Positions 1-64,000 of a DNA stretch of 64,000 nucleotides are shown piece after piece. Location of the stretch: contig CAIXAE010000008.1 of assembly GCA_903917345.1 (NCBI GenBank), positions 186,001 through 250,000 of the forward strand, read 5' to 3'. Made by a program: the position numbers and the translations under genes. The number at the start of each line of letters is the position of its first letter. Within the stretch, counting starts at the first letter, position 1. Under the pieces are notes generated by a model. The model saw only the letters and a program-made list of their open reading frames with translations, searched no databases and had not been told where the DNA came from. This DNA is from an uncultured Methylococcaceae bacterium (lineage in GTDB: Bacteria > Pseudomonadota > Gammaproteobacteria > Methylococcales > Methylomonadaceae).

Positions 1-195
1 ATTGACCATCTCATCCATGCCAGACAGCAACCAAGGAGACGGTAGTTTTAAGAGGGATCTATCAAGATCAACTTCTGAAGTGACTCCCCTTGCTAGTAAT
101 ATTCTTGCTAATAAGGGGTGTATCTGATTTTGTAATACGTTTTTGCTTTTGACAGGCCGACGAACAATAACTTTCTTTTCACCTTGAAAATACAT
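1..195 (-). CDS. recJ: Single-stranded-DNA exonuclease RecJ, N-terminus only
   Basis: This is the first 65 codons of a gene that continues past the left edge. RecJ is the 5'-3' single-strand exonuclease of recombination and mismatch repair. The visible residues match the RecJ N-terminal pattern: a VRRP motif near residue 12, then HPLLARILLARGV, then a segment ending in GMDEMV. The ATG at 195 has a good ribosome site (AGGAAC) just upstream. It lies 36 bp after the DUF934 gene on the same strand and is probably co-transcribed with it. The DHH catalytic motifs lie outside the window, so the call rests on the N-terminus alone. Confidence 0.8.
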   Translation of the reverse strand, partial: MYFQGEKKVIVRRPVKSKNVLQNQIHPLLARILLARGVTSEVDLDRSLLKLPSPWLLSGMDEMVN

Positions 196-231
196 TCGGT
201 TCCTGTGTTTTGAATTTTTACAGACTAATTG

Positions 232-684
232 TTAAATAATGGATGGTTGATACTTCACTGTAAAATCATTTAAATTGTTTAGAACCGAGTCCAAAGCTGA
301 AGTTTTATCACTGGCGTAGGCATTAACCCCAACACGAGAAAGATAAAACACTTGTTCTGGTAAATAATGACCGATGGCTCTAATTTCATCTTGATAATGA
401 TATCGACCCCGTAATAACCATGCTTGTGAAAAAGAGCGACCATCTGCAAAATCGGCAAAGTTAAGTTCGACTAATTTAATGTGACCTAAATCTTCTGCAA
501 AATCAGCCACGGTATCAGATGCTTTTAGGCGTAAACCCACTTTGCCAGAATGCGCTATAAGTGTTGCTTTATCTTGTAACCATCGTGCTAAAGAAACAGT
601 AATATCACCCGCGACGAGTGATTCTTCATCCGCAATAAATTGCCACGTGTTATCAACACGTTGTTTGTCTTTAATTATTTGCAT
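232..684 (-). CDS. DUF934 family protein, sulfite-reductase companion
   Basis: This 150-residue soluble protein belongs to the DUF934 family, which in proteobacteria is typically encoded right after a siroheme sulfite reductase. Family features seen here are the LARW stretch near residue 34, the central LVELNFADFADGRSFSQA block, the LLRGRYHY motif and a YLSRVGVNAY segment. Its ATG lies inside the end of the reductase gene (14 bp overlap), so translation is probably coupled. Its biochemical role is unknown; a part in assimilatory sulfate reduction is inferred from context. Confidence 0.85.
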   Translation of the reverse strand: MQIIKDKQRVDNTWQFIADEESLVAGDITVSLARWLQDKATLIAHSGKVGLRLKASDTVADFAEDLGHIKLVELNFADFADGRSFSQAWLLRGRYHYQDEIRAIGHYLPEQVFYLSRVGVNAYASDKTSALDSVLNNLNDFTVKYQPSII

Positions 685-2323
685 AAACTTGCTCTTTGAA
701 AGGATTGATACCTAAACGATTAACCGCTTCTAAGAATGTTTCTTCTTCTAAACGATTTTTAATGTATACGTCTAGGATAGTCGTAATGGCCGATGTAATT
801 TCATCTTTTGCTACGGCGGGGCCTAATCGCTCCCCAATAGCTGCATTATTTTCTGAAGAACCACCTAAAGTAATTTGATACCACTCAGCCCCTTTTTTAT
901 CCACGCCTAAAATTCCGATATGACCCACACTTTGGTGTGCACAGCCATTCATACAACCTGACATATTAATTTTTAACTCACCAATGTCATGGATGTAATC
1001 TAAATCGTCTAAAGCTTCGTTGATTTCTTTCGCAATACCAATAGAACCCGCATTGGCTAAAGAACAAAAATCTAAGCCTGGGCAACAAATCATGTCAGTC
1101 GCAGTGCCAATATTTGGCGTTGCTAATCCTAAATCTACTAATTTTTGCCAAACCGTATATAAATCGGCTTGCTTAACATCTGCTAACAATAAGTTTTGTC
1201 TGTGTGTCGCCCTCACTTCACCAAAACTGTATGCATCTGCTATATCTGCAACCGCATCTAACTGCACATCAGTAATATCACCCGGCGGCATATCAGGGGC
1301 TTTTAGAGAAATAAAGACAGCCGCATAACCAGACACTTTATGAGCCGCTGTATTATGCGCGAGCCAAGTGGCAAAGGCTTTGTCATTCGCTTTATGTTCA
1401 GCAAAAGTATGATCGCTATCCGCTTTAACATCATAAGCGGGAGAAGCAAAGTGAGCTTTGATTTCGTTAACTCGTTCTGCACTTAACTCATTGGCATCAC
1501 GAAGATGCGCCCATTCAGCATCAACCATCTCAGTAAACTTATCTAAACCAGTTTCTTTAACCAGAATTTTAATACGCGCTTTATATTTATTATCACGACG
1601 ACCAAATAAGTTATAAATACGTAAGATGGCTTCTAAATAAGACAATAAATGTTTTTGTTCTAAGAAAGGTTTAATCACTTGGCCAATGATCGGCGTACGT
1701 CCTAAGCCCCCCCCTACGAAAACTTTAAAACCCACTTCACCTGTACCATCCTTAACGAGATGCAAGCCAATATCATGAAACTGCGTTGCTGCTCTATCGT
1801 TAAGCGCACCACTGACTGCAATTTTAAATTTACGCGGTAAGTAATCGAATTCAGGATGTAACGTCGTCCACTGTCTGATAATCTCACAATAGGGACGTGG
1901 ATCATCTATCTCATCAACTGCAACACCCGCTAAATGATCAGATGTCGTATTACGCATACAGTTACCACTCGTTTGAATGGCATGCATTTGCACAGTGGCA
2001 AGCTCCGCTAATATCTCTGGCACTAATTCTAGTTTTGGCCAGTTAAATTGAATATTTTGACGAGTAGTAAAATGACAATAGTTTTTATCATAGGTGCGAG
2101 CGATATGAGCCAACTTACGAATTTGTTTTGAACTAATTAATCCATAAGGCCCAGCAACACGTAGTAACGGTGCGTGAGTTTGAATATAAACTCCGTTTCT
2201 TAAGCGTAATGCACGGTATTCATCTTCTGATAACTCGCCTTTAAAATAATTTTCGGTCTGACGTTTAAATTGAGCAACGCGCTCATCAATGAGGGTTTGA
2301 TCGTTTTCGGTATATTGATACAT
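671..2323 (-). CDS. cysI: Nitrite/sulfite reductase, siroheme hemoprotein (CysI type)
   Basis: This 550-residue protein should reduce sulfite to sulfide (or nitrite to ammonia) using siroheme coupled to a [4Fe-4S] cluster. The cluster ligands are C414-X5-C420 in CCPGLDFC and C457-X3-C461 in SGCMNGC, as expected for the family. Two ferredoxin-like siroheme half-domains are recognisable, the first with HFTTRQNIQ near residue 84 and the second with RATHRQNLL near 371. The DUF934 partner downstream favours sulfite as substrate. No flavoprotein (CysJ) gene is adjacent. The coding strand contains a run of eight G at codons 204-206 (Val-Gly-Gly-Gly). Confidence 0.88.
   Translation of the reverse strand: MYQYTENDQTLIDERVAQFKRQTENYFKGELSEDEYRALRLRNGVYIQTHAPLLRVAGPYGLISSKQIRKLAHIARTYDKNYCHFTTRQNIQFNWPKLELVPEILAELATVQMHAIQTSGNCMRNTTSDHLAGVAVDEIDDPRPYCEIIRQWTTLHPEFDYLPRKFKIAVSGALNDRAATQFHDIGLHLVKDGTGEVGFKVFVGGGLGRTPIIGQVIKPFLEQKHLLSYLEAILRIYNLFGRRDNKYKARIKILVKETGLDKFTEMVDAEWAHLRDANELSAERVNEIKAHFASPAYDVKADSDHTFAEHKANDKAFATWLAHNTAAHKVSGYAAVFISLKAPDMPPGDITDVQLDAVADIADAYSFGEVRATHRQNLLLADVKQADLYTVWQKLVDLGLATPNIGTATDMICCPGLDFCSLANAGSIGIAKEINEALDDLDYIHDIGELKINMSGCMNGCAHQSVGHIGILGVDKKGAEWYQITLGGSSENNAAIGERLGPAVAKDEITSAITTILDVYIKNRLEEETFLEAVNRLGINPFKEQVYANN
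1707..1714 (-). repeat. Poly-G(8) homopolymer inside the sulfite reductase gene
   Basis: Eight consecutive C on the plus strand are eight G on the coding strand, covering glycine codons 204-206 of the reductase. Runs of this length can slip during replication, and a one-base change would frameshift the enzyme. The frame is intact here. Confidence 0.6.
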
Positions 2324-2456
2324 GAAATAGTGAGGGTAATTTCGGGGCTAATAATTAATTTTGGTAATCATATACTGTGACTCATAAAATGACAAAAATT
2401 ATTGGTTGATGATATTATTGCCGGCAGAATTTATTACAATTTCATATTATCCTAGT

Positions 2457-2463
2457 AGGAGGA
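2457..2463 (+). promoter_or_regulatory. Shine-Dalgarno site fixing a GTG start for nhaD
   Basis: A strong AGGAGGA sits 7 nt before the GTG at 2471. It supports the GTG start, which places a signal-peptide-like hydrophobic segment at the very N-terminus. Confidence 0.75.
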
Positions 2464-2470
2464 ATTTTTC

Positions 2471-3829
2471 GTGCGATTTTTATTAATAATGTTATCAGTT
2501 TTACTGGTACCGCAAATTGCCATGGCAAGTGGCTTCGAAAGCCTTGGGCTAACGGGAACTGAGCGTGGTATCTATACTGTACTTATTTTCATCGTAGCAT
2601 ATGGCTTCGTAATGACCGAAGAATTTACGCATATGCGTAAATCGAAACCCGTTATTCTTGCTGCGGGTATTATTTGGGCTCACGCTGCCATATTAGCGGC
2701 TCAAAAAGGCATATCAGTTGAAACCGTACACGAAGCATTCGAATACAACTTAAAAGAATACGCCGAATTATTGCTGTTCTTATTAGTCGCAATGACATAC
2801 ATCAACTCAATGTCTGAGCGTAATGTCTTTGAAGCGCTACGTTCTTGGATGGTAAGAAAAGAATTTGGCTATCGAAAATTGTTTATAATTACTGGCGTTA
2901 TTACTTTCTTCTTATCTGCAGTTGCGGACAACCTTACAGCAGCTCTATTGGTAGGTGCTGTGGTATTAGCCGTAGGCTCTGACAACGAAAAATTTATCAG
3001 TATCGGTTTCGTAAACTTAGTAATCGCTGCTAACGCCGGTGGTGCTTTCTGCCCATTCGGTGACATCACTACTTTAATGGTTTGGCAAGCTGGTTACGCT
3101 GAATTCTTTGATTTCTTCAAATTATTTGTGCCTTCTTTAGTCAATTACGCTGTTCCTGCTGCCATTATGTATTTTGCAGTACCTGATGAACAACCTAAAG
3201 CAACTAATGAAGAAGCGGTACAACTAAAACACGGCGGCTTAGTCATCTGTGGTTTGTTCTTATTAACTATCGTTACTGCCGTAAGCTTTAAACAAATGTT
3301 ACACCTACCGCCTTTCATGGGCATGATGGTTGGTTTATCAGTATTAATGTTCTACGGTTACTACTTGAAAAAATATCAACGTGCTGAAGGTGAAGCTGGC
3401 TTCGACATTTTTAACAAAGTTAAAGAAGCAGAATGGGATACTCTATTATTCTTTTTCGGTGTTGTTTTCGCGGTAGGTGGTTTAGGTTATGTAGGTTACT
3501 TAGAGCTACTATCTGGCGCTATGTATGACGGCTTAGGTGCAACAACTGCTAACATTTTAGTCGGTGTTATTTCTGCAATCGTTGATAACATTCCTGTGAT
3601 GTTTGCGGTATTAAACATGAACCTTGATATGGATCTTTATCAATGGTTATTGGTAACATTAACAGCAGGCGTAGGTGGTTCATTATTATCAGTAGGTTCT
3701 GCCGCTGGTGTTGCTTTAATGGGCCAATCTAACCACAAATATACTTTCTTCAGCCATTTAAAATGGACTCCAGCTATTGCTGCGGGGTATGCGGGCAGTA
3801 TCTTCGTCCACTATTTAATTAACCATTAA
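2471..3829 (+). CDS. nhaD: Na+/H+ antiporter NhaD
   Basis: This 452-residue inner-membrane protein of the NhaD/ArsB ion-transporter superfamily exports sodium (and probably lithium) in exchange for protons. About a dozen hydrophobic segments span the protein. Conserved family stretches are ADNLTAALL near residue 150, NAGGAFCPFGDITTLMVWQ near 185-205 and VDNIPVMFAVL near 375. The first 19 residues resemble a signal peptide ending in AMA, as in other NhaD proteins. It starts at GTG with a strong ribosome site, is transcribed alone, and is followed by a good terminator. Sodium handling suggests a saline or alkaline habitat, but that is inference. Confidence 0.9.
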   Translation: MRFLLIMLSVLLVPQIAMASGFESLGLTGTERGIYTVLIFIVAYGFVMTEEFTHMRKSKPVILAAGIIWAHAAILAAQKGISVETVHEAFEYNLKEYAELLLFLLVAMTYINSMSERNVFEALRSWMVRKEFGYRKLFIITGVITFFLSAVADNLTAALLVGAVVLAVGSDNEKFISIGFVNLVIAANAGGAFCPFGDITTLMVWQAGYAEFFDFFKLFVPSLVNYAVPAAIMYFAVPDEQPKATNEEAVQLKHGGLVICGLFLLTIVTAVSFKQMLHLPPFMGMMVGLSVLMFYGYYLKKYQRAEGEAGFDIFNKVKEAEWDTLLFFFGVVFAVGGLGYVGYLELLSGAMYDGLGATTANILVGVISAIVDNIPVMFAVLNMNLDMDLYQWLLVTLTAGVGGSLLSVGSAAGVALMGQSNHKYTFFSHLKWTPAIAAGYAGSIFVHYLINH

Positions 3830-3837
3830 TTAGTCTT

Positions 3838-3870
3838 AAAAGCGTCGTTTATTGTGAACGGCGCTTTTTT
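3838..3870 (+). terminator. Rho-independent terminator after nhaD
   Basis: A 10-bp stem (AAAAGCGTCG pairing with CGGCGCTTTT, one G-T pair) with an 11-nt loop is followed by a T run. It lies 9 bp after the nhaD stop. Confidence 0.85.
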
Positions 3871-3893
3871 ATATACAACTCTAAAAGCCCACC

Positions 3894-5132
3894 GTGAAAG
3901 AAAACACGAATATCTTGCAAGTGTTGTTCAACAAACGGATGTTAATCTGCATATTAACGGGATTTAGCTCAGGTTTACCGCTTTATATTCTCATCTCTCT
4001 TGTACCCGCTTGGTTACGCTCAAATAGTGTCGATTTAAAAGCTATCGGCTTATTCGCCTTAATTCAACTACCGTTCACGTGGAAGTTCATTTGGTCACCC
4101 CTATTTGACCGCTTTATCCCTCCCCTAGGAAGACGCAGGGGTTGGATGCTAATCTCACAAATAGCATTGCTGTTTACGATTCCTTTATTAGGTATTCTGC
4201 AACCACAGTTCGACTTGTCTACCATTGCTGCAACATCGGTAGTGATAGCATTTTTTAGTGCCTCTCAAGATATCGTCTTAGATGCTTATAGACGAGAAAT
4301 ATTAGAGGATTCAGAACTCGGTATTGGTAATACTATTCATGTTAATGCATACAAGATAGCGGGATTAGTACCGGGATCACTATCCTTAATTCTAGCCGAT
4401 CACTTTGCATGGCCCACGGTATTCGCTATAACCAGTTTGTTTATGCTTCCAGGCATGCTAATGACTTTATTAGTAAAAGAACCCATTCTCTTAGCAGGAA
4501 ATCCAAAAACAATTAAGGCGGCTGTTGTAGAACCCTTTAAAGAATTTATAGAGCGTAATGGAGTTAAGTCTGCTTTGTGGACACTGGCCTTCATATTTTT
4601 CTATAAATTGGGAGACAGCATGGCTACAGCATTAGCCACGCCGTTCTACTTAGATATGGGTTTCTCTAAAACCGAGATTGGGTTGATCGCTAAAAATGCT
4701 GGCTTATGGCCTAGTGTGGTTGGTGGATTGTTAGGGGGAATTTGGATGATTAAACTAGGCATTAACCGCTCCTTATGGCTATTTGGTTTAGTGCAGATGC
4801 TGGCCATATTAGGCTTTGCTTGGTTAACAACCCTTGACCATAGCTTAATGGGGTTAGCCACAGTAATTAGTATTGAGGCATTTGGCGTTGGCTTGGGAAC
4901 AGCTGCTTTTGTTGCGTTTATAGCTCAAACAACACACCCACTCTATACAGCTACACAATTTGCATTGTTCACTAGCCTAGCCGCAGTCCCTCGTACTTTT
5001 GCCAATGCAACGACAGGCTATTTAGTTGAGGCTTTTGGATGGCAAGCCTTTTTCCTATTTTGTTTCGCATGTGCTGTACCTGGCATGATCCTTTTATTTA
5101 AAGTGGCGCCTTGGCAGAATATATCGGATTAA
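3894..5132 (+). CDS. ampG: AmpG-like major facilitator transporter (muropeptide permease family)
   Basis: This 412-residue protein has about 12 membrane segments. AmpG imports GlcNAc-anhydroMurNAc peptides released during wall turnover so they can be recycled. The N-terminal GFSSGLPLYIL, the FIWSPLFDRF segment near residue 70, the GRRRGWM loop and the SQDIVLDAYRRE motif near residue 130 are AmpG signatures. The start is GTG at 3894, 24 bp after the nhaD terminator. Its end overlaps the convergent xthA end by 4 bp. Substrate is inferred from family; no ampD or nagZ gene is nearby. Confidence 0.82.
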   Translation: MKENTNILQVLFNKRMLICILTGFSSGLPLYILISLVPAWLRSNSVDLKAIGLFALIQLPFTWKFIWSPLFDRFIPPLGRRRGWMLISQIALLFTIPLLGILQPQFDLSTIAATSVVIAFFSASQDIVLDAYRREILEDSELGIGNTIHVNAYKIAGLVPGSLSLILADHFAWPTVFAITSLFMLPGMLMTLLVKEPILLAGNPKTIKAAVVEPFKEFIERNGVKSALWTLAFIFFYKLGDSMATALATPFYLDMGFSKTEIGLIAKNAGLWPSVVGGLLGGIWMIKLGINRSLWLFGLVQMLAILGFAWLTTLDHSLMGLATVISIEAFGVGLGTAAFVAFIAQTTHPLYTATQFALFTSLAAVPRTFANATTGYLVEAFGWQAFFLFCFACAVPGMILLFKVAPWQNISD

Positions 5133-5896
5133 ATATCATAATCCATGATCAATGGCGCATGATCTGAAAAGCGCTCGTCCTTATAAATAGATGTTGCTAG
5201 TACTTTATCTTTAAGCTGTGCACTAATAATCTGATAGTCAATGCGCCACCCTACATTATTCGCCCAAGCTTGGCCTCTATTAGACCACCATGTGTATTGA
5301 TCAGCTTCTTGGTTAATGAGTCTAAATGCATCATGCCAATGACCTTCTGCAAATAGCTGATCTAACCAAGCCCGTTCTTCGGGTAAAAAACCAGAATTCT
5401 TTTTATTGCCACGCCAGTTTTTTAAATCAATTTCTTTGTGGGCGATATTCCAGTCACCGCAAATGACATAATGACGATTGTTATTTTTAAGACCCTTTAG
5501 ATGTCCCATAAATCGATCTAAAAAACTAAACTTATAGATTTGACGTTCATCGCCCGATGAGCCAGAGGGTAAATATAAAGATATGACGCTCAAATCACCG
5601 AATTGCGTTTCAATATAGCGCCCTTCGCTGTCTATATCTTCAATGCCCAAACCATTAATGATCAGATCAGGTTGCTTTTTTGCGTAAATAGCAACACCGC
5701 TGTAACCCTTTTTCTCTGCATCGTGATAAAAACAGTGATAACCTTCTGGACAGAATGTTTCTTCATCCAATTGATGAAATTGAGCTTTTGTCTCTTGAAT
5801 ACAAACAACATCAGGATTTTGTTTTTGCATCCAGCTGTAAAATCCTTTTTTTTCAGCGGAGCGGATACCATTTGCGTTTAAAGTAATTATGCGCAT
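5129..5896 (-). CDS. xthA: Exodeoxyribonuclease III
   Basis: This 255-residue metal-dependent nuclease of the exonuclease III/AP endonuclease family cleaves at abasic sites and trims 3' ends in base-excision repair. Family motifs are LNANGIRSAEKKGF at the N-terminus, CIQETKAQ near residue 35, the CGDWNIAHKEIDLKN block near 145 and the terminal SDHAPLIMDY with the catalytic Asp-His. I chose the ATG at 5896 because it begins directly with the family start MRIITLNANG. A TTG seven codons upstream is possible but unneeded. It is divergent from rpmE. Confidence 0.92.
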   Translation of the reverse strand: MRIITLNANGIRSAEKKGFYSWMQKQNPDVVCIQETKAQFHQLDEETFCPEGYHCFYHDAEKKGYSGVAIYAKKQPDLIINGLGIEDIDSEGRYIETQFGDLSVISLYLPSGSSGDERQIYKFSFLDRFMGHLKGLKNNNRHYVICGDWNIAHKEIDLKNWRGNKKNSGFLPEERAWLDQLFAEGHWHDAFRLINQEADQYTWWSNRGQAWANNVGWRIDYQIISAQLKDKVLATSIYKDERFSDHAPLIMDYDI

Positions 5897-5991
5897 AAAA
5901 TCAACAAGTCTTGCCAAGATGTAAGAAAATTAGTATTATACTGAGATCTTTAATACAGTTGTAATCTCTTTGTGGGTAATGTGTAAGTACT

Positions 5992-6192
5992 ATGAAACCA
6001 GAAATTCATCCAGAATATAAACAAATTACTGTTACCTGCGGTTGTGGTAACACTTTTTTAACCGGTTCAGTTTTAGCTAAAGACTTGCAAGTGGAAGTAT
6101 GTTCTTCTTGCCATCCGTTCTTTACCGGTAAACAACGCGTAGTTGATACTGCAGGTCGCGTTGATAAATTCATGAAAAAATACGCTAAATAA
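5992..6192 (+). CDS. rpmE: Ribosomal protein bL31 (zinc-binding type)
   Basis: This is a 66-residue large-subunit ribosomal protein. It carries the zinc-type cysteines (CGC near residue 16 and CSSC near residue 37), so it is the C+ form rather than the zinc-free paralogue. The HPEY start and the [21 protein letters not shown] block are the standard bL31 signature. It is a single-gene unit, divergent from xthA, with a strong terminator 21 bp after the stop. Confidence 0.97.
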
Positions 6193-6213
6193 TAATTTAT
6201 TATTCTTAGCTTT

Positions 6214-6247
6214 AAAAAACCCCATCGCTCAGGCATGGGGTTTTTTT
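6214..6247 (+). terminator. Rho-independent terminator after rpmE
   Basis: A 12-bp perfect stem (AAAAAACCCCAT with ATGGGGTTTTTT) with a 9-nt loop ends in seven T. It isolates rpmE from the pil operon. Confidence 0.92.
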
Positions 6248-6430
6248 ATGTCTGATTATATTTCAAATTAATATTACTATCTTTTAATTCATATCAGCCT
6301 ATACTCACTGACAAGTCATTGAGTAGCAATCTCTCCTCAACGTTTTAAACTATCTATAAAATAGTTACCCCCGCCTAATAGAAAAACAAACGTTCTATTA
6401 CACTCCTCCTACCATGTTCTAAGGCTGTCA

Positions 6431-7525
6431 ATGAATGAATTGCTAGGAAGGTGGTTCAACGCTATGTTGAACCGTTTTAAACACTCTGTTCTCGGTATAG
6501 ATATCAGTTCAGTATCTGTAAAAGCGCTTCATTTACAAAAAAGAAAGCATCACTTTCATGTTTTAGCTTATAGCTGCGTCCCTTTTTCTATGGCGAATAC
6601 TACTGAGGCGCTTTCGGCTTCACCTACAGAAATCATTACTGCTTTGAAGCAAGCAATAGCCTATATGAATTGCAAACACATGTCGGCAACTATCTGCGTG
6701 AGCAGTTCGACCGTCATGACAAAACATCTGTTATTAGATGCGACGACATTACCCGAAGACATTGAAGAAAATATCTTAATACTTGCTAATCAATATATTC
6801 CCTATCCACTTGATGACATTAATTATGATTTTGAAGTATTGGGAAACAATAGTTACAGGCCTGATAAACTGGATGTTTTATTTATCGCCGCTCATCGAGA
6901 AAATATAAATACTAAAGTTGACATAGTCAATAAAGCAGGACTTGGAGCAAACATTGTAGATATCGACATTTACGCATTAAAAAATGCGTGTTCATTATTG
7001 CCCGAATATAAACAACGTTCATTACTCAATCAAACCCTGGTTATTATCGATATAGGGGCAACACATACGACGTATATAGTTATTTTTAATGAACGAGTTT
7101 TATATACGCGAGAGCTAGATTTCGGAGGAAGACCGTTAATTCTAGCAATACAAGAGCTGCACCAATACTCTTATGAAGAGGCTGCAGAAGTAATAAAAAA
7201 CAATAAACTATCTGATCCGGTCTCCCTATCGATAATTGCTAACTTTATTACGGCGATGATAAACGAACTGCAACATACTCAAACACAATATAACTCGGCT
7301 AATGCCTCTGGCGTTATTGATTGTATCTTCCTAGCAGGTGGTTGTGGATTATTACCACATGTTAAGGATGACTTAGAAAGATCCCTTGCAATTCCTGTCT
7401 TTATAATCAATCCTTTCGAGGAAATGACATTGGAAGACAGCATTGATAAAAAATCTTTTTATTCAATAGCACCCACGCTTGTAATTGCTTGTGGCCTTGC
7501 TATTAGAAGTTTTAATAATGAATAA
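6431..7525 (+). CDS. pilM: Type IV pilus assembly ATPase-fold protein PilM
   Basis: This 364-residue cytoplasmic protein has an actin/FtsA-like fold. PilM binds the N-terminus of PilN and links the cytoplasmic motor to the PilNOP alignment complex. Seen here are the nucleotide-site motifs LGIDISSVSVKAL near residue 19, VIIDIGATHTTY near residue 202 and LAGGCGLLPHV near residue 298. The ATG at 6431 follows AAGG by 6 nt. An ATG at 6464 would also give a normal PilM N-terminus. It is the first gene of pilMNOPQ and its end overlaps pilN. Confidence 0.92.
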   Translation: MNELLGRWFNAMLNRFKHSVLGIDISSVSVKALHLQKRKHHFHVLAYSCVPFSMANTTEALSASPTEIITALKQAIAYMNCKHMSATICVSSSTVMTKHLLLDATTLPEDIEENILILANQYIPYPLDDINYDFEVLGNNSYRPDKLDVLFIAAHRENINTKVDIVNKAGLGANIVDIDIYALKNACSLLPEYKQRSLLNQTLVIIDIGATHTTYIVIFNERVLYTRELDFGGRPLILAIQELHQYSYEEAAEVIKNNKLSDPVSLSIIANFITAMINELQHTQTQYNSANASGVIDCIFLAGGCGLLPHVKDDLERSLAIPVFIINPFEEMTLEDSIDKKSFYSIAPTLVIACGLAIRSFNNE

Positions 7526-8093
7526 GATTAATTTATTACCGTGGCGAGATGATCTGTTAATACAAAAAAGAACAGCCTTTCGAAATGTATTATTTTTATC
7601 CGCACTGATGGGGCTTTCGATCGTTAGTGCTTTACACACTGTCATTAAAACTAAGCAATCACATCAACTGAATATTAATCAGACAATACGGAATGAGTCA
7701 CTCAGGCTCGACAAGCAAATTATCGAGTTGGCACACTTAATTAGCCATAAACAGAAACTAATCAGCGAAATCGAGCTAATACGCAACCTTCAACTTACTC
7801 GAAAACAAATTGTAAAGTTACTCTCTGAACTACCCTCACTTCTACCTAATGGCATTTATCTGACCCAGCTATCTCAAACTAACGATGAAATAATTTTTGA
7901 GGGTAAAACAGAATCCAATCAGCAAGTTTCTCTATTCATGCAAGCGATAGCAAACTCTGAAACACTACAATCACCCACCCTACAGGTCATCAAGATCCCA
8001 GAAAAAATAACCGAAGCAGTTCCATTAAATGATTTTATTCTGACAGCGACATTAAAAATAATAAATAGGGACTCCACTGATGCCCTTGAATGA
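7518..8093 (+). CDS. pilN: Type IV pilus inner-membrane protein PilN
   Basis: This 191-residue bitopic protein starts with the PilM-binding motif INLLPWRD (residues 3-10). One membrane helix (about residues 23-43) and a periplasmic coiled-coil plus ferredoxin-like domain follow. I chose the ATG at 7518 because it places the INLLPWR motif at the N-terminus as the family requires. It overlaps pilM by 8 bp and pilO by 14 bp. PilN pairs with PilO as a periplasmic heterodimer. Confidence 0.9.
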   Translation: MNKINLLPWRDDLLIQKRTAFRNVLFLSALMGLSIVSALHTVIKTKQSHQLNINQTIRNESLRLDKQIIELAHLISHKQKLISEIELIRNLQLTRKQIVKLLSELPSLLPNGIYLTQLSQTNDEIIFEGKTESNQQVSLFMQAIANSETLQSPTLQVIKIPEKITEAVPLNDFILTATLKIINRDSTDALE

Positions 8094-8700
8094 TATTAAG
8101 ATAAAGCTCAATAACTTAATTAATGCATCAATTTCTGTTAAGTATCTATTAGCCATCTTTATCATGGCAGTTACGATAGTCATAGCCTTTTTTTTAGATA
8201 CATATCCAGAAATGAGTGATTTATCACATATGAAAGCGGATACCACGTTCTTACAAACTGAACTTTCCGCTAAACAGATACAAACTCAAGATTATGATGA
8301 AACTGTTGCACAAGTATCAAAACTTGAAGCAACTTTTGTAGAACAAACAAAAAATTTCATAGATGTGAATGAAATATCCAGTCAACTTAAAGAAATCTCT
8401 ACGCTTGCCTTGGAACAAGGTTTGCAATTTGTATTATTTAAACCCAGTAGCCGCATCAATAAAGATTTTTATTCTGAGCTTGCTATTATCATAAAGATCA
8501 ATGGTTCTTATAATGAGCTCAATCGTTTTATATTAGCACTCAGTGCCTTACCCGCCTTAATAACAGTTGAGGACATAAATCTTAAACCACTCAATCCTCA
8601 GGGCAAATTGATACTGAGTGCTGTTATAAAATCCTATAATGCTTTACAACCCGATTCTTGTTCATCGATTGAAACCATGGACACATGGGCAACGTGTTGA
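8080..8700 (+). CDS. pilO: Type IV pilus inner-membrane protein PilO
   Basis: This 206-residue protein has one N-terminal membrane helix (residues 23-40, ending in FFLDTYP), a coiled coil and a periplasmic ferredoxin-like domain. Function follows from family and position: PilO dimerises with PilN and contacts PilP in the pilus alignment subcomplex. Its start lies inside pilN and its end inside pilP, so the operon is tightly coupled. Confidence 0.9.
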   Translation: MPLNDIKIKLNNLINASISVKYLLAIFIMAVTIVIAFFLDTYPEMSDLSHMKADTTFLQTELSAKQIQTQDYDETVAQVSKLEATFVEQTKNFIDVNEISSQLKEISTLALEQGLQFVLFKPSSRINKDFYSELAIIIKINGSYNELNRFILALSALPALITVEDINLKPLNPQGKLILSAVIKSYNALQPDSCSSIETMDTWATC

Positions 8701-9257
8701 ACAAACAATGTAAGAGCCATCAAAGCAATAAAAAACTTCATATTTGGCTATTAATCAGCCTACTCATCACAAGTGGATGCCAAAATGACGAGCCACCTAA
8801 GCCCCTAGAATCAACTTCAACCTTACCCATAGCTGTTAAGCCCCCAGTTCAGAATGTAAGAGTTAACACAGAAATCCATACCTCTTTTAATTATGATGAA
8901 CGCGTTAGTAGAAATCCCTTTATGCCTTTTAACGAATCGGAAACTCTTAACAAAATCAACACAATATACACCACTAAAAACCCTGCACCCAACACGAAAA
9001 GACATAAACAAATATTGGAAACATATCCCATCAATACTCTGAAAATGCTGGGTCATATTGAATATAAAAATGAAATTTGGGCGCTCATTAAAACAGATGA
9101 TTTCTTAATACACCGTGTAAAAGTCGGCGATTACATCGGTGTTAACTACGGAAAAATTACTGCAATAACTTCTAATATGATCAACATTAGTGAATCACTG
9201 CTTGATCAAACGGGCTTATGGCATGAGCAGTTAACTATCATCAATCTAAAGCAGTGA
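8685..9257 (+). CDS. pilP: Type IV pilus lipoprotein PilP
   Basis: This 190-residue protein has a lipoprotein signal with lipobox ITSGC (Cys 32). A disordered proline-rich linker and a C-terminal beta domain follow, with VSRNPFMPF near residue 75 and an LKMLGHIEY segment near 115, both characteristic of PilP. PilP connects the inner-membrane PilNO pair to the secretin PilQ. The stretch before the signal helix is long (about 20 residues), so an in-frame later start is conceivable, but no other ATG fits before the hydrophobic core. Confidence 0.9.
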   Translation: MGNVLNKQCKSHQSNKKLHIWLLISLLITSGCQNDEPPKPLESTSTLPIAVKPPVQNVRVNTEIHTSFNYDERVSRNPFMPFNESETLNKINTIYTTKNPAPNTKRHKQILETYPINTLKMLGHIEYKNEIWALIKTDDFLIHRVKVGDYIGVNYGKITAITSNMINISESLLDQTGLWHEQLTIINLKQ

Positions 9258-10858
9258 TCAGAGTAATGAACCCTAATAAGCATAAAATTACACCGTTAAA
9301 TACCCTCTACAAATCGGACGTACTCGCATTATGTTTAATCACATTACTGTACTCAATAAATAGCTCATGGGCAGCAACACACGAACCTGAAGACTCTAAA
9401 AAGACGCCGAGCAAGACTTATACGGGGGAGCGATTATCATTAAACTTTCAAGATATTGAAGTCCGGAGTGTCATAGCCATATTATCTGAGTTTACCCACC
9501 AAAATATTGTCGCTGGGGATGATATAACCGGCACTATTACCCTAAAACTCACAAACGTACCTTGGGATGAAGCACTCGATTTTATATTAATGACTAAAGG
9601 CTTAGAGAAATTTCAGTCAGGCACCGTCACATTAATTGCACCAGCAGGAAAAATCAAAGACTATAAAGCTCAACAACTGGAAACTGAAGCCACGATAGAA
9701 CAATCAGACCCTTTATTCACAGAATATATAAAAATAAATTACGCCAAAGCCGAGAACTTTAGAAATCTATTAAATGGACAGGATACTGCACAGCTGGGGG
9801 GCTGTGGCATTGAAAAAGCGGCTTCTTTAACACTATCTACACCATCACGTTTTAACAACAATCCATTATCAGCATTGTCTCAGGAATCTAGTAATACGCC
9901 CTCAACGCTTAATATTACAGAAATGAGCACATCAAAACCCAATAAAAAAGATACATTTAAAATACTCTCAACCCGTGGTACTGCAGTAGTAGACTCGAGA
10001 ACCAATACGCTCATCATTAGAGAAACAAGTAAACGCTTGGATGAGGCTAAAAAACTAATTGCAAAACTAGATGTGCCTGTGAGACAAGTGATGATTGAAT
10101 CAAGGATAGTGATAGCCAGTAATACGTTCGCTAAACAATTAGGCGTTAGATTTGGGGTGGCGGGCAATACGAGCTCATTTGGTACAAATTCTGGGGGAGT
10201 CGGTTCTGTTAATACATTAGGTGGTACGTTAGGCAGCATCAATGGTGCCGGTGGTGTAAATAATGCACTCGTCGACCTTGCGGCATCTAATCCTTACGGA
10301 CAATTAGGTATGACATTAGCCAAAGGTGCCGACTATGTCTTAAACCTTGAGTTATCAGCGCTGCAAGATCAAGGAAAAGGCGAAATAGTCTCAAATCCGC
10401 GTGTCATGACGACAGACAGATGCAGTGCAAAAATTAAACAAGGCACACAAGAACCTTATCAATCCGGGTCTACTGCTACCACAGCAGCCAATATTCAATT
10501 TATTGATGCATTATTAGAACTAGATGTCATCCCACAAATAACACCCAGCGGGAGTATTTCAATGGCATTAACCATTACAAAAAATGAACCTAATTATCTC
10601 TTACAAAAACAGAATCAGCCGCCCCCTTTAACAAAACGAGAAGTTGAAACGACTGTGCAAGTCATGGATGGGGAAACAGTTGTATTAGGAGGAGTATTTG
10701 AAGGTACCACATTAAATACCACTAACTCGGTGCCATATATGGCAGACCTACCCATTATCGGTGCGTTATTTAAACGAAATATCAATACTGATGATAAAAA
10801 AGAACTGCTGATATTTATTACCCCCAAAATCATAAAAGACAATGCAGCGAGTAATTGA
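9254..10858 (+). CDS. pilQ: Type IV pilus secretin PilQ (short form)
   Basis: This 534-residue outer-membrane secretin is the pore for pilus passage. A signal peptide ends near SSWA (about residue 36). A secretin N0/STN domain follows (LSLNFQDIEVRSVIAIL near residue 60), then an N1 domain split by a Ser/Thr/Asn-rich insert (about residues 185-230), then the C-terminal secretin domain with VSNPRVMTTD and VMDGETVVLGGVFEG. The protein is shorter than usual PilQ (about 700 residues) and the N-terminal peptidoglycan-binding AMIN domains are missing. The GTG start overlaps the pilP stop as GTGA. An ATG at 9266 is the alternative. Confidence 0.9.
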   Translation: MIRVMNPNKHKITPLNTLYKSDVLALCLITLLYSINSSWAATHEPEDSKKTPSKTYTGERLSLNFQDIEVRSVIAILSEFTHQNIVAGDDITGTITLKLTNVPWDEALDFILMTKGLEKFQSGTVTLIAPAGKIKDYKAQQLETEATIEQSDPLFTEYIKINYAKAENFRNLLNGQDTAQLGGCGIEKAASLTLSTPSRFNNNPLSALSQESSNTPSTLNITEMSTSKPNKKDTFKILSTRGTAVVDSRTNTLIIRETSKRLDEAKKLIAKLDVPVRQVMIESRIVIASNTFAKQLGVRFGVAGNTSSFGTNSGGVGSVNTLGGTLGSINGAGGVNNALVDLAASNPYGQLGMTLAKGADYVLNLELSALQDQGKGEIVSNPRVMTTDRCSAKIKQGTQEPYQSGSTATTAANIQFIDALLELDVIPQITPSGSISMALTITKNEPNYLLQKQNQPPPLTKREVETTVQVMDGETVVLGGVFEGTTLNTTNSVPYMADLPIIGALFKRNINTDDKKELLIFITPKIIKDNAASN

Positions 10859-11059
10859 AACCATGATGTTTTTATCGTACTTATTTAAATTGATAATAAT
10901 CCCAATTGGGCTTGTTTTAATCTTATAATACGCGCTACTAAAATTAGCTGAATAATAACAATTTCTCGTATTATTAAGCTGTCCAACGATAAGATAACAC
11001 TACGTTATCCATTATTACACCCCACACAAAGGGAAGCTTTAATCCATGATGGTAATTTG
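10859..11059 (+). promoter_or_regulatory. Intergenic region upstream of aroK
   Basis: These 200 bp separate pilQ from aroK. They contain a perfect 10-bp palindrome CCCAATTGGG (10901-10910) and, 14 bp later, a consensus -10 box TATAAT (10924-10929). A GATAAC/GTTATC inverted repeat lies at 10993-11009. No convincing -35 box sits 17 bp before the -10, so promoter status is tentative. Confidence 0.4.
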
Positions 11060-11584
11060 ATGTCAAGATCAGAAAACATATACTTAGTAGGCTTAATGGG
11101 CGCTGGTAAAACTACTATTGGTCGCCAGTTAGCTAAAAGCCTAGGACTGCCATTTTATGACAGTGATAAAGCAATTGAAGAAAGTACTGGAGTCGATATT
11201 CCTACCATTTTTGAGTTTGAAGGGGAGCAAGGCTTTAGAGATAGAGAACAAAAAATGTTACAACAACTTACCGAATTAAAGGGTATTGTTTTAGCAACAG
11301 GCGGCGGAGCCATACTAAGACAAGAAAATCGTGATCTTTTGAAAGAAAACGGTATTATTATTTATTTACAATGTTCAATCGATCGTATTATGGAAAGAAC
11401 ACGACGAGATACTCAACGTCCTCTGTTAAAAACCGCAAATCCTAAAGAACGTATAGAGCAATTATATAAAGAACGAGAGCCTTTATATTTAAATTGCGCT
11501 GACTTAGTCGTTGATACCGGCATAATGCAAAGCAAAGCGGCAGTAAACTACATACTAGAAGAATATAAATCGATTAAATATTAG
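11060..11584 (+). CDS. aroK: Shikimate kinase
   Basis: This 174-residue enzyme phosphorylates shikimate at O3 with ATP in the chorismate pathway. Motifs: Walker A GLMGAGKTTIG near residue 10, DSDKAIEE (the shikimate-binding Asp) near residue 33, FRDRE near 58, GGGA near 80 and the lid RRDTQRPLL near 115. The ATG at 11060 is preferred over a TTG one codon earlier. It is followed 4 bp later by aroB, the usual gammaproteobacterial pair. Confidence 0.95.
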   Translation: MSRSENIYLVGLMGAGKTTIGRQLAKSLGLPFYDSDKAIEESTGVDIPTIFEFEGEQGFRDREQKMLQQLTELKGIVLATGGGAILRQENRDLLKENGIIIYLQCSIDRIMERTRRDTQRPLLKTANPKERIEQLYKEREPLYLNCADLVVDTGIMQSKAAVNYILEEYKSIKY

Positions 11585-11588
11585 TTTC

Positions 11589-12668
11589 ATGAATAAAATA
11601 TTAGTTGAATTGGGCTCGCGTAGTTATCCCATTTATATTGGTTCTGATTTATTAGGTAAATCAGAACTTTATTCACAACACATCAAATCTAAGCAAGTTG
11701 TCATTATCAGTAATGAAACAATTGCACCTCTGTACTTGAAAACTGTTTTAAGTCAGTTAGATAAATATCAAGTGACGACTGTCATCTTGCCTGATGGCGA
11801 ACAATTTAAAACCTTAGACTACGTGACTCGCATCTTCGATGAATTGTTGTCTAATAAATTCAGTCGTAATTCAACATTAATAGCCCTAGGCGGCGGTGTT
11901 ATCGGTGACATGGGCGGCTTTGCCTCAGCATGTTACCAACGCGGCATTAATTTTATTCAAGTGCCAACAACTTTATTAGCACAAGTGGATTCTTCTGTAG
12001 GCGGCAAAACGGGTGTTAACCATCCCTTGGGTAAGAACATGATTGGCGCGTTCTATCAGCCACAATGCGTAATAGCTGATGCTAATGTTTTAGATACTTT
12101 AGATGATCGTCAACTCTCTGCTGGTTTAGCAGAAGTCATTAAATACGGCTTAATCCGTGACGCTGATTTTTTCGTCTGGCTAGAAGAAAACATGTCTGCT
12201 TTATTAGCCCGAGACAAAAAAGCACTATCTTATGCCATTGAACAATCTTGTATCAATAAGGCACAAATTGTCTCTGAAGATGAGACAGAAACGGGAGTCA
12301 GAGCAACACTCAACCTTGGCCATACATTCGGACACGCTATTGAAACAGGCTCGGGTTATGGTGTTTTCTTGCACGGTGAAGCCGTAGCAATTGGCACCTG
12401 CCAAGCCGCAGATTTATCACGCCGAAAAGGCTGGTTAAACGATGTAGATGTTGATCGCATCATCACGCTATTTAAGCGCTGTCATTTACCTACTACTCCA
12501 CCCGAAGATCTAAGCGCTGATCGTTTTATTGATTTAATGTCTGTTGACAAAAAGAATGTCGACGGTCAAATACGCGTTATTTTATTAAAGAAAATAGGTG
12601 AAGCGACTTTACCGATAGGTATAAATACAGAAGACTTGCGAGAAACACTCGACGGCTATGGTAGATAA
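11589..12668 (+). CDS. aroB: 3-dehydroquinate synthase
   Basis: This 359-residue NAD- and metal-dependent enzyme converts DAHP to 3-dehydroquinate, step two of the shikimate pathway. Family motifs: DGEQFKT near residue 70, GGGVIGDMGGF near residue 98, PTTLLAQVDSSVGGKTGVNH near 127 and metal-ligand histidines in NLGHTFGHAIE near 245 and LHGEAVAIG near 262. It follows aroK by 4 bp and overlaps the DamX-like gene by 11 bp. Confidence 0.96.
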   Translation: MNKILVELGSRSYPIYIGSDLLGKSELYSQHIKSKQVVIISNETIAPLYLKTVLSQLDKYQVTTVILPDGEQFKTLDYVTRIFDELLSNKFSRNSTLIALGGGVIGDMGGFASACYQRGINFIQVPTTLLAQVDSSVGGKTGVNHPLGKNMIGAFYQPQCVIADANVLDTLDDRQLSAGLAEVIKYGLIRDADFFVWLEENMSALLARDKKALSYAIEQSCINKAQIVSEDETETGVRATLNLGHTFGHAIETGSGYGVFLHGEAVAIGTCQAADLSRRKGWLNDVDVDRIITLFKRCHLPTTPPEDLSADRFIDLMSVDKKNVDGQIRVILLKKIGEATLPIGINTEDLRETLDGYGR

Positions 12669-13473
12669 CGAGACCTTATACCAATTAAATATACCGTCGT
12701 TATTTCAAAAAAATCCGGTTTTCCATTCATTCATCACCCAAGAAATATCGAAAAAAATTGAATTAGTTACGCACCTTGTTGAAAACACGGCAGAGTCTCT
12801 TATTATTTTGGGTCCGCAAGGTGTCGGTAAATCAACATTAATCTCAATTTTACAAAAACAGCATAAAGACTCATGGATTTACGCTAACATTAAAGCCACA
12901 GAACTCTTAACTTTTGAAAATATTGAAGAAAGAATCATAGAATTTACTGATAACAGACATTTTAATACTCAACATAAACCCGCACTACTTGTTATTGACG
13001 ATGCCATAAATCTTCATGCAGGGCTAATCAATTCGATATTAAGCTTTGTATCGAGTACAAAGCTACAACTGATATTCTTAATGACTAATGAAGAGTATGA
13101 AGCTAAGTGCATGACAGATACTTTATTAAATGAATGTAATTTAATAGAAGTATTACCCTTGACAAAAAAACAATGCATTGATTTTTTACAATTTTTATCG
13201 CCAACGAACGCTTCTAATTATGTTGATTACGAAGAAAATAAAATCGATGAAATTTATACAGCAACCCAGGGATTACCCGGGAAGATAATTGAATTACTTC
13301 CATCATCGCATGACTGGAAAGAATCCAATAAGGCACTATTTGTATTACTCACTGCGGTTATCTCACTCATCGCAATAGCTTTAGTGACTCAATTAGTCAC
13401 AGACCCCACTATCAAAAGTGAACTGCCTGTGATTAAATCTTCTATTTCCAATCTAAATGTACCCGCACAGTAA
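12658..13473 (+). CDS. DamX-like AAA ATPase with membrane anchor but no SPOR domain
   Basis: This 271-residue protein follows aroB exactly where damX sits in many gammaproteobacteria. It has an N-terminal AAA ATPase part (Walker A LGPQGVGKST near residue 52, Walker B LLVIDDA near residue 115) and one membrane helix at about residues 229-249. DamX proteins normally continue with a long periplasmic linker and a C-terminal SPOR domain that binds denuded septal peptidoglycan. Here the protein stops about 20 residues after the helix, and no SPOR remnant is seen in the 56 bp before hemE. A cell-division role is therefore uncertain. Confidence 0.7.
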   Translation: MVDNETLYQLNIPSLFQKNPVFHSFITQEISKKIELVTHLVENTAESLIILGPQGVGKSTLISILQKQHKDSWIYANIKATELLTFENIEERIIEFTDNRHFNTQHKPALLVIDDAINLHAGLINSILSFVSSTKLQLIFLMTNEEYEAKCMTDTLLNECNLIEVLPLTKKQCIDFLQFLSPTNASNYVDYEENKIDEIYTATQGLPGKIIELLPSSHDWKESNKALFVLLTAVISLIAIALVTQLVTDPTIKSELPVIKSSISNLNVPAQ

Positions 13474-13529
13474 TAGCCATCGATTTTTGGCATATGACAT
13501 AACTCTAAATATCACTTTAACTAAAAGAC

Positions 13530-14594
13530 ATGACAGCTTTAAAAAACGATATATTCCTAAGAGCACTTTTAAAACAACCCATTGATCGAACCCCTGTTTG
13601 GATGATGAGACAAGCGGGTAGATATCTACCAGAATACCGTCAAGTACGAGAGCAAGCGGGTAGCTTTCTTAACTTATGCACCAACCCCGAGTTAGCTTGT
13701 GAAGTGACCTTACAACCCCTTAGACGCTTTAAATTTGACGCGGCTATTTTGTTCTCTGACATTTTAACCATACCCGATGCAATGGGCTTGGGTCTCTACT
13801 TTTCAGAAGGTGAAGGTCCCCAATTTAAAAAAACCATTAAAACAGCCGCCGACATTCATGCCCTCCCCATTCCTGACCCCCATTCAGAATTAAAGTATGT
13901 CGTCGATGCGGTGAGTTTAATCAGAAAATCATTAGAAGGCTCAGTACCACTTATTGGATTTTCTGGTAGCCCTTGGACTTTAGCTACTTACATGGTTGAA
14001 GGCGGTAGTAGCAAAAGCTTTCAGAAAGTAAAAGGCTTAATGTTTGAACAACCCATACTCATGCACGCTTTACTAGATAAGCTTGCTCAATCCGTTGCAG
14101 CCTATTTAAACGCCCAAATAGCCGCCGGAGCCCAAGCGGTTATGTTATTTGATACGTGGGGCGGCATGTTAAGTACCGAAGACTATAATGAGTTTTCGCT
14201 CTATTACGCTAAACAAATTAAATCGCTCTTAAACGATGGTCCCAATGGCGAAAAAATTCCGAGCATCTTATTCACTAAAGGCGGTGGGCTATGGTTAGAA
14301 ACCATGGTTGATGCAGGATATGATGCGCTAGGCTTAGATTGGCAAACAGATATCCATAATGCCCGTAGCAGAGTCGGTGATAAAGTCGCTTTACAAGGCA
14401 ACATGGATCCCGTCACGCTTTATGCAAACCCTGAAGTTATTACTGAGAAAGTTAAGATAGTCTTGGAGAAGTATGGGAAAGGATCAGGACACGTATTTAA
14501 TCTAGGACATGGCATATTGCCAGATATTAACCCAGATCACGTTAAAGCCATGGTAGATGCAGTGCATACCTACAGCCCCGCCTATCATCAATAG
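13530..14594 (+). CDS. hemE: Uroporphyrinogen decarboxylase
   Basis: This 354-residue cytoplasmic heme-biosynthesis enzyme decarboxylates uroporphyrinogen III to coproporphyrinogen III. Signatures: the N-terminal [16 protein letters not shown] motif near residue 23, the central [13 protein letters not shown] near residue 145, and the C-terminal NLGHGILPD near residue 328. HemF, the next enzyme of the pathway, is encoded at 30.9-31.8 kb. It converges on accA with a hairpin between them. Confidence 0.97.
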
Positions 14595-14606
14595 AATCAA
14601 TCAATA

Positions 14607-14643
14607 TAAGCTACCTTTAGTTAATCACACTCAAGGTAGCTTA
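14607..14643. terminator. Hairpin between convergent hemE and accA
   Basis: A perfect 11-bp inverted repeat (TAAGCTACCTT with AAGGTAGCTTA, 15-nt loop) lies between the two stop codons. T runs are weak on both sides, so it may be a modest bidirectional terminator. Confidence 0.6.
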
Positions 14644-14663
14644 GTTAAAACAAGTACAGTGAA

Positions 14664-15623
14664 TTATGAATCGGTATAAACCCCAAAAGCCATAATTCTT
14701 TTATAACGATTTTGTAAGAGTTGATCAACATCTTGCAGTTTCAAGTCATGTAAATGTCTGAGTAACGTTTCCTTTAAACTCTCACTAATAGCTACAAAAT
14801 CTCGATGTCCGCCGCCTAATGGTTCTCTAACCACTTCATCCAAAAATCCTTGTTCACGGATTCTATCAGACGTAATACCCATCGCTTCTGCCGCTAATTG
14901 TGATTTGTCAGCACTTTTCCATAAAATAGAAGCACAACCTTCAGGCGAAATCACCGAGTAAGTGCTGTATTCCAACATAATTAAACGATCACCCACACCA
15001 ATCGCTAAGGCGCCACCAGAACCACCCTCACCTATCACAGTGCAAATAACAGGTGTTTTAAGCGTGGTCATCTCAAATAGATTCTTAGCAATGGCTTCAC
15101 TTTGACCACGTTCTTCAGCACCAATACCAGGATAAGCACCTGGGGTGTCAATTAAACAAATGATAGGTAATTTAAAACGTTCAGCCATTTTCATAACACG
15201 TAAGGCTTTACGATAACCTTCAGGTCTTGGCATACCAAAGTTACGATAAATTTTTTCTTTGGTATCACGGCCCTTTTGATGACCGATAACCATAACGGGT
15301 TGATCACCTAAACGCGCTAAGCCACAAATAATAGCCGGATCGTCTGCGTAAGCTCGGTCACCGTGTAACTCATGAAAGTCAGTAAACATGTGCTCGATAT
15401 AATCAAGCGTATAAGGACGACCAGGATGTCTGGATAATTGAGAGATCTGCCAATCAGTCAATGAGCTAAAAATTGACTCGGTTAACGCTAAACTCCTTTC
15501 TTCTAGCTGTTTTAGAGCGCTAGAAATATCAATCTCATTATCAGATTCAACATTACGGAGTTCTTTAATTTTTGCTTCTAATTCAGCGATAGGTTGTTCA
15601 AAATCGAGAAAATTTAGATCCAT
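14664..15623 (-). CDS. accA: Acetyl-CoA carboxylase carboxyltransferase subunit alpha
   Basis: This 319-residue subunit forms the carboxyltransferase of acetyl-CoA carboxylase with AccD, making malonyl-CoA for fatty-acid synthesis. Family features: the N-terminal [14 protein letters not shown] helix, the [12 protein letters not shown] motif near residue 85, [12 protein letters not shown] near residue 133, and the oxyanion-hole glycine stretch [16 protein letters not shown] near residue 202. Length and ends are normal for the family. It is transcribed alone. Confidence 0.97.
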
Positions 15624-15841
15624 GTAGTCAACTTATTATGTTCAGTTATATCAATTAGCTAATTTTATAGAAATTTGCTGATGAATACTAAATAATTTCA
15701 TGTTTTTGTCATACTACGTAAACCTGATTATCTAATTTATAGTAAAATTTGAGTCACTTTAATATCCATTACTTATCAATATTTATTGCCTCATTAAGAG
15801 TATAAAAGATTGATAATTTCAAAATCAGCACTGTAGAAAAC

Positions 15842-16246
15842 ATGTATATAATCACGAAAGAAGTTTATTTTTGTTACGGGCACCGCCTTATGAACCATCA
15901 AGGTAAGTGTCGTAATTTACATGGTCACAGTGTCAAAGCATCCATCTCAATTAAAAATACAGCATTGAATAATGACGGAATGGTATGTGATTTTTCTGAT
16001 ATTAGAGAGTGTGTAGATGCTTTTGTAGACGAATATTTAGATCACAATTTTCTACTGCATGAAAATGACCCCATCATTCCTGCATTAATCGCTAATAATG
16101 AACGCTACCTTGCGATACCAGAACACCCCACTGCAGAAGTGATTAGCAAAATGATCTACGACTATATTAAAAAAGCGGGGTTTAATGTTGCACAAGTTGT
16201 TTTATGGGAAACATCGAGTGCCTCGGCTTGTTACCAAGAAGATTAA
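15842..16246 (+). CDS. queD: 6-carboxytetrahydropterin synthase QueD (PTPS family)
   Basis: This 134-residue protein of the 6-pyruvoyl-tetrahydropterin synthase fold makes 6-carboxytetrahydropterin from dihydroneopterin triphosphate for queuosine tRNA modification. Zinc-binding histidines are visible in YGHRL (His 15) and LHGHS (near residue 30), with the catalytic Cys in GKCRNLHGH. The DHNFLLHEND and PTAEV motifs follow. Other queuosine genes are not in the window, so the exact PTPS subtype is family inference. It is followed 12 bp later by the DUF1249 gene. Confidence 0.87.
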   Translation: MYIITKEVYFCYGHRLMNHQGKCRNLHGHSVKASISIKNTALNNDGMVCDFSDIRECVDAFVDEYLDHNFLLHENDPIIPALIANNERYLAIPEHPTAEVISKMIYDYIKKAGFNVAQVVLWETSSASACYQED

Positions 16247-16258
16247 TTTAATCTAATA

Positions 16259-16693
16259 ATGAGCTACGTAAACCCTGTTAACAAATCTTACTGTCTAGAA
16301 CAGATTTGTGAATCAAACTACGAAAAACTTCTGACCCTTTTCCCTGAAATACCCTTACTGAATGACACACACATCGGTCATTCAAAAGTCGCCTCAGGGT
16401 TACACATCACCTTACTGAGCGTATCCCCTTTTACTACAACCATTGAACTGAATCACCGTTTATTGGTTAGCGACTCAACGGTATTAACACCCTCAATAGA
16501 AGTACGTCTATATTTGGATATACAACTCGCGGAAGTTTTAAATGATAATGACCGAGAGCATGTCCATAAAATATACAAAGATAACCGCCAAAGCACTGAA
16601 ATATTGCACTATAAATGGCAATTGAATTACTTCTTACACAAATGGTTAGACTATTGCTTCTATAAACAAAACGTAGTGGTTAAAGTCGCATAA
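16259..16693 (+). CDS. DUF1249 family protein (YqiB-like)
   Basis: This 144-residue protein resembles E. coli YqiB (DUF1249). It shows the N-terminal ICESNYEKLLTLFPEI helix, a central beta region, an SIEVRLYLDIQLAEV segment and the C-terminal NYFLHKWLDYCF helix. The family's function is unknown. It probably forms a two-gene unit with queD (12 bp gap) ending at the hairpin near 16.84 kb. Confidence 0.8.
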   Translation: MSYVNPVNKSYCLEQICESNYEKLLTLFPEIPLLNDTHIGHSKVASGLHITLLSVSPFTTTIELNHRLLVSDSTVLTPSIEVRLYLDIQLAEVLNDNDREHVHKIYKDNRQSTEILHYKWQLNYFLHKWLDYCFYKQNVVVKVA

Positions 16694-16753
16694 TTTTACT
16701 ACCACTTAACCCTGCGACAATTTGTCACATTTTTATTTGCAAGAGAGGTTGAT

Positions 16754-16795
16754 ATGATGTACACAACTTTTAAAGGTCTTACAGACTTTTGCTGA
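16754..16795 (+). other. Candidate 13-codon mini-ORF in a possible short transcript
   Basis: ATG at 16754 follows GAGAGGTTGAT, which includes a plausible ribosome site, and reads 13 codons to a stop. A strong terminator lies 30 bp further on. It could be a leader peptide or part of a small RNA, or simply the 3' tail of the queD/DUF1249 transcript. The support is weak. Confidence 0.2.
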
Positions 16796-16826
16796 AAGTT
16801 GCGCAATATCACTCCTAAATATTTTT

Positions 16827-16862
16827 ATGGCGACTTACGCATACTAAGTTGCCATTTTTTTT
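16827..16862 (+). terminator. Rho-independent terminator after the queD/DUF1249 unit
   Basis: An 11-bp stem (ATGGCGACTTA with TAAGTTGCCAT, one G-T pair) and 7-nt loop are followed by eight T. It lies before the convergent msrA. Confidence 0.88.
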
Positions 16863-16880
16863 GTCTGATTGTTTTACGCT

Positions 16881-17510
16881 CTAATACGTAACCCCCAACC
16901 CTTTTAATCCGCAATAACCCATTGGTTCTTTAGCTAAATATTGTTGATGATATTCTTCTGCATAATAAAACACATCCAAGGGCTTAATTTCCGTGGTGAT
17001 TTTATGGCATCCCGCTAGATCTAATTGAGCTTGATAATGTTGCTGCGACGCCATTGCGGCCTCATACTGATTTTCATTAAACGTATAAATACCTGACCGA
17101 TACTGCGTCCCCACATCATTACCTTGACTCATGCCTTGCGTAGGATTGTGAGCAGTCCAAAATACCGCTAGCAAATCGGCATAAGAAATAATACTCGGAT
17201 CATATATAACTCTTACCACCTCGTTATGCGCTGTTAAACCCGTACATACCTCTTCATACGTAGGATTGGGCGTAATACCGGCACTGTAACCCACTGCAGT
17301 ACTCACGACACCTTCTTGTTGCCAAAACTTTCTTTCGACACCCCAAAAACACCCCATGCCAAAACAGGCTTGTTCTAGATGAGAGTCAAAAGGTGGCTTA
17401 ATAGGCGCTCCGGTTACGAAATGTTTATTAGCAACAGTCATTTCTGTGTTTCTTCCGGGAAGGACTTGTGAAAGTTCAGGCAAAATTGACTTTTTTAATG
17501 GTAAAATCAT
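16881..17510 (-). CDS. msrA: Peptide-methionine (S)-S-oxide reductase MsrA
   Basis: This 209-residue enzyme reduces methionine-S-sulfoxide in proteins and in free form, repairing oxidative damage. The active-site motif GMGCFWGVE is near residue 50. [25 protein letters not shown] and the C-terminal YCGLKG (a resolving-cysteine region) also fit. The N-terminal LPGRNTEM is typical of the long gammaproteobacterial form. I chose the ATG at 17510; a TTG four codons upstream is less likely. It is divergent from hslO, 50 bp apart. Confidence 0.95.
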
Positions 17511-17560
17511 ACGCAGTAACAATTTTATTTATACAAATCCCGTCCACAAAAGAGAGATTC

Positions 17561-18433
17561 ATGATTGAAGTAGATGTCTTACGCCGTTTTTTATTTGAAG
17601 ATTTGGGCATAAGAGGTGTTTGGGTAAATATAACAGCTAGTTGGCAAACCGCAAAAAATCATCAACAAGGCCCAGAGAACGCACAACTTCTGTTAGGGCA
17701 AGGTTTAGCCGCTGTAGCCTTATTATCGTCTACTATTAAATTCAATGGCTCCATGATTATGCAAATCCAAGGTGAAGGTGATTTTAAAGCCTTGGTTGCT
17801 CAATCCACGCATGACCGTAATATCAGAGGCCTTATTAGAAGCGACATCCACGTTCAAGACGGTACTTTAAGTGAAATGTTTGGCAATAATGGCAGATTGG
17901 TATTAACCATTGAACCCGAAGATGCTAACCCTTATCAAGGTATTGTCGCTTTAGACGGAGATAATTTAGGGGATGCCATAGAAAATTATTTTGAAAAATC
18001 AGAACAACTTAATACTCGCGTATGGTTATATGCAGATGCTCAGAGTGCAATGGGCTTATTAATACAAGAACTTCCTTCAAAAGACTTAGACTCAAAAGAG
18101 TGGGAGCGCGTACAACTATTAGCCAATACTCTCACAGAAAAAGAAGCCTTAACCTGGGGGTCAGAAGAGCTGTTATATAAACTCTTTAGTGAAGATATTG
18201 TTCGGTTATACGAGCCAGAATCAGTTCAATTTAAATGTTCTTGTGGTCGCCCCCGTATTGAGAGAACCCTACGCGCTTTGGGTGAGGAAGAACTCAATAG
18301 CATTATAGCTGAACAAGGTAAAATAGAAGTGAACTGTGAGTTCTGTGGCGCGCATTACAAATTTGACCCCATAGACATAGCTAATGCCTTAAATGAAGAT
18401 CATGTTTCTTCATCTCCTGACACACTCCATTAA
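17561..18433 (+). CDS. hslO: Redox-regulated holdase chaperone Hsp33
   Basis: This 290-residue cytosolic chaperone is activated by oxidation and protects unfolding proteins. The zinc/redox switch is visible at the C-terminus as CSCG (near residue 227) and CEFC (near residue 260). The core shows QGEGDFKALVAQ near residue 70 and GPENAQLLLGQGLAA near 40. The ATG at 17561 follows AGAGAGA and begins right at the family start. Pairing with msrA across a shared intergenic region makes an oxidative-repair neighbourhood. Confidence 0.95.
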   Translation: MIEVDVLRRFLFEDLGIRGVWVNITASWQTAKNHQQGPENAQLLLGQGLAAVALLSSTIKFNGSMIMQIQGEGDFKALVAQSTHDRNIRGLIRSDIHVQDGTLSEMFGNNGRLVLTIEPEDANPYQGIVALDGDNLGDAIENYFEKSEQLNTRVWLYADAQSAMGLLIQELPSKDLDSKEWERVQLLANTLTEKEALTWGSEELLYKLFSEDIVRLYEPESVQFKCSCGRPRIERTLRALGEEELNSIIAEQGKIEVNCEFCGAHYKFDPIDIANALNEDHVSSSPDTLH

Positions 18434-18493
18434 TTTTTCGCTCTAAATTGTATTAATGAGTAGCAAATCATTTAATTATAGACAACCCCTCTT

Positions 18494-21400
18494 ATGAAGT
18501 TAGAGAAAATCAAACTTTCGGGGTTTAAATCGTTTGTTGACCCTACTGTTATTCCTATTAATGGTAATTTAACGGCTATAGTTGGGCCTAACGGTTGCGG
18601 CAAGTCTAATATCATTGACGCGGTGAGATGGGTCATGGGTGAAAGTTCTGCTAAGCATCTGCGTGGCGGAAGTATGACTGACGTCATCTTCAACGGCTCT
18701 TCTGGGCGTAAACCCGTTAGTACGGCTTCCGTTGAGCTTATCTTCGATAATACGGATGATAAATTAGGTGGCGAGTATGCTCAATACGATTCTATATCCC
18801 TAAAAAGACAAGTGAGTCGAGACGGCCAGTCTTTATTCATGCTGAATGGTTCACGTTGCCGCAGAAAAGATATTACAGACTTGTTTTTAGGGACCGGCTT
18901 AGGCTCAAGAAGTTATGCCATTATTGAGCAAGGCACCATCTCGCGTATGGTCGAAGCTAAACCAGACGAATTAAGAGTGCATATTGAAGAAGCGGCAGGC
19001 ATCTCTAAATACAAAGAACGTCGAAGTGAGACAGAGACTCGCATGAAGCATACGCGTGAGAACTTAGAGCGCTTAGAAGACTTAAAAGATGAAGTTGAAA
19101 AACAACTCAAGCACCTGCAAAAACAATCTGAAAAAGCAGAAAAATACACAGAACTAAAGCAACAAGAGAAACATTATAAGCTTGAGTTATTAGCCATGCG
19201 TTGGAATAACTACTTCCAAACAGGTCAACAATTAGATCTTAAGCTCAAAGATGCGGCAACCGAACATAACCGGTTATTTGTTGAGTCAAGAGAAGCCGAA
19301 AAATCAATAGAAGAAAAAAGAGCCGGCTACAAAGATCAGCAAAGCCAATTTAATAAAGCCCAAGAAGCTTATTACAGTATTGTTGCTTCTGTGAGTAGCT
19401 TAGAACAAGCCATCAAACATCACGAAGTGAATCATGCTGAAACGCTCAATGATATTGAACGCACTAAACAACAAGCACAACAATATCTAATACAACTTGA
19501 ATCAGACTTATTAGCTTTAGATGAGATAAAAGAAACACTTATTGAGACTGAAGAAAATCTAGAAGTAACCGAAGAAAAACTAGAGCATTTATTAGAAATA
19601 CAGCAAGAGAACCATCAACAAAAGGCTGCTTGGCAATTGGAATGGGAATCTTATCGATCACATTCTTCAAGCAATAAAGAGCTTGCTGAAGTGAATAAAG
19701 TCAAAATCAATCAAATCGAAAATCAACTTCGCCAACTGCAAATCCGTCAGGATAAACTTCAAACAGAGCGAAATGAATTAAACGCGATCCAAATTCAGAC
19801 AGAATTAGATACGCTCGATGCAGATATTGAAATTATTAATTTTCAGCGTGATGACTATCAAGCACAACTAGAACAACTCCATCATCAAATCAAAGACCAA
19901 CGTCTAGAAATAAAACAGCTGCATGATTATTTGCACAGCAGACGCACCGAAAGTCAAAACTTAAAAGGGAAAATCACCTCAATAGAACTGTTGCAGCAAC
20001 ATGCGATGGGTAAAGATAATAAAAACCTCAGCGCTTGGCTTAGTTCTACCGGCTTATCCAATAAACAACGCTTAGCTGAATTTATACAAGTAGAAAACGG
20101 TTGGGATACGGCTGTTGAATTAGTATTGAATAGTTATTTAGAAGCTATTTGTATCGATAATATTAATGATTTAGCCTTTCGTCTGGTCGAGCTAGAGAAT
20201 GAATCTATCACCTTATTTGAAACCGACACTAAAGCGACTATAAATCAAATAGATATTGACCCATCTAAAACTAGTTTATTGAGTAAAGTTAATGCCCCTA
20301 GTGACATTAGCTCCCTATTAAGCGGTATTTATTGTGCCGCTGATCAGGAAACAGCCAGAGCTATTGCCATTAACTGTAAAGCGCATGAATCCGTCATTAC
20401 ACCCGATGGCACTTGGTTAGGACCTAACTGGTTAAAAATAACGCATGCAAAAGACAATAAAATCGGTGTTTTACAGCGCGAAAAAGATTTACGCGAACAC
20501 AAAGCACGTCTAGAGCAAATTACTGAAGAAATACTGACATTTGAAGAACAACTTTCTACCATTGAAGTGGCTCTAAAAGAGGCTGAGCTGTTGCGTGAAT
20601 CCATTCAGCAACAAGACAACAAATTAGGGGCAGAACTCTCCACAAAAAGCGCTGAGTTTAGTGCCTACAAAACGCGATGGGAACATCAACAACGTCGTTT
20701 AGAAGTTGTTGCAAATGATTTAAATGATATTCTCAGAGAAAGTAACGAGTACACTGAAAATATTGCAGAAGCCAAACTGCTTCAAGAAGAAGCGGAGTCT
20801 GTACTTGAACAACAAGATGAAATCAAAACTCAGTTAGAAGACCGTCAGCAACACATACGAAATCAGCATCATAATACCGAAGCAACTATTAATGAGCATA
20901 GACAATTAACCTATAGTCTAAAAGCCAAGAAAGATGCGTTAAAAGCATCGGAAACAGCTAATATGACTCAAATTGAGCGTCTACGCCTGCAACATCATCA
21001 AGCTATTGAATGGTTAAATACTTTAGAGAGCAAATTACAACAGACGCTAAGTCCACTAGATACTGAAAAGACTCAATTAGCTGAACAAATCGTTGAGAAA
21101 GATTTACTAGAAAAGAAACTACTCGCACAAAGAGAAATTCAAGCGACTATAGAAGCAGAAATTACGGAATATTCTGAAACTTATACACGTGCTCAAAGAG
21201 CATTAGAAAAACAGAAAGAATTACTGGATGAAATCCGCTTTGAGTATCAAGAATCTAAAGTTCGACAACAAACCATAACAGAACAACTTAAAGAATTTGA
21301 AGCAGACCCAGAACATATATTAGCATCATTATCTGAACAAGCCGATGAAACGCAATGGAAAAATAGAGTCGATGATTTAACAGTACAAATAGAAAGACTA

Positions 21401-22011
21401 GGTACTATTAACCTAACGGCTATCGAAGAATACAAAACCCAATCAGAACGCATGAACTTCTTAAATGAACAGCATGCTGATTTGATTGAAGCGCTCAATA
21501 TACTCGATCAAGCCATCAATAAAATTGATAAAGAAAGTAGACTGCGTTTTAAAGAGACTTTCGATAAAATAAACGCCGGTCTACAAGAGAAATTCCCAAA
21601 ATTATTTGGTGGCGGACAAGCATATCTGGAACTAACCGAGCAAGATTTGTTAGAATCAGGTGTAAATATTATCGCCAGACCTCCAGGCAAGCGTAATAGC
21701 TCTATTCACTTGCTATCAGGGGGTGAAAAAGCACTTACGGCAGTTGCCTTAGTATTTTCAATTTTTGAATTAAATCCAGCCCCATTCTGCTTATTAGATG
21801 AAGTAGATGCGCCTCTGGATGACGCTAACGTAGGGCGTTTTTCAAAGATGGTAGAAGAAATGTCTAAATCGGTACAATTTTTGTATATTTCACATAACAA
21901 GGTCACCATGGAAATAGCAAAACAATTAGCCGGTGTTACGATGAAAGAACCGGGTGTGTCCCGAATGGTTGCAGTTGATATTGAAGAAGCAATAAACCTA
22001 GCGGAAATCTA

Positions 22012-22012
<1 letters not shown>
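18494..22012 (+). CDS. smc: Chromosome segregation protein SMC
   Basis: This 1172-residue condensin ATPase compacts and separates sister chromosomes. It has the N-terminal Walker A GPNGCGKSNIIDAVRW (near residue 32), two long coiled coils, a hinge at about residues 500-650, and a C-terminal ABC head with signature LSGGEKALTA and Walker B CLLDEVDAPLDDAN. Start and length are normal. Its stop overlaps the zipA start as TAATG, the usual gammaproteobacterial smc-zipA-ligA order. ScpA/ScpB are not in the window. Confidence 0.97.
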
Positions 22013-24769
<2,757 letters not shown>

Positions 24770-24774
24770 TCAGC

Positions 24775-24812
24775 AAAGGTATTAATCCAATCTCATGGAT
24801 TAATACCTTTTT
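24775..24812. terminator. Bidirectional terminator between ligA and the lipoprotein gene
   Basis: A perfect 15-bp stem (AAAGGTATTAATCCA with its complement) and a 6-nt loop are flanked by a T run on the plus side. It lies 5 bp after the ligA stop and just after the convergent lipoprotein stop. Confidence 0.9.
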
Positions 24813-24819
24813 CTAGAAA

Positions 24820-25230
24820 CTAGGGCTTAATAAAACAGCTTTTTTCTGCTGACGCCTCTGCTTCTTTTAAACGCGAACGTAAGTCTTTTGATTGAGCAGG
24901 ATCTCTAAACACTGCACCTGCATCACCAGTTTGGCCTTTGCTTAAATAAGTGAATGTTTTGGCAGATTCATAATCACTAAAGCTCAACTTTTCAGCGATC
25001 TTATCAATCTTGCAGCCACATGCATATTGATTAATGTAATTAAGCCCGCCGTGCTGAGCTACACAATTTAATACATATTCAACACGATCACGGGTTGGAT
25101 AATCATTAACGATGGTCGTTGTTGTTTCAACGGGGGCTGATTCGACTGTTTTTTCTGGTACAGTAGTACAACCACTTAATAAAACCATTAACGTACTGCC
25201 TACAACAGCCCTAAAATAATTATTTCTCAT
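24820..25230 (-). CDS. Small lipoprotein of unknown function
   Basis: This 136-residue protein has a lipoprotein signal with lipobox LLSGC (Cys 21), so it is predicted to be lipidated and periplasmic. A Thr/Glu-rich linker and a compact domain follow. Further cysteines occur at LNCVAQ, YACGCK and near the C-terminus (KSCF), which could form disulfides. I do not recognise the family. It is divergent from mobA and bounded by a strong terminator. Confidence 0.75.
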   Translation of the reverse strand: MRNNYFRAVVGSTLMVLLSGCTTVPEKTVESAPVETTTTIVNDYPTRDRVEYVLNCVAQHGGLNYINQYACGCKIDKIAEKLSFSDYESAKTFTYLSKGQTGDAGAVFRDPAQSKDLRSRLKEAEASAEKSCFIKP

Positions 25231-25337
25231 AGGTAATTCTTCATCCTTTTAAATAAAACATAACGTACACGTTAAAATACAATGGCCTCATTTTAACTGA
25301 AAAATTCTTTATTGCTCTACTAATGTAAATCATCAGC

Positions 25338-25943
25338 ATGATATCGAAACAAACTACTTTAGCGGGTGTCATCCTAGCAGGTGGCCAAGCAAGACGCATG
25401 GATAATGCCGATAAAGGCCTAGTCAACTTAAACGATAAACCTCTTGTTAGCTACATCATTAGCGCGCTTAGCCAAGTGGTTGATAATATTTATATCAGTG
25501 CAAATCGCAATGTCAAAAGCTACGAGAATTTGGGATACCCCGTCATCACAGATCAAACCCAAGATTTCTCTGGCCCTTTAGCGGGCATCCTAAGTGCCAT
25601 GCATACAACGCAAGCTGATATTTTACTGGTTGTACCCTGTGATTCACCTTTAATTAAAGCGCAGCACTTACAACAACTACTCAACACTCTTAGCATTAAA
25701 GAGATAGACGCTACCGTTGCGTTTGACGGAGAAAGATTACATCCAGTCTTTTTGGCTCTCAATACCGCATTAAAAGATAGTTTGGCGATCTATTTAGCCA
25801 GTGGCGAACGCAAAGTAGAAACTTGGTTAAAACAACAACGCTGGGGAATCACAGACCTCAGTGATGATAAGGCCGTGTTCACCAACATTAATACCTATGA
25901 AGAACTCGCCACCCTCGAGGCGCAATTAAAACTATACCAATAA
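25338..25943 (+). CDS. mobA: Molybdenum cofactor guanylyltransferase
   Basis: This 201-residue enzyme attaches GMP to molybdopterin to make the bis-MGD cofactor. Its nucleotide-binding N-terminus reads VILAGGQARRM and DKGLV (residues 11-30). The metal-binding segment VPCDSPLI lies near residue 98 and HPVFLAL near residue 135. It implies that a DMSO-reductase-family molybdoenzyme is encoded elsewhere. Its stop lies 4 bp from the end of the convergent penicillin-binding protein gene. Confidence 0.92.
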   Translation: MISKQTTLAGVILAGGQARRMDNADKGLVNLNDKPLVSYIISALSQVVDNIYISANRNVKSYENLGYPVITDQTQDFSGPLAGILSAMHTTQADILLVVPCDSPLIKAQHLQQLLNTLSIKEIDATVAFDGERLHPVFLALNTALKDSLAIYLASGERKVETWLKQQRWGITDLSDDKAVFTNINTYEELATLEAQLKLYQ

Positions 25944-25947
25944 AGAC

Positions 25948-28900
25948 CTAACGCGCTGTATTGGGCGTTGGTGCCGTTGGGTAATGATAATAACGGCTTG
26001 CATTTTCACTTTTGGGTGCCGTCGCAGGGTTACTGTTTGGCGCTAGAACTGGGGATGCCGCTGATGGTTTAGCAACAACAGCCGACTGACTCACTACTGG
26101 ATTCCCAGCCCCCGTCGGTTTATTGACAACAATATTAGTCGGTACTTTAGGCACCAGCTTAATATCAAGCTTTTGCGGTATTACAGGGCTACCCACTTTC
26201 TCAATAGGTTTCACAACAAGGGGTTGTATCGACTTAGATTGTTGTACTGCACCGTTTTGCACTGGCTTAGGAATCACCTGACCGCTAATAACAGGCGTCT
26301 GTGGTGTTTTAGGTGATGGAATGACAGGGACTTTCTGTGTTCCGCTCGGCGGCATTGTAACCTGTGGCTGTTGAATCGCTTTAACGGTTACTGGCGCAGT
26401 AACAGGAGCAATTAACTTATTAACCGGTTTATCTAGCGTAGAAGGCTGAACAATTTTTTGAACCGGCTTTTCTATGCCCGTCTGTACCGGTTTATTCGGA
26501 GCCGTTACTGGGGGCGCAGCGATTGTTTTTGTTATTTCTTTAACAACAGCTGAAACAGAGGCTTGCACTTTTGTAATGGGTTTATCTGCAGTTACAGCGT
26601 TTATGGGTGCAGGCGCTTTAACTGGAGTAGTTACCGGTTTTTCAGGTGTCAAAGGCTTTACAGTTTGGACTGGATTGGGTGGTGTTACGGGTTTATCAAC
26701 AGAAACAGGTTTTTCAATGACTGGATCAACCGGTGTGACTATTTTAGGTTGTATAACGGTAGGCTCAACATTAAGTTGAGTCGAAATGACCGACACATTA
26801 TTACCTGTATTTTTATCTAATGGATTAGAAAGCTTCACCGGGATCGTATTATTAATTAAAGGTGATAAAACTGGCTTTAAGAACTTAACAATCTGTACCG
26901 GTAAAGAACTGGTAAAGTGATACTGCCCTGCATTATCTCCTTCTACATAAGCCGTGATAACACCAAAATAGCGTTCACCTATAAAGAACGTAAACGTAGC
27001 GGCTCGACTGATAAATTTAGATTCAACCACTTCACCATCTGCACTCATAGATTGCTTACGATGATCACCCGTACCTGTTTTGCCACCGACAGAAAGCGGT
27101 ACACCGTCAACATTAGCATATACATTATTAAGTCGAATGGCCGTACCCCCGGCTACAACACCAACTAAAGCACCCCGCGCAGCCTTTGCTATTTCCGGAG
27201 CAAAAATACGTTCGCCTTGATCAACACCTTTCTTAAGAATGGTTTCGTATGGCGTCCCTTCCGCATAGTGCAAACTTTCGAATCGCACGACGGGCATTTT
27301 TACGCCGTCATTAACCACAATACCCATTAAATCCGCTAATGCCGCGGGTCGATCGCCCGATGCACCGATCGATGTCGCATACGACGGGGTTAATTCTTCA
27401 AAGGGATACCCTACCCGTTTCCAGGCCGCATGGATCTTATTAAACGCCTCTTCTTCTAAAAGTGTCATGATCCGTTGTTGTTGCGCAGCGTGTCGATTAT
27501 TCTTAAATAACCATCGATACACTTGTTGACGTGGCTCGGTACTCGCCGCCACCGCTTCTTTAAACGTAGCACCCGGGTGTTGCGTTAAATAGCCGACTAA
27601 CCATAATTCTAAAGGATGAATCTTAGTAATATAGCCTTGGTCTTGTAGATCAAATTTATCGATAGAATATTTATTGTATAAATCATAAACATCTTCACCT
27701 GATAACTCAGCTTTATCTAAATGCTTATTCAGAAATGCACTTAGAGCCATTTCATCCGCTTCGGGATTAACGGCTCTAAATAACATCGTAAAACGTGACG
27801 CCTTAGTAAAAACTCGCTTAGTCAACATATCCAATGCTTCAGCGGGCGTTTTACCTTCATAGCGCACATAAAAACGATGCAAGAATTCTTGCCCTTCATT
27901 ATCAGCAAACTTCTGCAAATACTCTTGTCTCTTAGGACTGTCTTCGCTGTCTAACCAACGGGCAATGCCTTCCGGTTTATAAAGATGATGATAAACAATT
28001 TCACGCATCAATCGTATAAACACCAAGTTAACAGAATCTCTCAAGGCATCCCGAATAGACATGATTTTACTGTCTTCATCAGAAGTAAAATTATTAAAGT
28101 GATGTAAACCGCCGCCGGTAAAAAAGTACTCACCTGGATTGGCTGAATAAGGCTTATTCAAAGCATTATTTAATAATTCTTCCAGTCCGATCTTTGGCGA
28201 TTTAATCAACTGACCAATAACCCAATGCGTTAAATCGTCTTTCGGATGTATTTCAATTTGACTCAATGCCTGACTAGAAAAGCCTTTATGCTGTTGGTAA
28301 ACCTCGGTGACTAACTCCAGGTAATGCACCATGGTTCTAAACTTAGACGTTGACCCTAAGTCAATGCGGATCCCTTCATTAATGTCTAAAGGTTGATCAA
28401 AATTATCTGTTTGAATGCGTAGTAAATTGCCCGCCTTACTCTTCTCGAATAACATCAAGCTATAAACAATCGGTTTAAGATTAGTCGTCTCATTCAACAT
28501 TCTAAAACCCATAATGCCTGCATTACGGGCTTCTTCAGGTTGACTTAACTTCTTTAACGCATGCATAACAGATTGTTGTGTAGCAAAATCAAGCGTACTC
28601 TTAACCGTTAAATCTAAACGATCTAAATCATAATTCGATTTGATACCCAGCGTATTAGCCAGTCTTGCTCTCAGTACGTTTTGCGTTTTTTTCTCAGAAT
28701 AAAACGGCGTCGGCATAGTATCTATAACAGACGGTCTAACACTGTTAGCTTTTAAGGCGGCATCTCTTAGTGCATTAGTAATAATGCCCTGTTTTGCCAT
28801 AACCCCTAAGTACTTATCAGTTAAGCGTTGTAAGGCGTCGTAACCTTTACCCAAGAGATAAGAAGGCCGTCTTTGCGATAAAAATATACTTAAAACTTGT

Positions 28901-29871
28901 CTATAGGCAACCGCTTGTTTTTGAGTAATACGCTTGGGTGGCTTAATCGCATCCGCACTTAATAAACGATTAATCTCATTCATATCCGCACCAAACCAAG
29001 CGGATAAACCATCGCCCAAGCCATGAATTTCACCCAATTTTGCCGTGGCCGCTAAAGGCATTGAGTTGAGATAAGATAAAGCAATTTCTTGACGCATCGC
29101 CCGTGTATCAGGCCCCATCATATAAGCACGTAAAGACGCCGTACCCATTTGACGGAACTTATCTACCACACCGTTAGTGTAACCGTTCTTAGAATGGCGA
29201 TACTTTTCTAACTGAGTGGCTAAGGTACTTCCGCCCGGTACCGCTTTAGTCGCGCCCATCTTATGGGCCATTAATTGAATACCCGCAAACCCTAACCTAT
29301 CCCATTCGATAGCAGGGTTTACAGTCACATTGTCTTTACCTAACAACTCCCGGTTTTCAATGTATAACAAAGTATCCATGATAACGGGCGGTACCGAATT
29401 AAAATCGGGGTAACCATAGGCAGGATAAATCGCATTAAAGATCACTTGATCCGATTTATCAGTAATACGTAAACCGGCTTGAGCTTTTTCATGATAAATA
29501 TTGAACAGACCATAATCTGCCAACTCAGTCATCATGGGCGAGAAAGTCGACTGAGAGGTAATGTGATAACCCGTTTTTTCTAAGCGTTTAATCACTTCAG
29601 GCAATAAGGTATAGCCTAGGCGTTGATCGTATGGACCGTATTCAGGATAGCGAATGGAAGTACTGGGGCCTTTGTTTAACGTAAAACCCAGTTGTTGCGT
29701 AATGGAAGAAAGATATTTAGCCTGAAACTTTGATGTTTTGACTTCATCATGTATTAACTTGCCAATCGTAATACAGACGATAAGACCCACGACTATGTTG
29801 TACAAAGTCAAATTGCGATACAGACGATTGCTCGGTTTTTTACCTCTAGGAACAGGACGCCGGCTGCTCAT
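25948..29871 (-). CDS. Very large class A penicillin-binding protein with proline-rich tail
   Basis: This 1307-residue protein has a cytoplasmic Arg/Lys-rich start and one membrane helix (about residues 22-40). A GT51 glycosyltransferase domain follows, with ENRELL at 172-177 where the catalytic Glu is expected, and GGSTLATQ at 213-220. The transpeptidase domain has S507-T-S-K510, S613-V-N615 and KTG near residue 932. It should polymerise and crosslink peptidoglycan in the periplasm. The last 250-270 residues are low complexity, with many KPV-type units rich in Pro, Val, Thr and Lys. The glycosyltransferase motifs differ from the common EDxxFxxH and GGSTITQQ forms, and the protein is much longer than PBP1A/1B. 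Confidence 0.85.
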   Translation of the reverse strand: MSSRRPVPRGKKPSNRLYRNLTLYNIVVGLIVCITIGKLIHDEVKTSKFQAKYLSSITQQLGFTLNKGPSTSIRYPEYGPYDQRLGYTLLPEVIKRLEKTGYHITSQSTFSPMMTELADYGLFNIYHEKAQAGLRITDKSDQVIFNAIYPAYGYPDFNSVPPVIMDTLLYIENRELLGKDNVTVNPAIEWDRLGFAGIQLMAHKMGATKAVPGGSTLATQLEKYRHSKNGYTNGVVDKFRQMGTASLRAYMMGPDTRAMRQEIALSYLNSMPLAATAKLGEIHGLGDGLSAWFGADMNEINRLLSADAIKPPKRITQKQAVAYRQVLSIFLSQRRPSYLLGKGYDALQRLTDKYLGVMAKQGIITNALRDAALKANSVRPSVIDTMPTPFYSEKKTQNVLRARLANTLGIKSNYDLDRLDLTVKSTLDFATQQSVMHALKKLSQPEEARNAGIMGFRMLNETTNLKPIVYSLMLFEKSKAGNLLRIQTDNFDQPLDINEGIRIDLGSTSKFRTMVHYLELVTEVYQQHKGFSSQALSQIEIHPKDDLTHWVIGQLIKSPKIGLEELLNNALNKPYSANPGEYFFTGGGLHHFNNFTSDEDSKIMSIRDALRDSVNLVFIRLMREIVYHHLYKPEGIARWLDSEDSPKRQEYLQKFADNEGQEFLHRFYVRYEGKTPAEALDMLTKRVFTKASRFTMLFRAVNPEADEMALSAFLNKHLDKAELSGEDVYDLYNKYSIDKFDLQDQGYITKIHPLELWLVGYLTQHPGATFKEAVAASTEPRQQVYRWLFKNNRHAAQQQRIMTLLEEEAFNKIHAAWKRVGYPFEELTPSYATSIGASGDRPAALADLMGIVVNDGVKMPVVRFESLHYAEGTPYETILKKGVDQGERIFAPEIAKAARGALVGVVAGGTAIRLNNVYANVDGVPLSVGGKTGTGDHRKQSMSADGEVVESKFISRAATFTFFIGERYFGVITAYVEGDNAGQYHFTSSLPVQIVKFLKPVLSPLINNTIPVKLSNPLDKNTGNNVSVISTQLNVEPTVIQPKIVTPVDPVIEKPVSVDKPVTPPNPVQTVKPLTPEKPVTTPVKAPAPINAVTADKPITKVQASVSAVVKEITKTIAAPPVTAPNKPVQTGIEKPVQKIVQPSTLDKPVNKLIAPVTAPVTVKAIQQPQVTMPPSGTQKVPVIPSPKTPQTPVISGQVIPKPVQNGAVQQSKSIQPLVVKPIEKVGSPVIPQKLDIKLVPKVPTNIVVNKPTGAGNPVVSQSAVVAKPSAASPVLAPNSNPATAPKSENASRYYHYPTAPTPNTAR
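26000..26800 (-). repeat. Low-complexity KPV-rich coding segment of the penicillin-binding protein
   Basis: This segment encodes the Pro/Val/Thr/Lys-rich C-terminal tail with degenerate short repeats of the type (D/E)KPV(x)n. There are no exact long tandem units, so it looks like a diverged repeat tail that may reach through or bind the wall. Confidence 0.6.
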
Positions 29872-30059
29872 AATTAGAATTTAATAATCTCAAGTAACAT
29901 CCCACGGCTTAAAGTCTGCATTTTCGATATTTAATTAGGATGTTGGCGATGGTTAAAATGAGAATAAGTGGTAACACTATTAGCTATAGGTTAATTATAG
30001 CAAACTCTAATAATAAAAATGAGCGTCTATTCGTCATTAATACCCAGAATTTCAGATCT

Positions 30060-30884
30060 TTAAGCATCAAACTCGATTTCGTAACCCGTATATTTTCGAA
30101 TATTGATAACACCGGTATCTAAAAGTAAATATTGCCCCTTAATTCCTTGAAGAACACCAGCTACATCGGGGTCATTATCCATATTAAAAGATTTAACTTT
30201 AACGGGATAGTGATCTACGGGATAGTCGATCGTTACGACGGCTTCGTCCGTTAATAAAGTAATATCCTCCGGCGAGTAAGATTGCAGTAAGGCATCGATA
30301 TCGGCTTGGCATATCTTTACTAACTCATCACGTTTAGCGACTAAATTGATAGCTTCCGCCTGACCTTTTAACATCTGCTGCCAACTGGTTTTATCACTGA
30401 TATGTTTCGCGAATATAACCTCAATCAAGCCAGAGAGTTTTCGACTAGACACTTTAAAAATGGGTAAGGCTTGGACTGCACCTTGATCTATCCAACGGGT
30501 GGGCACTTGCGTATGACGCGTGATACCAACCTTAATACCACTGGAATTTGCTAAATAAATGTAATGCGGCTGAAAACAAAACATCTCACCCCATTGCGGT
30601 TCCCTACACGTACCCGCCGCATAGTGACACGTTTCAGGTTTCATAATGCACATATCGCATTGTGCTAGCTTAATAAAACAGGGATAACAAAAGCCCTGGC
30701 TAAAGCTCTTCTTAGTCGGTTTGTTGCATTCAATACAGGTAATTCGGCCGGTATACTTAAAGCTAATCGGCTGCCCTATTAAGGCGTTTAAATCAACAAA
30801 CTCATCACCGATCGGTAACTGGTACTGCGCCCGCGCATTAACTAACTGGGTGCGCATTTTTTTTAAAGATCCCCGCATCGTCAT
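30060..30884 (-). CDS. DUF2797 family protein
   Basis: This 274-residue protein matches the DUF2797 pattern. A cysteine-rich N-terminal half has CIECNKPTKKS, FCYPCF, CDMCIMKPETCHY and GTCREPQWGE, so it is a probable metal-binding region. A beta segment with YLANSSGIKVGITRH follows near residue 135, then an RWIDQGA motif. Family function is unknown to me. The ATG at 30884 has AGGACAGGA directly upstream and lies 7 bp after the hemF stop, so the two are probably co-transcribed. Confidence 0.8.
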   Translation of the reverse strand: MTMRGSLKKMRTQLVNARAQYQLPIGDEFVDLNALIGQPISFKYTGRITCIECNKPTKKSFSQGFCYPCFIKLAQCDMCIMKPETCHYAAGTCREPQWGEMFCFQPHYIYLANSSGIKVGITRHTQVPTRWIDQGAVQALPIFKVSSRKLSGLIEVIFAKHISDKTSWQQMLKGQAEAINLVAKRDELVKICQADIDALLQSYSPEDITLLTDEAVVTIDYPVDHYPVKVKSFNMDNDPDVAGVLQGIKGQYLLLDTGVINIRKYTGYEIEFDA

Positions 30885-30891
30885 TCCTGTC

Positions 30892-31971
<1,080 letters not shown>

Positions 31972-31989
31972 CTAAGTGAACTCAAACCC

Positions 31990-32880
31990 ATGACTTTTCC
32001 TACTATTGAATCCTTTGTACGTGATGCGCCATTAGTCAGATTACAACGTCTACCTGGCAATACTAGCAACGTCATCTTAGCCAAAATGGAAGGCAACAAT
32101 CCAGCGGGCTCCGTTAAAGATTTACCTGCCTTAAGCATGATTAAACGCGCAGAAGCTCGAGGTGAGATTAAACCCGGTGATCGATTAATCGAAGCCACCA
32201 GTGGCAATACAGGGATCGCATTAGCGATGGTAGCGGCCATTAAAGGTTACAAAATGACCTTAATTATGCCCGATAACATGAGTGACGAACGCAAAGCCTC
32301 TATGAAAGCCTATGGTGCAGAAATCATCCTTACACCCGCAGCGGGCAGTATGGAAGCGGCCATTGATTTAGCACGTAAAATGGAATCAGAAGGCCAAGGT
32401 AGAATTCTAGATCAATTTGCAAACCCCGATAACCCACTAGCGCATTATGAAAGCACAGGTCCCGAGATCTGGCATGATACGCAAGGCAAAGTGACACACT
32501 TTGTCAGTTCTATGGGGACTACCGGTACCATCATGGGCACCTCTCGATACCTAAAAGAACAAAATACAGGGATACAAATTATTGGTGTTCAACCAGAAGG
32601 TGATTCCAAAATTCCGGGCATCAGACGTTGGCCCAAAGAATATTTACCCAAGATATATCAACCCGAACGCGTTGATAAAATTATTGATATCGATCAACAC
32701 ACAGCAGAAAGCACCACGCGCGCCTTAGCGGTCCAAGAAGGTATATTTGCCGGTGTTTCATCCGGTGGCGCTGTTGCAGCCGCACTTAAATTATCAGAAA
32801 CAGTAGAAAACGCCGTGATCGTGGTGATTATTTGCGATCGAGGTGATCGTTACTTATCAACCGGCCTATTTCCCGCATAA
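31990..32880 (+). CDS. cysM: Cysteine synthase B (PLP-dependent)
   Basis: This 296-residue enzyme makes cysteine from O-acetylserine and sulfide (or thiosulfate in CysM). The PLP lysine is in NPAGSVKD near residue 42, followed by Leu where Arg is usual (KDLP rather than KDRP). EATSGNTGIA (PLP phosphate/substrate loop) is near residue 69, and GTTGTIMG and GVSSGGAV follow. The CysM-type segment IPGIRRWPKEYLP near residue 210 separates it from CysK. It complements the sulfite reductase at the left edge of the window. Confidence 0.93.
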   Translation: MTFPTIESFVRDAPLVRLQRLPGNTSNVILAKMEGNNPAGSVKDLPALSMIKRAEARGEIKPGDRLIEATSGNTGIALAMVAAIKGYKMTLIMPDNMSDERKASMKAYGAEIILTPAAGSMEAAIDLARKMESEGQGRILDQFANPDNPLAHYESTGPEIWHDTQGKVTHFVSSMGTTGTIMGTSRYLKEQNTGIQIIGVQPEGDSKIPGIRRWPKEYLPKIYQPERVDKIIDIDQHTAESTTRALAVQEGIFAGVSSGGAVAAALKLSETVENAVIVVIICDRGDRYLSTGLFPA

Positions 32881-32894
32881 CACTAAGAACACGC

Positions 32895-34229
32895 ATGAGC
32901 AAAAGAAGACCCCGTAAAAAACAACTACCCGAAACACCAGTCAAAGTCATCATTGAATCCCTCGCCCATGATGGACGTGGCGTTGCTCATGTAGAAGGTA
33001 AAGTCGTCTTTATCGATGAAGCCTTACCCGGTGAAGAAGTCGAATTTATCTATACCGAAATTCGTAAAGACTATGCAGAAGGCAAAGTGGTTAATTTAAT
33101 CACCCGTGCCGAAGACCGAGTGGATGCCTTATGCGCACACTATGGTGTATGTGGAGGTTGTAGTTTTCAGCATGTTGAATCCTCGGCACAAATCAGAATA
33201 AAACAAGCACTCTTAAACGAACAATTTAAACGCATCGGTAAAGTTGAGATACCAGAACTGTGGGAGCCTTTAATCGGCCCGCATTGGGGTTATCGTCGTA
33301 AAGCCCGCATGGGCGTTAAATATGTCGAGAAAAAAGGTCGCGTACTGGTAGGCTTTAGAGAACGTCGTCATCCCTATCTGGCAGAAATTGATAGCTGTGT
33401 CGTCATGCACCCCATCGTTGGTACTAAACTCTTAGCGCTAGGTGAATTAATCAGTGGTTTATCCATTAGAGATAAAATCCCACAAATCGAAGTGGCCATT
33501 GGTGATGATCAATGTGTTCTTTCTCTACGTGAGTTAGAACCCGCTACCGATGCAGACCATCAATTGCTCAGCGCCTTTGGTAAAGAGCATAACATGAGTA
33601 TTTGCCTACAATCTAAAGGGCCCGACACCATCGTACCTTTACCCGGTGAGCCCGAAGTGATTCCGACTTACTCACTACCCGATCAAGACATAGAGTTTAA
33701 ATTTAGACCCGCTATGTTTACGCAAGTTAATTACGAAATTAACAAGCAAATGATCAACCGTGTGTTAGATACTCTGCAACTTACTGAGAACGATACGGTA
33801 TTGGATTTATTCTGTGGCTTAGGCAACTTTACGTTACCGATGGCAAAATTCGCAGGCAAAGTCGTGGGTATAGAAGGCGATCAACCCTTAGTGAATCATG
33901 CTAAAGAAAATGCGCGTCATAACAATATTACCAATGTTGAGTTTTATGCCGCAGACTTAAGCAAAGACATCAGTGACGAGCCTTGGGCCCGTCAAAAATA
34001 TAATAAGATCATGTTAGACCCGTCTAGAGCCGGCGCCTCTGAAGTCTTAAAATACTTTAAAAAATGGCAACCCGAACAAATTGTCTATGTGTCATGTAAT
34101 CCATCAACATTGGCTAGGGATGCAGGCATATTAGTGAATGAGTTAGGCTATAAATTGATTAAAGCCGGCGTCATGGACATGTTTCCGCAAACAGGGCATG
34201 TCGAATCGATGGCTTTATTTACTAAATAA
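32895..34229 (+). CDS. rlmD: 23S rRNA m5U1939 methyltransferase
   Basis: This 444-residue SAM-dependent enzyme methylates U1939 of 23S rRNA. It has an N-terminal TRAM domain (about residues 14-70), Fe-S ligand cysteines C80-X5-C86-X2-C89 with the fourth Cys later (DSCVVM), the SAM motif LDLFCGLGNFTLPMA near residue 310, a DPSRAGA motif, and the catalytic Cys in YVSCNPSTLARD. It starts 14 bp after cysM. Confidence 0.95.
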   Translation: MSKRRPRKKQLPETPVKVIIESLAHDGRGVAHVEGKVVFIDEALPGEEVEFIYTEIRKDYAEGKVVNLITRAEDRVDALCAHYGVCGGCSFQHVESSAQIRIKQALLNEQFKRIGKVEIPELWEPLIGPHWGYRRKARMGVKYVEKKGRVLVGFRERRHPYLAEIDSCVVMHPIVGTKLLALGELISGLSIRDKIPQIEVAIGDDQCVLSLRELEPATDADHQLLSAFGKEHNMSICLQSKGPDTIVPLPGEPEVIPTYSLPDQDIEFKFRPAMFTQVNYEINKQMINRVLDTLQLTENDTVLDLFCGLGNFTLPMAKFAGKVVGIEGDQPLVNHAKENARHNNITNVEFYAADLSKDISDEPWARQKYNKIMLDPSRAGASEVLKYFKKWQPEQIVYVSCNPSTLARDAGILVNELGYKLIKAGVMDMFPQTGHVESMALFTK

Positions 34230-34248
34230 CATCTAGCCCATAGCTCTC

Positions 34249-34755
34249 TTGAATAACACCACCCCAATTCTGACAGATACTTACTTAGATGTTTGCCTAG
34301 CCAAACAAGTCTTATCTGTCTTTAAAGACGGTGTGTGCCTTAAGACATACCCTATATCGACTGCAAAGAACGGTGCGGGCGAACAGAAAGGCAGTGAATG
34401 CACACCCAGAGGCTGGCATAAAATCCGCGCTAAAATCGGTGGCGACCAACCCATCCATGCCGTCTTTAAAGGCAGAAGACTCACCGGCGAAATATACTGC
34501 GAAGCGCTGGGCACACAATACCCAGAACGCGATTGGATCTTAACAAGAATTCTATGGCTAGGGGGATTAGAGCCCGGCAAAAACCGCTACGGCAATGTCG
34601 ATAGCACTTGGCGTTACATCTATATCCATGGCACACCTGATCAACTGATGGAGGGTACACCGCAATCGCATGGCTGTATCCGCATGCACAATACCGATTT
34701 AATTGAGCTGTTTGACAACACGCCCATCGGCTTTAACGTATTTATCCATGAATAA
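34249..34755 (+). CDS. L,D-transpeptidase (YkuD family) without obvious signal peptide
   Basis: This 168-residue protein has the YkuD catalytic motif IHGTPDQ followed by SHGCIRM, with the nucleophilic Cys near residue 146. Such enzymes form 3-3 peptidoglycan crosslinks or process muropeptides. No signal peptide or membrane helix is visible; the apparent start is TTG at 34249. It may be cytosolic, or the start may be misassigned. It follows rlmD by 19 bp and overlaps truA by 8 bp. Confidence 0.82.
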   Translation: MNNTTPILTDTYLDVCLAKQVLSVFKDGVCLKTYPISTAKNGAGEQKGSECTPRGWHKIRAKIGGDQPIHAVFKGRRLTGEIYCEALGTQYPERDWILTRILWLGGLEPGKNRYGNVDSTWRYIYIHGTPDQLMEGTPQSHGCIRMHNTDLIELFDNTPIGFNVFIHE

Positions 34756-35557
34756 AACGCGCTTAGTACTGGGTATCGAATACGATGGCAGTGGCTTTTA
34801 TGGCTGGCAATGGCAAACGCATCACCGCAGTGTGCAACAAGTGCTAGAACACGCATTAACCCAAATTGCAGATCATCCCGTAACCGTGCAATGTGCTGGC
34901 AGAACCGATACCGGTGTCCATGCGCTAGAACAAGTCGTGCATTTTGATGTAACAACAGAACGTGATGCATTGGCGTGGGTTAGAGGTGGTAACAGTCAAT
35001 TACCCGATGATGTGCGCATCACCTGGATGCAACCCGCAGTTGATGATTTTCATGCACGATACAGCGCCATTGCGCGTTTCTATCGCTATATCATCCTTAA
35101 TCGCCCCATAAAATCGGCTTTATTGCGCAAACAAGTCACCTGGTGCCCTGCCCCTTTAGATGAAAATTTAATGCATCAGGCCGCCCAAACATTATTGGGG
35201 CATCATGACTTTACATCCTTTCGTGCCCAAGGCTGTCAGTCAAAAAGCCCGTGTAGAACCATGTACTTTATTGACGTGTATCGCGAAGATGATAAAGTGA
35301 TTATCGATATATCCGCCAACGCATTTTTACATCACATGGTCAGAAATATAGCGGGCGTCCTTATCGCCATAGGCTCAGGCAAGGCGCCCGTAGCATGGAC
35401 AGAAGAATTACTCGTCGTTAAATCACGTAAACTCGGCGGCATCACCGCACCACCGGATGGCTTACATCTTGGCGCTGTGTATTATCCAGAGCGATACGGC
35501 TTAACGAAACACCCCATTTTTAATAAACTACCCAAAGATGCACAACGGCACGATTAA
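34748..35557 (+). CDS. truA: tRNA pseudouridine(38-40) synthase
   Basis: This 269-residue enzyme isomerises uridines 38-40 in the anticodon stem of tRNAs. Motifs: IEYDGSGFYGWQWQ at the N-terminus, the catalytic Asp in CAGRTDTGVHA near residue 57, RFYRYIILNRP near residue 115 and HHMVRNIAGVL near residue 200. I chose the ATG at 34748, which overlaps the L,D-transpeptidase stop by 8 bp and yields the standard N-terminus. Confidence 0.95.
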   Translation: MNKTRLVLGIEYDGSGFYGWQWQTHHRSVQQVLEHALTQIADHPVTVQCAGRTDTGVHALEQVVHFDVTTERDALAWVRGGNSQLPDDVRITWMQPAVDDFHARYSAIARFYRYIILNRPIKSALLRKQVTWCPAPLDENLMHQAAQTLLGHHDFTSFRAQGCQSKSPCRTMYFIDVYREDDKVIIDISANAFLHHMVRNIAGVLIAIGSGKAPVAWTEELLVVKSRKLGGITAPPDGLHLGAVYYPERYGLTKHPIFNKLPKDAQRHD

Positions 35558-35604
35558 ACATCAGCAATTGCGCGACTCAACATTCATACATAAAAGGCTT
35601 AATA

Positions 35605-36258
35605 ATGGATAACTTTATCTCTTTTCAAATACATGGTGGCGAGCATCATGACGGTTTATTAGAAGCTGTTTCTGGCTTATTAGCCAGTTTAGAAGGGGCT
35701 TCTGACGCTAGCAGCAGTTCTACCGACCTCTTTTCTAGCATATTACCCGGTATTGCCAACTTAGATAATATTCATCCCCTCTTAGTGCATTTCCCTATTG
35801 CTTTATTAAGCAGTTTTTTTATCGTTAACCTGATTGCGCATTTTGTAAAAAAAGACACCTTGGTGACTGTCGCCAGTTGGCTACTTTATTTAGGCGCATT
35901 CTCGGCGATTTTTACCGTATTAGCGGGCTTTTCTGCTGCAGAAAGCGTTGCACACAGTGAAAGCGTACACGACATCATGGAACACCATGAAGATGTAGGC
36001 GTGTCTATCTTATCGTTATCTTTAGGTTTAGCGGCTTGGCGCCTTAGAAGTGGCTTATTACAAGGCTGGAAAAAGGGCGTATTTTTAACACTGACCGTGT
36101 TATTGTTTGGATTGATTATTCAAGGTGCCGACTTAGGTGGCTTAATGGTTTATAAATACGGTGTCGCTGTACATAACACCCCGGCGGAAGCTCTAACAGC
36201 AGAAGTACCTGCCACTACTACAGAAGAACATCATCATCACGACCACACACATCCCTAA
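35605..36258 (+). CDS. DUF2231 membrane protein with His-rich tail
   Basis: This 217-residue inner-membrane protein has four predicted helices between about residues 60 and 185 and the DUF2231 signature NIHPLLVHFPIALLSS. Extra histidines occur near the N-terminus (HGGEHHD), before helix 3 (MEHHED), and in a C-terminal tail of HHHHDHTHP. Metal or heme binding is possible but not shown. It follows truA by 47 bp and ends at a strong terminator. Confidence 0.8.
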   Translation: MDNFISFQIHGGEHHDGLLEAVSGLLASLEGASDASSSSTDLFSSILPGIANLDNIHPLLVHFPIALLSSFFIVNLIAHFVKKDTLVTVASWLLYLGAFSAIFTVLAGFSAAESVAHSESVHDIMEHHEDVGVSILSLSLGLAAWRLRSGLLQGWKKGVFLTLTVLLFGLIIQGADLGGLMVYKYGVAVHNTPAEALTAEVPATTTEEHHHHDHTHP

Positions 36259-36293
36259 CATCACTGACGATAACATCTGAATTTAACATTAAA

Positions 36294-36325
36294 AAAGGGG
36301 GCGATTAAGCCCCCTTTCTATTTTG
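36294..36325 (+). terminator. Rho-independent terminator after the DUF2231 gene
   Basis: A GC-rich 9-bp stem (AAAGGGGGC with GCCCCCTTT, 6-nt loop) is followed by a T-rich tract. It ends the cysM-truA-DUF2231 strand run. Confidence 0.88.
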
Positions 36326-36347
36326 CAGTTCGTACTACTTTAACAGT

Positions 36348-36962
36348 TTAAAGCACCAACTTTTTTACAGGTTCACAAAAATCATTCGTGCCTTCGGGTG
36401 TGACTATCGCCATTCTAAAAAAGTAATAGTGTGCGGATTCTAAGCCCTCATGCACATAAGTGACTGCAGTAGTCGTCGCAATCGTCACCCATATTGCATC
36501 TTGTGGCAAGACAGGCCCTTTATACATCTGCCAAATACACGCCCGACCCTTAGGCGCTGCTTTGCCCACTAACTTAACAGCACCTAAATGCGGTCCATCC
36601 GACGCTGCTATAGGCGGTTTATTGATTGGAACCGGTTGTTTAGACTCATGATAGCCACTGCTTAAAATCTTAGTTTCATCTCCATCAGACAATCTACCGA
36701 CATAATTAGCTTCTCTGACAAATAACTTATCCGCATCTGCAATCACATCACGTAAATGCGACTTAGCCGTATAACCCCCATCTTCAGCAGCAATCAGTGC
36801 TGCTTGGATATTAGCCACCGCAATCGATAATTCCGATAAAGGCACATCCAGTGCCGTAAAATAATTGTTGAGCGTTAACTTTGCGATCACGTTTAAATAA
36901 AACGCGATTTTATCAACAACACCCAATCGAACAAAATCATGGAGCACTGTAAACTTTCTCAT
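36348..36962 (-). CDS. Hypothetical protein with FN3-like C-terminus
   Basis: I do not recognise this 204-residue protein. The first half is helical. The second half reads like a fibronectin type III-like beta domain, with CIWQMYKGP, then a VTYVHEGLESAHYYFFRMAIVT strand pair and an EGTNDFCEPV end. There is no signal peptide. It is transcribed alone, toward the DUF2231 terminator, from the inverted-repeat-rich region upstream. Its base composition resembles the core genes. Confidence 0.6.
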   Translation of the reverse strand: MRKFTVLHDFVRLGVVDKIAFYLNVIAKLTLNNYFTALDVPLSELSIAVANIQAALIAAEDGGYTAKSHLRDVIADADKLFVREANYVGRLSDGDETKILSSGYHESKQPVPINKPPIAASDGPHLGAVKLVGKAAPKGRACIWQMYKGPVLPQDAIWVTIATTTAVTYVHEGLESAHYYFFRMAIVTPEGTNDFCEPVKKLVL

Positions 36963-37390
36963 TGAGATACCTTAATAGGTGAAAAAAGCACCGCCGAAAC
37001 TCCGTTTTTATAGTAAAACGGTAGGTGCAGCACTGCAAATACTAAAGCTGTGTAAAAAAAACGGAATACGTTTTAAACACGCCAATGCGCTAGGTAGAAA
37101 TGTGGTGCAATGACCATCCCGTGAATGTGGGATGAGAAAAGTAGAGATGCGAAGAATTCGCCGATAGGAAGATTAAACTCGCCAAACGGAAGTGTAAAAC
37201 CGCCGATGTAATATTGATTTTGCGAGTGCTGAATGCAAAATGCGAGTATCGTCTTGATAACGCAGAAAAAATAGAAATAATCAGCGCATGTGAAAGAGCA
37301 TACACCTATTATGGCGAATATGCGCTATTTATATTTTATATTTACATTATAAAAAATATGGCGATAAATAGAGCCCCTATTTAAGTATAC

Positions 37391-37454
37391 AAAGCGCGAC
37401 AACAAAATTTTGCGCTTTGCGATCTGCGGATTCTATATCCCATCCACAGATCGC
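37391..37454. repeat. Two directly adjoining hairpins
   Basis: A 7-bp stem (AAAGCGC/GCGCTTT, 37391-37418) is immediately followed by an 8-bp stem (GCGATCTG/CAGATCGC, 37419-37454), which can extend with an inner GGAT/ATCC pair. No T run follows, so these are not ordinary terminators. Confidence 0.6.
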
Positions 37455-37606
37455 AACTTTTAAAAACTCATCTGACTTTACAACCGCGAAAAAAATCGAG
37501 CACAGGTTTTTTGAGGGGGTCGGAAAAATATTGCAAACTCCCAACTGCGGATTACGTTTTTTATCCGCCAAAAACACGTAGAATTTAATTTATATAAACA
37601 GCCTAT

Positions 37607-37680
37607 GTAGCTGAATTATAATATTTTATAGTCATAATCTCCAAAAGTCTTGTTTAAAACACTCACCCAGATTCAGCTAC
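37607..37680. repeat. 10-bp terminal-type inverted repeat bounding 74 bp
   Basis: GTAGCTGAAT at 37607-37616 and its exact complement at 37671-37680 bound a 54-nt AT-rich core. This could be a long hairpin or a tiny MITE-like element. No clear target-site duplication is visible. Confidence 0.45.
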
Positions 37681-37694
37681 TAATCGAACAATAG

Positions 37695-37724
37695 TTGACG
37701 CTATCCGGCAGTTTGCCGTATATT
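37695..37724 (+). promoter_or_regulatory. Toxin-antitoxin promoter with internal operator palindrome
   Basis: TTGACG (37695-37700), an 18-bp spacer and TATATT (37719-37724) make a good sigma-70 promoter. The spacer contains CGGCA-GTT-TGCCG (37706-37718), a perfect palindrome placed where a bound antitoxin would block RNA polymerase. The expected transcript start is at or within a base or two of the ATG at 37731, so the mRNA may be leaderless. Confidence 0.65.
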
Positions 37725-37730
37725 GAAGAC

Positions 37731-38015
37731 ATGAAAGCATCTACCCCTCCAACAGCCAGACTCGAAGCTCGCCTACCCGCGCATATCCATGCGATGCTTA
37801 AGCGTGCCGCCGAAATACAAGGTCGCACCTTGACCGATTTTGTAGTGAGCGCATCCAGTGAAGCGGCGCGACAAACGATAGAATCAAACGATATCATCAG
37901 TCTGTCCCTCAATGATCAACGCCTGTTTGCAGAAAGTATTATTAACCCACCCGAACCCAACGCAGCACTCACACGCGCCTTTGCTAAGCATCGTGAATTG
38001 TTTGGCAGTCAGTGA
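37731..38015 (+). CDS. DUF1778 antitoxin of a GNAT toxin-antitoxin pair
   Basis: This 94-residue protein has an N-terminal ribbon-helix-helix (RLEARLPAHIHAMLKRAAEIQGRTLTDFV is the pattern region, residues 8-36) and a C-terminal toxin-binding tail. DUF1778 (TacA-type) antitoxins neutralise GNAT toxins and repress their own promoter. The ATG at 37731 follows the promoter palindrome directly. The stop overlaps the toxin GTG by 4 bp, the classic TA arrangement. Confidence 0.88.
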   Translation: MKASTPPTARLEARLPAHIHAMLKRAAEIQGRTLTDFVVSASSEAARQTIESNDIISLSLNDQRLFAESIINPPEPNAALTRAFAKHRELFGSQ

Positions 38016-38518
38016 CCGCACCTTTTCGGCTTGAAGCCTTACAAAACAGCCACGCTCGTAAAACATTCTCCAGCGGTGAAGTAAAGCTCGACGAATACTT
38101 TAAGACGCAAGTAAGCCAAGATATTCGCCGGCATATCGCTAATTGTTTTGTAGCCATCGATGTCAGTAATGAACAAATAGCCGGCTACTACACCATCGCA
38201 GCCGCCAGCATAGCCACACCTGATTTACCACCCGAAGACCTGAAACGCTTACCGCGTTACCCCACCCTACCGGCGGTACGTATTGGTCGCTTAGCGGTAG
38301 ATCAACGCTATCAAGGCAAGGGCTTAGGCAAAGCCCTCTTAGCCGATGCCGCCATTAAAGCGATGACCGCCGCCCCCGCATCCTATGCACTGATTGTGGA
38401 TGCCAAACATGAAATAGCCGTTCAGTTTTATCAACACCATGGTTTTCGCCCGCTTATCGACTTACCCAACGTGCTGTTTTTACCCTTAGCCACAGCAGAA
38501 AAGGTCTTATTGGCTTAA
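38012..38518 (+). CDS. GNAT-family toxin (TacT-like tRNA acetyltransferase)
   Basis: This 168-residue GNAT acetyltransferase starts with GTG inside the antitoxin end. The acetyl-CoA loop is visible as RLAVDQRYQGKGLGKALL (near residues 92-109), with later FYQHHGF. TacT/AtaT-type toxins acetylate the amino group of charged tRNA and stop translation. The target tRNA cannot be read from the sequence. All family landmarks are present and the frame is intact, so it is probably active. Confidence 0.88.
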   Translation: MTAPFRLEALQNSHARKTFSSGEVKLDEYFKTQVSQDIRRHIANCFVAIDVSNEQIAGYYTIAAASIATPDLPPEDLKRLPRYPTLPAVRIGRLAVDQRYQGKGLGKALLADAAIKAMTAAPASYALIVDAKHEIAVQFYQHHGFRPLIDLPNVLFLPLATAEKVLLA

Positions 38519-38568
38519 AATAATTCCAACATTCCCGAACCAAATCGAGCACACCGTAATCCTCCATC

Positions 38569-39102
38569 ATGTTCATGTCATTTAAAAACACTTTAATCGT
38601 TGTTTTCTGTGTATTTCATATGACAGCTATCGCATGGTGGACATTACCGCTCAGTTTAAATAACAACAATCCGCTAACGCACTTATTAAGCGCTTATATT
38701 GATCTAACAGGTAATCAACAATATTGGGATTTTTTTGCTCCCCAAAGCCCCAAGTACCATCAATATTTATCTGTTTGTAATAGCCTAGACACGGATAAAA
38801 CGATTGGCGAAATCAACTGCGCTGGCACGGCTCTATTTAGCAACTTAAAGCATAACCATGAACCCTATTCTGTCTTTAGCAATACCAGCCGTTACTATCG
38901 CTTAACAGAAACCTTAATCAATCAAAATAATCCCGACTTATTTAAAGCTTTTGCGCAGTATTATTCAACACATCAAGCAGACACCGTTACTCATCCCTCT
39001 GCCACGCAATTAGTAGGGCACCAATACGAACTCTACCCAGATCTTAAAGACTTACCTCATGCCGGATATCGCACAGATACGATACTATGGGAGAGCCAGT
39101 AA
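38569..39102 (+). CDS. DUF5819-like partner of the HTTM protein
   Basis: This 177-residue protein has an N-terminal membrane helix (about residues 5-26) and an extracytoplasmic domain containing WDFFAPQ near residue 53, a motif typical of DUF5819-type proteins encoded beside HTTM proteins. Its stop (TAA) overlaps the next ATG. Function is unknown. Family assignment is from the motif and context. Confidence 0.6.
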   Translation: MFMSFKNTLIVVFCVFHMTAIAWWTLPLSLNNNNPLTHLLSAYIDLTGNQQYWDFFAPQSPKYHQYLSVCNSLDTDKTIGEINCAGTALFSNLKHNHEPYSVFSNTSRYYRLTETLINQNNPDLFKAFAQYYSTHQADTVTHPSATQLVGHQYELYPDLKDLPHAGYRTDTILWESQ

Positions 39103-39989
39103 TGCAGCACGCATGGCACACGCTTTGGTTTAAATTAATCGACGCAAGACAATATGCAGTCTTAAGAATTTTATTCGGGGGCTTGTCGGCGCTCTATTTC
39201 TTAGAACTATTGCCCTATATCAACAATCAATTTAGTCATTCCGGTTGGTTAGGCGATATACAGCAAATTGCACAACAAAATGGTGGCAGTTGGTCTGTAT
39301 TTTTTATCCCTGTAGACGGGCATGCCAATACCATCGCCTATGCCATTATTAGCACGGGGATAGTGTCGGCTTTTCTTATGATGATAGGTTGGCAAAGTCG
39401 GGCCAGTAGCTTTATGACTTGGCTCATTTGGGTGTCTCTATGGAATCGAAATCCATTAATATTGGATGGAGATGATGCGATACTTAAAATAATGTGTTTT
39501 TATTTAATGCTAGCCCCCTGTGGAAACGCGTGGTCAGTTGATGCCGCTCTCAGTAAAACCCAGCAAAAAGTCGCGGTTTGGCCGTTACGGCTTATACAGT
39601 TTCAGATTGCTTTGCTTTATTTTGTCTCAGGTTGGGTTAAATTCCAGAGCATAGAATGGGAAAACGGCACCCTGTTGCACTACGTATTAATTAATCCAGA
39701 ATATTCACGTTGGAATGGTTGGTTGCTAATGGATTCTGCTTTAATAAAGCACCTATTAGCGCTACTGGTTTGGTTTATAAGAGATTGGGAAGTGTTATTC
39801 CCACTTCTCCTGATTAACCGTTACACCCGTAGAGTGAGCATCGTAATAGGGATACTATTCCATATTGGCTTATTACTCACCCTGCATTTACGCTGGTTTC
39901 CAGTGGTTATGCTCGCACTTTATCCGGCATTACTCTCAAATAAAGTCTTTATAACACTAGAAAAGAAATGGCTTAAAACCCATAAATAG
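39102..39989 (+). CDS. HTTM-domain membrane protein
   Basis: This 295-residue polytopic membrane protein resembles the horizontally transferred transmembrane (HTTM) domain family, which shares a fold with vitamin K-dependent gamma-carboxylase. Conserved-looking parts are RILFGGLSALYFLELL near residue 20, a WNRNPLILDGDDAIL loop near residue 117, and IALLYFVSGWVKF near residue 165. I chose the ATG at 39102, preceded by GGGAGAG and coupled to the upstream gene. It is followed without spacing by the convergent gene. Confidence 0.75.
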   Translation: MQHAWHTLWFKLIDARQYAVLRILFGGLSALYFLELLPYINNQFSHSGWLGDIQQIAQQNGGSWSVFFIPVDGHANTIAYAIISTGIVSAFLMMIGWQSRASSFMTWLIWVSLWNRNPLILDGDDAILKIMCFYLMLAPCGNAWSVDAALSKTQQKVAVWPLRLIQFQIALLYFVSGWVKFQSIEWENGTLLHYVLINPEYSRWNGWLLMDSALIKHLLALLVWFIRDWEVLFPLLLINRYTRRVSIVIGILFHIGLLLTLHLRWFPVVMLALYPALLSNKVFITLEKKWLKTHK

Positions 39990-40382
39990 CTATTCAGTAA
40001 TTTTTACTAACCAGCTACCCGTGCCTTTACAATTAGTTTGTGCCTCAATAAGAATTTTTGCGTACTCGCCTTTTAATTCAGCTGGTAGCGTACCGTGCAC
40101 GACAACGCTAGTACCGGGACTTTTAGCACCGACATTAATAACGGCAGAAATACCTTTAACACTCACCTTTATAGTCTCTGGATGCGTATTACCCGACGCC
40201 CTAAAAGAGAAACTAGAACCGGGAGCAACTTCTGATTTGTCGGCGGGCTCAAAATCCGTAAAGCGCGGTTTATTACAGGTATTAACGCTACCACTTCGAC
40301 TATTATCACCCACACCATAAGCACTCGCATGCGTTGCGACCGCCATTAAAATCAAAACACCTAGACCACGAGAAAGTGTCAT
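39990..40382 (-). CDS. Small exported protein of unknown function
   Basis: This 130-residue protein has a clear signal peptide ending in THASA (about residue 21). The mature part is a single beta-rich domain with one N-terminal and one C-terminal cysteine (NTCNKPRF and TNCKGTG), which could form a disulfide. The ATG at 40382 is supported by AAGGAGT 7 nt upstream. I do not recognise the family. It is transcribed alone. Confidence 0.7.
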   Translation of the reverse strand: MTLSRGLGVLILMAVATHASAYGVGDNSRSGSVNTCNKPRFTDFEPADKSEVAPGSSFSFRASGNTHPETIKVSVKGISAVINVGAKSPGTSVVVHGTLPAELKGEYAKILIEAQTNCKGTGSWLVKITE

Positions 40383-40564
40383 TATCAGACTCCTTTGTAT
40401 TGTTATTATCAATACAAAATATCTGGATAAAATAGATTGTCAAACGGGATAAGACCGATGATAACAATTTATTAATGCGTCACAGTTTGTCGCCACGCCC
40501 CCTTAAAGTATTCCTCAACAACTGGGAAAGGGTTCCGGTTCTTAAAACACAATGAGGAAATAAC

Positions 40565-41398
40565 ATGTCAAATTTAGCTTTTGAAATAGGTTTTGATCAC
40601 TATCTGTTTAAATTACCTTTAGATATAGCAAGATTTTCTAATGAACACCGTCAACAAATACGCTATGGCTATGAAGCTGCTAAACAGCAACGCGTCAGTC
40701 AAAGATCGCCTGAAATATATGAAAGCAAAATAATCAGCCTACGTGACAGAGCCTTAATCAAAGGCTTTGAAATGACCTTAACGCCAGAAGACTTAAGAAT
40801 AAAACTACAAAAAACCGGCAACCGCTGCCCCATCACCGGCGCAACATTAACCTATGCAAGACAAGCATTGACCGATTGGTCTGTGGATAGAGTCGATAAT
40901 AATATAGGCTATACACTTAGCAATATAGAGATAGTCTCAGTTATTGCGAATCAGGCGAAAGATGATTTAGATTTGGCGGGCATCATTAAAAAAGCGATCG
41001 GTAAAGCAGATCCCGACAGCACATTAACCGAAGATGAATGGTTCAGAATGGCACGGTTCTATTATCAAAAAATGAAAATAGAAAAACCCTTAAGCATTTG
41101 CAAAATACTCACCGACAAACAAGCCTTTTATGATTATATTGTCTTAATGCAATTATTTAAAAATGATAAGAAACCCAGTAAAGCCTTCTTATTGCTGTTA
41201 CAAAAATATTGCTCAAAAGAGGTGGTCAGTAAAGCCAGCAAATTGACTCAAAAACGCATATACCATCGTGCAGATATCAATGTGGACGTGTTATACAACA
41301 GCCCAAAACTTTATGCGTGGGTGAAAGGCTTCATAAAATCCATTAACGCCCACAGCGCTGAGTTTGATCCTTTGTTATTGGATTGTTTATTTGCTTAA
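40565..41398 (+). CDS. HNH-type endonuclease-like protein
   Basis: This 277-residue protein has a central block at about residues 88-128 with CPITGATL followed by WSVDRVDNNIGYTLSNIEIVS, then IANQAKDDL. This matches the HNH-type beta-beta-alpha pattern of D-R-x-D-x-x-x-G-Y-x-x-x-N. A paired CxxC knuckle is absent; there is a single visible Cys. The rest is helical and unrecognised. It sits between the exported protein and the BREX operon and converges on brxA. It may be a mobile nuclease gene or an accessory defence gene. Confidence 0.65.
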   Translation: MSNLAFEIGFDHYLFKLPLDIARFSNEHRQQIRYGYEAAKQQRVSQRSPEIYESKIISLRDRALIKGFEMTLTPEDLRIKLQKTGNRCPITGATLTYARQALTDWSVDRVDNNIGYTLSNIEIVSVIANQAKDDLDLAGIIKKAIGKADPDSTLTEDEWFRMARFYYQKMKIEKPLSICKILTDKQAFYDYIVLMQLFKNDKKPSKAFLLLLQKYCSKEVVSKASKLTQKRIYHRADINVDVLYNSPKLYAWVKGFIKSINAHSAEFDPLLLDCLFA

Positions 41399-41421
41399 GA
41401 GTTTTTTTCTATCCGTTTACT

Positions 41422-42180
41422 TTACTCTTCTTTTAACTCCAATAACTCATCATCCATACCATAGCGAACTACTTTAATTCTTCCATTGTTGTTGGCAATA
41501 AAATCACCCGTCATTATGGGTAATTGAAAAGGAAATAAAGCGGGATTCGTTAATAAAACCTTTAGTGCACTCTTACCCTCGGGTTCTGCATGTAATCCTG
41601 CCTCAAGAAGTAAAATGGCTACAGCGGGATCATAAATAATTTGAGGCGAAGCCTGTTCATAACAGCCTTTTGAGGAAGAATCTTTCAAAACTTCCCAAGC
41701 GATAAAAGACCGTACGGTATATCTTGCATTACGTGCAACAGTCTCTCTGTCACCATATTGTTCTTTTAAACGATTAAAAACCTGGGCTTGTGTAATTTGC
41801 TCTTGAAGATTAAATAAACGCCCGGTTTGTTTAGCTACATTAAACCAAAAAGGATACGCAGCAGAAATAACCGCCCAATGCAGTGGCAACCATTCAGAAG
41901 TCAGTGACTCTCTGGCGAGGCTTAACGCGTCATCACGAAACTGAATTAACTCTTTATCTGGCGCAAACCAACAAGCAAGGAGAGAGATAGCCATTCCATA
42001 AGTATCTTTACCCCGCTCTCCGATGCCCCCACTTTGTTTCTGGGTACTTAGATAGTCATTCAAATCCACACGAATTTCTTTTTCAGACATGCCCGCCAAT
42101 AACATTTGTACAACCCGATCCATCCAATGTCTTTGAACAGTTTGTTTAATTCCTAATTTTTGATGTCGTTTGCTCAACAA
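41422..42180 (-). CDS. brxA: BREX protein BrxA
   Basis: This 252-residue protein occupies the last position of the operon, where type 3 BREX carries BrxA (DUF1819-type). The pattern fits: helical N-terminus, LARESLTSEWLPLHWAVISAAYPFW, then a winged-helix-like segment VARNARYTVRSFIAWEVLKD near residue 155. BrxA is a small DNA-binding component of BREX. The gene overlaps pglZ by 7 bp. The assignment leans on position and on fold-like patterns. Confidence 0.72.
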   Translation of the reverse strand: MLSKRHQKLGIKQTVQRHWMDRVVQMLLAGMSEKEIRVDLNDYLSTQKQSGGIGERGKDTYGMAISLLACWFAPDKELIQFRDDALSLARESLTSEWLPLHWAVISAAYPFWFNVAKQTGRLFNLQEQITQAQVFNRLKEQYGDRETVARNARYTVRSFIAWEVLKDSSSKGCYEQASPQIIYDPAVAILLLEAGLHAEPEGKSALKVLLTNPALFPFQLPIMTGDFIANNNGRIKVVRYGMDDELLELKEE

Positions 42181-44171
42181 TGTAATTTCCTTTCAAACTT
42201 TATTAAAGGCACCAAGACTTCTTCAAAAGCAATGCCGCCATGACCCACTATTTTTTCACTTGGATTTATAAACGCCTCATGACCGCCCGCAATAAGGGGA
42301 TAATATTGTGGTGGCAAACCAATGGGCTCCCATTCTTGTGCAAAATCTAATGCAGCCGCTGCCTGCGCTCTAAGTTCAAAAGTAGGATAGACTCTAACCC
42401 TCTCGCCTTTTAATTCGGCTATCACTCCTTCAGAAGGTCGGCCTCTGCCTTCACATTCAATATTGCCGTGATCAGACGTCAACCAAACTTGATAACCGTG
42501 TTCCAATAAATAATTAAGCAAGCTACTTAGATAGCCTGCTTGTGACCATTGTTTAATTTGATTATGCATCCCTGCTGAACCCAACTGCATACCGTGCATT
42601 ATTTTGTCGACCTTATCGACGACTAAACCCACTACTTTTGTCTTGCTGGGATTTAAATTTGCGTCTAACACACTTTCCACAACTCCATCGCCCAAGCCAC
42701 GTTGATAAGCAATATCTAAACGAGAAAACCCAAAATCTTCCCAGATTTGCCTCCACAACTTAGCTTCATTATTTGTTGTATTAATCGATAAAGGAAAATT
42801 ACGCGGTATCTTTCCTGAAAATGCAGTTTGCCGTGATACGCTAGTAAGTGTTGGAATCCAAGCAAACGTAACGGACTCTTTTATAGCAAGATGAGACACT
42901 TGTTCTTGTATAAATGGTCGGAGCGTCACCCATTGATCCAGTGCTAAACCATCAACCACCACTAAAGCGATTTTTTTGGCTTTGTTTAATTCAAATTCAC
43001 GAGCTAAATGCCTAGGCACATGATGTAACATTGCAGGCGTAGAGGGTGGCAAATTAATAAGACCCGCATAATTTGTCTTTAACCACTGTGCGAAGATGAC
43101 ATTGCTACCTAAGCTGAGTTGTTTTAACCTCGCTTTAGCCTCTGCATCCTCACCACAATGAACCTGAGCCGCTAATTCAGCATATTTCTGTGCAAAATCA
43201 AGCCAAGCAGAATGTCTACAAGTGATAGTAGGTATAACTTCTTCCAGATATTGAAATAAGCGGGTAAGTCGAACTTTTTCTTCTTCTGGCCCCGAGTCAA
43301 GCAACCCACTTTTTAACCATAAAGCTGATTGGTTAAACGATTTTGGCGCAAGTACCGGTGACAACTTACCTTCAACAAACAAATTATCGATATAGACTCT
43401 AATATCCTCATGGTCAAAAGGTAAAAAAGTCGGGCCTTGATAAATTAGCTGTGTGCTAAGCGCTCTTTCAGACACAGCATTATCTTGACTAAAATGCATT
43501 AAAAAGATTGGCCAACGTTCTTGTAAAAAAGCAAAGAAAGCGCTGGCCTCTGGGACAACATCCTCTAAGGGCCAATTTTTAAAACAAGTGTATTCTTTAA
43601 GCACTTGAATCAAGCGCTCTGTTAGAAGTATCGGTAATTGAAGTTTATTATAATGAAGACGCAATAAAGTTCTTAAGAGCGCAACTTCAGTGGTCAGTAA
43701 ATCTGTTTCAATATTAAAGACATGCTTTAGCATAAAATCTTTAGTGGCTTTATCGCCCAGACGTGCTGGAGTGAATTGTGTCTGCGCCTCGAACAACACA
43801 TCCAACAAGCCCCGATCAAATTGTTCTAGTACTGGATAACTTAAATTAGGAAACAAAGCACCTAAATCAAAGGCTAATTTTCTACCCATGTGAAGCAAAT
43901 CATAAGGTAATGAAGCTAGTTCGTTATTTTGCAAACGAAGAATAATGACTAAATCAGTATTTTCACCTTTATCCCATATAGATCTGTAATTTAACTCATA
44001 CACATAACGGAACTCGACCGGATCAGTAAACTCAAGTAACTCAAACCCTCGTTGAGATAACTCTATCACTAATTTTTCTTCAGTCAGCAAACCATCGGGA
44101 TCAGCCACCAAGGTAAGTTTACTAACATTAGGTACAAAGTCTTTTAGAATGACATCTCGCCAAGTAGCCAT
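42174..44171 (-). CDS. pglZ: BREX phosphatase-domain protein PglZ
   Basis: This 665-residue core BREX protein has a C-terminal PglZ alkaline-phosphatase-superfamily domain. The nucleophile region IALVVVDGLALDQW is near residue 400, TSDHGNIECEGRGRPSEG near 565 and GHGGIAFEEVLVPLI near the end supply the metal-ligand Asp/His residues. All key motifs are present. It overlaps brxHII by one base and brxA by 7 bp, so translation is coupled. Confidence 0.88.
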   Translation of the reverse strand: MATWRDVILKDFVPNVSKLTLVADPDGLLTEEKLVIELSQRGFELLEFTDPVEFRYVYELNYRSIWDKGENTDLVIILRLQNNELASLPYDLLHMGRKLAFDLGALFPNLSYPVLEQFDRGLLDVLFEAQTQFTPARLGDKATKDFMLKHVFNIETDLLTTEVALLRTLLRLHYNKLQLPILLTERLIQVLKEYTCFKNWPLEDVVPEASAFFAFLQERWPIFLMHFSQDNAVSERALSTQLIYQGPTFLPFDHEDIRVYIDNLFVEGKLSPVLAPKSFNQSALWLKSGLLDSGPEEEKVRLTRLFQYLEEVIPTITCRHSAWLDFAQKYAELAAQVHCGEDAEAKARLKQLSLGSNVIFAQWLKTNYAGLINLPPSTPAMLHHVPRHLAREFELNKAKKIALVVVDGLALDQWVTLRPFIQEQVSHLAIKESVTFAWIPTLTSVSRQTAFSGKIPRNFPLSINTTNNEAKLWRQIWEDFGFSRLDIAYQRGLGDGVVESVLDANLNPSKTKVVGLVVDKVDKIMHGMQLGSAGMHNQIKQWSQAGYLSSLLNYLLEHGYQVWLTSDHGNIECEGRGRPSEGVIAELKGERVRVYPTFELRAQAAAALDFAQEWEPIGLPPQYYPLIAGGHEAFINPSEKIVGHGGIAFEEVLVPLIKFERKLHC

Positions 44172-47164
44172 TAAACCAAGCCCTTTCCAAGGTGCAATAT
44201 AAATAGTGGCCTAAGTTCAGGGACAATTTGTTTGGCAGCCTTTAACTCTTTATACCACTCCTTTTCTTCAGTATCGCATTTTGCTAGTCGATATTGCCGC
44301 ACTTCGGGTAAACCAACAGACTCAATGGCTTTACGTCGTGCAGTAAAAGAACGACTACCGCGTTCTTCCTCACGGTTTAGCGCATTTAAATGCGCTTGTT
44401 GTAAGCTATCAAAAGCCTCTTGACCAGCAGGCTCAGCGCTTGCCGACATTTTATCAAAGGCAACTTGAGCCTCTGCTCCGACCAAACTATCAAGGACTTT
44501 AACCTCAACCGTTTGTAAGATTTCCCAGATATGACGTGCTGAAGGCAAAAACACTTTACCCTCCTCAGTCACAAAAACAGTAACATAACGTCGCCGAAGC
44601 GTAGGGATACGCAATAATTTACTTTCTTTATGCGCACCTGCTTCAAGTCTAATTTCAAACAACCCCCACAGACCCTTTAGCGAAGCCGGTAAATCTGGAA
44701 TAAAAACGCAAGGTATTGCTTGACCAATACTGAGTTGAGGTAGCTCAAGCGCTAAGCTTCTAATACGGTTATTTTCTAAATTAAGTAATTTTGACCCGGC
44801 TAGTCGTTCGGCTTCTTGCGTTGTAAACACACAATTTTTTAAACTAACCCCTTCAGGCCAGGTTAAAGTCCAACCACCTCGTTTTTTAGCGACGCTACCG
44901 CCGGCAGACTGAAGATAACTGAGCGTCATTTTTTCTACCCAGTGAGGTAAAGGATGGGAGCGCAAGCGATCTGCAACTAAAAGATCAGGTTGTTTGGAAG
45001 TTGCATAGATAGCTGAAGATTCTTTTACCTCGCGCAGTTCTTCACGAAGTTTTGTTAGTGTTTGTTCAACTGCTGCCTCAAGCGAGTTTGGTTTAAGCAA
45101 GGTTGCCGTAAAAAGCTCTTCAAAGAGCTGGCCGGCTTGGGCAGAATCCAGTACGTCCCCGGTTTTATCGATACCAAATTCTTCAAAAATAATGGCCAGT
45201 TTTTCTTCTAAAACTTCCCTAACCCGAAATTCAACAGAGTCTTCAAAGACAAAATTAAGCGCTTGCACAACTTTACTTTGACCAATACGATCAACACGAC
45301 CAATCCGCTGCTCTAAACGCATGGGATTCCAGGGCAAATCATAGTTAATAACGACATGACAAAATTGAAGATTTAACCCTTCACCACCGGCATCAGTAGA
45401 AACCAAAACTCTTGCTTGGTTTTGAAAAGCTTCTTGTGCCCGTTTGCGCTCTTCCATGGCCATAGAGCCATTCAACGTAACGACGGTAAGCCCCCTTGCT
45501 TCAAGAAATTCTTTTAGCATCGTTTGTGTGGGCACAAATTCAGTAAAAATAAGTATCTTTAAAGCAAGTTCATTCTCACTGGCTTGTAATTTATAAAGCC
45601 AGTCGAGTAAAGCTTCAGCTTTTGCATCAGGGCCGGCTTGCTCACAGTGGCGGGCAGCCCTGAGTAGCGTTTCAACATGAGCGCATTCTAAATGCAAGGC
45701 CTCGCCCTTTAGTTTTAATAAATCGTCTAGTTGCTCCTGACCAGCTTGGTCATAGAACTCCTCCAAGGTATCGCTTGTTTCCAGGTCAGCTTCACGCTCT
45801 TCAAGCGGTAAAGCGTTTTGCTGTCGGTTTTCTTGAAGTACGATAAGGCGTCGTTCTAAGGTCGTACGAATAGCCCGGGTACTCGAAACGACCAAGCGTT
45901 GCATTAAAATCATCAAAAAACCGAAATGCCGTTTTTTATCAAGCAACGCTTGGTTATAGCCTTCACGTACATAATCGCTGACTGCTTCATATAACTGCTT
46001 CTGTAAAGCATGCCTAGACTCCCATTGAACGGCTACCATTTGTGTGCGTCTGGGTCTAAATAACGGCTTACCCTCTGCCGTCAAGGCGTTACGTTTTTCG
46101 GTACGAATAACAAAAGGGGCGACGCGTTGACGCGTCACGCTGCCTTGCTCAGGAAAGGCTTCAGCATCAAGTAGTGTTAACAACCGATGAAAAGCATCAC
46201 TTTTACCTTGGTGTGGCGTTGCTGATAAAAGAAGTAGATAAGGCGCTGCTTCAGCCAAACCACGGCCTAATTTATAACGGGCGACTTGCTCACTGCTACC
46301 GCCTAAACGATGCGCCTCATCAATAATAACCAAGTCCCAACCTGCTGTTATCAAATCTTCAAAGCGACTACTGTTGTACTGGTCAAGCTTTTCTTGACTC
46401 CAGCCCCGGCGTTTTTCTAAGGGTTTAACGGAATCCAACGAGACGACAACTTGAGTAAAGGTCCGCCAAGGATTTGCTTGTTGCCAAGTATCCGGTTCCT
46501 CCAAGTACTGTAGCTTGTTTTGTTGTGTCCAGTAACGTGCCTGGCCACCGCCGTTCATGCGTTTTAAGGTCGCGAGGTCCTCACCTAAAATCAATTGAAA
46601 ATCTTCAGAAAAATGGGTGCGCATTTCACTAAGCCACTGGGTCGCCAAGCCTTTAGGTGCCACTACTAAGGTTCTACGTACCAAGCCGCGTAATTTTAGC
46701 TCGCGCAGGACTAAACCGGCCTCAATCGTTTTACCCAAGCCCACTTCATCTGCCAGTAAATAACGTATACCATCACCGGCAACGGCACGCGTTAAAGCTT
46801 CTAGTTGATGCGGTAAAGGAATAACGTTACATTCCATGGGAGCCAATAATACCGGCCCCTCTGTGCCAGTACTTCCACCTTCTAATACTTCGGCTACTTT
46901 AGCCGCAGAAGCAATATAACCAATCCGAAAGCCTTCAAGTTCCGGTGAAAGCTGAGCGATCAGTGGTTGTAAAGCAGAACGTGGAAGGCGTACAACTATA
47001 TCTTGAGTGGGCAGCCAAACACGGCAAACTGTCTGTCCCCATAAAGTTTGTTCATCGAGGAGTTTGCAGGCGCAGTTGTGGGTAGTGCTGAAGTACCAAG
47101 ACTCAAGAGGTAATTTCGCCAGCTCATCAGGCGATGGTTTTGCTTCGGGCTTATTCGTATCCAT
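44171..47164 (-). CDS. brxHII: BREX Snf2-type helicase BrxHII
   Basis: This 997-residue SF2/Snf2-like helicase has Walker A LADEVGLGKTIEAGLVLREL (near residue 140), DEAH in VIIDEAHRLGG (near 280), LLLSATPHQGK, and the C-terminal motifs VSTDAGGEGLNLQ and EQRIGRVDRIGQ (near 600-640). BrxHII is the type-defining helicase of BREX type 3 and lies directly before pglZ. It starts 20 bp after the 92-residue unknown gene. Motifs are intact. Confidence 0.87.
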   Translation of the reverse strand: MDTNKPEAKPSPDELAKLPLESWYFSTTHNCACKLLDEQTLWGQTVCRVWLPTQDIVVRLPRSALQPLIAQLSPELEGFRIGYIASAAKVAEVLEGGSTGTEGPVLLAPMECNVIPLPHQLEALTRAVAGDGIRYLLADEVGLGKTIEAGLVLRELKLRGLVRRTLVVAPKGLATQWLSEMRTHFSEDFQLILGEDLATLKRMNGGGQARYWTQQNKLQYLEEPDTWQQANPWRTFTQVVVSLDSVKPLEKRRGWSQEKLDQYNSSRFEDLITAGWDLVIIDEAHRLGGSSEQVARYKLGRGLAEAAPYLLLLSATPHQGKSDAFHRLLTLLDAEAFPEQGSVTRQRVAPFVIRTEKRNALTAEGKPLFRPRRTQMVAVQWESRHALQKQLYEAVSDYVREGYNQALLDKKRHFGFLMILMQRLVVSSTRAIRTTLERRLIVLQENRQQNALPLEEREADLETSDTLEEFYDQAGQEQLDDLLKLKGEALHLECAHVETLLRAARHCEQAGPDAKAEALLDWLYKLQASENELALKILIFTEFVPTQTMLKEFLEARGLTVVTLNGSMAMEERKRAQEAFQNQARVLVSTDAGGEGLNLQFCHVVINYDLPWNPMRLEQRIGRVDRIGQSKVVQALNFVFEDSVEFRVREVLEEKLAIIFEEFGIDKTGDVLDSAQAGQLFEELFTATLLKPNSLEAAVEQTLTKLREELREVKESSAIYATSKQPDLLVADRLRSHPLPHWVEKMTLSYLQSAGGSVAKKRGGWTLTWPEGVSLKNCVFTTQEAERLAGSKLLNLENNRIRSLALELPQLSIGQAIPCVFIPDLPASLKGLWGLFEIRLEAGAHKESKLLRIPTLRRRYVTVFVTEEGKVFLPSARHIWEILQTVEVKVLDSLVGAEAQVAFDKMSASAEPAGQEAFDSLQQAHLNALNREEERGSRSFTARRKAIESVGLPEVRQYRLAKCDTEEKEWYKELKAAKQIVPELRPLFILHLGKGLV

Positions 47165-47184
47165 TCGTTATTTTAGATTTAGTT

Positions 47185-47463
47185 TTACTTTATCCCGACA
47201 CGTTCTTGAAAGGTTTTTTCGCAAGTATCACCAGATATGGCCAGATCATACTCGCGTAAAATAGTTTCAAGTTGTCTTAACTGGTTCATAACATCACGCA
47301 TAAACTCAACAGTCTTAGGCTCTAACTCGAAGCCATAATGATGATCACCTTCTTTGATAACCCGATGTTCATAAGAAATGTCGTTATATTCGATATCGTG
47401 TGCCAATTGTTCAGCGATATTTCCTAAATAAGATTGTTGATGGTCAAAATGTCCACCGCTCAT
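47185..47463 (-). CDS. Small acidic protein of unknown function inside the defence operon
   Basis: This 92-residue protein starts MSGGHFDHQQ, a recognisable start of a widespread small-protein family of unknown function that I have no name for. The rest is helical and acidic, with a SGDTCEKTFQERV end. The ATG at 47463 follows GGGA and is preferred to a GTG four codons earlier. It sits between the Gabija-like pair and brxHII, 72 bp after the helicase gene and 20 bp before brxHII. Confidence 0.6.
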   Translation of the reverse strand: MSGGHFDHQQSYLGNIAEQLAHDIEYNDISYEHRVIKEGDHHYGFELEPKTVEFMRDVMNQLRQLETILREYDLAISGDTCEKTFQERVGIK

Positions 47464-47535
47464 AATATTTCCCACTGTTTCACAATGTAATTAAAAAATA
47501 GATTCATCATTACTTTTTGTGCTTTAGAAAACATC

Positions 47536-49416
47536 TTATCCATCCAAAACCCCCATTTCCGTCAAGAAACGAGACGGTTTTTTTGCCCATCCGAAGTATT
47601 TCTTCGCATAACTCAGATACAAGTATCTTGAGGATCTCGTAATGGCTACAAAGCAACTTCTTCGTTCTTCTTGAATTGATTTATCGCCATTCTTGATAGC
47701 AAAATAAGTAGGGAATTGGTCTTCGGCTAAACCAATAATAAATACATTATCAAACTCCATACCCTTAGCTGTATGTACCGTTTGTAGCCTGACACAATCT
47801 TTGAGAAGCACTTTTGATTTGGGTGTTAAATCTAACTCTTGTAAAAACACATGCAGACTTACGCCTTCGCCGTGTTCTCTGTGAATATCATCAGAGATAC
47901 GATGCCAATTAACTTTGTCATCACTATAATCTGGGTAAAAGTCATCATCGCTGAATTGTTTATTTAAAATATCGAAGCATTGAAATGACTCGAGCACAAA
48001 GGACTTAAAGTCCATAAAGTCACACAAGGTTCTTTGTCCAAGCATACAAAAGTCTAACAATGATTCACTTTCAGATGCCATAAGAAAAAAAGCTCGAAGT
48101 ATTGTGATTGACTCAACATTCGCTTTTGCGACAACATCTTCCGCAGAAAGAGTAATTCCATTAATTAGAGTTGTGACTGAACAAAGTTTATTTAGAATAC
48201 TTCGGGAGTCAGGAGCATTAGCCAATTTGATCGAATAATACAGCGTTAACACAAGTGAACTAGTAAAATCTTGATGTTTATTGACTATTTCTGCTTCAAT
48301 TCCTCTATTTTTCAACGCTGCCTGTGCCTGTGACAATAATTTATTGCTCCTCGCAATAACCAAGCAGCTTTCACGCTGATTTTTTGGGATTACCTCAAGT
48401 TCAGCGATTAAGCCTTCGACTTCAGCATCCAAATCACTAAATTCTGCAATTTTTATTACACCTTGTTTTTGGCTATGCGAAACACCTATTTCTTTTGCTT
48501 CTAACCGATTAGAATTATGGGCAATTAAGCGGTTAGCAATGTCAACTACTTCTTGCGGACAACGGTAATTCTCTGGAAGCTGTATGATTTTCGGTAGATA
48601 GTCCTTTTTTAACGCCTCCAATCTCTTGGGGTCGGCACCATTCCATTGAAAGATCACTTGATCGTCATCTGCAACAACAAAAAGATTAGCTGTGTTTGAT
48701 TCGGCTAACAACTTAAGAATTTTATATTGTGCCAGGTTAGTATCCTGAAATTCATCAACGCAGATATAGCGGTAAACCGTTTTTACCTGACGAGCAATGC
48801 GAGGCATGGTCTCAAGTAATTTTCTTGAGAAATACAACATCGAACCAAAATCAAGTTGATTGCCTTCTGTCAATTTTTGCAAATAACCTTTGAATACAGC
48901 TTGTAGAATAAGACAAGATTCTTGTTGCTCCTCTTTAAAATGAGCGGGTAAATCCTCTGCGTTAATACCATGCGTGAACATGATATCAATCTTCTTCAGC
49001 AAGTCTTCAGGATCATCAATCTCAATTATGTTCTGGTCTTTCAGTTCCTTAAGAAGTGCAATTCGATCCTTGTCATCAGTAATAACCGAAAAATCCGGGC
49101 GTAACCCTAAATGACTGCCGTGTTGCCTCAGAATATCCGTACAGAATGAATGAATTGTACGAACCTGAATTCTGCGATTGTTTTCGCCAAGTAGTTCTTG
49201 GATACGTTTCTGCATCTCGTTTGCTGCTTTAACGGTAAAAGTAACCCCCAATATTCGATAAGTCTCATCCGGGTTATTTCTAATCAAATTCGCAATGCGT
49301 AAAGTAAGAACAGCCGTTTTTCCTGAGCCTGGGCCAGCTAATACCAATAGCGGGCCATCAAGCCATTCCGCAGCTTGGCGCTGATTTTCATTTAAGGTGT
49401 CAACAGTCAGGCTCAT
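47536..49416 (-). CDS. gajB: Gabija-like UvrD/PcrA-type helicase (GajB-like)
   Basis: This 626-residue SF1 helicase has Walker A AGPGSGKTAVL (near residue 31), TFTVKAANEMQ, VRTIHSFC (near 85), the DEFQDT box (near 226), LPENYRCP (near 285) and VHTAKGMEFDNVFI (near 545). A UvrD-type helicase encoded by an ATGA overlap behind an OLD/TOPRIM nuclease is the Gabija layout. GajB senses nucleotide depletion and DNA ends and works with GajA. It is longer than the best-known GajB (about 500 residues). Confidence 0.82.
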   Translation of the reverse strand: MSLTVDTLNENQRQAAEWLDGPLLVLAGPGSGKTAVLTLRIANLIRNNPDETYRILGVTFTVKAANEMQKRIQELLGENNRRIQVRTIHSFCTDILRQHGSHLGLRPDFSVITDDKDRIALLKELKDQNIIEIDDPEDLLKKIDIMFTHGINAEDLPAHFKEEQQESCLILQAVFKGYLQKLTEGNQLDFGSMLYFSRKLLETMPRIARQVKTVYRYICVDEFQDTNLAQYKILKLLAESNTANLFVVADDDQVIFQWNGADPKRLEALKKDYLPKIIQLPENYRCPQEVVDIANRLIAHNSNRLEAKEIGVSHSQKQGVIKIAEFSDLDAEVEGLIAELEVIPKNQRESCLVIARSNKLLSQAQAALKNRGIEAEIVNKHQDFTSSLVLTLYYSIKLANAPDSRSILNKLCSVTTLINGITLSAEDVVAKANVESITILRAFFLMASESESLLDFCMLGQRTLCDFMDFKSFVLESFQCFDILNKQFSDDDFYPDYSDDKVNWHRISDDIHREHGEGVSLHVFLQELDLTPKSKVLLKDCVRLQTVHTAKGMEFDNVFIIGLAEDQFPTYFAIKNGDKSIQEERRSCFVAITRSSRYLYLSYAKKYFGWAKKPSRFLTEMGVLDG

Positions 49417-51125
49417 TGGTCATCTCCCTCGATTTTCGAAAGCTTGGTTAGAATGTCTTTTATTTCACTAGGTACGCCATCCGGGCCTTGTTCTTTCATT
49501 AAAAGAATTGCTTCAAGTGCAGCGGCAGGCTTTGAAAATCCTCGAAAATTCTTGATGATTTTATACACCTGATTCCAGTAGGCATAAGAGTCAACTGGTT
49601 CAGTTAATTCAGAAATTTTCTGTGGAACTACTCCATCTCGATACGGTTTGCCGTAACCAGCACGACATAAAAGGACATCAGTATTTGGACTAGAAAGTTT
49701 GGTGATATAGTCGGCATCTTTTCGTCCATCAAGAAGAGTTTTGGCGGCAGTAATATACCGTTGACCGCCCTCATCATTGTCAGCAACGACATGCCATTTT
49801 ATTCCAAGAGCATCAGCTACTTTGATGAAAATACTAGGTCCACCAGCTTGACTAACCTCTATCAGGCGAATACCCATTTGATGTAAATTGACTCCAAGAA
49901 TATCGGCACATTCAACAAAGACGGAAACTTCAGTTTCGCCCTCAACCAACAGCCAATATTTTGCAAACAACAACTCACCACGATTTCGTTTGACGTGATG
50001 ATTGAATTTTCGTAAATCTTCCTCTGAAAGCAGATTATTAGGGATAGATTTACATTCAGTTGTAGTATGGGTCTTATTTAAACGCCGCAATTTATCAACC
50101 GGCACTTCTGACAAAATATCACCAGAGTGTGTGGCAATGATCTTTTGTCCAGGTAACGTTAATATTAATGACCATAACGCACGGATAGCATTTGGATGAA
50201 GATGCGCTTCTGGTTCTTCAATTGCTATAATGGGATCAGCAAACTTATCTATATCGGCTTTTAACCGGGTTTTCATGTACGCACTGAAGAGTAAAAGCAC
50301 AGAAAGACTTTGTGTCCCCTCGCCATGACTTCGTATTGGTATTTTGGCATTAGAGCCGGTAAGAAGATTGACCTCTGTATAACGTAATGCCTTGTAAACA
50401 TCAGCTGCAATTGGATCTACAGAGACAGAATCTGCTTTCCCCACTGATACTAGCTCCGATATACGCTTTACTTCCTCAGTAACATCCTTGAAGCTCGTAT
50501 GTGCATCGACAATCTTCTGATTCACATTGCTAAGCTCTTCTTCAAGCGTTTTTCTCGTGTCTTCGTCAATGTCTTTATTTTTTAAGAATGACGACCAGTA
50601 AGTCGATTGCCCATGAAACTCATCTTTGGCTGAACGCAACGCAGTTTGAAAGAAAAACGGTCGCAACCGACGTAAATCTTTAAGCAAGCCTTGTTTGCCG
50701 AGCATTTCATTGTCGGCATCATCAAGGAAGCACCAACTTTGTGTTAGATTGGCATCGCTAGCCACATATTGAGCGGTTAACTGTAGCTTAATCATTGCAT
50801 AAGCACTTCCGACGATCACATCATTAAGTGTTTGAATACAGTAGTCAGGCCAAAGATATTCTTCAGTTTCTGCAAAGTAGAAGGTAAGCTGGATCGGCTT
50901 GCTAGATGCAAGATCATTACATTCACCATTGCGATGGAAGTCGTGTTCAGAAAAGTTACAGGTTTTATCGGATTTGATTGTTTCCAGACCAAAACGAAGT
51001 GCTTCAAGTACAGTGGTCTTGCCGCTATTGTTCTCACCAATAAGTACAGTGATGTCACGATCAAGCTCTATTTCAAGTGACGTTATTCCACGAAAATTTT
51101 CAATCTTTAGCCGATTAAGACGCAT
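49413..51125 (-). CDS. gajA: Gabija-like OLD-family ATPase/TOPRIM nuclease (GajA-like)
   Basis: This 570-residue protein has an N-terminal ABC-type ATPase (Walker A GENNSGKTTVLEAL near residue 31, SHGEGTQSLSVLLLFSAY signature near 270, IAIEEPEAHLHPNA near 305) and a C-terminal TOPRIM nuclease domain (LLVEGETEVSVF near 400, VVADNDEGG near 455). This architecture and length match GajA of Gabija, an ATP-inhibited site-specific nuclease. It starts 1 bp after the pglX fragment and overlaps the helicase by 4 bp. Confidence 0.85.
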   Translation of the reverse strand: MRLNRLKIENFRGITSLEIELDRDITVLIGENNSGKTTVLEALRFGLETIKSDKTCNFSEHDFHRNGECNDLASSKPIQLTFYFAETEEYLWPDYCIQTLNDVIVGSAYAMIKLQLTAQYVASDANLTQSWCFLDDADNEMLGKQGLLKDLRRLRPFFFQTALRSAKDEFHGQSTYWSSFLKNKDIDEDTRKTLEEELSNVNQKIVDAHTSFKDVTEEVKRISELVSVGKADSVSVDPIAADVYKALRYTEVNLLTGSNAKIPIRSHGEGTQSLSVLLLFSAYMKTRLKADIDKFADPIIAIEEPEAHLHPNAIRALWSLILTLPGQKIIATHSGDILSEVPVDKLRRLNKTHTTTECKSIPNNLLSEEDLRKFNHHVKRNRGELLFAKYWLLVEGETEVSVFVECADILGVNLHQMGIRLIEVSQAGGPSIFIKVADALGIKWHVVADNDEGGQRYITAAKTLLDGRKDADYITKLSSPNTDVLLCRAGYGKPYRDGVVPQKISELTEPVDSYAYWNQVYKIIKNFRGFSKPAAALEAILLMKEQGPDGVPSEIKDILTKLSKIEGDDQ

Positions 51126-51126
51126 C

Positions 51127-53505
51127 TTAATCAGCTCCTAAGCGTGTTACAGCTTGGTCATACCACATCAAAAGTTTGGGATCTTCTTCGAGAACATTGT
51201 TGGGTATTTTATCAGCGACAGCGACGATGGTGGCGTAGTCGCGGTCTTGCCAACATTTCTTAAAGCCGGCACGAACGGCTTCCAAGCGGAAGACTTTAAG
51301 TTTTTTGCTGGCTTGTTTGTAGTCCCCAAATTCTTTAAGTAGTGCTCTCTCACGCAGTTTCTCAAGATCACCTGCTTTGTTGGGATCCGGTAAATACCAA
51401 CGATCACTGGCTTTGGCAACTAAGCTTTTATCGTCTTTTGGCAAGTTACGGAGTTCTTTCCAATTAGTAGAAAGATATGCGTGAATCTGCTCAGGTACTA
51501 ATTCTTTACCGTCATAGCACAGGAAGTTTTGGTTAAGCAGTTCACGAAGATCAAGCTGTTCTTCATTTTTATTCCAGCCGCCAAGATGCTGCATAAACTG
51601 TGGGTTGATGTCAGAGAAGGGTTGTGGTTTTTCTTTAAGTAATTGACGTAGCCAATCAATCATTGTGGCTTCATCTTTTATCCATATTTCTGTATTTATT
51701 GGAATACCACTGGAGGTCATTTTTTTGCGGTCGTATTCAGCGACTTGGTCGGGCAGGAAATACATTCCATCCCGCTCTATAAACCTTTGCGCCAAGCCAC
51801 TTTGGAATTCTTGACTGGAAATGGGTACTGGATAACCAGATCGGACAAAATAAGTAATTATTTGATCAAAAAGAATACGAGGATCTCTTTCAGGAACCAT
51901 TTGTAGAGAAACACCCTGGCGTTTAGTGACTGGCAAGTATTTTAAGTGCGTGCGAATAAAGTCCCAGACACCTTCCTCGGTTTGAGCTTCTTTTTGAAAG
52001 CGTTCTTCAAAGCCACCGTTTGGTTTATAGGCAGAAATTACAAGATCCTGCTTAACAGCTGTTGGTGTTGTAACAGCTTTGAAACTGCCTTGTTGTTTAT
52101 CCAGTGCAGAGACATTGGCAACGATGAATCCTGCTTCTGTTAATGCTGTTTGGATACTATTCCAAACAGATGCTTTAGTATTAGAAAACTCTACCGTCAT
52201 CCAGCGGCCAGGTTTTAGAATTCGATACGCTTCTTTAAAGCATGTAGTCATAAGGGAGCGATACTCAACCGAACCCTTTCCTTGCGTGCTGTTTTCGATA
52301 GCTTCAGGAATGTTATTTGTCCAGGCTTTGAGCCATTGCTCCCATAAAGAACTTAGCTCTGAATAGTTCAAGTTAGCACCGAAGGGAGGATCAATAAAAA
52401 TATAATCAGCTGATATACTACTTTTATTTGTGGTTGACTGAGTACTTATTATGCATGTGTTCTCAATGCCTTTAAATGCTGCTACAAGTTTTCTTAATTT
52501 GTTTTTGTATGCTGTGAATACGCAAGATTCAGATACCTGTGAACCAATATACATTGTCCCACTTAGTGGATTGTAGGGGAATGAGACACCAGGGCGATAT
52601 CTATTAAGCTTACTAATATTAATTAATTGAGCGTTAAAAAGAAGTAGTAAAGAACTAGTTTTACATTGATTTCTAATTGCAGAAAGAATCCACAAATTCC
52701 TTTTCGTGTAAAAATGATGCACATGAGTAATGCCGATAGAATCATTTCTACGAGTTTCCTTACCTACCATCATACGATCAGTTGGGAACCAATAGGGAAT
52801 TTCAGTATTTTCAATCTTTTCGATTAATTTTAGATCTGTTTCATCTGGTATTTTCTCTGTCTGCTTGCCATTAACAACATAGTTAATTAATACTGGTACT
52901 TGTTTGGCTTGGCGAATTGAATCACTTAATACATAATCAAATTTATTGATCCAGGCACGTTCCATATTCCTCTTTTTCAAACTAGATGAACAATACGGAC
53001 ATGGAAACTCATCTAATACCTTGCCCGCATCTTTATCAACTGCCGCTTCCCAAAAAATAACTTCATGGCTACATTCAGGACAAATAAAGACGTCAGACCA
53101 AACCGTATAGTTGATTTTACCTTTGGATTTTCCGTCACTGTGAAGGGTTTCATACATCCATCCACATTCTGCCTCTACTTCCTTAAGCATTCGGGTTGCT
53201 TCCTTTTCAAAAGCGACGATATCTACAGATGTATTGTAGTTATAAGCAATAAACGTGGCAGCTGGTGACAAGTCATTAAGAACTGCACGACGCACGCCAA
53301 TATTAGAAAAAGCCGCCCATGTTTTTTTACCATTTTCATCAATTTCTTCTTGTAAAATAGTGCCATCCAGCTTTACTTGATAACCTAACTCTAGGACTGC
53401 ATTTTTATCCCCGCACATTTGAGCGGCTACACCCGTCATACCAGTTCCACAGAAGCCGTCATATACTATATCACCTGGATTGGTGTAATGTAGGATGTAG
53501 CGCAT
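51127..53505 (-). pseudogene. pglX: BREX methyltransferase PglX, C-terminal 792 codons (split gene)
   Basis: This is the main part of a Zn-ribbon adenine DNA methyltransferase of the BREX type 3 PglXI kind. It begins at MRYILHYTNPGD and carries the SAM motif DGFCGTGMTG, CPEC/CPYC zinc knuckles near residue 140, and catalytic DPPF in FIDPPFGANL near residue 375. The normal N-terminal part, with the NLSDPPYYTACPNP motif, is in a different frame just upstream and overlaps it by 35 bp. About a dozen expected residues between the two parts are absent, so a short out-of-frame deletion is likely. An ATG is present here, so the fragment might still be translated. Confidence 0.75.
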
Positions 53506-53869
53506 TATAAATGGGATGGTTCTTGCCTTCGCTTACATCTGCAGCAAACGGCTCACGATGATAATGATAATCCTCAGGCTGGGCTGGTTTTTGCGCTTCC
53601 CATTCGGCAATAAATTCACTCAGCCAAGGGTTTGGACACGCGGTGTAATAAGGAGGATCACTTAGATTAAGAATGTCTTCATCTTCTCCGTGCGGGAAGC
53701 CTTCAATTTTACGAAATTCGGGATCTTGGAGCTTTTCACGCAATAAAGCAGTAAAGTGCTTGCGCCGCTCCTCTTCACTTGCAAAAGTCTGTCCTAAACA
53801 CGTAACCGGTCCAGAGGTTTTGGCTGTTGTTTCTTGTTGAAGTCCCTCAAATAGCGTTGTTTGGCTCAT
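53471..53869 (-). pseudogene. pglX: BREX methyltransferase PglX, N-terminal fragment
   Basis: These 132 codons hold the PglX N-terminus, with a FASEEERRKHF helix, GEDEDILNLSDPPYYTACPNPWL near residue 70 and the EGKNHPIYNA motif near residue 116. After that it runs into 9 out-of-frame residues and a stop. In intact homologues as I recall them, PIYNA is followed by a segment like HSYHTKVPHKAI and then MRYILHY, which is where the second fragment begins. The start overlaps the AlbA_2 gene by 4 bp. Confidence 0.75.
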
Positions 53870-55662
53870 TTAGTCATCCGTTGTTGTTCTGGTAAGTTTT
53901 TACACAACGCCTGTCCGGCAGGTGTTAGGCGATATTTTTGGGTTGGACTCTTGGGTGAGGCGGGCTGAGTCATTTCGAGTAAGCCTTTAGCCAAGCCCGG
54001 CTGTAGATAGTCATAGGTAAAACTTGGTCGATGTCGTAAGTCCAGCGCCTGCATAATATCGCGCGTCCCTAGTGGGGCTTTTTCAAGACAAAGGAGCAGG
54101 CGTTTTACTTGTTCGGTTACTTGTTCGGTTACTTGTTCGGTTACTTGCTGGGTTAGTTGTTCCTGCTTTTGTTTGCTCTTGTCGAGTCCCGCCTGACTAA
54201 AGCGTTTTTTCATAACCGGAGCCAGTTCGAAAAGGCTTTCAGCAAGCTCTACCAACAAGACCTGTTGTACGAGACCAGTAGCTAAGGCTTTTGCTTGGAC
54301 GTGCGTGCAATTAGTCAGGGCGCGAAGGTCGGTTAGCGATACGCGGTCCTGTTCTGTTGCGTAAGCTAAAACGGAAGCTTCTTGAGCACTTAAAGAGACA
54401 CCAATACTTTGTTGAAAAGCCTTCTGTTCCGGTGTTAGCAGTATTTCTTTACGTAAAATGAGCTCAAAGGTCTTTTTGGCTTTGTCATTGTGTAGTTCCG
54501 GCGGCACGTTACCTAAGTCATGCCAATTTCGAAAGATAGAACGAATACCGGTACCGGCTTGGTCGCTCATGCCAATGCGGCGAAAGGCTTTGACGATTGC
54601 CGGATTACGCACTTCTTTTTCGGTCGGGTCGAGCAATTCTTCTGCGGTGTTGAAAGCGTCACCGGGATTCCAGAAAACAGTCTGATCGGTAAAGAATTTG
54701 ATTGCCGGTTTACGCGTGTGGTCGCCGTAATCTTGATGAATCAATAGATTAATGGCCGCTTCCCGAAAAGACACATAGTCGGGCGGGTCATCATTTCGAC
54801 GTAAGGTGGTGGGATCTAGCGAGAACGGATGTTCGGCAATACGCATGTATTTACCCACTAAACCTCGCCAGGTCTTGAAGATGTTTTCTTCGAAGATCAT
54901 GCGGTCATGCCAGCGTTCCTCGGGAGACCACTGAGCAAAAGGGGTGTCGATACGTTGATAATCAAGTACAGGGCGTGGCAGAATTTGGCGTACACACCGC
55001 TCTGTACCAAACAGTAAGACGGCCGCTCGTGTTGGAACCAGGCGCTCAGCGTCTTCGAGCAAGAAATTCCAGGTGTACAAAAAATCTAAATTAGAGTCTG
55101 CTTTTTGATGTTCTGGGTTGCGACGTTCAAATTGTTGGCGATACCAAGAAACGGTTTCTTCATCAAATACTGTTTCTACTTTAAATTCAGGCAAAGGTGC
55201 ATTATCGTAGCGTTCTTGGTCGGCATCCCGCAGTAAACGCCTCAATTCGCCATCGCTGCATTTTACGTCTGCACCGCCTTTGCGAATAAAGGCTCTTCGA
55301 AGGTCACCATTAAGATAAACAGGCTTTTCTGTTCTTGTGGCTTCAGGGATGTAAAAAATAAGCAGGTCTTTACCCTTAAGGGAATAGAGCTGTTCTTTGA
55401 CGTCAAGGATTTGACTGATTTTATCCCGTTGCCTTAAAGCAGAAATAAATTCATTTTGCACTTTATCGACGTCAAGCACGCCGACTACTTCAAAAGCAGG
55501 ACCTTCTTTTTTAATACCAAAAACTAAATGGCCACCGGCTGTATTGGCAAAAGCGGCTACTGTTTCATAAGCATTTTTGGGAACGGCTTGTTGAGCTTCT
55601 TTAAACTCAATATCTGACCATTCGTGTGCACTTAGCAAGGCTATAAGTTCTTCTTGTGTCAT
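53866..55662 (-). CDS. AlbA_2-domain ATP-binding regulator in the BREX operon (COG2865-like)
   Basis: This 598-residue protein has an N-terminal AlbA_2/Schlafen-like domain (EWSDIEFKEAQQAVPKNAYETVAAFANTAGG is the pattern region, residues 15-45). A middle region with FREAAINLLIHQDYG and GTGIRSIFRNW resembles HATPase_c_4. A C-terminal winged-helix part follows a linker of repeated TEQV units. Such proteins are often annotated as transcriptional regulators or RecG-like. Position between brxC and pglX (2 bp after brxC, overlapping pglX by 4 bp) suggests a regulatory or anti-phage role in this BREX. Confidence 0.78.
   Translation of the reverse strand: MTQEELIALLSAHEWSDIEFKEAQQAVPKNAYETVAAFANTAGGHLVFGIKKEGPAFEVVGVLDVDKVQNEFISALRQRDKISQILDVKEQLYSLKGKDLLIFYIPEATRTEKPVYLNGDLRRAFIRKGGADVKCSDGELRRLLRDADQERYDNAPLPEFKVETVFDEETVSWYRQQFERRNPEHQKADSNLDFLYTWNFLLEDAERLVPTRAAVLLFGTERCVRQILPRPVLDYQRIDTPFAQWSPEERWHDRMIFEENIFKTWRGLVGKYMRIAEHPFSLDPTTLRRNDDPPDYVSFREAAINLLIHQDYGDHTRKPAIKFFTDQTVFWNPGDAFNTAEELLDPTEKEVRNPAIVKAFRRIGMSDQAGTGIRSIFRNWHDLGNVPPELHNDKAKKTFELILRKEILLTPEQKAFQQSIGVSLSAQEASVLAYATEQDRVSLTDLRALTNCTHVQAKALATGLVQQVLLVELAESLFELAPVMKKRFSQAGLDKSKQKQEQLTQQVTEQVTEQVTEQVKRLLLCLEKAPLGTRDIMQALDLRHRPSFTYDYLQPGLAKGLLEMTQPASPKSPTQKYRLTPAGQALCKNLPEQQRMTK
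54107..54154 (-). repeat. Four tandem 12-bp units encoding TEQV repeats
   Basis: ACTTGTTCGGTT occurs three times exactly and a fourth time with two changes (plus-strand view). The unit length is a multiple of three, so copy-number slippage would change the length of the protein linker without breaking the frame. Confidence 0.85.
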
Positions 55663-55664
55663 TT

Positions 55665-58600
55665 CTATTCCAACACAATACGTACTTTAGCTACATCTTT
55701 ACCACGAGTCAGTTGATCGATATAACTATCAAAGCGTTTTTTAATTTCGGTTGGTGTGGCGGGGCCTTGAGTAACTTGTAGGGCTTCTTGTAGGCTTTCG
55801 ACTTTAACCGTGATTTTAATTAAGCCTGATAACACTTCTTTTAAAGTATGCACAAAATTATTTTCTAAAGGCACGGGTAATTGACTGGTTTTAATAAAGT
55901 CTTCGAGTGGTTTACGTTCTTCAGCCTTAAGCAGTTCTAAGTTTGCCTGTGTCATTGGATCTTCAAGATTACTCAACAAAGTATTGGTCCAGCCAGCGAC
56001 TAAAGTGTCTAACTGATTATCCAATTGCTCAAGGAGCAGTGAACCACCCGAAAAAGTCCCTTCAATTGATGGTCTAAAGCCACAATGAGGACAGGCGGGA
56101 GCACTTTCTAAATTTTGCTCTGTGAGGGCAAAACAACTTTTTAAAGCGACTAATCGATTTTGAAAATCGGTGAGCTGTTGTCTAGGCAATAAATCTATGA
56201 TGACCAATTTATTAAGGGTTTGTAAGCGTTCATCATTCAATAAGGCGGCTTTACGTTTATCCTCATTCAACCCTAACCGCGCTTGGGTATGTAGTTTTAT
56301 ATAAATTAAATTAAAATCTTTCTTGAGTGCTATCAGTTTAGTATTGATTGCTTGAGACTGACTAGAAAGATTGGTTAATTCAGTTTGCTCAAGCGATTGT
56401 AAAATATCTAAACGTGTCATTTTCATTCTATCTACCCACTCATGTTCGGCGGGTAAAACGCTTTCTGCATTTGCTAACCAAGTGGCTATTTGACTTTGAT
56501 TTACTACAAAGTCTTGTAGCTTAGCCAAAGTACTTAGGTTTGTAATTGCTTTTTCATGGACAGTGACTTCCGCAACAGTGTAATTAAAATTCTTTAATTT
56601 ACCTGGGCTGGTGTAGGCTTGTAAGGCTTCAAAAAAGTTTTTAGCTTGAAGTAAACTAGTGCTATATTCACTTTTAGCAGCGTCACTGAGTAAAGGCAGT
56701 CCCCAAAAAGAAAGGCCCTCTCTGAGTGTTTGCTGTGTTATTACCAGACGGTTAATAAGCTTGGTTATTTCTTGTTGCAGATTTTGAACAGGTTCTTCAT
56801 TACCTTGTGTTACCAATTGAGCCAACCCGGGCGTCATGCCTAATAATTCAAATAAGGCTTTTAAAGCTGGCAAATTCCATTCTTTGGGTTGTTCTAAATG
56901 TTTAAAACGAATGAGTTCTTCTAGGCTGGTTCCTGCAAGCTGGGGTAAAGCTGTGGCATCAAATTTTTTACCTGGTATTGCCAGCACCAACTCGCCCGAA
57001 TAAACTAAACTGGCTAGAATAACGATCACCCATTCAACTTCTAAGCGCGCACTGTTTGGTTCAAAATATTCAAGACCTACGTTATCGTGGATTAATTCAT
57101 TTCTGTTTACAACTTGACCATGACCTTTGGCGTGCAAAATCTCTAAGATACTTTTTGCGTAATTAGATTTGTTGGGTTCAATCTTTTCACCATCCAGTAA
57201 ATTAAGCCCATCTAAAACAGCGGTTGCTTGTTTAGTTCGGTTTTGACCAGCCAGGGCACGTAAGGCATCTTGAACTGCTTGATTTCTGTTATTTCCAGTG
57301 ATTAATATTGAGAAGTAAGGATAGGCGGGTGCTTGTTCGGTAAAGTTGGGTGTTAAACAAACACCCGAAATGGTATTAACCAAATCTCTAAAATTTATAA
57401 CCTCATTGGGTGATACGCCAGACAAGTCTCGTAATGATTTTCCTGCTTCTTTAGCCCAATTGGAAAAGTTTTTAGTTCTGCCTTGGTAGGTCACTTCAAA
57501 ACAATCATGAATGTTTTTTTGTAGCCATTGCACTAAGTTTTTAAGAAAACCATGTGCTTTAGCTTCATAAGTCGCTTTAGCGTGTCCTGATGAGGTTGCA
57601 GCAAGGTCTAAAGAGGCAGCATAGTTTTTAAGTGCCGTTTGGAAACTTTCATCGGGTTCTTTAAGTTTAAAGAAGACTTCATCACCTTGCTTATCATCCT
57701 TGTAACGTGGGGGATCATTAGGTTGAAGAAAATACAGATAAAAATCTCTTTGTGGCACAGCAGTGGACCGTTCATTAGGTGCCCCAAAGAATAAATAACC
57801 CGTTCTAGCTGCTTTGTGTTCTTGCCAGATTAACTCATGTTGCCATATTTTATAACCTGTCACATAAGTACTGTCTTGACACTCCATTACTCGTTTTAAG
57901 GCTTCATAGTAAAAACGATCTAATTGAATAGAGCCCAAACTGTCCGCTCTTTTTTCAATTAAGGCATCAAAATCATCGGTCTTTTTTAAATCTAAATAGA
58001 ATTGACGGTTATTAGGATTTGAAGAAATAAATTGGCCATTCACCGTTTTATGAATTTCTCGCAAAACGGTTTCAACATGAGTTTGTAAATCTTTATCGGG
58101 TTCGTCACTGCCCATTTCAGCTATTAACGGATCAAACAGACATAATCTATCTCTTAGCTCTTCGGGTGTTGCACCCATTGGTGCGTATATATCTCCGGTT
58201 GTTAACCGATGTACAGAAAGCGCATAAATTAAACGCAAAGCCATGGGTTTATATTGCTTACGTGTAATGGCATTTTCGATGCGTGCTTCTAAGACTTGGC
58301 TACATTCAATGACGTCTCGAATTTCTGGTATTGCTCTGAAAGCTGCGTTTTGTTTAAGTGTTGCCCAATAACTATCAAAAGCAATAAGACCCGGCTCATC
58401 AACAGGGATTTCTTTATCAATGAGATCTTGCATTGCACGAGAGAGTGTCTTTAATATTTCGCGTTTTTCTACTACTGTAACTCTCTCAAAAGTATCTATG
58501 TAATCTGGGTGAACAGGGAAAAGATTAACAAATTCGTCTAAGCGTTCATTTAAATTGCCATAGTATTTGGCAAAAGGCATTAGGTACGCACGGATTTTTA

Positions 58601-59414
58601 CTTGCTGCTCAGCATTTTTCTTAAGTAAGCGTTCTGACACTACAAATTTAATGTCATTTCTAGCAATAAGTATTTGTTCAAAGCGATCTTTAACACGCCG
58701 TACGCTATCAGCAACGAAAGCAAATCGAGGGCTATCAAATATGGCTTCTTGTACACCAGCTATAAAGCGAAAACGCAGATCTTTACAGACTTCTCCTACT
58801 TCGCGTAAAAAATTTAAATCTAAAATAAGTTCTTGATCTCTTCGTGTACGAAGATAATCTAATAATTCGTCAACCACTAATAATAAACCTTGCTCAGGAT
58901 ATACCTGTGCAAATTTATCCATCATATCTTCAAAGGCTTGTTTATGATTTATGAGTGTATTTGCTTCTGGAAATACATAATCAACACCCATTTTTTCTAA
59001 CTTTTCTTCTAGCTCTGCGAGCAAAATATCGCGTAACGACATTTGAGTTGCACCGATCTCTGTCCGTATGACTTTGAAGCGGCCAGCTATTTGTTGCGCA
59101 GCTTCTACGACAACTGGATTGGTAAGTGCCGAAAGCAAAGAAGCATCAGCGGCTAGACTAGACACAACCGACATTAAATGTGACTTACCGGTTCCGTAAT
59201 TACCTACAATTAACAGACCTTTATGATCTATTTGATCCTCAACAGGATCTTCGAAGCGTATTTGAGGAAAGACGAGTTTAGTTAAGCGCTCTTCCATTTC
59301 TTTGGAAATAACATAAGTGCTGACAAGACGATGAGCTGAGCTGGCTTTATCTGCATCACGAAGTTGAACAACCGACTCAATGGGGTCGAAGTGAATCAAT
59401 TCACCGTATTTCAT
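55665..59414 (-). CDS. brxC: BREX AAA+ ATPase BrxC (DUF6079 type)
   Basis: This 1249-residue core BREX ATPase begins with a [15 protein letters not shown] segment. Walker [17 protein letters not shown] is near residue 71 and the Walker B-like [14 protein letters not shown] near residue 180. A CPHCGFRP zinc-knuckle-like pair lies near residue 1115. BrxC/PglY proteins are large P-loop ATPases essential for BREX defence. It starts 38 bp after brxF. The open frame is intact over its whole length. Confidence 0.88.
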
Positions 59415-59452
59415 GTTAGTCCTAGATTTAATTAGTGGGATATTAGGTTTTA

Positions 59453-59917
59453 TTAGGCTTTATTCAAATCAACAATCAATAAGTCTTTAAGTTCGTAACT
59501 TTGGTATTCAGGATGACCGGGCTCAGCGTAAATAAGTTTATCTCCGCTAATTTTACCATTCCAAGAAGCTAAAACAGTGCTATTCCTTGAGAGACCTTGG
59601 ATAAGCTTTAATGCATCTTGCTGTAAATGTTTATCAAATAGGATTTCAAGGTTATCAAGTATCAAAAATGGTTTTGATACTTCTGTAATTTGAGTTAATA
59701 ATTCAGGGAGGACAAGTGTGCGTTGTTTCGCGCTGAGTTCAAGAAGTTCTTTGGAAAGTGCTAAATTAATATTGATTACTTCTAAATTACGTTCGTTTGC
59801 AAGCTCTCGCAAATATAGTGTTTTGCCAGAATTAGCCTCACCGACCAACAAGAGTAAACGATAGTAAAGTCCTTCTGCAGTTTTTAATGTTTCAATTATT
59901 TTTTCTTTAATCTGCAT
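59453..59917 (-). CDS. brxF: BREX small P-loop protein BrxF
   Basis: This 154-residue ATPase has Walker [19 protein letters not shown] near residue 22 and a Walker B-like [13 protein letters not shown] near residue 87. A short P-loop protein directly before brxC is characteristic of BREX type 3. It is the first gene of the operon. The ribosome site before the ATG at 59917 is weak (AATAGTCACT upstream), which could lower expression. Confidence 0.82.
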
Positions 59918-59948
59918 AGTGACTATTATTTATGGCCTATTTGAACAA

Positions 59949-59990
59949 ATTATAAATTTAGTTTAGTTTAGTTTAGTTTAGAAGAATCAA
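59949..59990 (-). promoter_or_regulatory. Putative BREX operon promoter with pentanucleotide repeats in the spacer
   Basis: On the minus strand a perfect TATAAT (59949-59954) lies about 32 bp upstream of the brxF ATG. Two bases further upstream begin five CTAAA units (59957-59981), and beyond them TTGATT (59985-59990) is a possible -35 box. The present -35/-10 spacing would be 30 bp, far from the optimal 17. Loss of two or three units would give 20 or 15 bp. A weaker -35 inside the repeats (ACTAAA) is also possible. Confidence 0.5.
59957..59981. repeat. Pentanucleotide microsatellite (TTTAG)5
   Basis: Five exact tandem copies of TTTAG (CTAAA on the minus strand) lie 40-64 bp upstream of brxF, directly next to the -10 box. 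Such repeats slip during replication. Confidence 0.92.
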
Positions 59991-60360
59991 TTGATATGCA
60001 ATCGAAAATGCGGCAAATTCACAACCATAGCAAGTATACAACCAAGATAAATTAAGCCCAAAATCTAAGTTTAAGGAAGATATTAAACTTTGGGCACTAT
60101 AATACAATTTAAAATAAAATAATGACTATAGTATTAACTCTTTAATGGTCAGCTTTCTTCGTTTGTAATTTTTTAAATAATCTGACCTCCCGAATATCAC
60201 CTGCCAATACCTTATGAAACGCCAGCCATGTTACATGATCTTTTCTTTTACAAACAACTGTGGGCTTTGGGCTAATATGTTTCTTTTGTCACTAACTTAA
60301 TTAGACTCTAGTTTATAAATTGAGCGATATTCAACGCCGCATTTTTGTTGCTTGGAAAAA

Positions 60361-60765
60361 TTAATCAAATAAATACAGAATAACTAAACCGGTATTATTT
60401 TCTGATTCAATAGGCGGATTGCCGGTTTTTATCATCTCATCTAAAAATATTGGGAAGTTTCTACTATAAAAAGGTTTAAATCTTACCCCGTTTTTTATTT
60501 GAAGCCGATACCATTCCCATTTATCTTTATTTCTAAATCTGCAATGAACCATCATGTGACATCTATAACATAAAGGATATTGATCAGTTTTCCCCGCTTC
60601 AAAAGGCTCACTATAATCCTCTGCATGTGCATCAATAATGCCTTTATCTTGGCCACAGGCACAACATTTACAAGGGCGTTTTACTGCACCTACTTCCCAT
60701 TGTGCGCGCAACCAATCCATTGATTTACTTCGTTGTGCTGCTGTATAACCGTTATAGTCTTTCAT
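60361..60765 (-). CDS. HNH-like zinc-knuckle protein
   Basis: This 134-residue protein has a CKCCACG cysteine cluster (near residue 33), DAHAEDYSEPF (near 46), and LCYRCHMMVHCRFR (near 66). This resembles an HNH nuclease treble-clef, with His in DAHAEDY and in CHMMVH. No DNA target can be inferred. It lies upstream of the BREX operon on the same strand, 443 bp away, so it forms the right flank of the island. Confidence 0.65.
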   Translation of the reverse strand: MKDYNGYTAAQRSKSMDWLRAQWEVGAVKRPCKCCACGQDKGIIDAHAEDYSEPFEAGKTDQYPLCYRCHMMVHCRFRNKDKWEWYRLQIKNGVRFKPFYSRNFPIFLDEMIKTGNPPIESENNTGLVILYLFD

Positions 60766-61052
60766 TTATCTTCTTCCAACTTATGCTTCCTTTATTTCTT
60801 GCGGATACCGTTTTTTTACAGTGTTTATTATTAAACGACCTCATAGGTAGTGAACAGTCAATAAAGTGTCTTTAATTTGATAAAATATTATCTTTGATGT
60901 TTATGGTGATCAGTGATGAATATAATCAATGCTAACGACAGAATATGACGCTTATTTAATCATTCAGTGGTTTCTATTCATTTACTCGTTTTATATAAAA
61001 CATAGCTTAAAATAAGTGGTACCCGTTCAATTAGCGCTTATAAGGATCACAT

Positions 61053-61601
61053 ATGGCTGAACCCCAAATACTTCCGCAACATCTGGCATCACTTAGAGAG
61101 GCCATCATTGATGTGGTTTTTGGTCGCTCTAAAGAAGAACCCAAAGATATTAAAGCGCTTTTTGAATGGTTAGAAACTGACGGCTGGGAAGTTCTGATTG
61201 AATCATCACCCACAGATGTCTACGCCTTAGACATTAAAGCGTTGGCTAATTGGTGTTTTAATGATGAAGAGTTAGCGAGTTGGTGGGGCTATGACTTAAG
61301 CGAAATTGTTGATCCCTTAAGACTTAAGTTTGCTAGAGAAAGAATGGCTAGTGTTTTTGACGATGATGAGTTTCTTGTAAAATCTGTGTGTGCGGCTTAC
61401 TTCGAAAACAATAATCAAGAGGGCGTTTATGTAGGCGCCTATTTAGATGTCCAAGGTCCAAATGGTATGACGCCCCATTGGCTAGGTATTTTTGTGAGTT
61501 ATGAAGAGTTTCTACAAAATATTCGCATATCAGGAACGCTGGTTTTGTTAAATGACTGCCCTATGCTGACGGATGAATATCTTTTAGAGCTTTGGCAATA
61601 A
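61053..61601 (+). CDS. Hypothetical acidic protein
   Basis: This 182-residue soluble protein is rich in Asp/Glu and Trp, with no signal or membrane segment. Distinct stretches are LFEWLETDGWEVLIES near residue 37 and ASWWGYDLSEIVDPLRLKF near residue 75. I do not recognise the family. The ATG at 61053 has AAGGAT upstream. It is followed by a terminator-like hairpin and then an antitoxin gene. The acidic composition would fit an immunity or inhibitor protein, but there is no direct evidence. Confidence 0.6.
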   Translation: MAEPQILPQHLASLREAIIDVVFGRSKEEPKDIKALFEWLETDGWEVLIESSPTDVYALDIKALANWCFNDEELASWWGYDLSEIVDPLRLKFARERMASVFDDDEFLVKSVCAAYFENNNQEGVYVGAYLDVQGPNGMTPHWLGIFVSYEEFLQNIRISGTLVLLNDCPMLTDEYLLELWQ

Positions 61602-61654
61602 TGGCGTTATGAAAGTTTACGTACACTGACAGTTTTGGTTTAACTTGATTTACT

Positions 61655-61683
61655 AGGTTAGCCAGACTAGACTAACCTTTTTT
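61655..61683 (+). terminator. Hairpin with T run between the hypothetical gene and the antitoxin
   Basis: AGGTTAG (61655-61661) pairs with CTAACCT (61672-61678) and is followed by more T. It could be a terminator for the upstream gene or, since the antitoxin ribosome site (AGGAG) follows at once, an operator for the antitoxin. Confidence 0.6.
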
Positions 61684-61694
61684 AGGAGTTAACC

Positions 61695-61952
61695 ATGCAC
61701 ACCACTATTAATATGTTGCAAGCTAAATCTTCGTTATCACGATTAGTAGAAAGTATTGAACTAGGCCAAGAGCATGAAATTGTCATTGCTAGAAATGGAC
61801 GCCCTGTCGCAAAACTTGTTCCGATTGATGTAACGACTTCTAAGAATAGAATTGGTATTGCTAAAGGCTTGTTTGATGTGCCTGATACCATTGATGCGAA
61901 TAATGCCGAAGTCGCTAAATTATTTATTGGCGAGTCACTTTCTTGCGATTGA
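61695..61952 (+). CDS. Phd/YefM-type antitoxin (orphan)
   Basis: This 85-residue antitoxin has the usual Phd N-terminal fold: an INMLQAKSSLSRLVE helix, then EIVIARNGRPVAKLVPI (residues 31-49), and a C-terminal toxin-binding tail with GLFDVPDTID. It looks full length. Directly at its stop lies the C-terminal remnant of a VapC toxin, so the antitoxin has lost its partner here. It has a good ribosome site (AGGAGTTAACC). Confidence 0.85.
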   Translation: MHTTINMLQAKSSLSRLVESIELGQEHEIVIARNGRPVAKLVPIDVTTSKNRIGIAKGLFDVPDTIDANNAEVAKLFIGESLSCD

Positions 61953-62106
61953 AGCCGAACATACGATCGCTGTTGAAGCTTTACCCAATCATCATCAAGA
62001 TCCATTTGATAGAATATTAATTGCACAAGCGTTAGTTGAGCCAATGCGCTTGATGACCCACGATCAACTGGTAGCCCTATACAGCGATACTATTATAAAA
62101 ATTTAA
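61939..62106 (+). pseudogene. VapC (PIN-domain) toxin remnant, C-terminal third
   Basis: In the frame overlapping the antitoxin end, about 55 codons read as a VapC C-terminus: FLAIEAEHTIAVEALP, then HHQDPFDRILIAQA, then MRLMTHD. These are the DPFDR and ThrHisAsp signatures of PIN toxins. The first two thirds, including the N-terminal catalytic Asp, are missing. The deletion joins the antitoxin stop region to the toxin tail, so no active nuclease can be made. Confidence 0.8.
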
Positions 62107-62145
62107 TTATTAGCCAACATAGCGACTATTAAGAATAGTTTCTAA

Positions 62146-62682
62146 CTATGACCAATCAAACCACGCACGTTTAGCTTTCTTACCGGCATGCCTAAACTCC
62201 CAAGGGGGTGTCGGATTATTCTCAGACCATAAACCCACCTTTAAGCGTTGCGCGTCTTCTTCTATTTGAATCAATGACTGATCATGTAAGTAATGTCGAT
62301 ACGCCCAGGCCATGCCTCGCTTAATCTGCTCTTTGTTGGCATCGACACCATTCACGATGATGGTGCCCACTGTTCTTCCGTATCGATCGGTCGTTTCTTT
62401 ATTGATGTGTACGGTTTTATTAAAGACCAGTTCTGACAACGATTGCTGTGAGCGTTGTCCAAAGGCTTGTGATACTTCTGGCGCATCTATTTGTGCCAGT
62501 CTGATTTTCATGCGTTGCCGGCCGTTGACTAATAATGTAACTGTATCGCCATCATGCACGCCCACTACCCTTCCCTCTATAATCTCAGCGGCATAGGAAG
62601 AGGTTTTAATACTGATCAGTAGAATGATTAATGCAATGGAGAATCTTAGTGGGTGTTTCATAAAATGGCTGTGTGCAAACAT
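62146..62682 (-). CDS. Secreted thermonuclease-like (SNase) protein
   Basis: This 178-residue protein has a signal peptide (hydrophobic core about residues 14-28, ending near SYA). A staphylococcal-nuclease-like domain follows: VHDGDTVTL near residue 41, IRLAQIDAPEVSQAFGQRS near residue 57 (catalytic Arg/Asp), and DRYGRTVGTI near residue 93 with the second catalytic Arg. It probably degrades nucleic acids in the periplasm or outside. The ATG at 62682 is preferred because AAGG lies 7 nt upstream. An ATG at 62661 also precedes the signal. Confidence 0.85.
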   Translation of the reverse strand: MFAHSHFMKHPLRFSIALIILLISIKTSSYAAEIIEGRVVGVHDGDTVTLLVNGRQRMKIRLAQIDAPEVSQAFGQRSQQSLSELVFNKTVHINKETTDRYGRTVGTIIVNGVDANKEQIKRGMAWAYRHYLHDQSLIQIEEDAQRLKVGLWSENNPTPPWEFRHAGKKAKRAWFDWS

Positions 62683-62693
62683 ATTTATACCTT

Positions 62694-64000
62694 TTAACCT
62701 ACAGAATTAATCAATTTTAAGCCGGGGGGTAAGGCCTCACCGAACATTTGTTTTTCAGCTTTTTCATCGAGCTCTTGGTATTGCTCTACCATCTCTATCC
62801 AAGAAGTCGGCGCTTTGCTTTGTTTTAATTTTGCGATGATTTGCGTGCGCATGTCCTCATCAATATCTTGATCACGATCACCACTCATTCTAGCTATCAG
62901 TGTGGCTGCAAAGGCTGCCTGCTGATTCTTTTTCCAATCTTCTGTAAGTATCTGCGTTAACCAGCGCTGTGCGACAATGACCGAAATGACATTATGTTGA
63001 CTGCCATAAAAAGGCACGCGTGCACCGATTCTACCAACCGCCCACCAAGTTTGTTTTGACTCTGATGACTTTTGTAAGCGGGTTAAGAGCCAATCACCAA
63101 GCTGGGTCTTTTTATCTATTGGCAGCTTCTCTAACACGGCAGCTAATCGCACAATATCATCGTAGCTACGGGTTTTAATTTGCTTAGCAACATTTACTTG
63201 TCTTGCGGCTGCGGGATTGATGTATTTACTGATATCGGCAAATATTTGTTCTTGTGCCGCTAATGATAAGCCACCGGCAATACGTCGCCACAGTGTCCAC
63301 CATTCTGTCCAATTCTGTGTTTCATTTACATACTGTATACCATGCGCATAATGCTTCCATAATTGCTCTATCCGCCAATCATCCAGCGCATCCCCTAGCC
63401 CCGGTCGTAGACAAAAGCCAACTAAACTCAACCAGACACGTTCATGATTATCTGTGCGACGATGTGATTTTGAATTATCAATTAATACCGTAAATAAGGC
63501 ACGTAATAGTGGTAGCGCCCATTCTGATCGATCTGTGCCTATTTGCTTTTCTAATTCTGCCCTTAGGTTCTTTACCGCATTGGCTTCTATCTGTTTTGAT
63601 TTAGATCCAAATATGGCTTCAACTTTATTAACTGCGCCAGCAAATTGTGGTGGTAATCGATAGTCTTCTGTTTGTTGGGCAGCAGCTGATTTTTTACGTA
63701 ATTGAAATTCTACATTCCAGCGTTGGGTGTCATTATCAACAGAGACACATTCTATTTTTAAGACACCCATTTCGGTTTGCGTAACCGCTAGTTTTACGAT
63801 GACTTCATCGGTTGCCTGTTCGGTATGTTTATCAAAGGCGGCAATTAAGGGCGGTAAGAAATTAAAGGCTTCAGTTAAATTAATAATTTCACCGGCTTTA
63901 AATTCAACATCACCCGTGGTGGATGCTAAATGAAATCTAACGGGGGCGCCTAAGCGTAAGGCGAAGTGTTTATCTTTTAAGATGACTTCATCCCCTTCTT
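62694..64000 (-). CDS. Hsp70-like DUF3731 protein, C-terminal part (runs off the window)
   Basis: The frame is open without a stop from 62694 to the right edge (over 430 codons), so the N-terminal part lies outside. The visible part resembles the C-terminal DUF3731 region of DnaK-like proteins: FALRLGAPVRFHLAST, an LPPLIAAF segment, then QLRKKSAAAQ, GFCLRPGLGDALDDWR, WTEWWTLWRRIAGGL and IARMSGDRDQDID. The ATP-binding domain is not seen. It is followed 11 bp later by the nuclease gene, probably in the same transcript. Family assignment is from these motifs only. Confidence 0.7.
   Translation of the reverse strand, partial: EGDEVILKDKHFALRLGAPVRFHLASTTGDVEFKAGEIINLTEAFNFLPPLIAAFDKHTEQATDEVIVKLAVTQTEMGVLKIECVSVDNDTQRWNVEFQLRKKSAAAQQTEDYRLPPQFAGAVNKVEAIFGSKSKQIEANAVKNLRAELEKQIGTDRSEWALPLLRALFTVLIDNSKSHRRTDNHERVWLSLVGFCLRPGLGDALDDWRIEQLWKHYAHGIQYVNETQNWTEWWTLWRRIAGGLSLAAQEQIFADISKYINPAAARQVNVAKQIKTRSYDDIVRLAAVLEKLPIDKKTQLGDWLLTRLQKSSESKQTWWAVGRIGARVPFYGSQHNVISVIVAQRWLTQILTEDWKKNQQAAFAATLIARMSGDRDQDIDEDMRTQIIAKLKQSKAPTSWIEMVEQYQELDEKAEKQMFGEALPPGLKLINSVG

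Follow-up and report, generated by a model that had tools for sequence, protein, structure and literature searches.

In this methanotroph, an intact-looking Gabija pair is nested in a large type 3 BREX anti-virus cluster, and the locus raises the question of whether the two defences make up one operon and which of them is likely to work. By the window, we mean the whole stretch of DNA analyzed, 64,000 nucleotides in length. Our preferred reading, to which we assign a probability of roughly 0.7, is that the locus is a composite defence operon, i.e., type 3 BREX with Gabija in the slot between pglX and brxHII, and that a lesion in pglX leaves Gabija as the working part.

The type 3 BREX core lies on a single strand, and coordinates on the minus strand were confirmed for all operon genes. 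The core consists of brxF (59453..59917, 154 aa; NCBIfam BREX_3_BrxF, 181.6 bits with a cut-off of 50), brxC (55665..59414, a DUF6079 ATPase of 1249 aa; PADLOC BrxC, 1997 bits; PF19557, 1824 bits), pglXI, the helicase gene brxHII (44171..47164, 997 aa; PADLOC BrxHI|BrxHII, 1465 bits), pglZ (42174..44171, 665 aa; PADLOC PglZ, 979 bits; NCBIfam BREX_PglZ_3, 812 bits) and brxA (41422..42180, 252 aa, TTG start as listed; PADLOC BrxA, 302 bits). PADLOC calls in the window are BrxA, PglZ, BrxHI|BrxHII, PglXI (in two pieces), BrxC, GajA and GajB, and the NCBIfam models over cut-off are BREX-3 BrxF and BREX-3 PglZ. The sequence-only reading of this DNA had proposed the type 3 layout brxF-brxC-pglX-brxHII-pglZ-brxA. 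These searches uphold the core genes and their order, which is kept despite the insertions, but pglX is two overlapping ORFs, not one gene. Each of the remaining genes in the operon is one uninterrupted open frame.

The pair between pglX and brxHII had been described as GajA-like and GajB-like, and HMM searches assign both proteins to Gabija. The first gene, gajA (49413..51125, 570 aa), encodes an OLD-family ATPase fused to a TOPRIM nuclease (PF20469), and matches PADLOC's GajA model PDLC00094 over positions 1-565/569 with 820 bits. The adjoining gajB (47536..49416, 626 aa), which overlaps gajA by 4 bp, encodes a UvrD-type helicase (PF00580, PF13361; PADLOC GajB PDLC00114, 848 bits, residues 2-625). 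Since the TOPRIM domain resides in the same protein as the OLD ATPase, the partner is a helicase and GajA scores far above AriA (819.7 versus 126.6 bits), we rejected PARIS (AriA/AriB) as an assignment; the Old model reaches only 118 bits. Walker A (G30-T37), Walker B (E303-E304-P305), E395, D449, D451 and K522 are invariant in four aligned members of the GajA subfamily, and we take these motifs to serve the ATPase and TOPRIM activities. The best PDB matches of GajA are solved GajA chains (phmmer E ~1e-10). For GajB, the best match is PcrA (1e-67), solved GajB being weaker (3e-16), and the window's protein has 626 aa versus 493-499 aa for the solved chains. Given this greater length and proximity to PcrA, the mechanism of Bacillus-type Gabija is transferable by family, not by close homology.

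The state of pglX bears on which part of the operon is likely to function. Alignment to five relatives shows that a 41-bp deletion splits the gene into two frames: a 5' fragment (53471..53869, 132 aa; PADLOC PglXI model 3-118/919), which loses its frame at the deletion, and a 3' fragment (51127..53505, 792 aa; model 131-918/919). The lost stretch includes Y-H-T-K-V-P, which is encoded in 5/5 aligned relatives and presumably resembles a SAM-site motif of such methyltransferases. The assembled window thus lacks the intact pglXI methyltransferase gene that type 3 BREX requires. In type 1 BREX, BrxX/PglX is described as being among the proteins needed for defence and methylation (PMC11842806). Given the two frames, BREX is probably off in this genome, unless assembly error explains the lesion. 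This exception would mean that the break is an artefact of assembly or consensus, and that a fully working BREX carries Gabija as extra cargo. The second fragment is open over 792 codons, pglX is one open frame in 20 of the 22 other type 3 loci where this could be judged, and by eye the two ends of the deletion look alike, a similarity that could lead an assembler astray. However, a clean loss of 41 bp is no homopolymer error, and the assembly consists of 45 contigs at 99.8% completeness. We regard an artefact as doubtful, if worth keeping in mind.

Comparison of intervals with related type 3 loci, which had been suggested as a check, shows two insertion slots, both often filled and with contents that vary between loci. 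Of the other loci in which a slot could be measured, 18 of 26 have cargo between brxC and pglX, and 11 of 18 between pglX and brxHII; the window's GajA is in none of these 18. As had been claimed, the window has further insertions. Between brxC and pglX is a 598-aa protein (53866..55662) with Schlafen/AlbA_2, HATPase_c_4 and Fic-like C-terminal domains (PF04326, PF13749 and PF21247, all over cut-off). Its orthologues, 47-79% identical, occupy this slot in six other aligned type 3 loci, and the gene is present there in loci without Gabija. The AlbA_2 domain itself (PF04326) scores 65 bits, and E14, E19 and K21, which we assume to be catalytic, are invariant in 7 orthologues. Before brxHII is a gene for a 92-residue protein that starts MSGGHF (47185..47463); two other type 3 loci encode small relatives of it in this slot, at 57% and 47% identity. 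In L089 and L094, the small gene accompanies different cargo. The three elements therefore occur apart, and the idea of a four-gene cargo forming one distinct variant did not hold up. Judged by these gene contents, Gabija is an element separate from the AlbA_2 gene and the 92-aa gene, and the AlbA_2 gene is one that commonly occurs between brxC and pglX.

We also considered where else this Gabija occurs. Its subfamily (over about 36% identity) turned up in 13 places, four of which are in BREX (the window, G539, G446 and G480). In the other nine (G183, G232, G586, G595, G615, G619, L003, L004 and L194), no BREX gene is visible on the sequence examined. In five of these (G183, G615, G619, L003 and L004), the contig breaks off inside gajA or <400 bp from the gajA start, leaving room for BREX genes upstream. 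We rejected the proposal that the subfamily is confined to BREX, and consider Gabija able to occur without it. In G232, a helicase 28% similar to BrxHII lies ~6 kb away; because PADLOC scores it as DpdE (723 bits versus 210 for BrxHI|BrxHII) and it is beside a DrmMI-like methyltransferase, we do not count it as BREX. On a tree of GajA, location in BREX shows no significant clustering (79 of 500 shuffles scored as low). A GajA search of 344 genomes of the same phylum (E up to 1e-60) matched 17, including the window's. Four of the 16 others are in the subfamily (664-801 bits) and twelve are more distant (207-279 bits), and BREX queries of types 1 and 3 hit nothing at their loci apart from a helicase stretch of 113 residues in L205 and L213. 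Among plasmids, GajA matched 663 records, all below 60% identity, with the 40 listed at 24.6-31.8%. A search of viral contigs with the GajA alignment gave six loci, and the one compared (L194) has no BREX match.

Within BREX, the position of Gabija recurs. In the type 3 locus of G446, which is cut by a contig end, Gabija is directly behind pglX. G480 carries type 1 BREX in the order brxB-brxC-pglX-gajA-gajB-ptuA-ptuB-pglZ-brxL (PADLOC), with Septu-like genes alongside Gabija. In the window, gajA starts 1 bp beyond the pglX stop; the distance is 5 bp in G446, and in G480 the gajA start overlaps that stop. In all three, a purine-rich stretch resembling a ribosome site is visible by eye inside the end of pglX. 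The same-genus genome G539 has a block of pglX tail, gajA, gajB and the 92-aa gene with one difference from the window in 4,948 bp, against a background of 85%; the only stretch of pglX found there corresponds to fragment residues 510-792. Since this contig is 7.8 kb long and from a MAG, mis-binning could mimic transfer.

These observations bear on the possibility that Gabija is a passenger, i.e., that it settled in a permissive site of a BREX operon in decay, is expressed from a promoter of its own and is linked to BREX neither in function nor in regulation. The same subfamily occurs without BREX at L201 and L202, where several kb of flank on each side have no match to a type 1 or type 3 BREX protein, and at L163 it adjoins a DpdE/DrmMI-like pair of helicase and methyltransferase. 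Decay would also fit the broken pglX, which is not open in L097 and L123 either. However, the remaining operon genes are single open frames, the start signal for gajA lies inside pglX, and the same post-pglX position is seen in three loci and two BREX types. The junctions also argue against this explanation: recomputed spacings are +1 bp for pglX-gajA and -4 bp for gajA-gajB, in agreement with the values first given (the gap from gajB to the small gene is 60 bp, or 72 bp from the ATG that the small gene shares with its relatives, and that from the small gene to brxHII is +20 bp). Scans of both strands gave 29 promoter-like sites, versus a shuffle mean of 40.2, and 19 terminator-like sites, versus 18.1; as neither count is enriched, the scan is compatible with the presence or absence of internal promoters. 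The GC content gives no sign of foreign base composition in the insert (gajA 0.409, gajB 0.388, brxC 0.385, pglZ 0.398, window 0.402). Overall, we consider a passenger unlikely, and the co-transcription with BREX that had been suggested would fit the tight junctions and the recurrence of the post-pglX position. Very improbable, finally, is a split but working methyltransferase, whose two ORFs, overlapping by 35 bp and with an ATG for the second at 53505, would be translationally coupled and assemble, given that ~13 codons between model positions 118 and 131, including Y-H-T-K-V-P, are missing and that a split at this point occurs in none of the 22 loci judged.

Under the composite-operon reading, a Gabija module would have been acquired in the pglX-brxHII slot, and we propose that, being inside this slot, it is transcribed together with BREX and travels with it. 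A single transcript would read through the whole operon. GajA is reported to nick DNA and to be inhibited by NTP and dNTP (PMC8136825), and GajAB to form a 4:4 complex (PMC10781630). A GajA-GajB complex here might cut or nick DNA as nucleotides fall in infection, forming a second layer behind BREX, and the Schlafen/AlbA_2 protein, probably of RNase type, might provide a third. The pglX deletion most likely disables both methylation and restriction by BREX, in which case what still works in the cassette would be Gabija, and perhaps the AlbA_2 protein too. A bolder and rather improbable extension is that the post-pglX placement is selected, in that translational linkage to the methyltransferase gene makes Gabija a fallback when phage inhibitors or a pglX lesion disable BREX. 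BREX operons of several types would then be docking frames whose post-pglX slot is repeatedly loaded with a nuclease module.

Cargo inside BREX, including in the pglX-brxHII slot, has been published already; what seems to be new is a complete Gabija pair in that slot. BxaP is described as a defence gene between PglXI and BrxHII of type 3 BREX that protected E. coli without BREX, and as rare (21 of 7308 MAGs with BREX; PMC10799925). It occupies the same slot, but is a single protein of another kind, whereas the window has two-gene Gabija and the 92-aa gene. BrxU, whose protection is complementary according to the paper's title, is encoded by a second defence gene in the type 1 BREX of pEFER, placed between brxC and pglX (PMC8565348). 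That BREX carries brxL, and BrxU is a GmrSD-like type IV restriction enzyme, whereas the window's slot holds the Schlafen/AlbA_2 gene. A survey (PMC12839542) links two kinds of enzyme to BREX and BREX-related core loci, namely nucleases with OLD-ABC ATPases (at least 1242 taxa) and Schlafen RNases whose C-terminal part is kinase-like and wHTH (at least 1017 taxa), and names Gabija among OLD-TOPRIM operons. In the passages considered, the survey describes no type 3 BREX with complete gajA-gajB, no per-slot count and no broken pglX; such loci may be listed in its supplementary data S4. Like known Gabija, the window has an OLD-type ATPase-TOPRIM GajA adjacent to a UvrD-type GajB with catalytic motifs kept; unlike it, GajA is remote in sequence, GajB is larger and the location is inside BREX.

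The locus offers a tangible example, open to cloning, of two defences with different mechanisms on one probable transcript, and shows how bacteria stack and swap defences within one gene block. Natural comparisons are available (an empty slot, other cargo, type 1 BREX with Gabija and Septu-like genes, and broken BREX with intact Gabija), which allow one to test whether a nested module acts as a fallback when BREX fails. It is important to be cautious with tool calls of type 3 BREX here, as these may report a system with a broken methyltransferase gene.

A plasmid search with BrxC gave 7 records, of which 6 were inspected. The type 3 BREX loci of alphaproteobacterial plasmids (L119-L121) share the six core genes and their order with the window, and two of the three also hold an AlbA_2-type gene between brxC and pglX; unlike in the window, the pglX-brxHII slot is empty and pglX is open. 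As for the small protein, counted as 92 aa from the ATG common to relatives, we rejected the idea that it is a BREX-specific part, given relatives on two plasmid records (Thiothrix and Pseudomonas silesiensis) and in one Synechococcus phage; in the Thiothrix region around the relative, no gene is named as BREX. Its structure is predicted, at low confidence, to be a helical hairpin (mean pLDDT 69.9, from a three-row alignment).

The BREX operon (41422-59917, minus strand) lies in a genome of 2.48 Mb in 45 contigs and runs brxF, brxC, AlbA_2 gene, pglX, gajA, gajB, small gene, brxHII, pglZ, brxA. The type 3 order proposed in the sequence-only reading is borne out by PADLOC profiles for BrxC (1997 bits), BrxHI/BrxHII (1465 bits), PglZ (979 bits) and BrxA (302 bits), and by the NCBIfam models BREX-3 BrxF and BREX-3 PglZ, both over their cut-offs. 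PADLOC also assigns the OLD/UvrD pair, on the same strand, to Gabija, with 820 bits for GajA and 848 bits for GajB. The tight spacing that had been read around gajA was measured as +1 bp (pglX/gajA) and -4 bp (gajA/gajB). The 92-residue MSGGHF gene (small gene; 47185-47463, minus strand) follows gajB after 60 bp, or after 72 bp if counted to its conserved ATG, and brxHII begins 20 bp further on.

Judged by sequence, the Gabija pair looks functional. In GajA, the Walker A and Walker B motifs, E395, D449 and D451 (D-x-D) and the C-terminal lysine K522 are invariant in four aligned members of the subfamily (relatives over about 36% identical to the window GajA). In the PDB, GajA matches solved Gabija GajA chains best, at a remote E of about 1e-10. 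GajB, which exceeds solved GajB in length by some 130 residues, is closer in sequence to PcrA, Rep and UvrD. We therefore place the pair in a divergent Gabija subfamily (PADLOC PDLC00094, PDLC00114) and not near the Bacillus system; the family is the same, but the window proteins are remote in sequence and GajB is larger. In one relative of 58% identity (L004:79-1769), gajA lies in two overlapping frames, so the gene is either broken or mis-assembled in that relative.

Cargo enters type 3 BREX at two slots, brxC-pglX and pglX-brxHII. We examined 37 loci: 36 stretches (L089-L124), comprising 30 from genomes and six of seven plasmids, plus one extra contig of genome G446 (L155). The genome stretches came from PF19557 searches of overlapping samples of 274, 301 and 398 genomes, leaving out weaker or shorter matches, including partial 182-bit matches in G191 and G704. 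Taking intervals over 500 bp as filled and excluding the window, the first slot was filled in 18 of the 26 loci (of 37) where it was measurable, and the second in 11 of 18 (of 37); G292 contributes two loci to each count and G446 two to the first. The sequence-only reading had proposed this comparison of related loci: slot filling proved common, but window GajA had no tblastn match at E 1e-5 in any of the 18 measurable second slots. A GajA match of 73% identity over 223 residues occurs in L093, which is outside the 18 and whose contig ends within gajA.

In the first slot, orthologues of the AlbA_2 gene (53866-55662, minus strand) recur, at full length in L093, L100, L109, L111, L120 and L121; L108 has a PtuA-like gene. 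Among the cargo ORFs scanned, the second slot holds HEC-01A-like and DUF4276 genes with the small gene (L089), Ppl-like and AlbA_2 genes with the small gene (L094), Ppl-like, AlbA_2 and HEC-03B-like genes (L113), a HEC-03B-like gene (L110), an NsnC-like gene and an AAA/DUF3696 gene (L112), a PIN gene (L108), HEC-02A-like ATPases (L097 and L103), an AAA ATPase of the same length as these (L095), a UvrD-type helicase (GajB models up to 150 bits) with a 436-aa protein without assignment (L098), and a 499-aa protein without assignment (L105).

L116 (G293:C1:702000-719000) carries HsdM-, HsdS- and HsdR-like genes at about 7400-14430 between brxC remnants and brxHII, assigned by PADLOC and, for HsdM and HsdR, also by Pfam; pglX was not found in this type 3 locus. 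In L122 (AP022422.1, a Klebsiella sp. plasmid), brxF, brxC and the front of pglX are followed by an arsenic-resistance operon that replaces the rest of the type 3 BREX. An SfsA-family gene, an unusual companion in type 3 BREX, lies between the AlbA_2 gene and pglX in L100 (5396-6112, minus strand).

Cargo inside BREX is already known: BrxU is described between brxC and pglX (PMC8565348); in type 3 BREX, BxaP is described between PglXI and BrxHII (PMC10799925); and PMC12839542 surveys nucleases tied to BREX loci, OLD/TOPRIM and Schlafen families included. Among the paper titles and abstract openings listed on Gabija with BREX, type 3 BREX and pglX insertions, none mentions a complete Gabija pair inside type 3 BREX. 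Within this known theme, such a pair would be the new element.

Gabija also lies behind pglX in G539 (same genus), in the type 3 BREX of G446 and in the type 1 BREX of G480, the last two each representing another genus of the family. The gajA start is 1 bp after the pglX stop in the window, 5 bp after it in G446 and overlapping in G480, and all three have a purine-rich stretch inside the pglX end. PADLOC gives the G480 order as brxB-brxC-pglX-gajA-gajB-ptuA-ptuB-pglZ-brxL, where ptuA matches its models over their C-terminal part alone. In this locus (L154, G480:C25:13001-33000), Gabija and then Septu-like genes fill the interval from pglX to pglZ, which puts two additional systems into a single BREX operon.

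Among the 301 genomes of the order sample, GajA-like matches (E up to 1e-20) occur in 17 places in 15 genomes. The four of the window's subfamily (window, G539, G446 and G480) are all in BREX; the remaining 13, of a distant Gabija subfamily (26-32% identity) and several on short contigs, show no type 1 or type 3 BREX match on the sequence covered. Outside the order, nine subfamily places show no BREX gene; in five of these the sequence stops within gajA or shortly upstream of it. A 14-row GajA tree requires two or more changes of BREX label if L003 and G183, whose contigs end just before or within gajA, count as non-BREX; were both in BREX, one change might suffice. Clustering of the label is not significant (79 of 500 shuffles as low). 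Separate capture of Gabija by the two BREX types is helped because the hosts are different BREX types and their GajA proteins are only 40% identical. One same-subfamily pair (L163, G232:C208:1-16000) sits in a neighbourhood of Dpd/DISARM-like and not BREX character, reading in the same direction as genes for a DpdE-like helicase, DrmMI-like methyltransferase and PD-(D/E)XK-like protein.

A G539 contig, L002, aligns with the window along 7,763 bp. Within the initial 4,948 bp (pglX tail, gajA, gajB, small gene, brxHII start) a single position differs, whereas the chromosomal DNA that the genomes share outside the operon is 85% identical, as measured on 11.3 kb aligned from a 20-kb query; two pieces shorter than 160 bp reach 68-69%. 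This comparison indicates that the species have probably exchanged the cassette recently and that one recombination boundary falls within brxHII: 32 of 2,236 positions differ in the brxHII 5' part and 154 of 713 in the aligned 3' part (7051-7763). Alternatively, L002 may be a short contig mis-binned into the G539 MAG, which is 75% complete. A second G539 contig is 97.9% identical to the window over brxF, brxC and the AlbA_2 gene start, and a further brxC-AlbA_2 contig 82.6% overall. The G539 pieces L002, L101 and L102 are mosaic, partly near-identical to the window and with the brxHII 3' part at 71-80%, which suggests recombination between BREX copies, or mixed strains.

The window pglX is split between two reading frames, with one ORF at 53471-53869 and another at 51127-53505, which match positions 3-118 and 131-918 of one 919-position PADLOC PglXI model. 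It is 41 bp shorter than five aligned relatives, with no further indel within the aligned stretch. All five keep the missing stretch, which carries codons for Y-H-T-K-V-P, presumably similar to a segment of the cofactor site in methyltransferases of this kind. Elsewhere, pglX is a single open frame over the matched part in 20 of 22 other judgeable type 3 loci; L097 and L123 are split at other places, L123 with transposase-like ORFs (by eye) between the pieces. Because the ends of the missing stretch are alike by eye, slippage could have made the deletion, but the same likeness could mislead an assembler, and the deletion could be an assembly error. In type 1 BREX, BrxX (PglX) is among the proteins reported as needed for defence and methylation (PMC11842806). 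By analogy, the same probably holds for type 3, so that, unless the deletion is an assembly error, BREX is probably inactive in this genome.

A single promoter upstream of brxF would most likely drive the whole operon, so that Gabija would be made with BREX. GajA is described as a nicking endonuclease inhibited by NTP and dNTP (PMC8136825), and GajA with GajB as a 4:4 assembly degrading phage DNA (PMC10781630); by analogy, the window Gabija may form a second, late layer and, with pglX broken, would be what still works in the cassette. The AlbA_2 protein combines AlbA_2, a kinase-like ATPase and a Fic-like C-terminal domain. This composition is close to that of the BREX-linked Schlafen RNases described in PMC12839542, which carry a kinase-like part and a wHTH at the C-terminus, and the protein may share their activity.

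No ORF of at least 60 aa occurs in the 443 bp that separate brxF from the next listed ORF (60361-60765, minus strand). Genes matching phage endonuclease families of HNH/endonuclease VII type stand on both flanks of the operon, one at 40565-41398 (plus strand) and the other this ORF, whose match is weak (E 3e-4). At 61695-62106 (plus strand), a Phd/YefM-type antitoxin gene (PF02604, 30.9 bits against a cut-off of 29.8) is overlapped by an 84-aa ORF without Pfam match that by eye resembles a PIN toxin tail, possibly a broken toxin-antitoxin pair.
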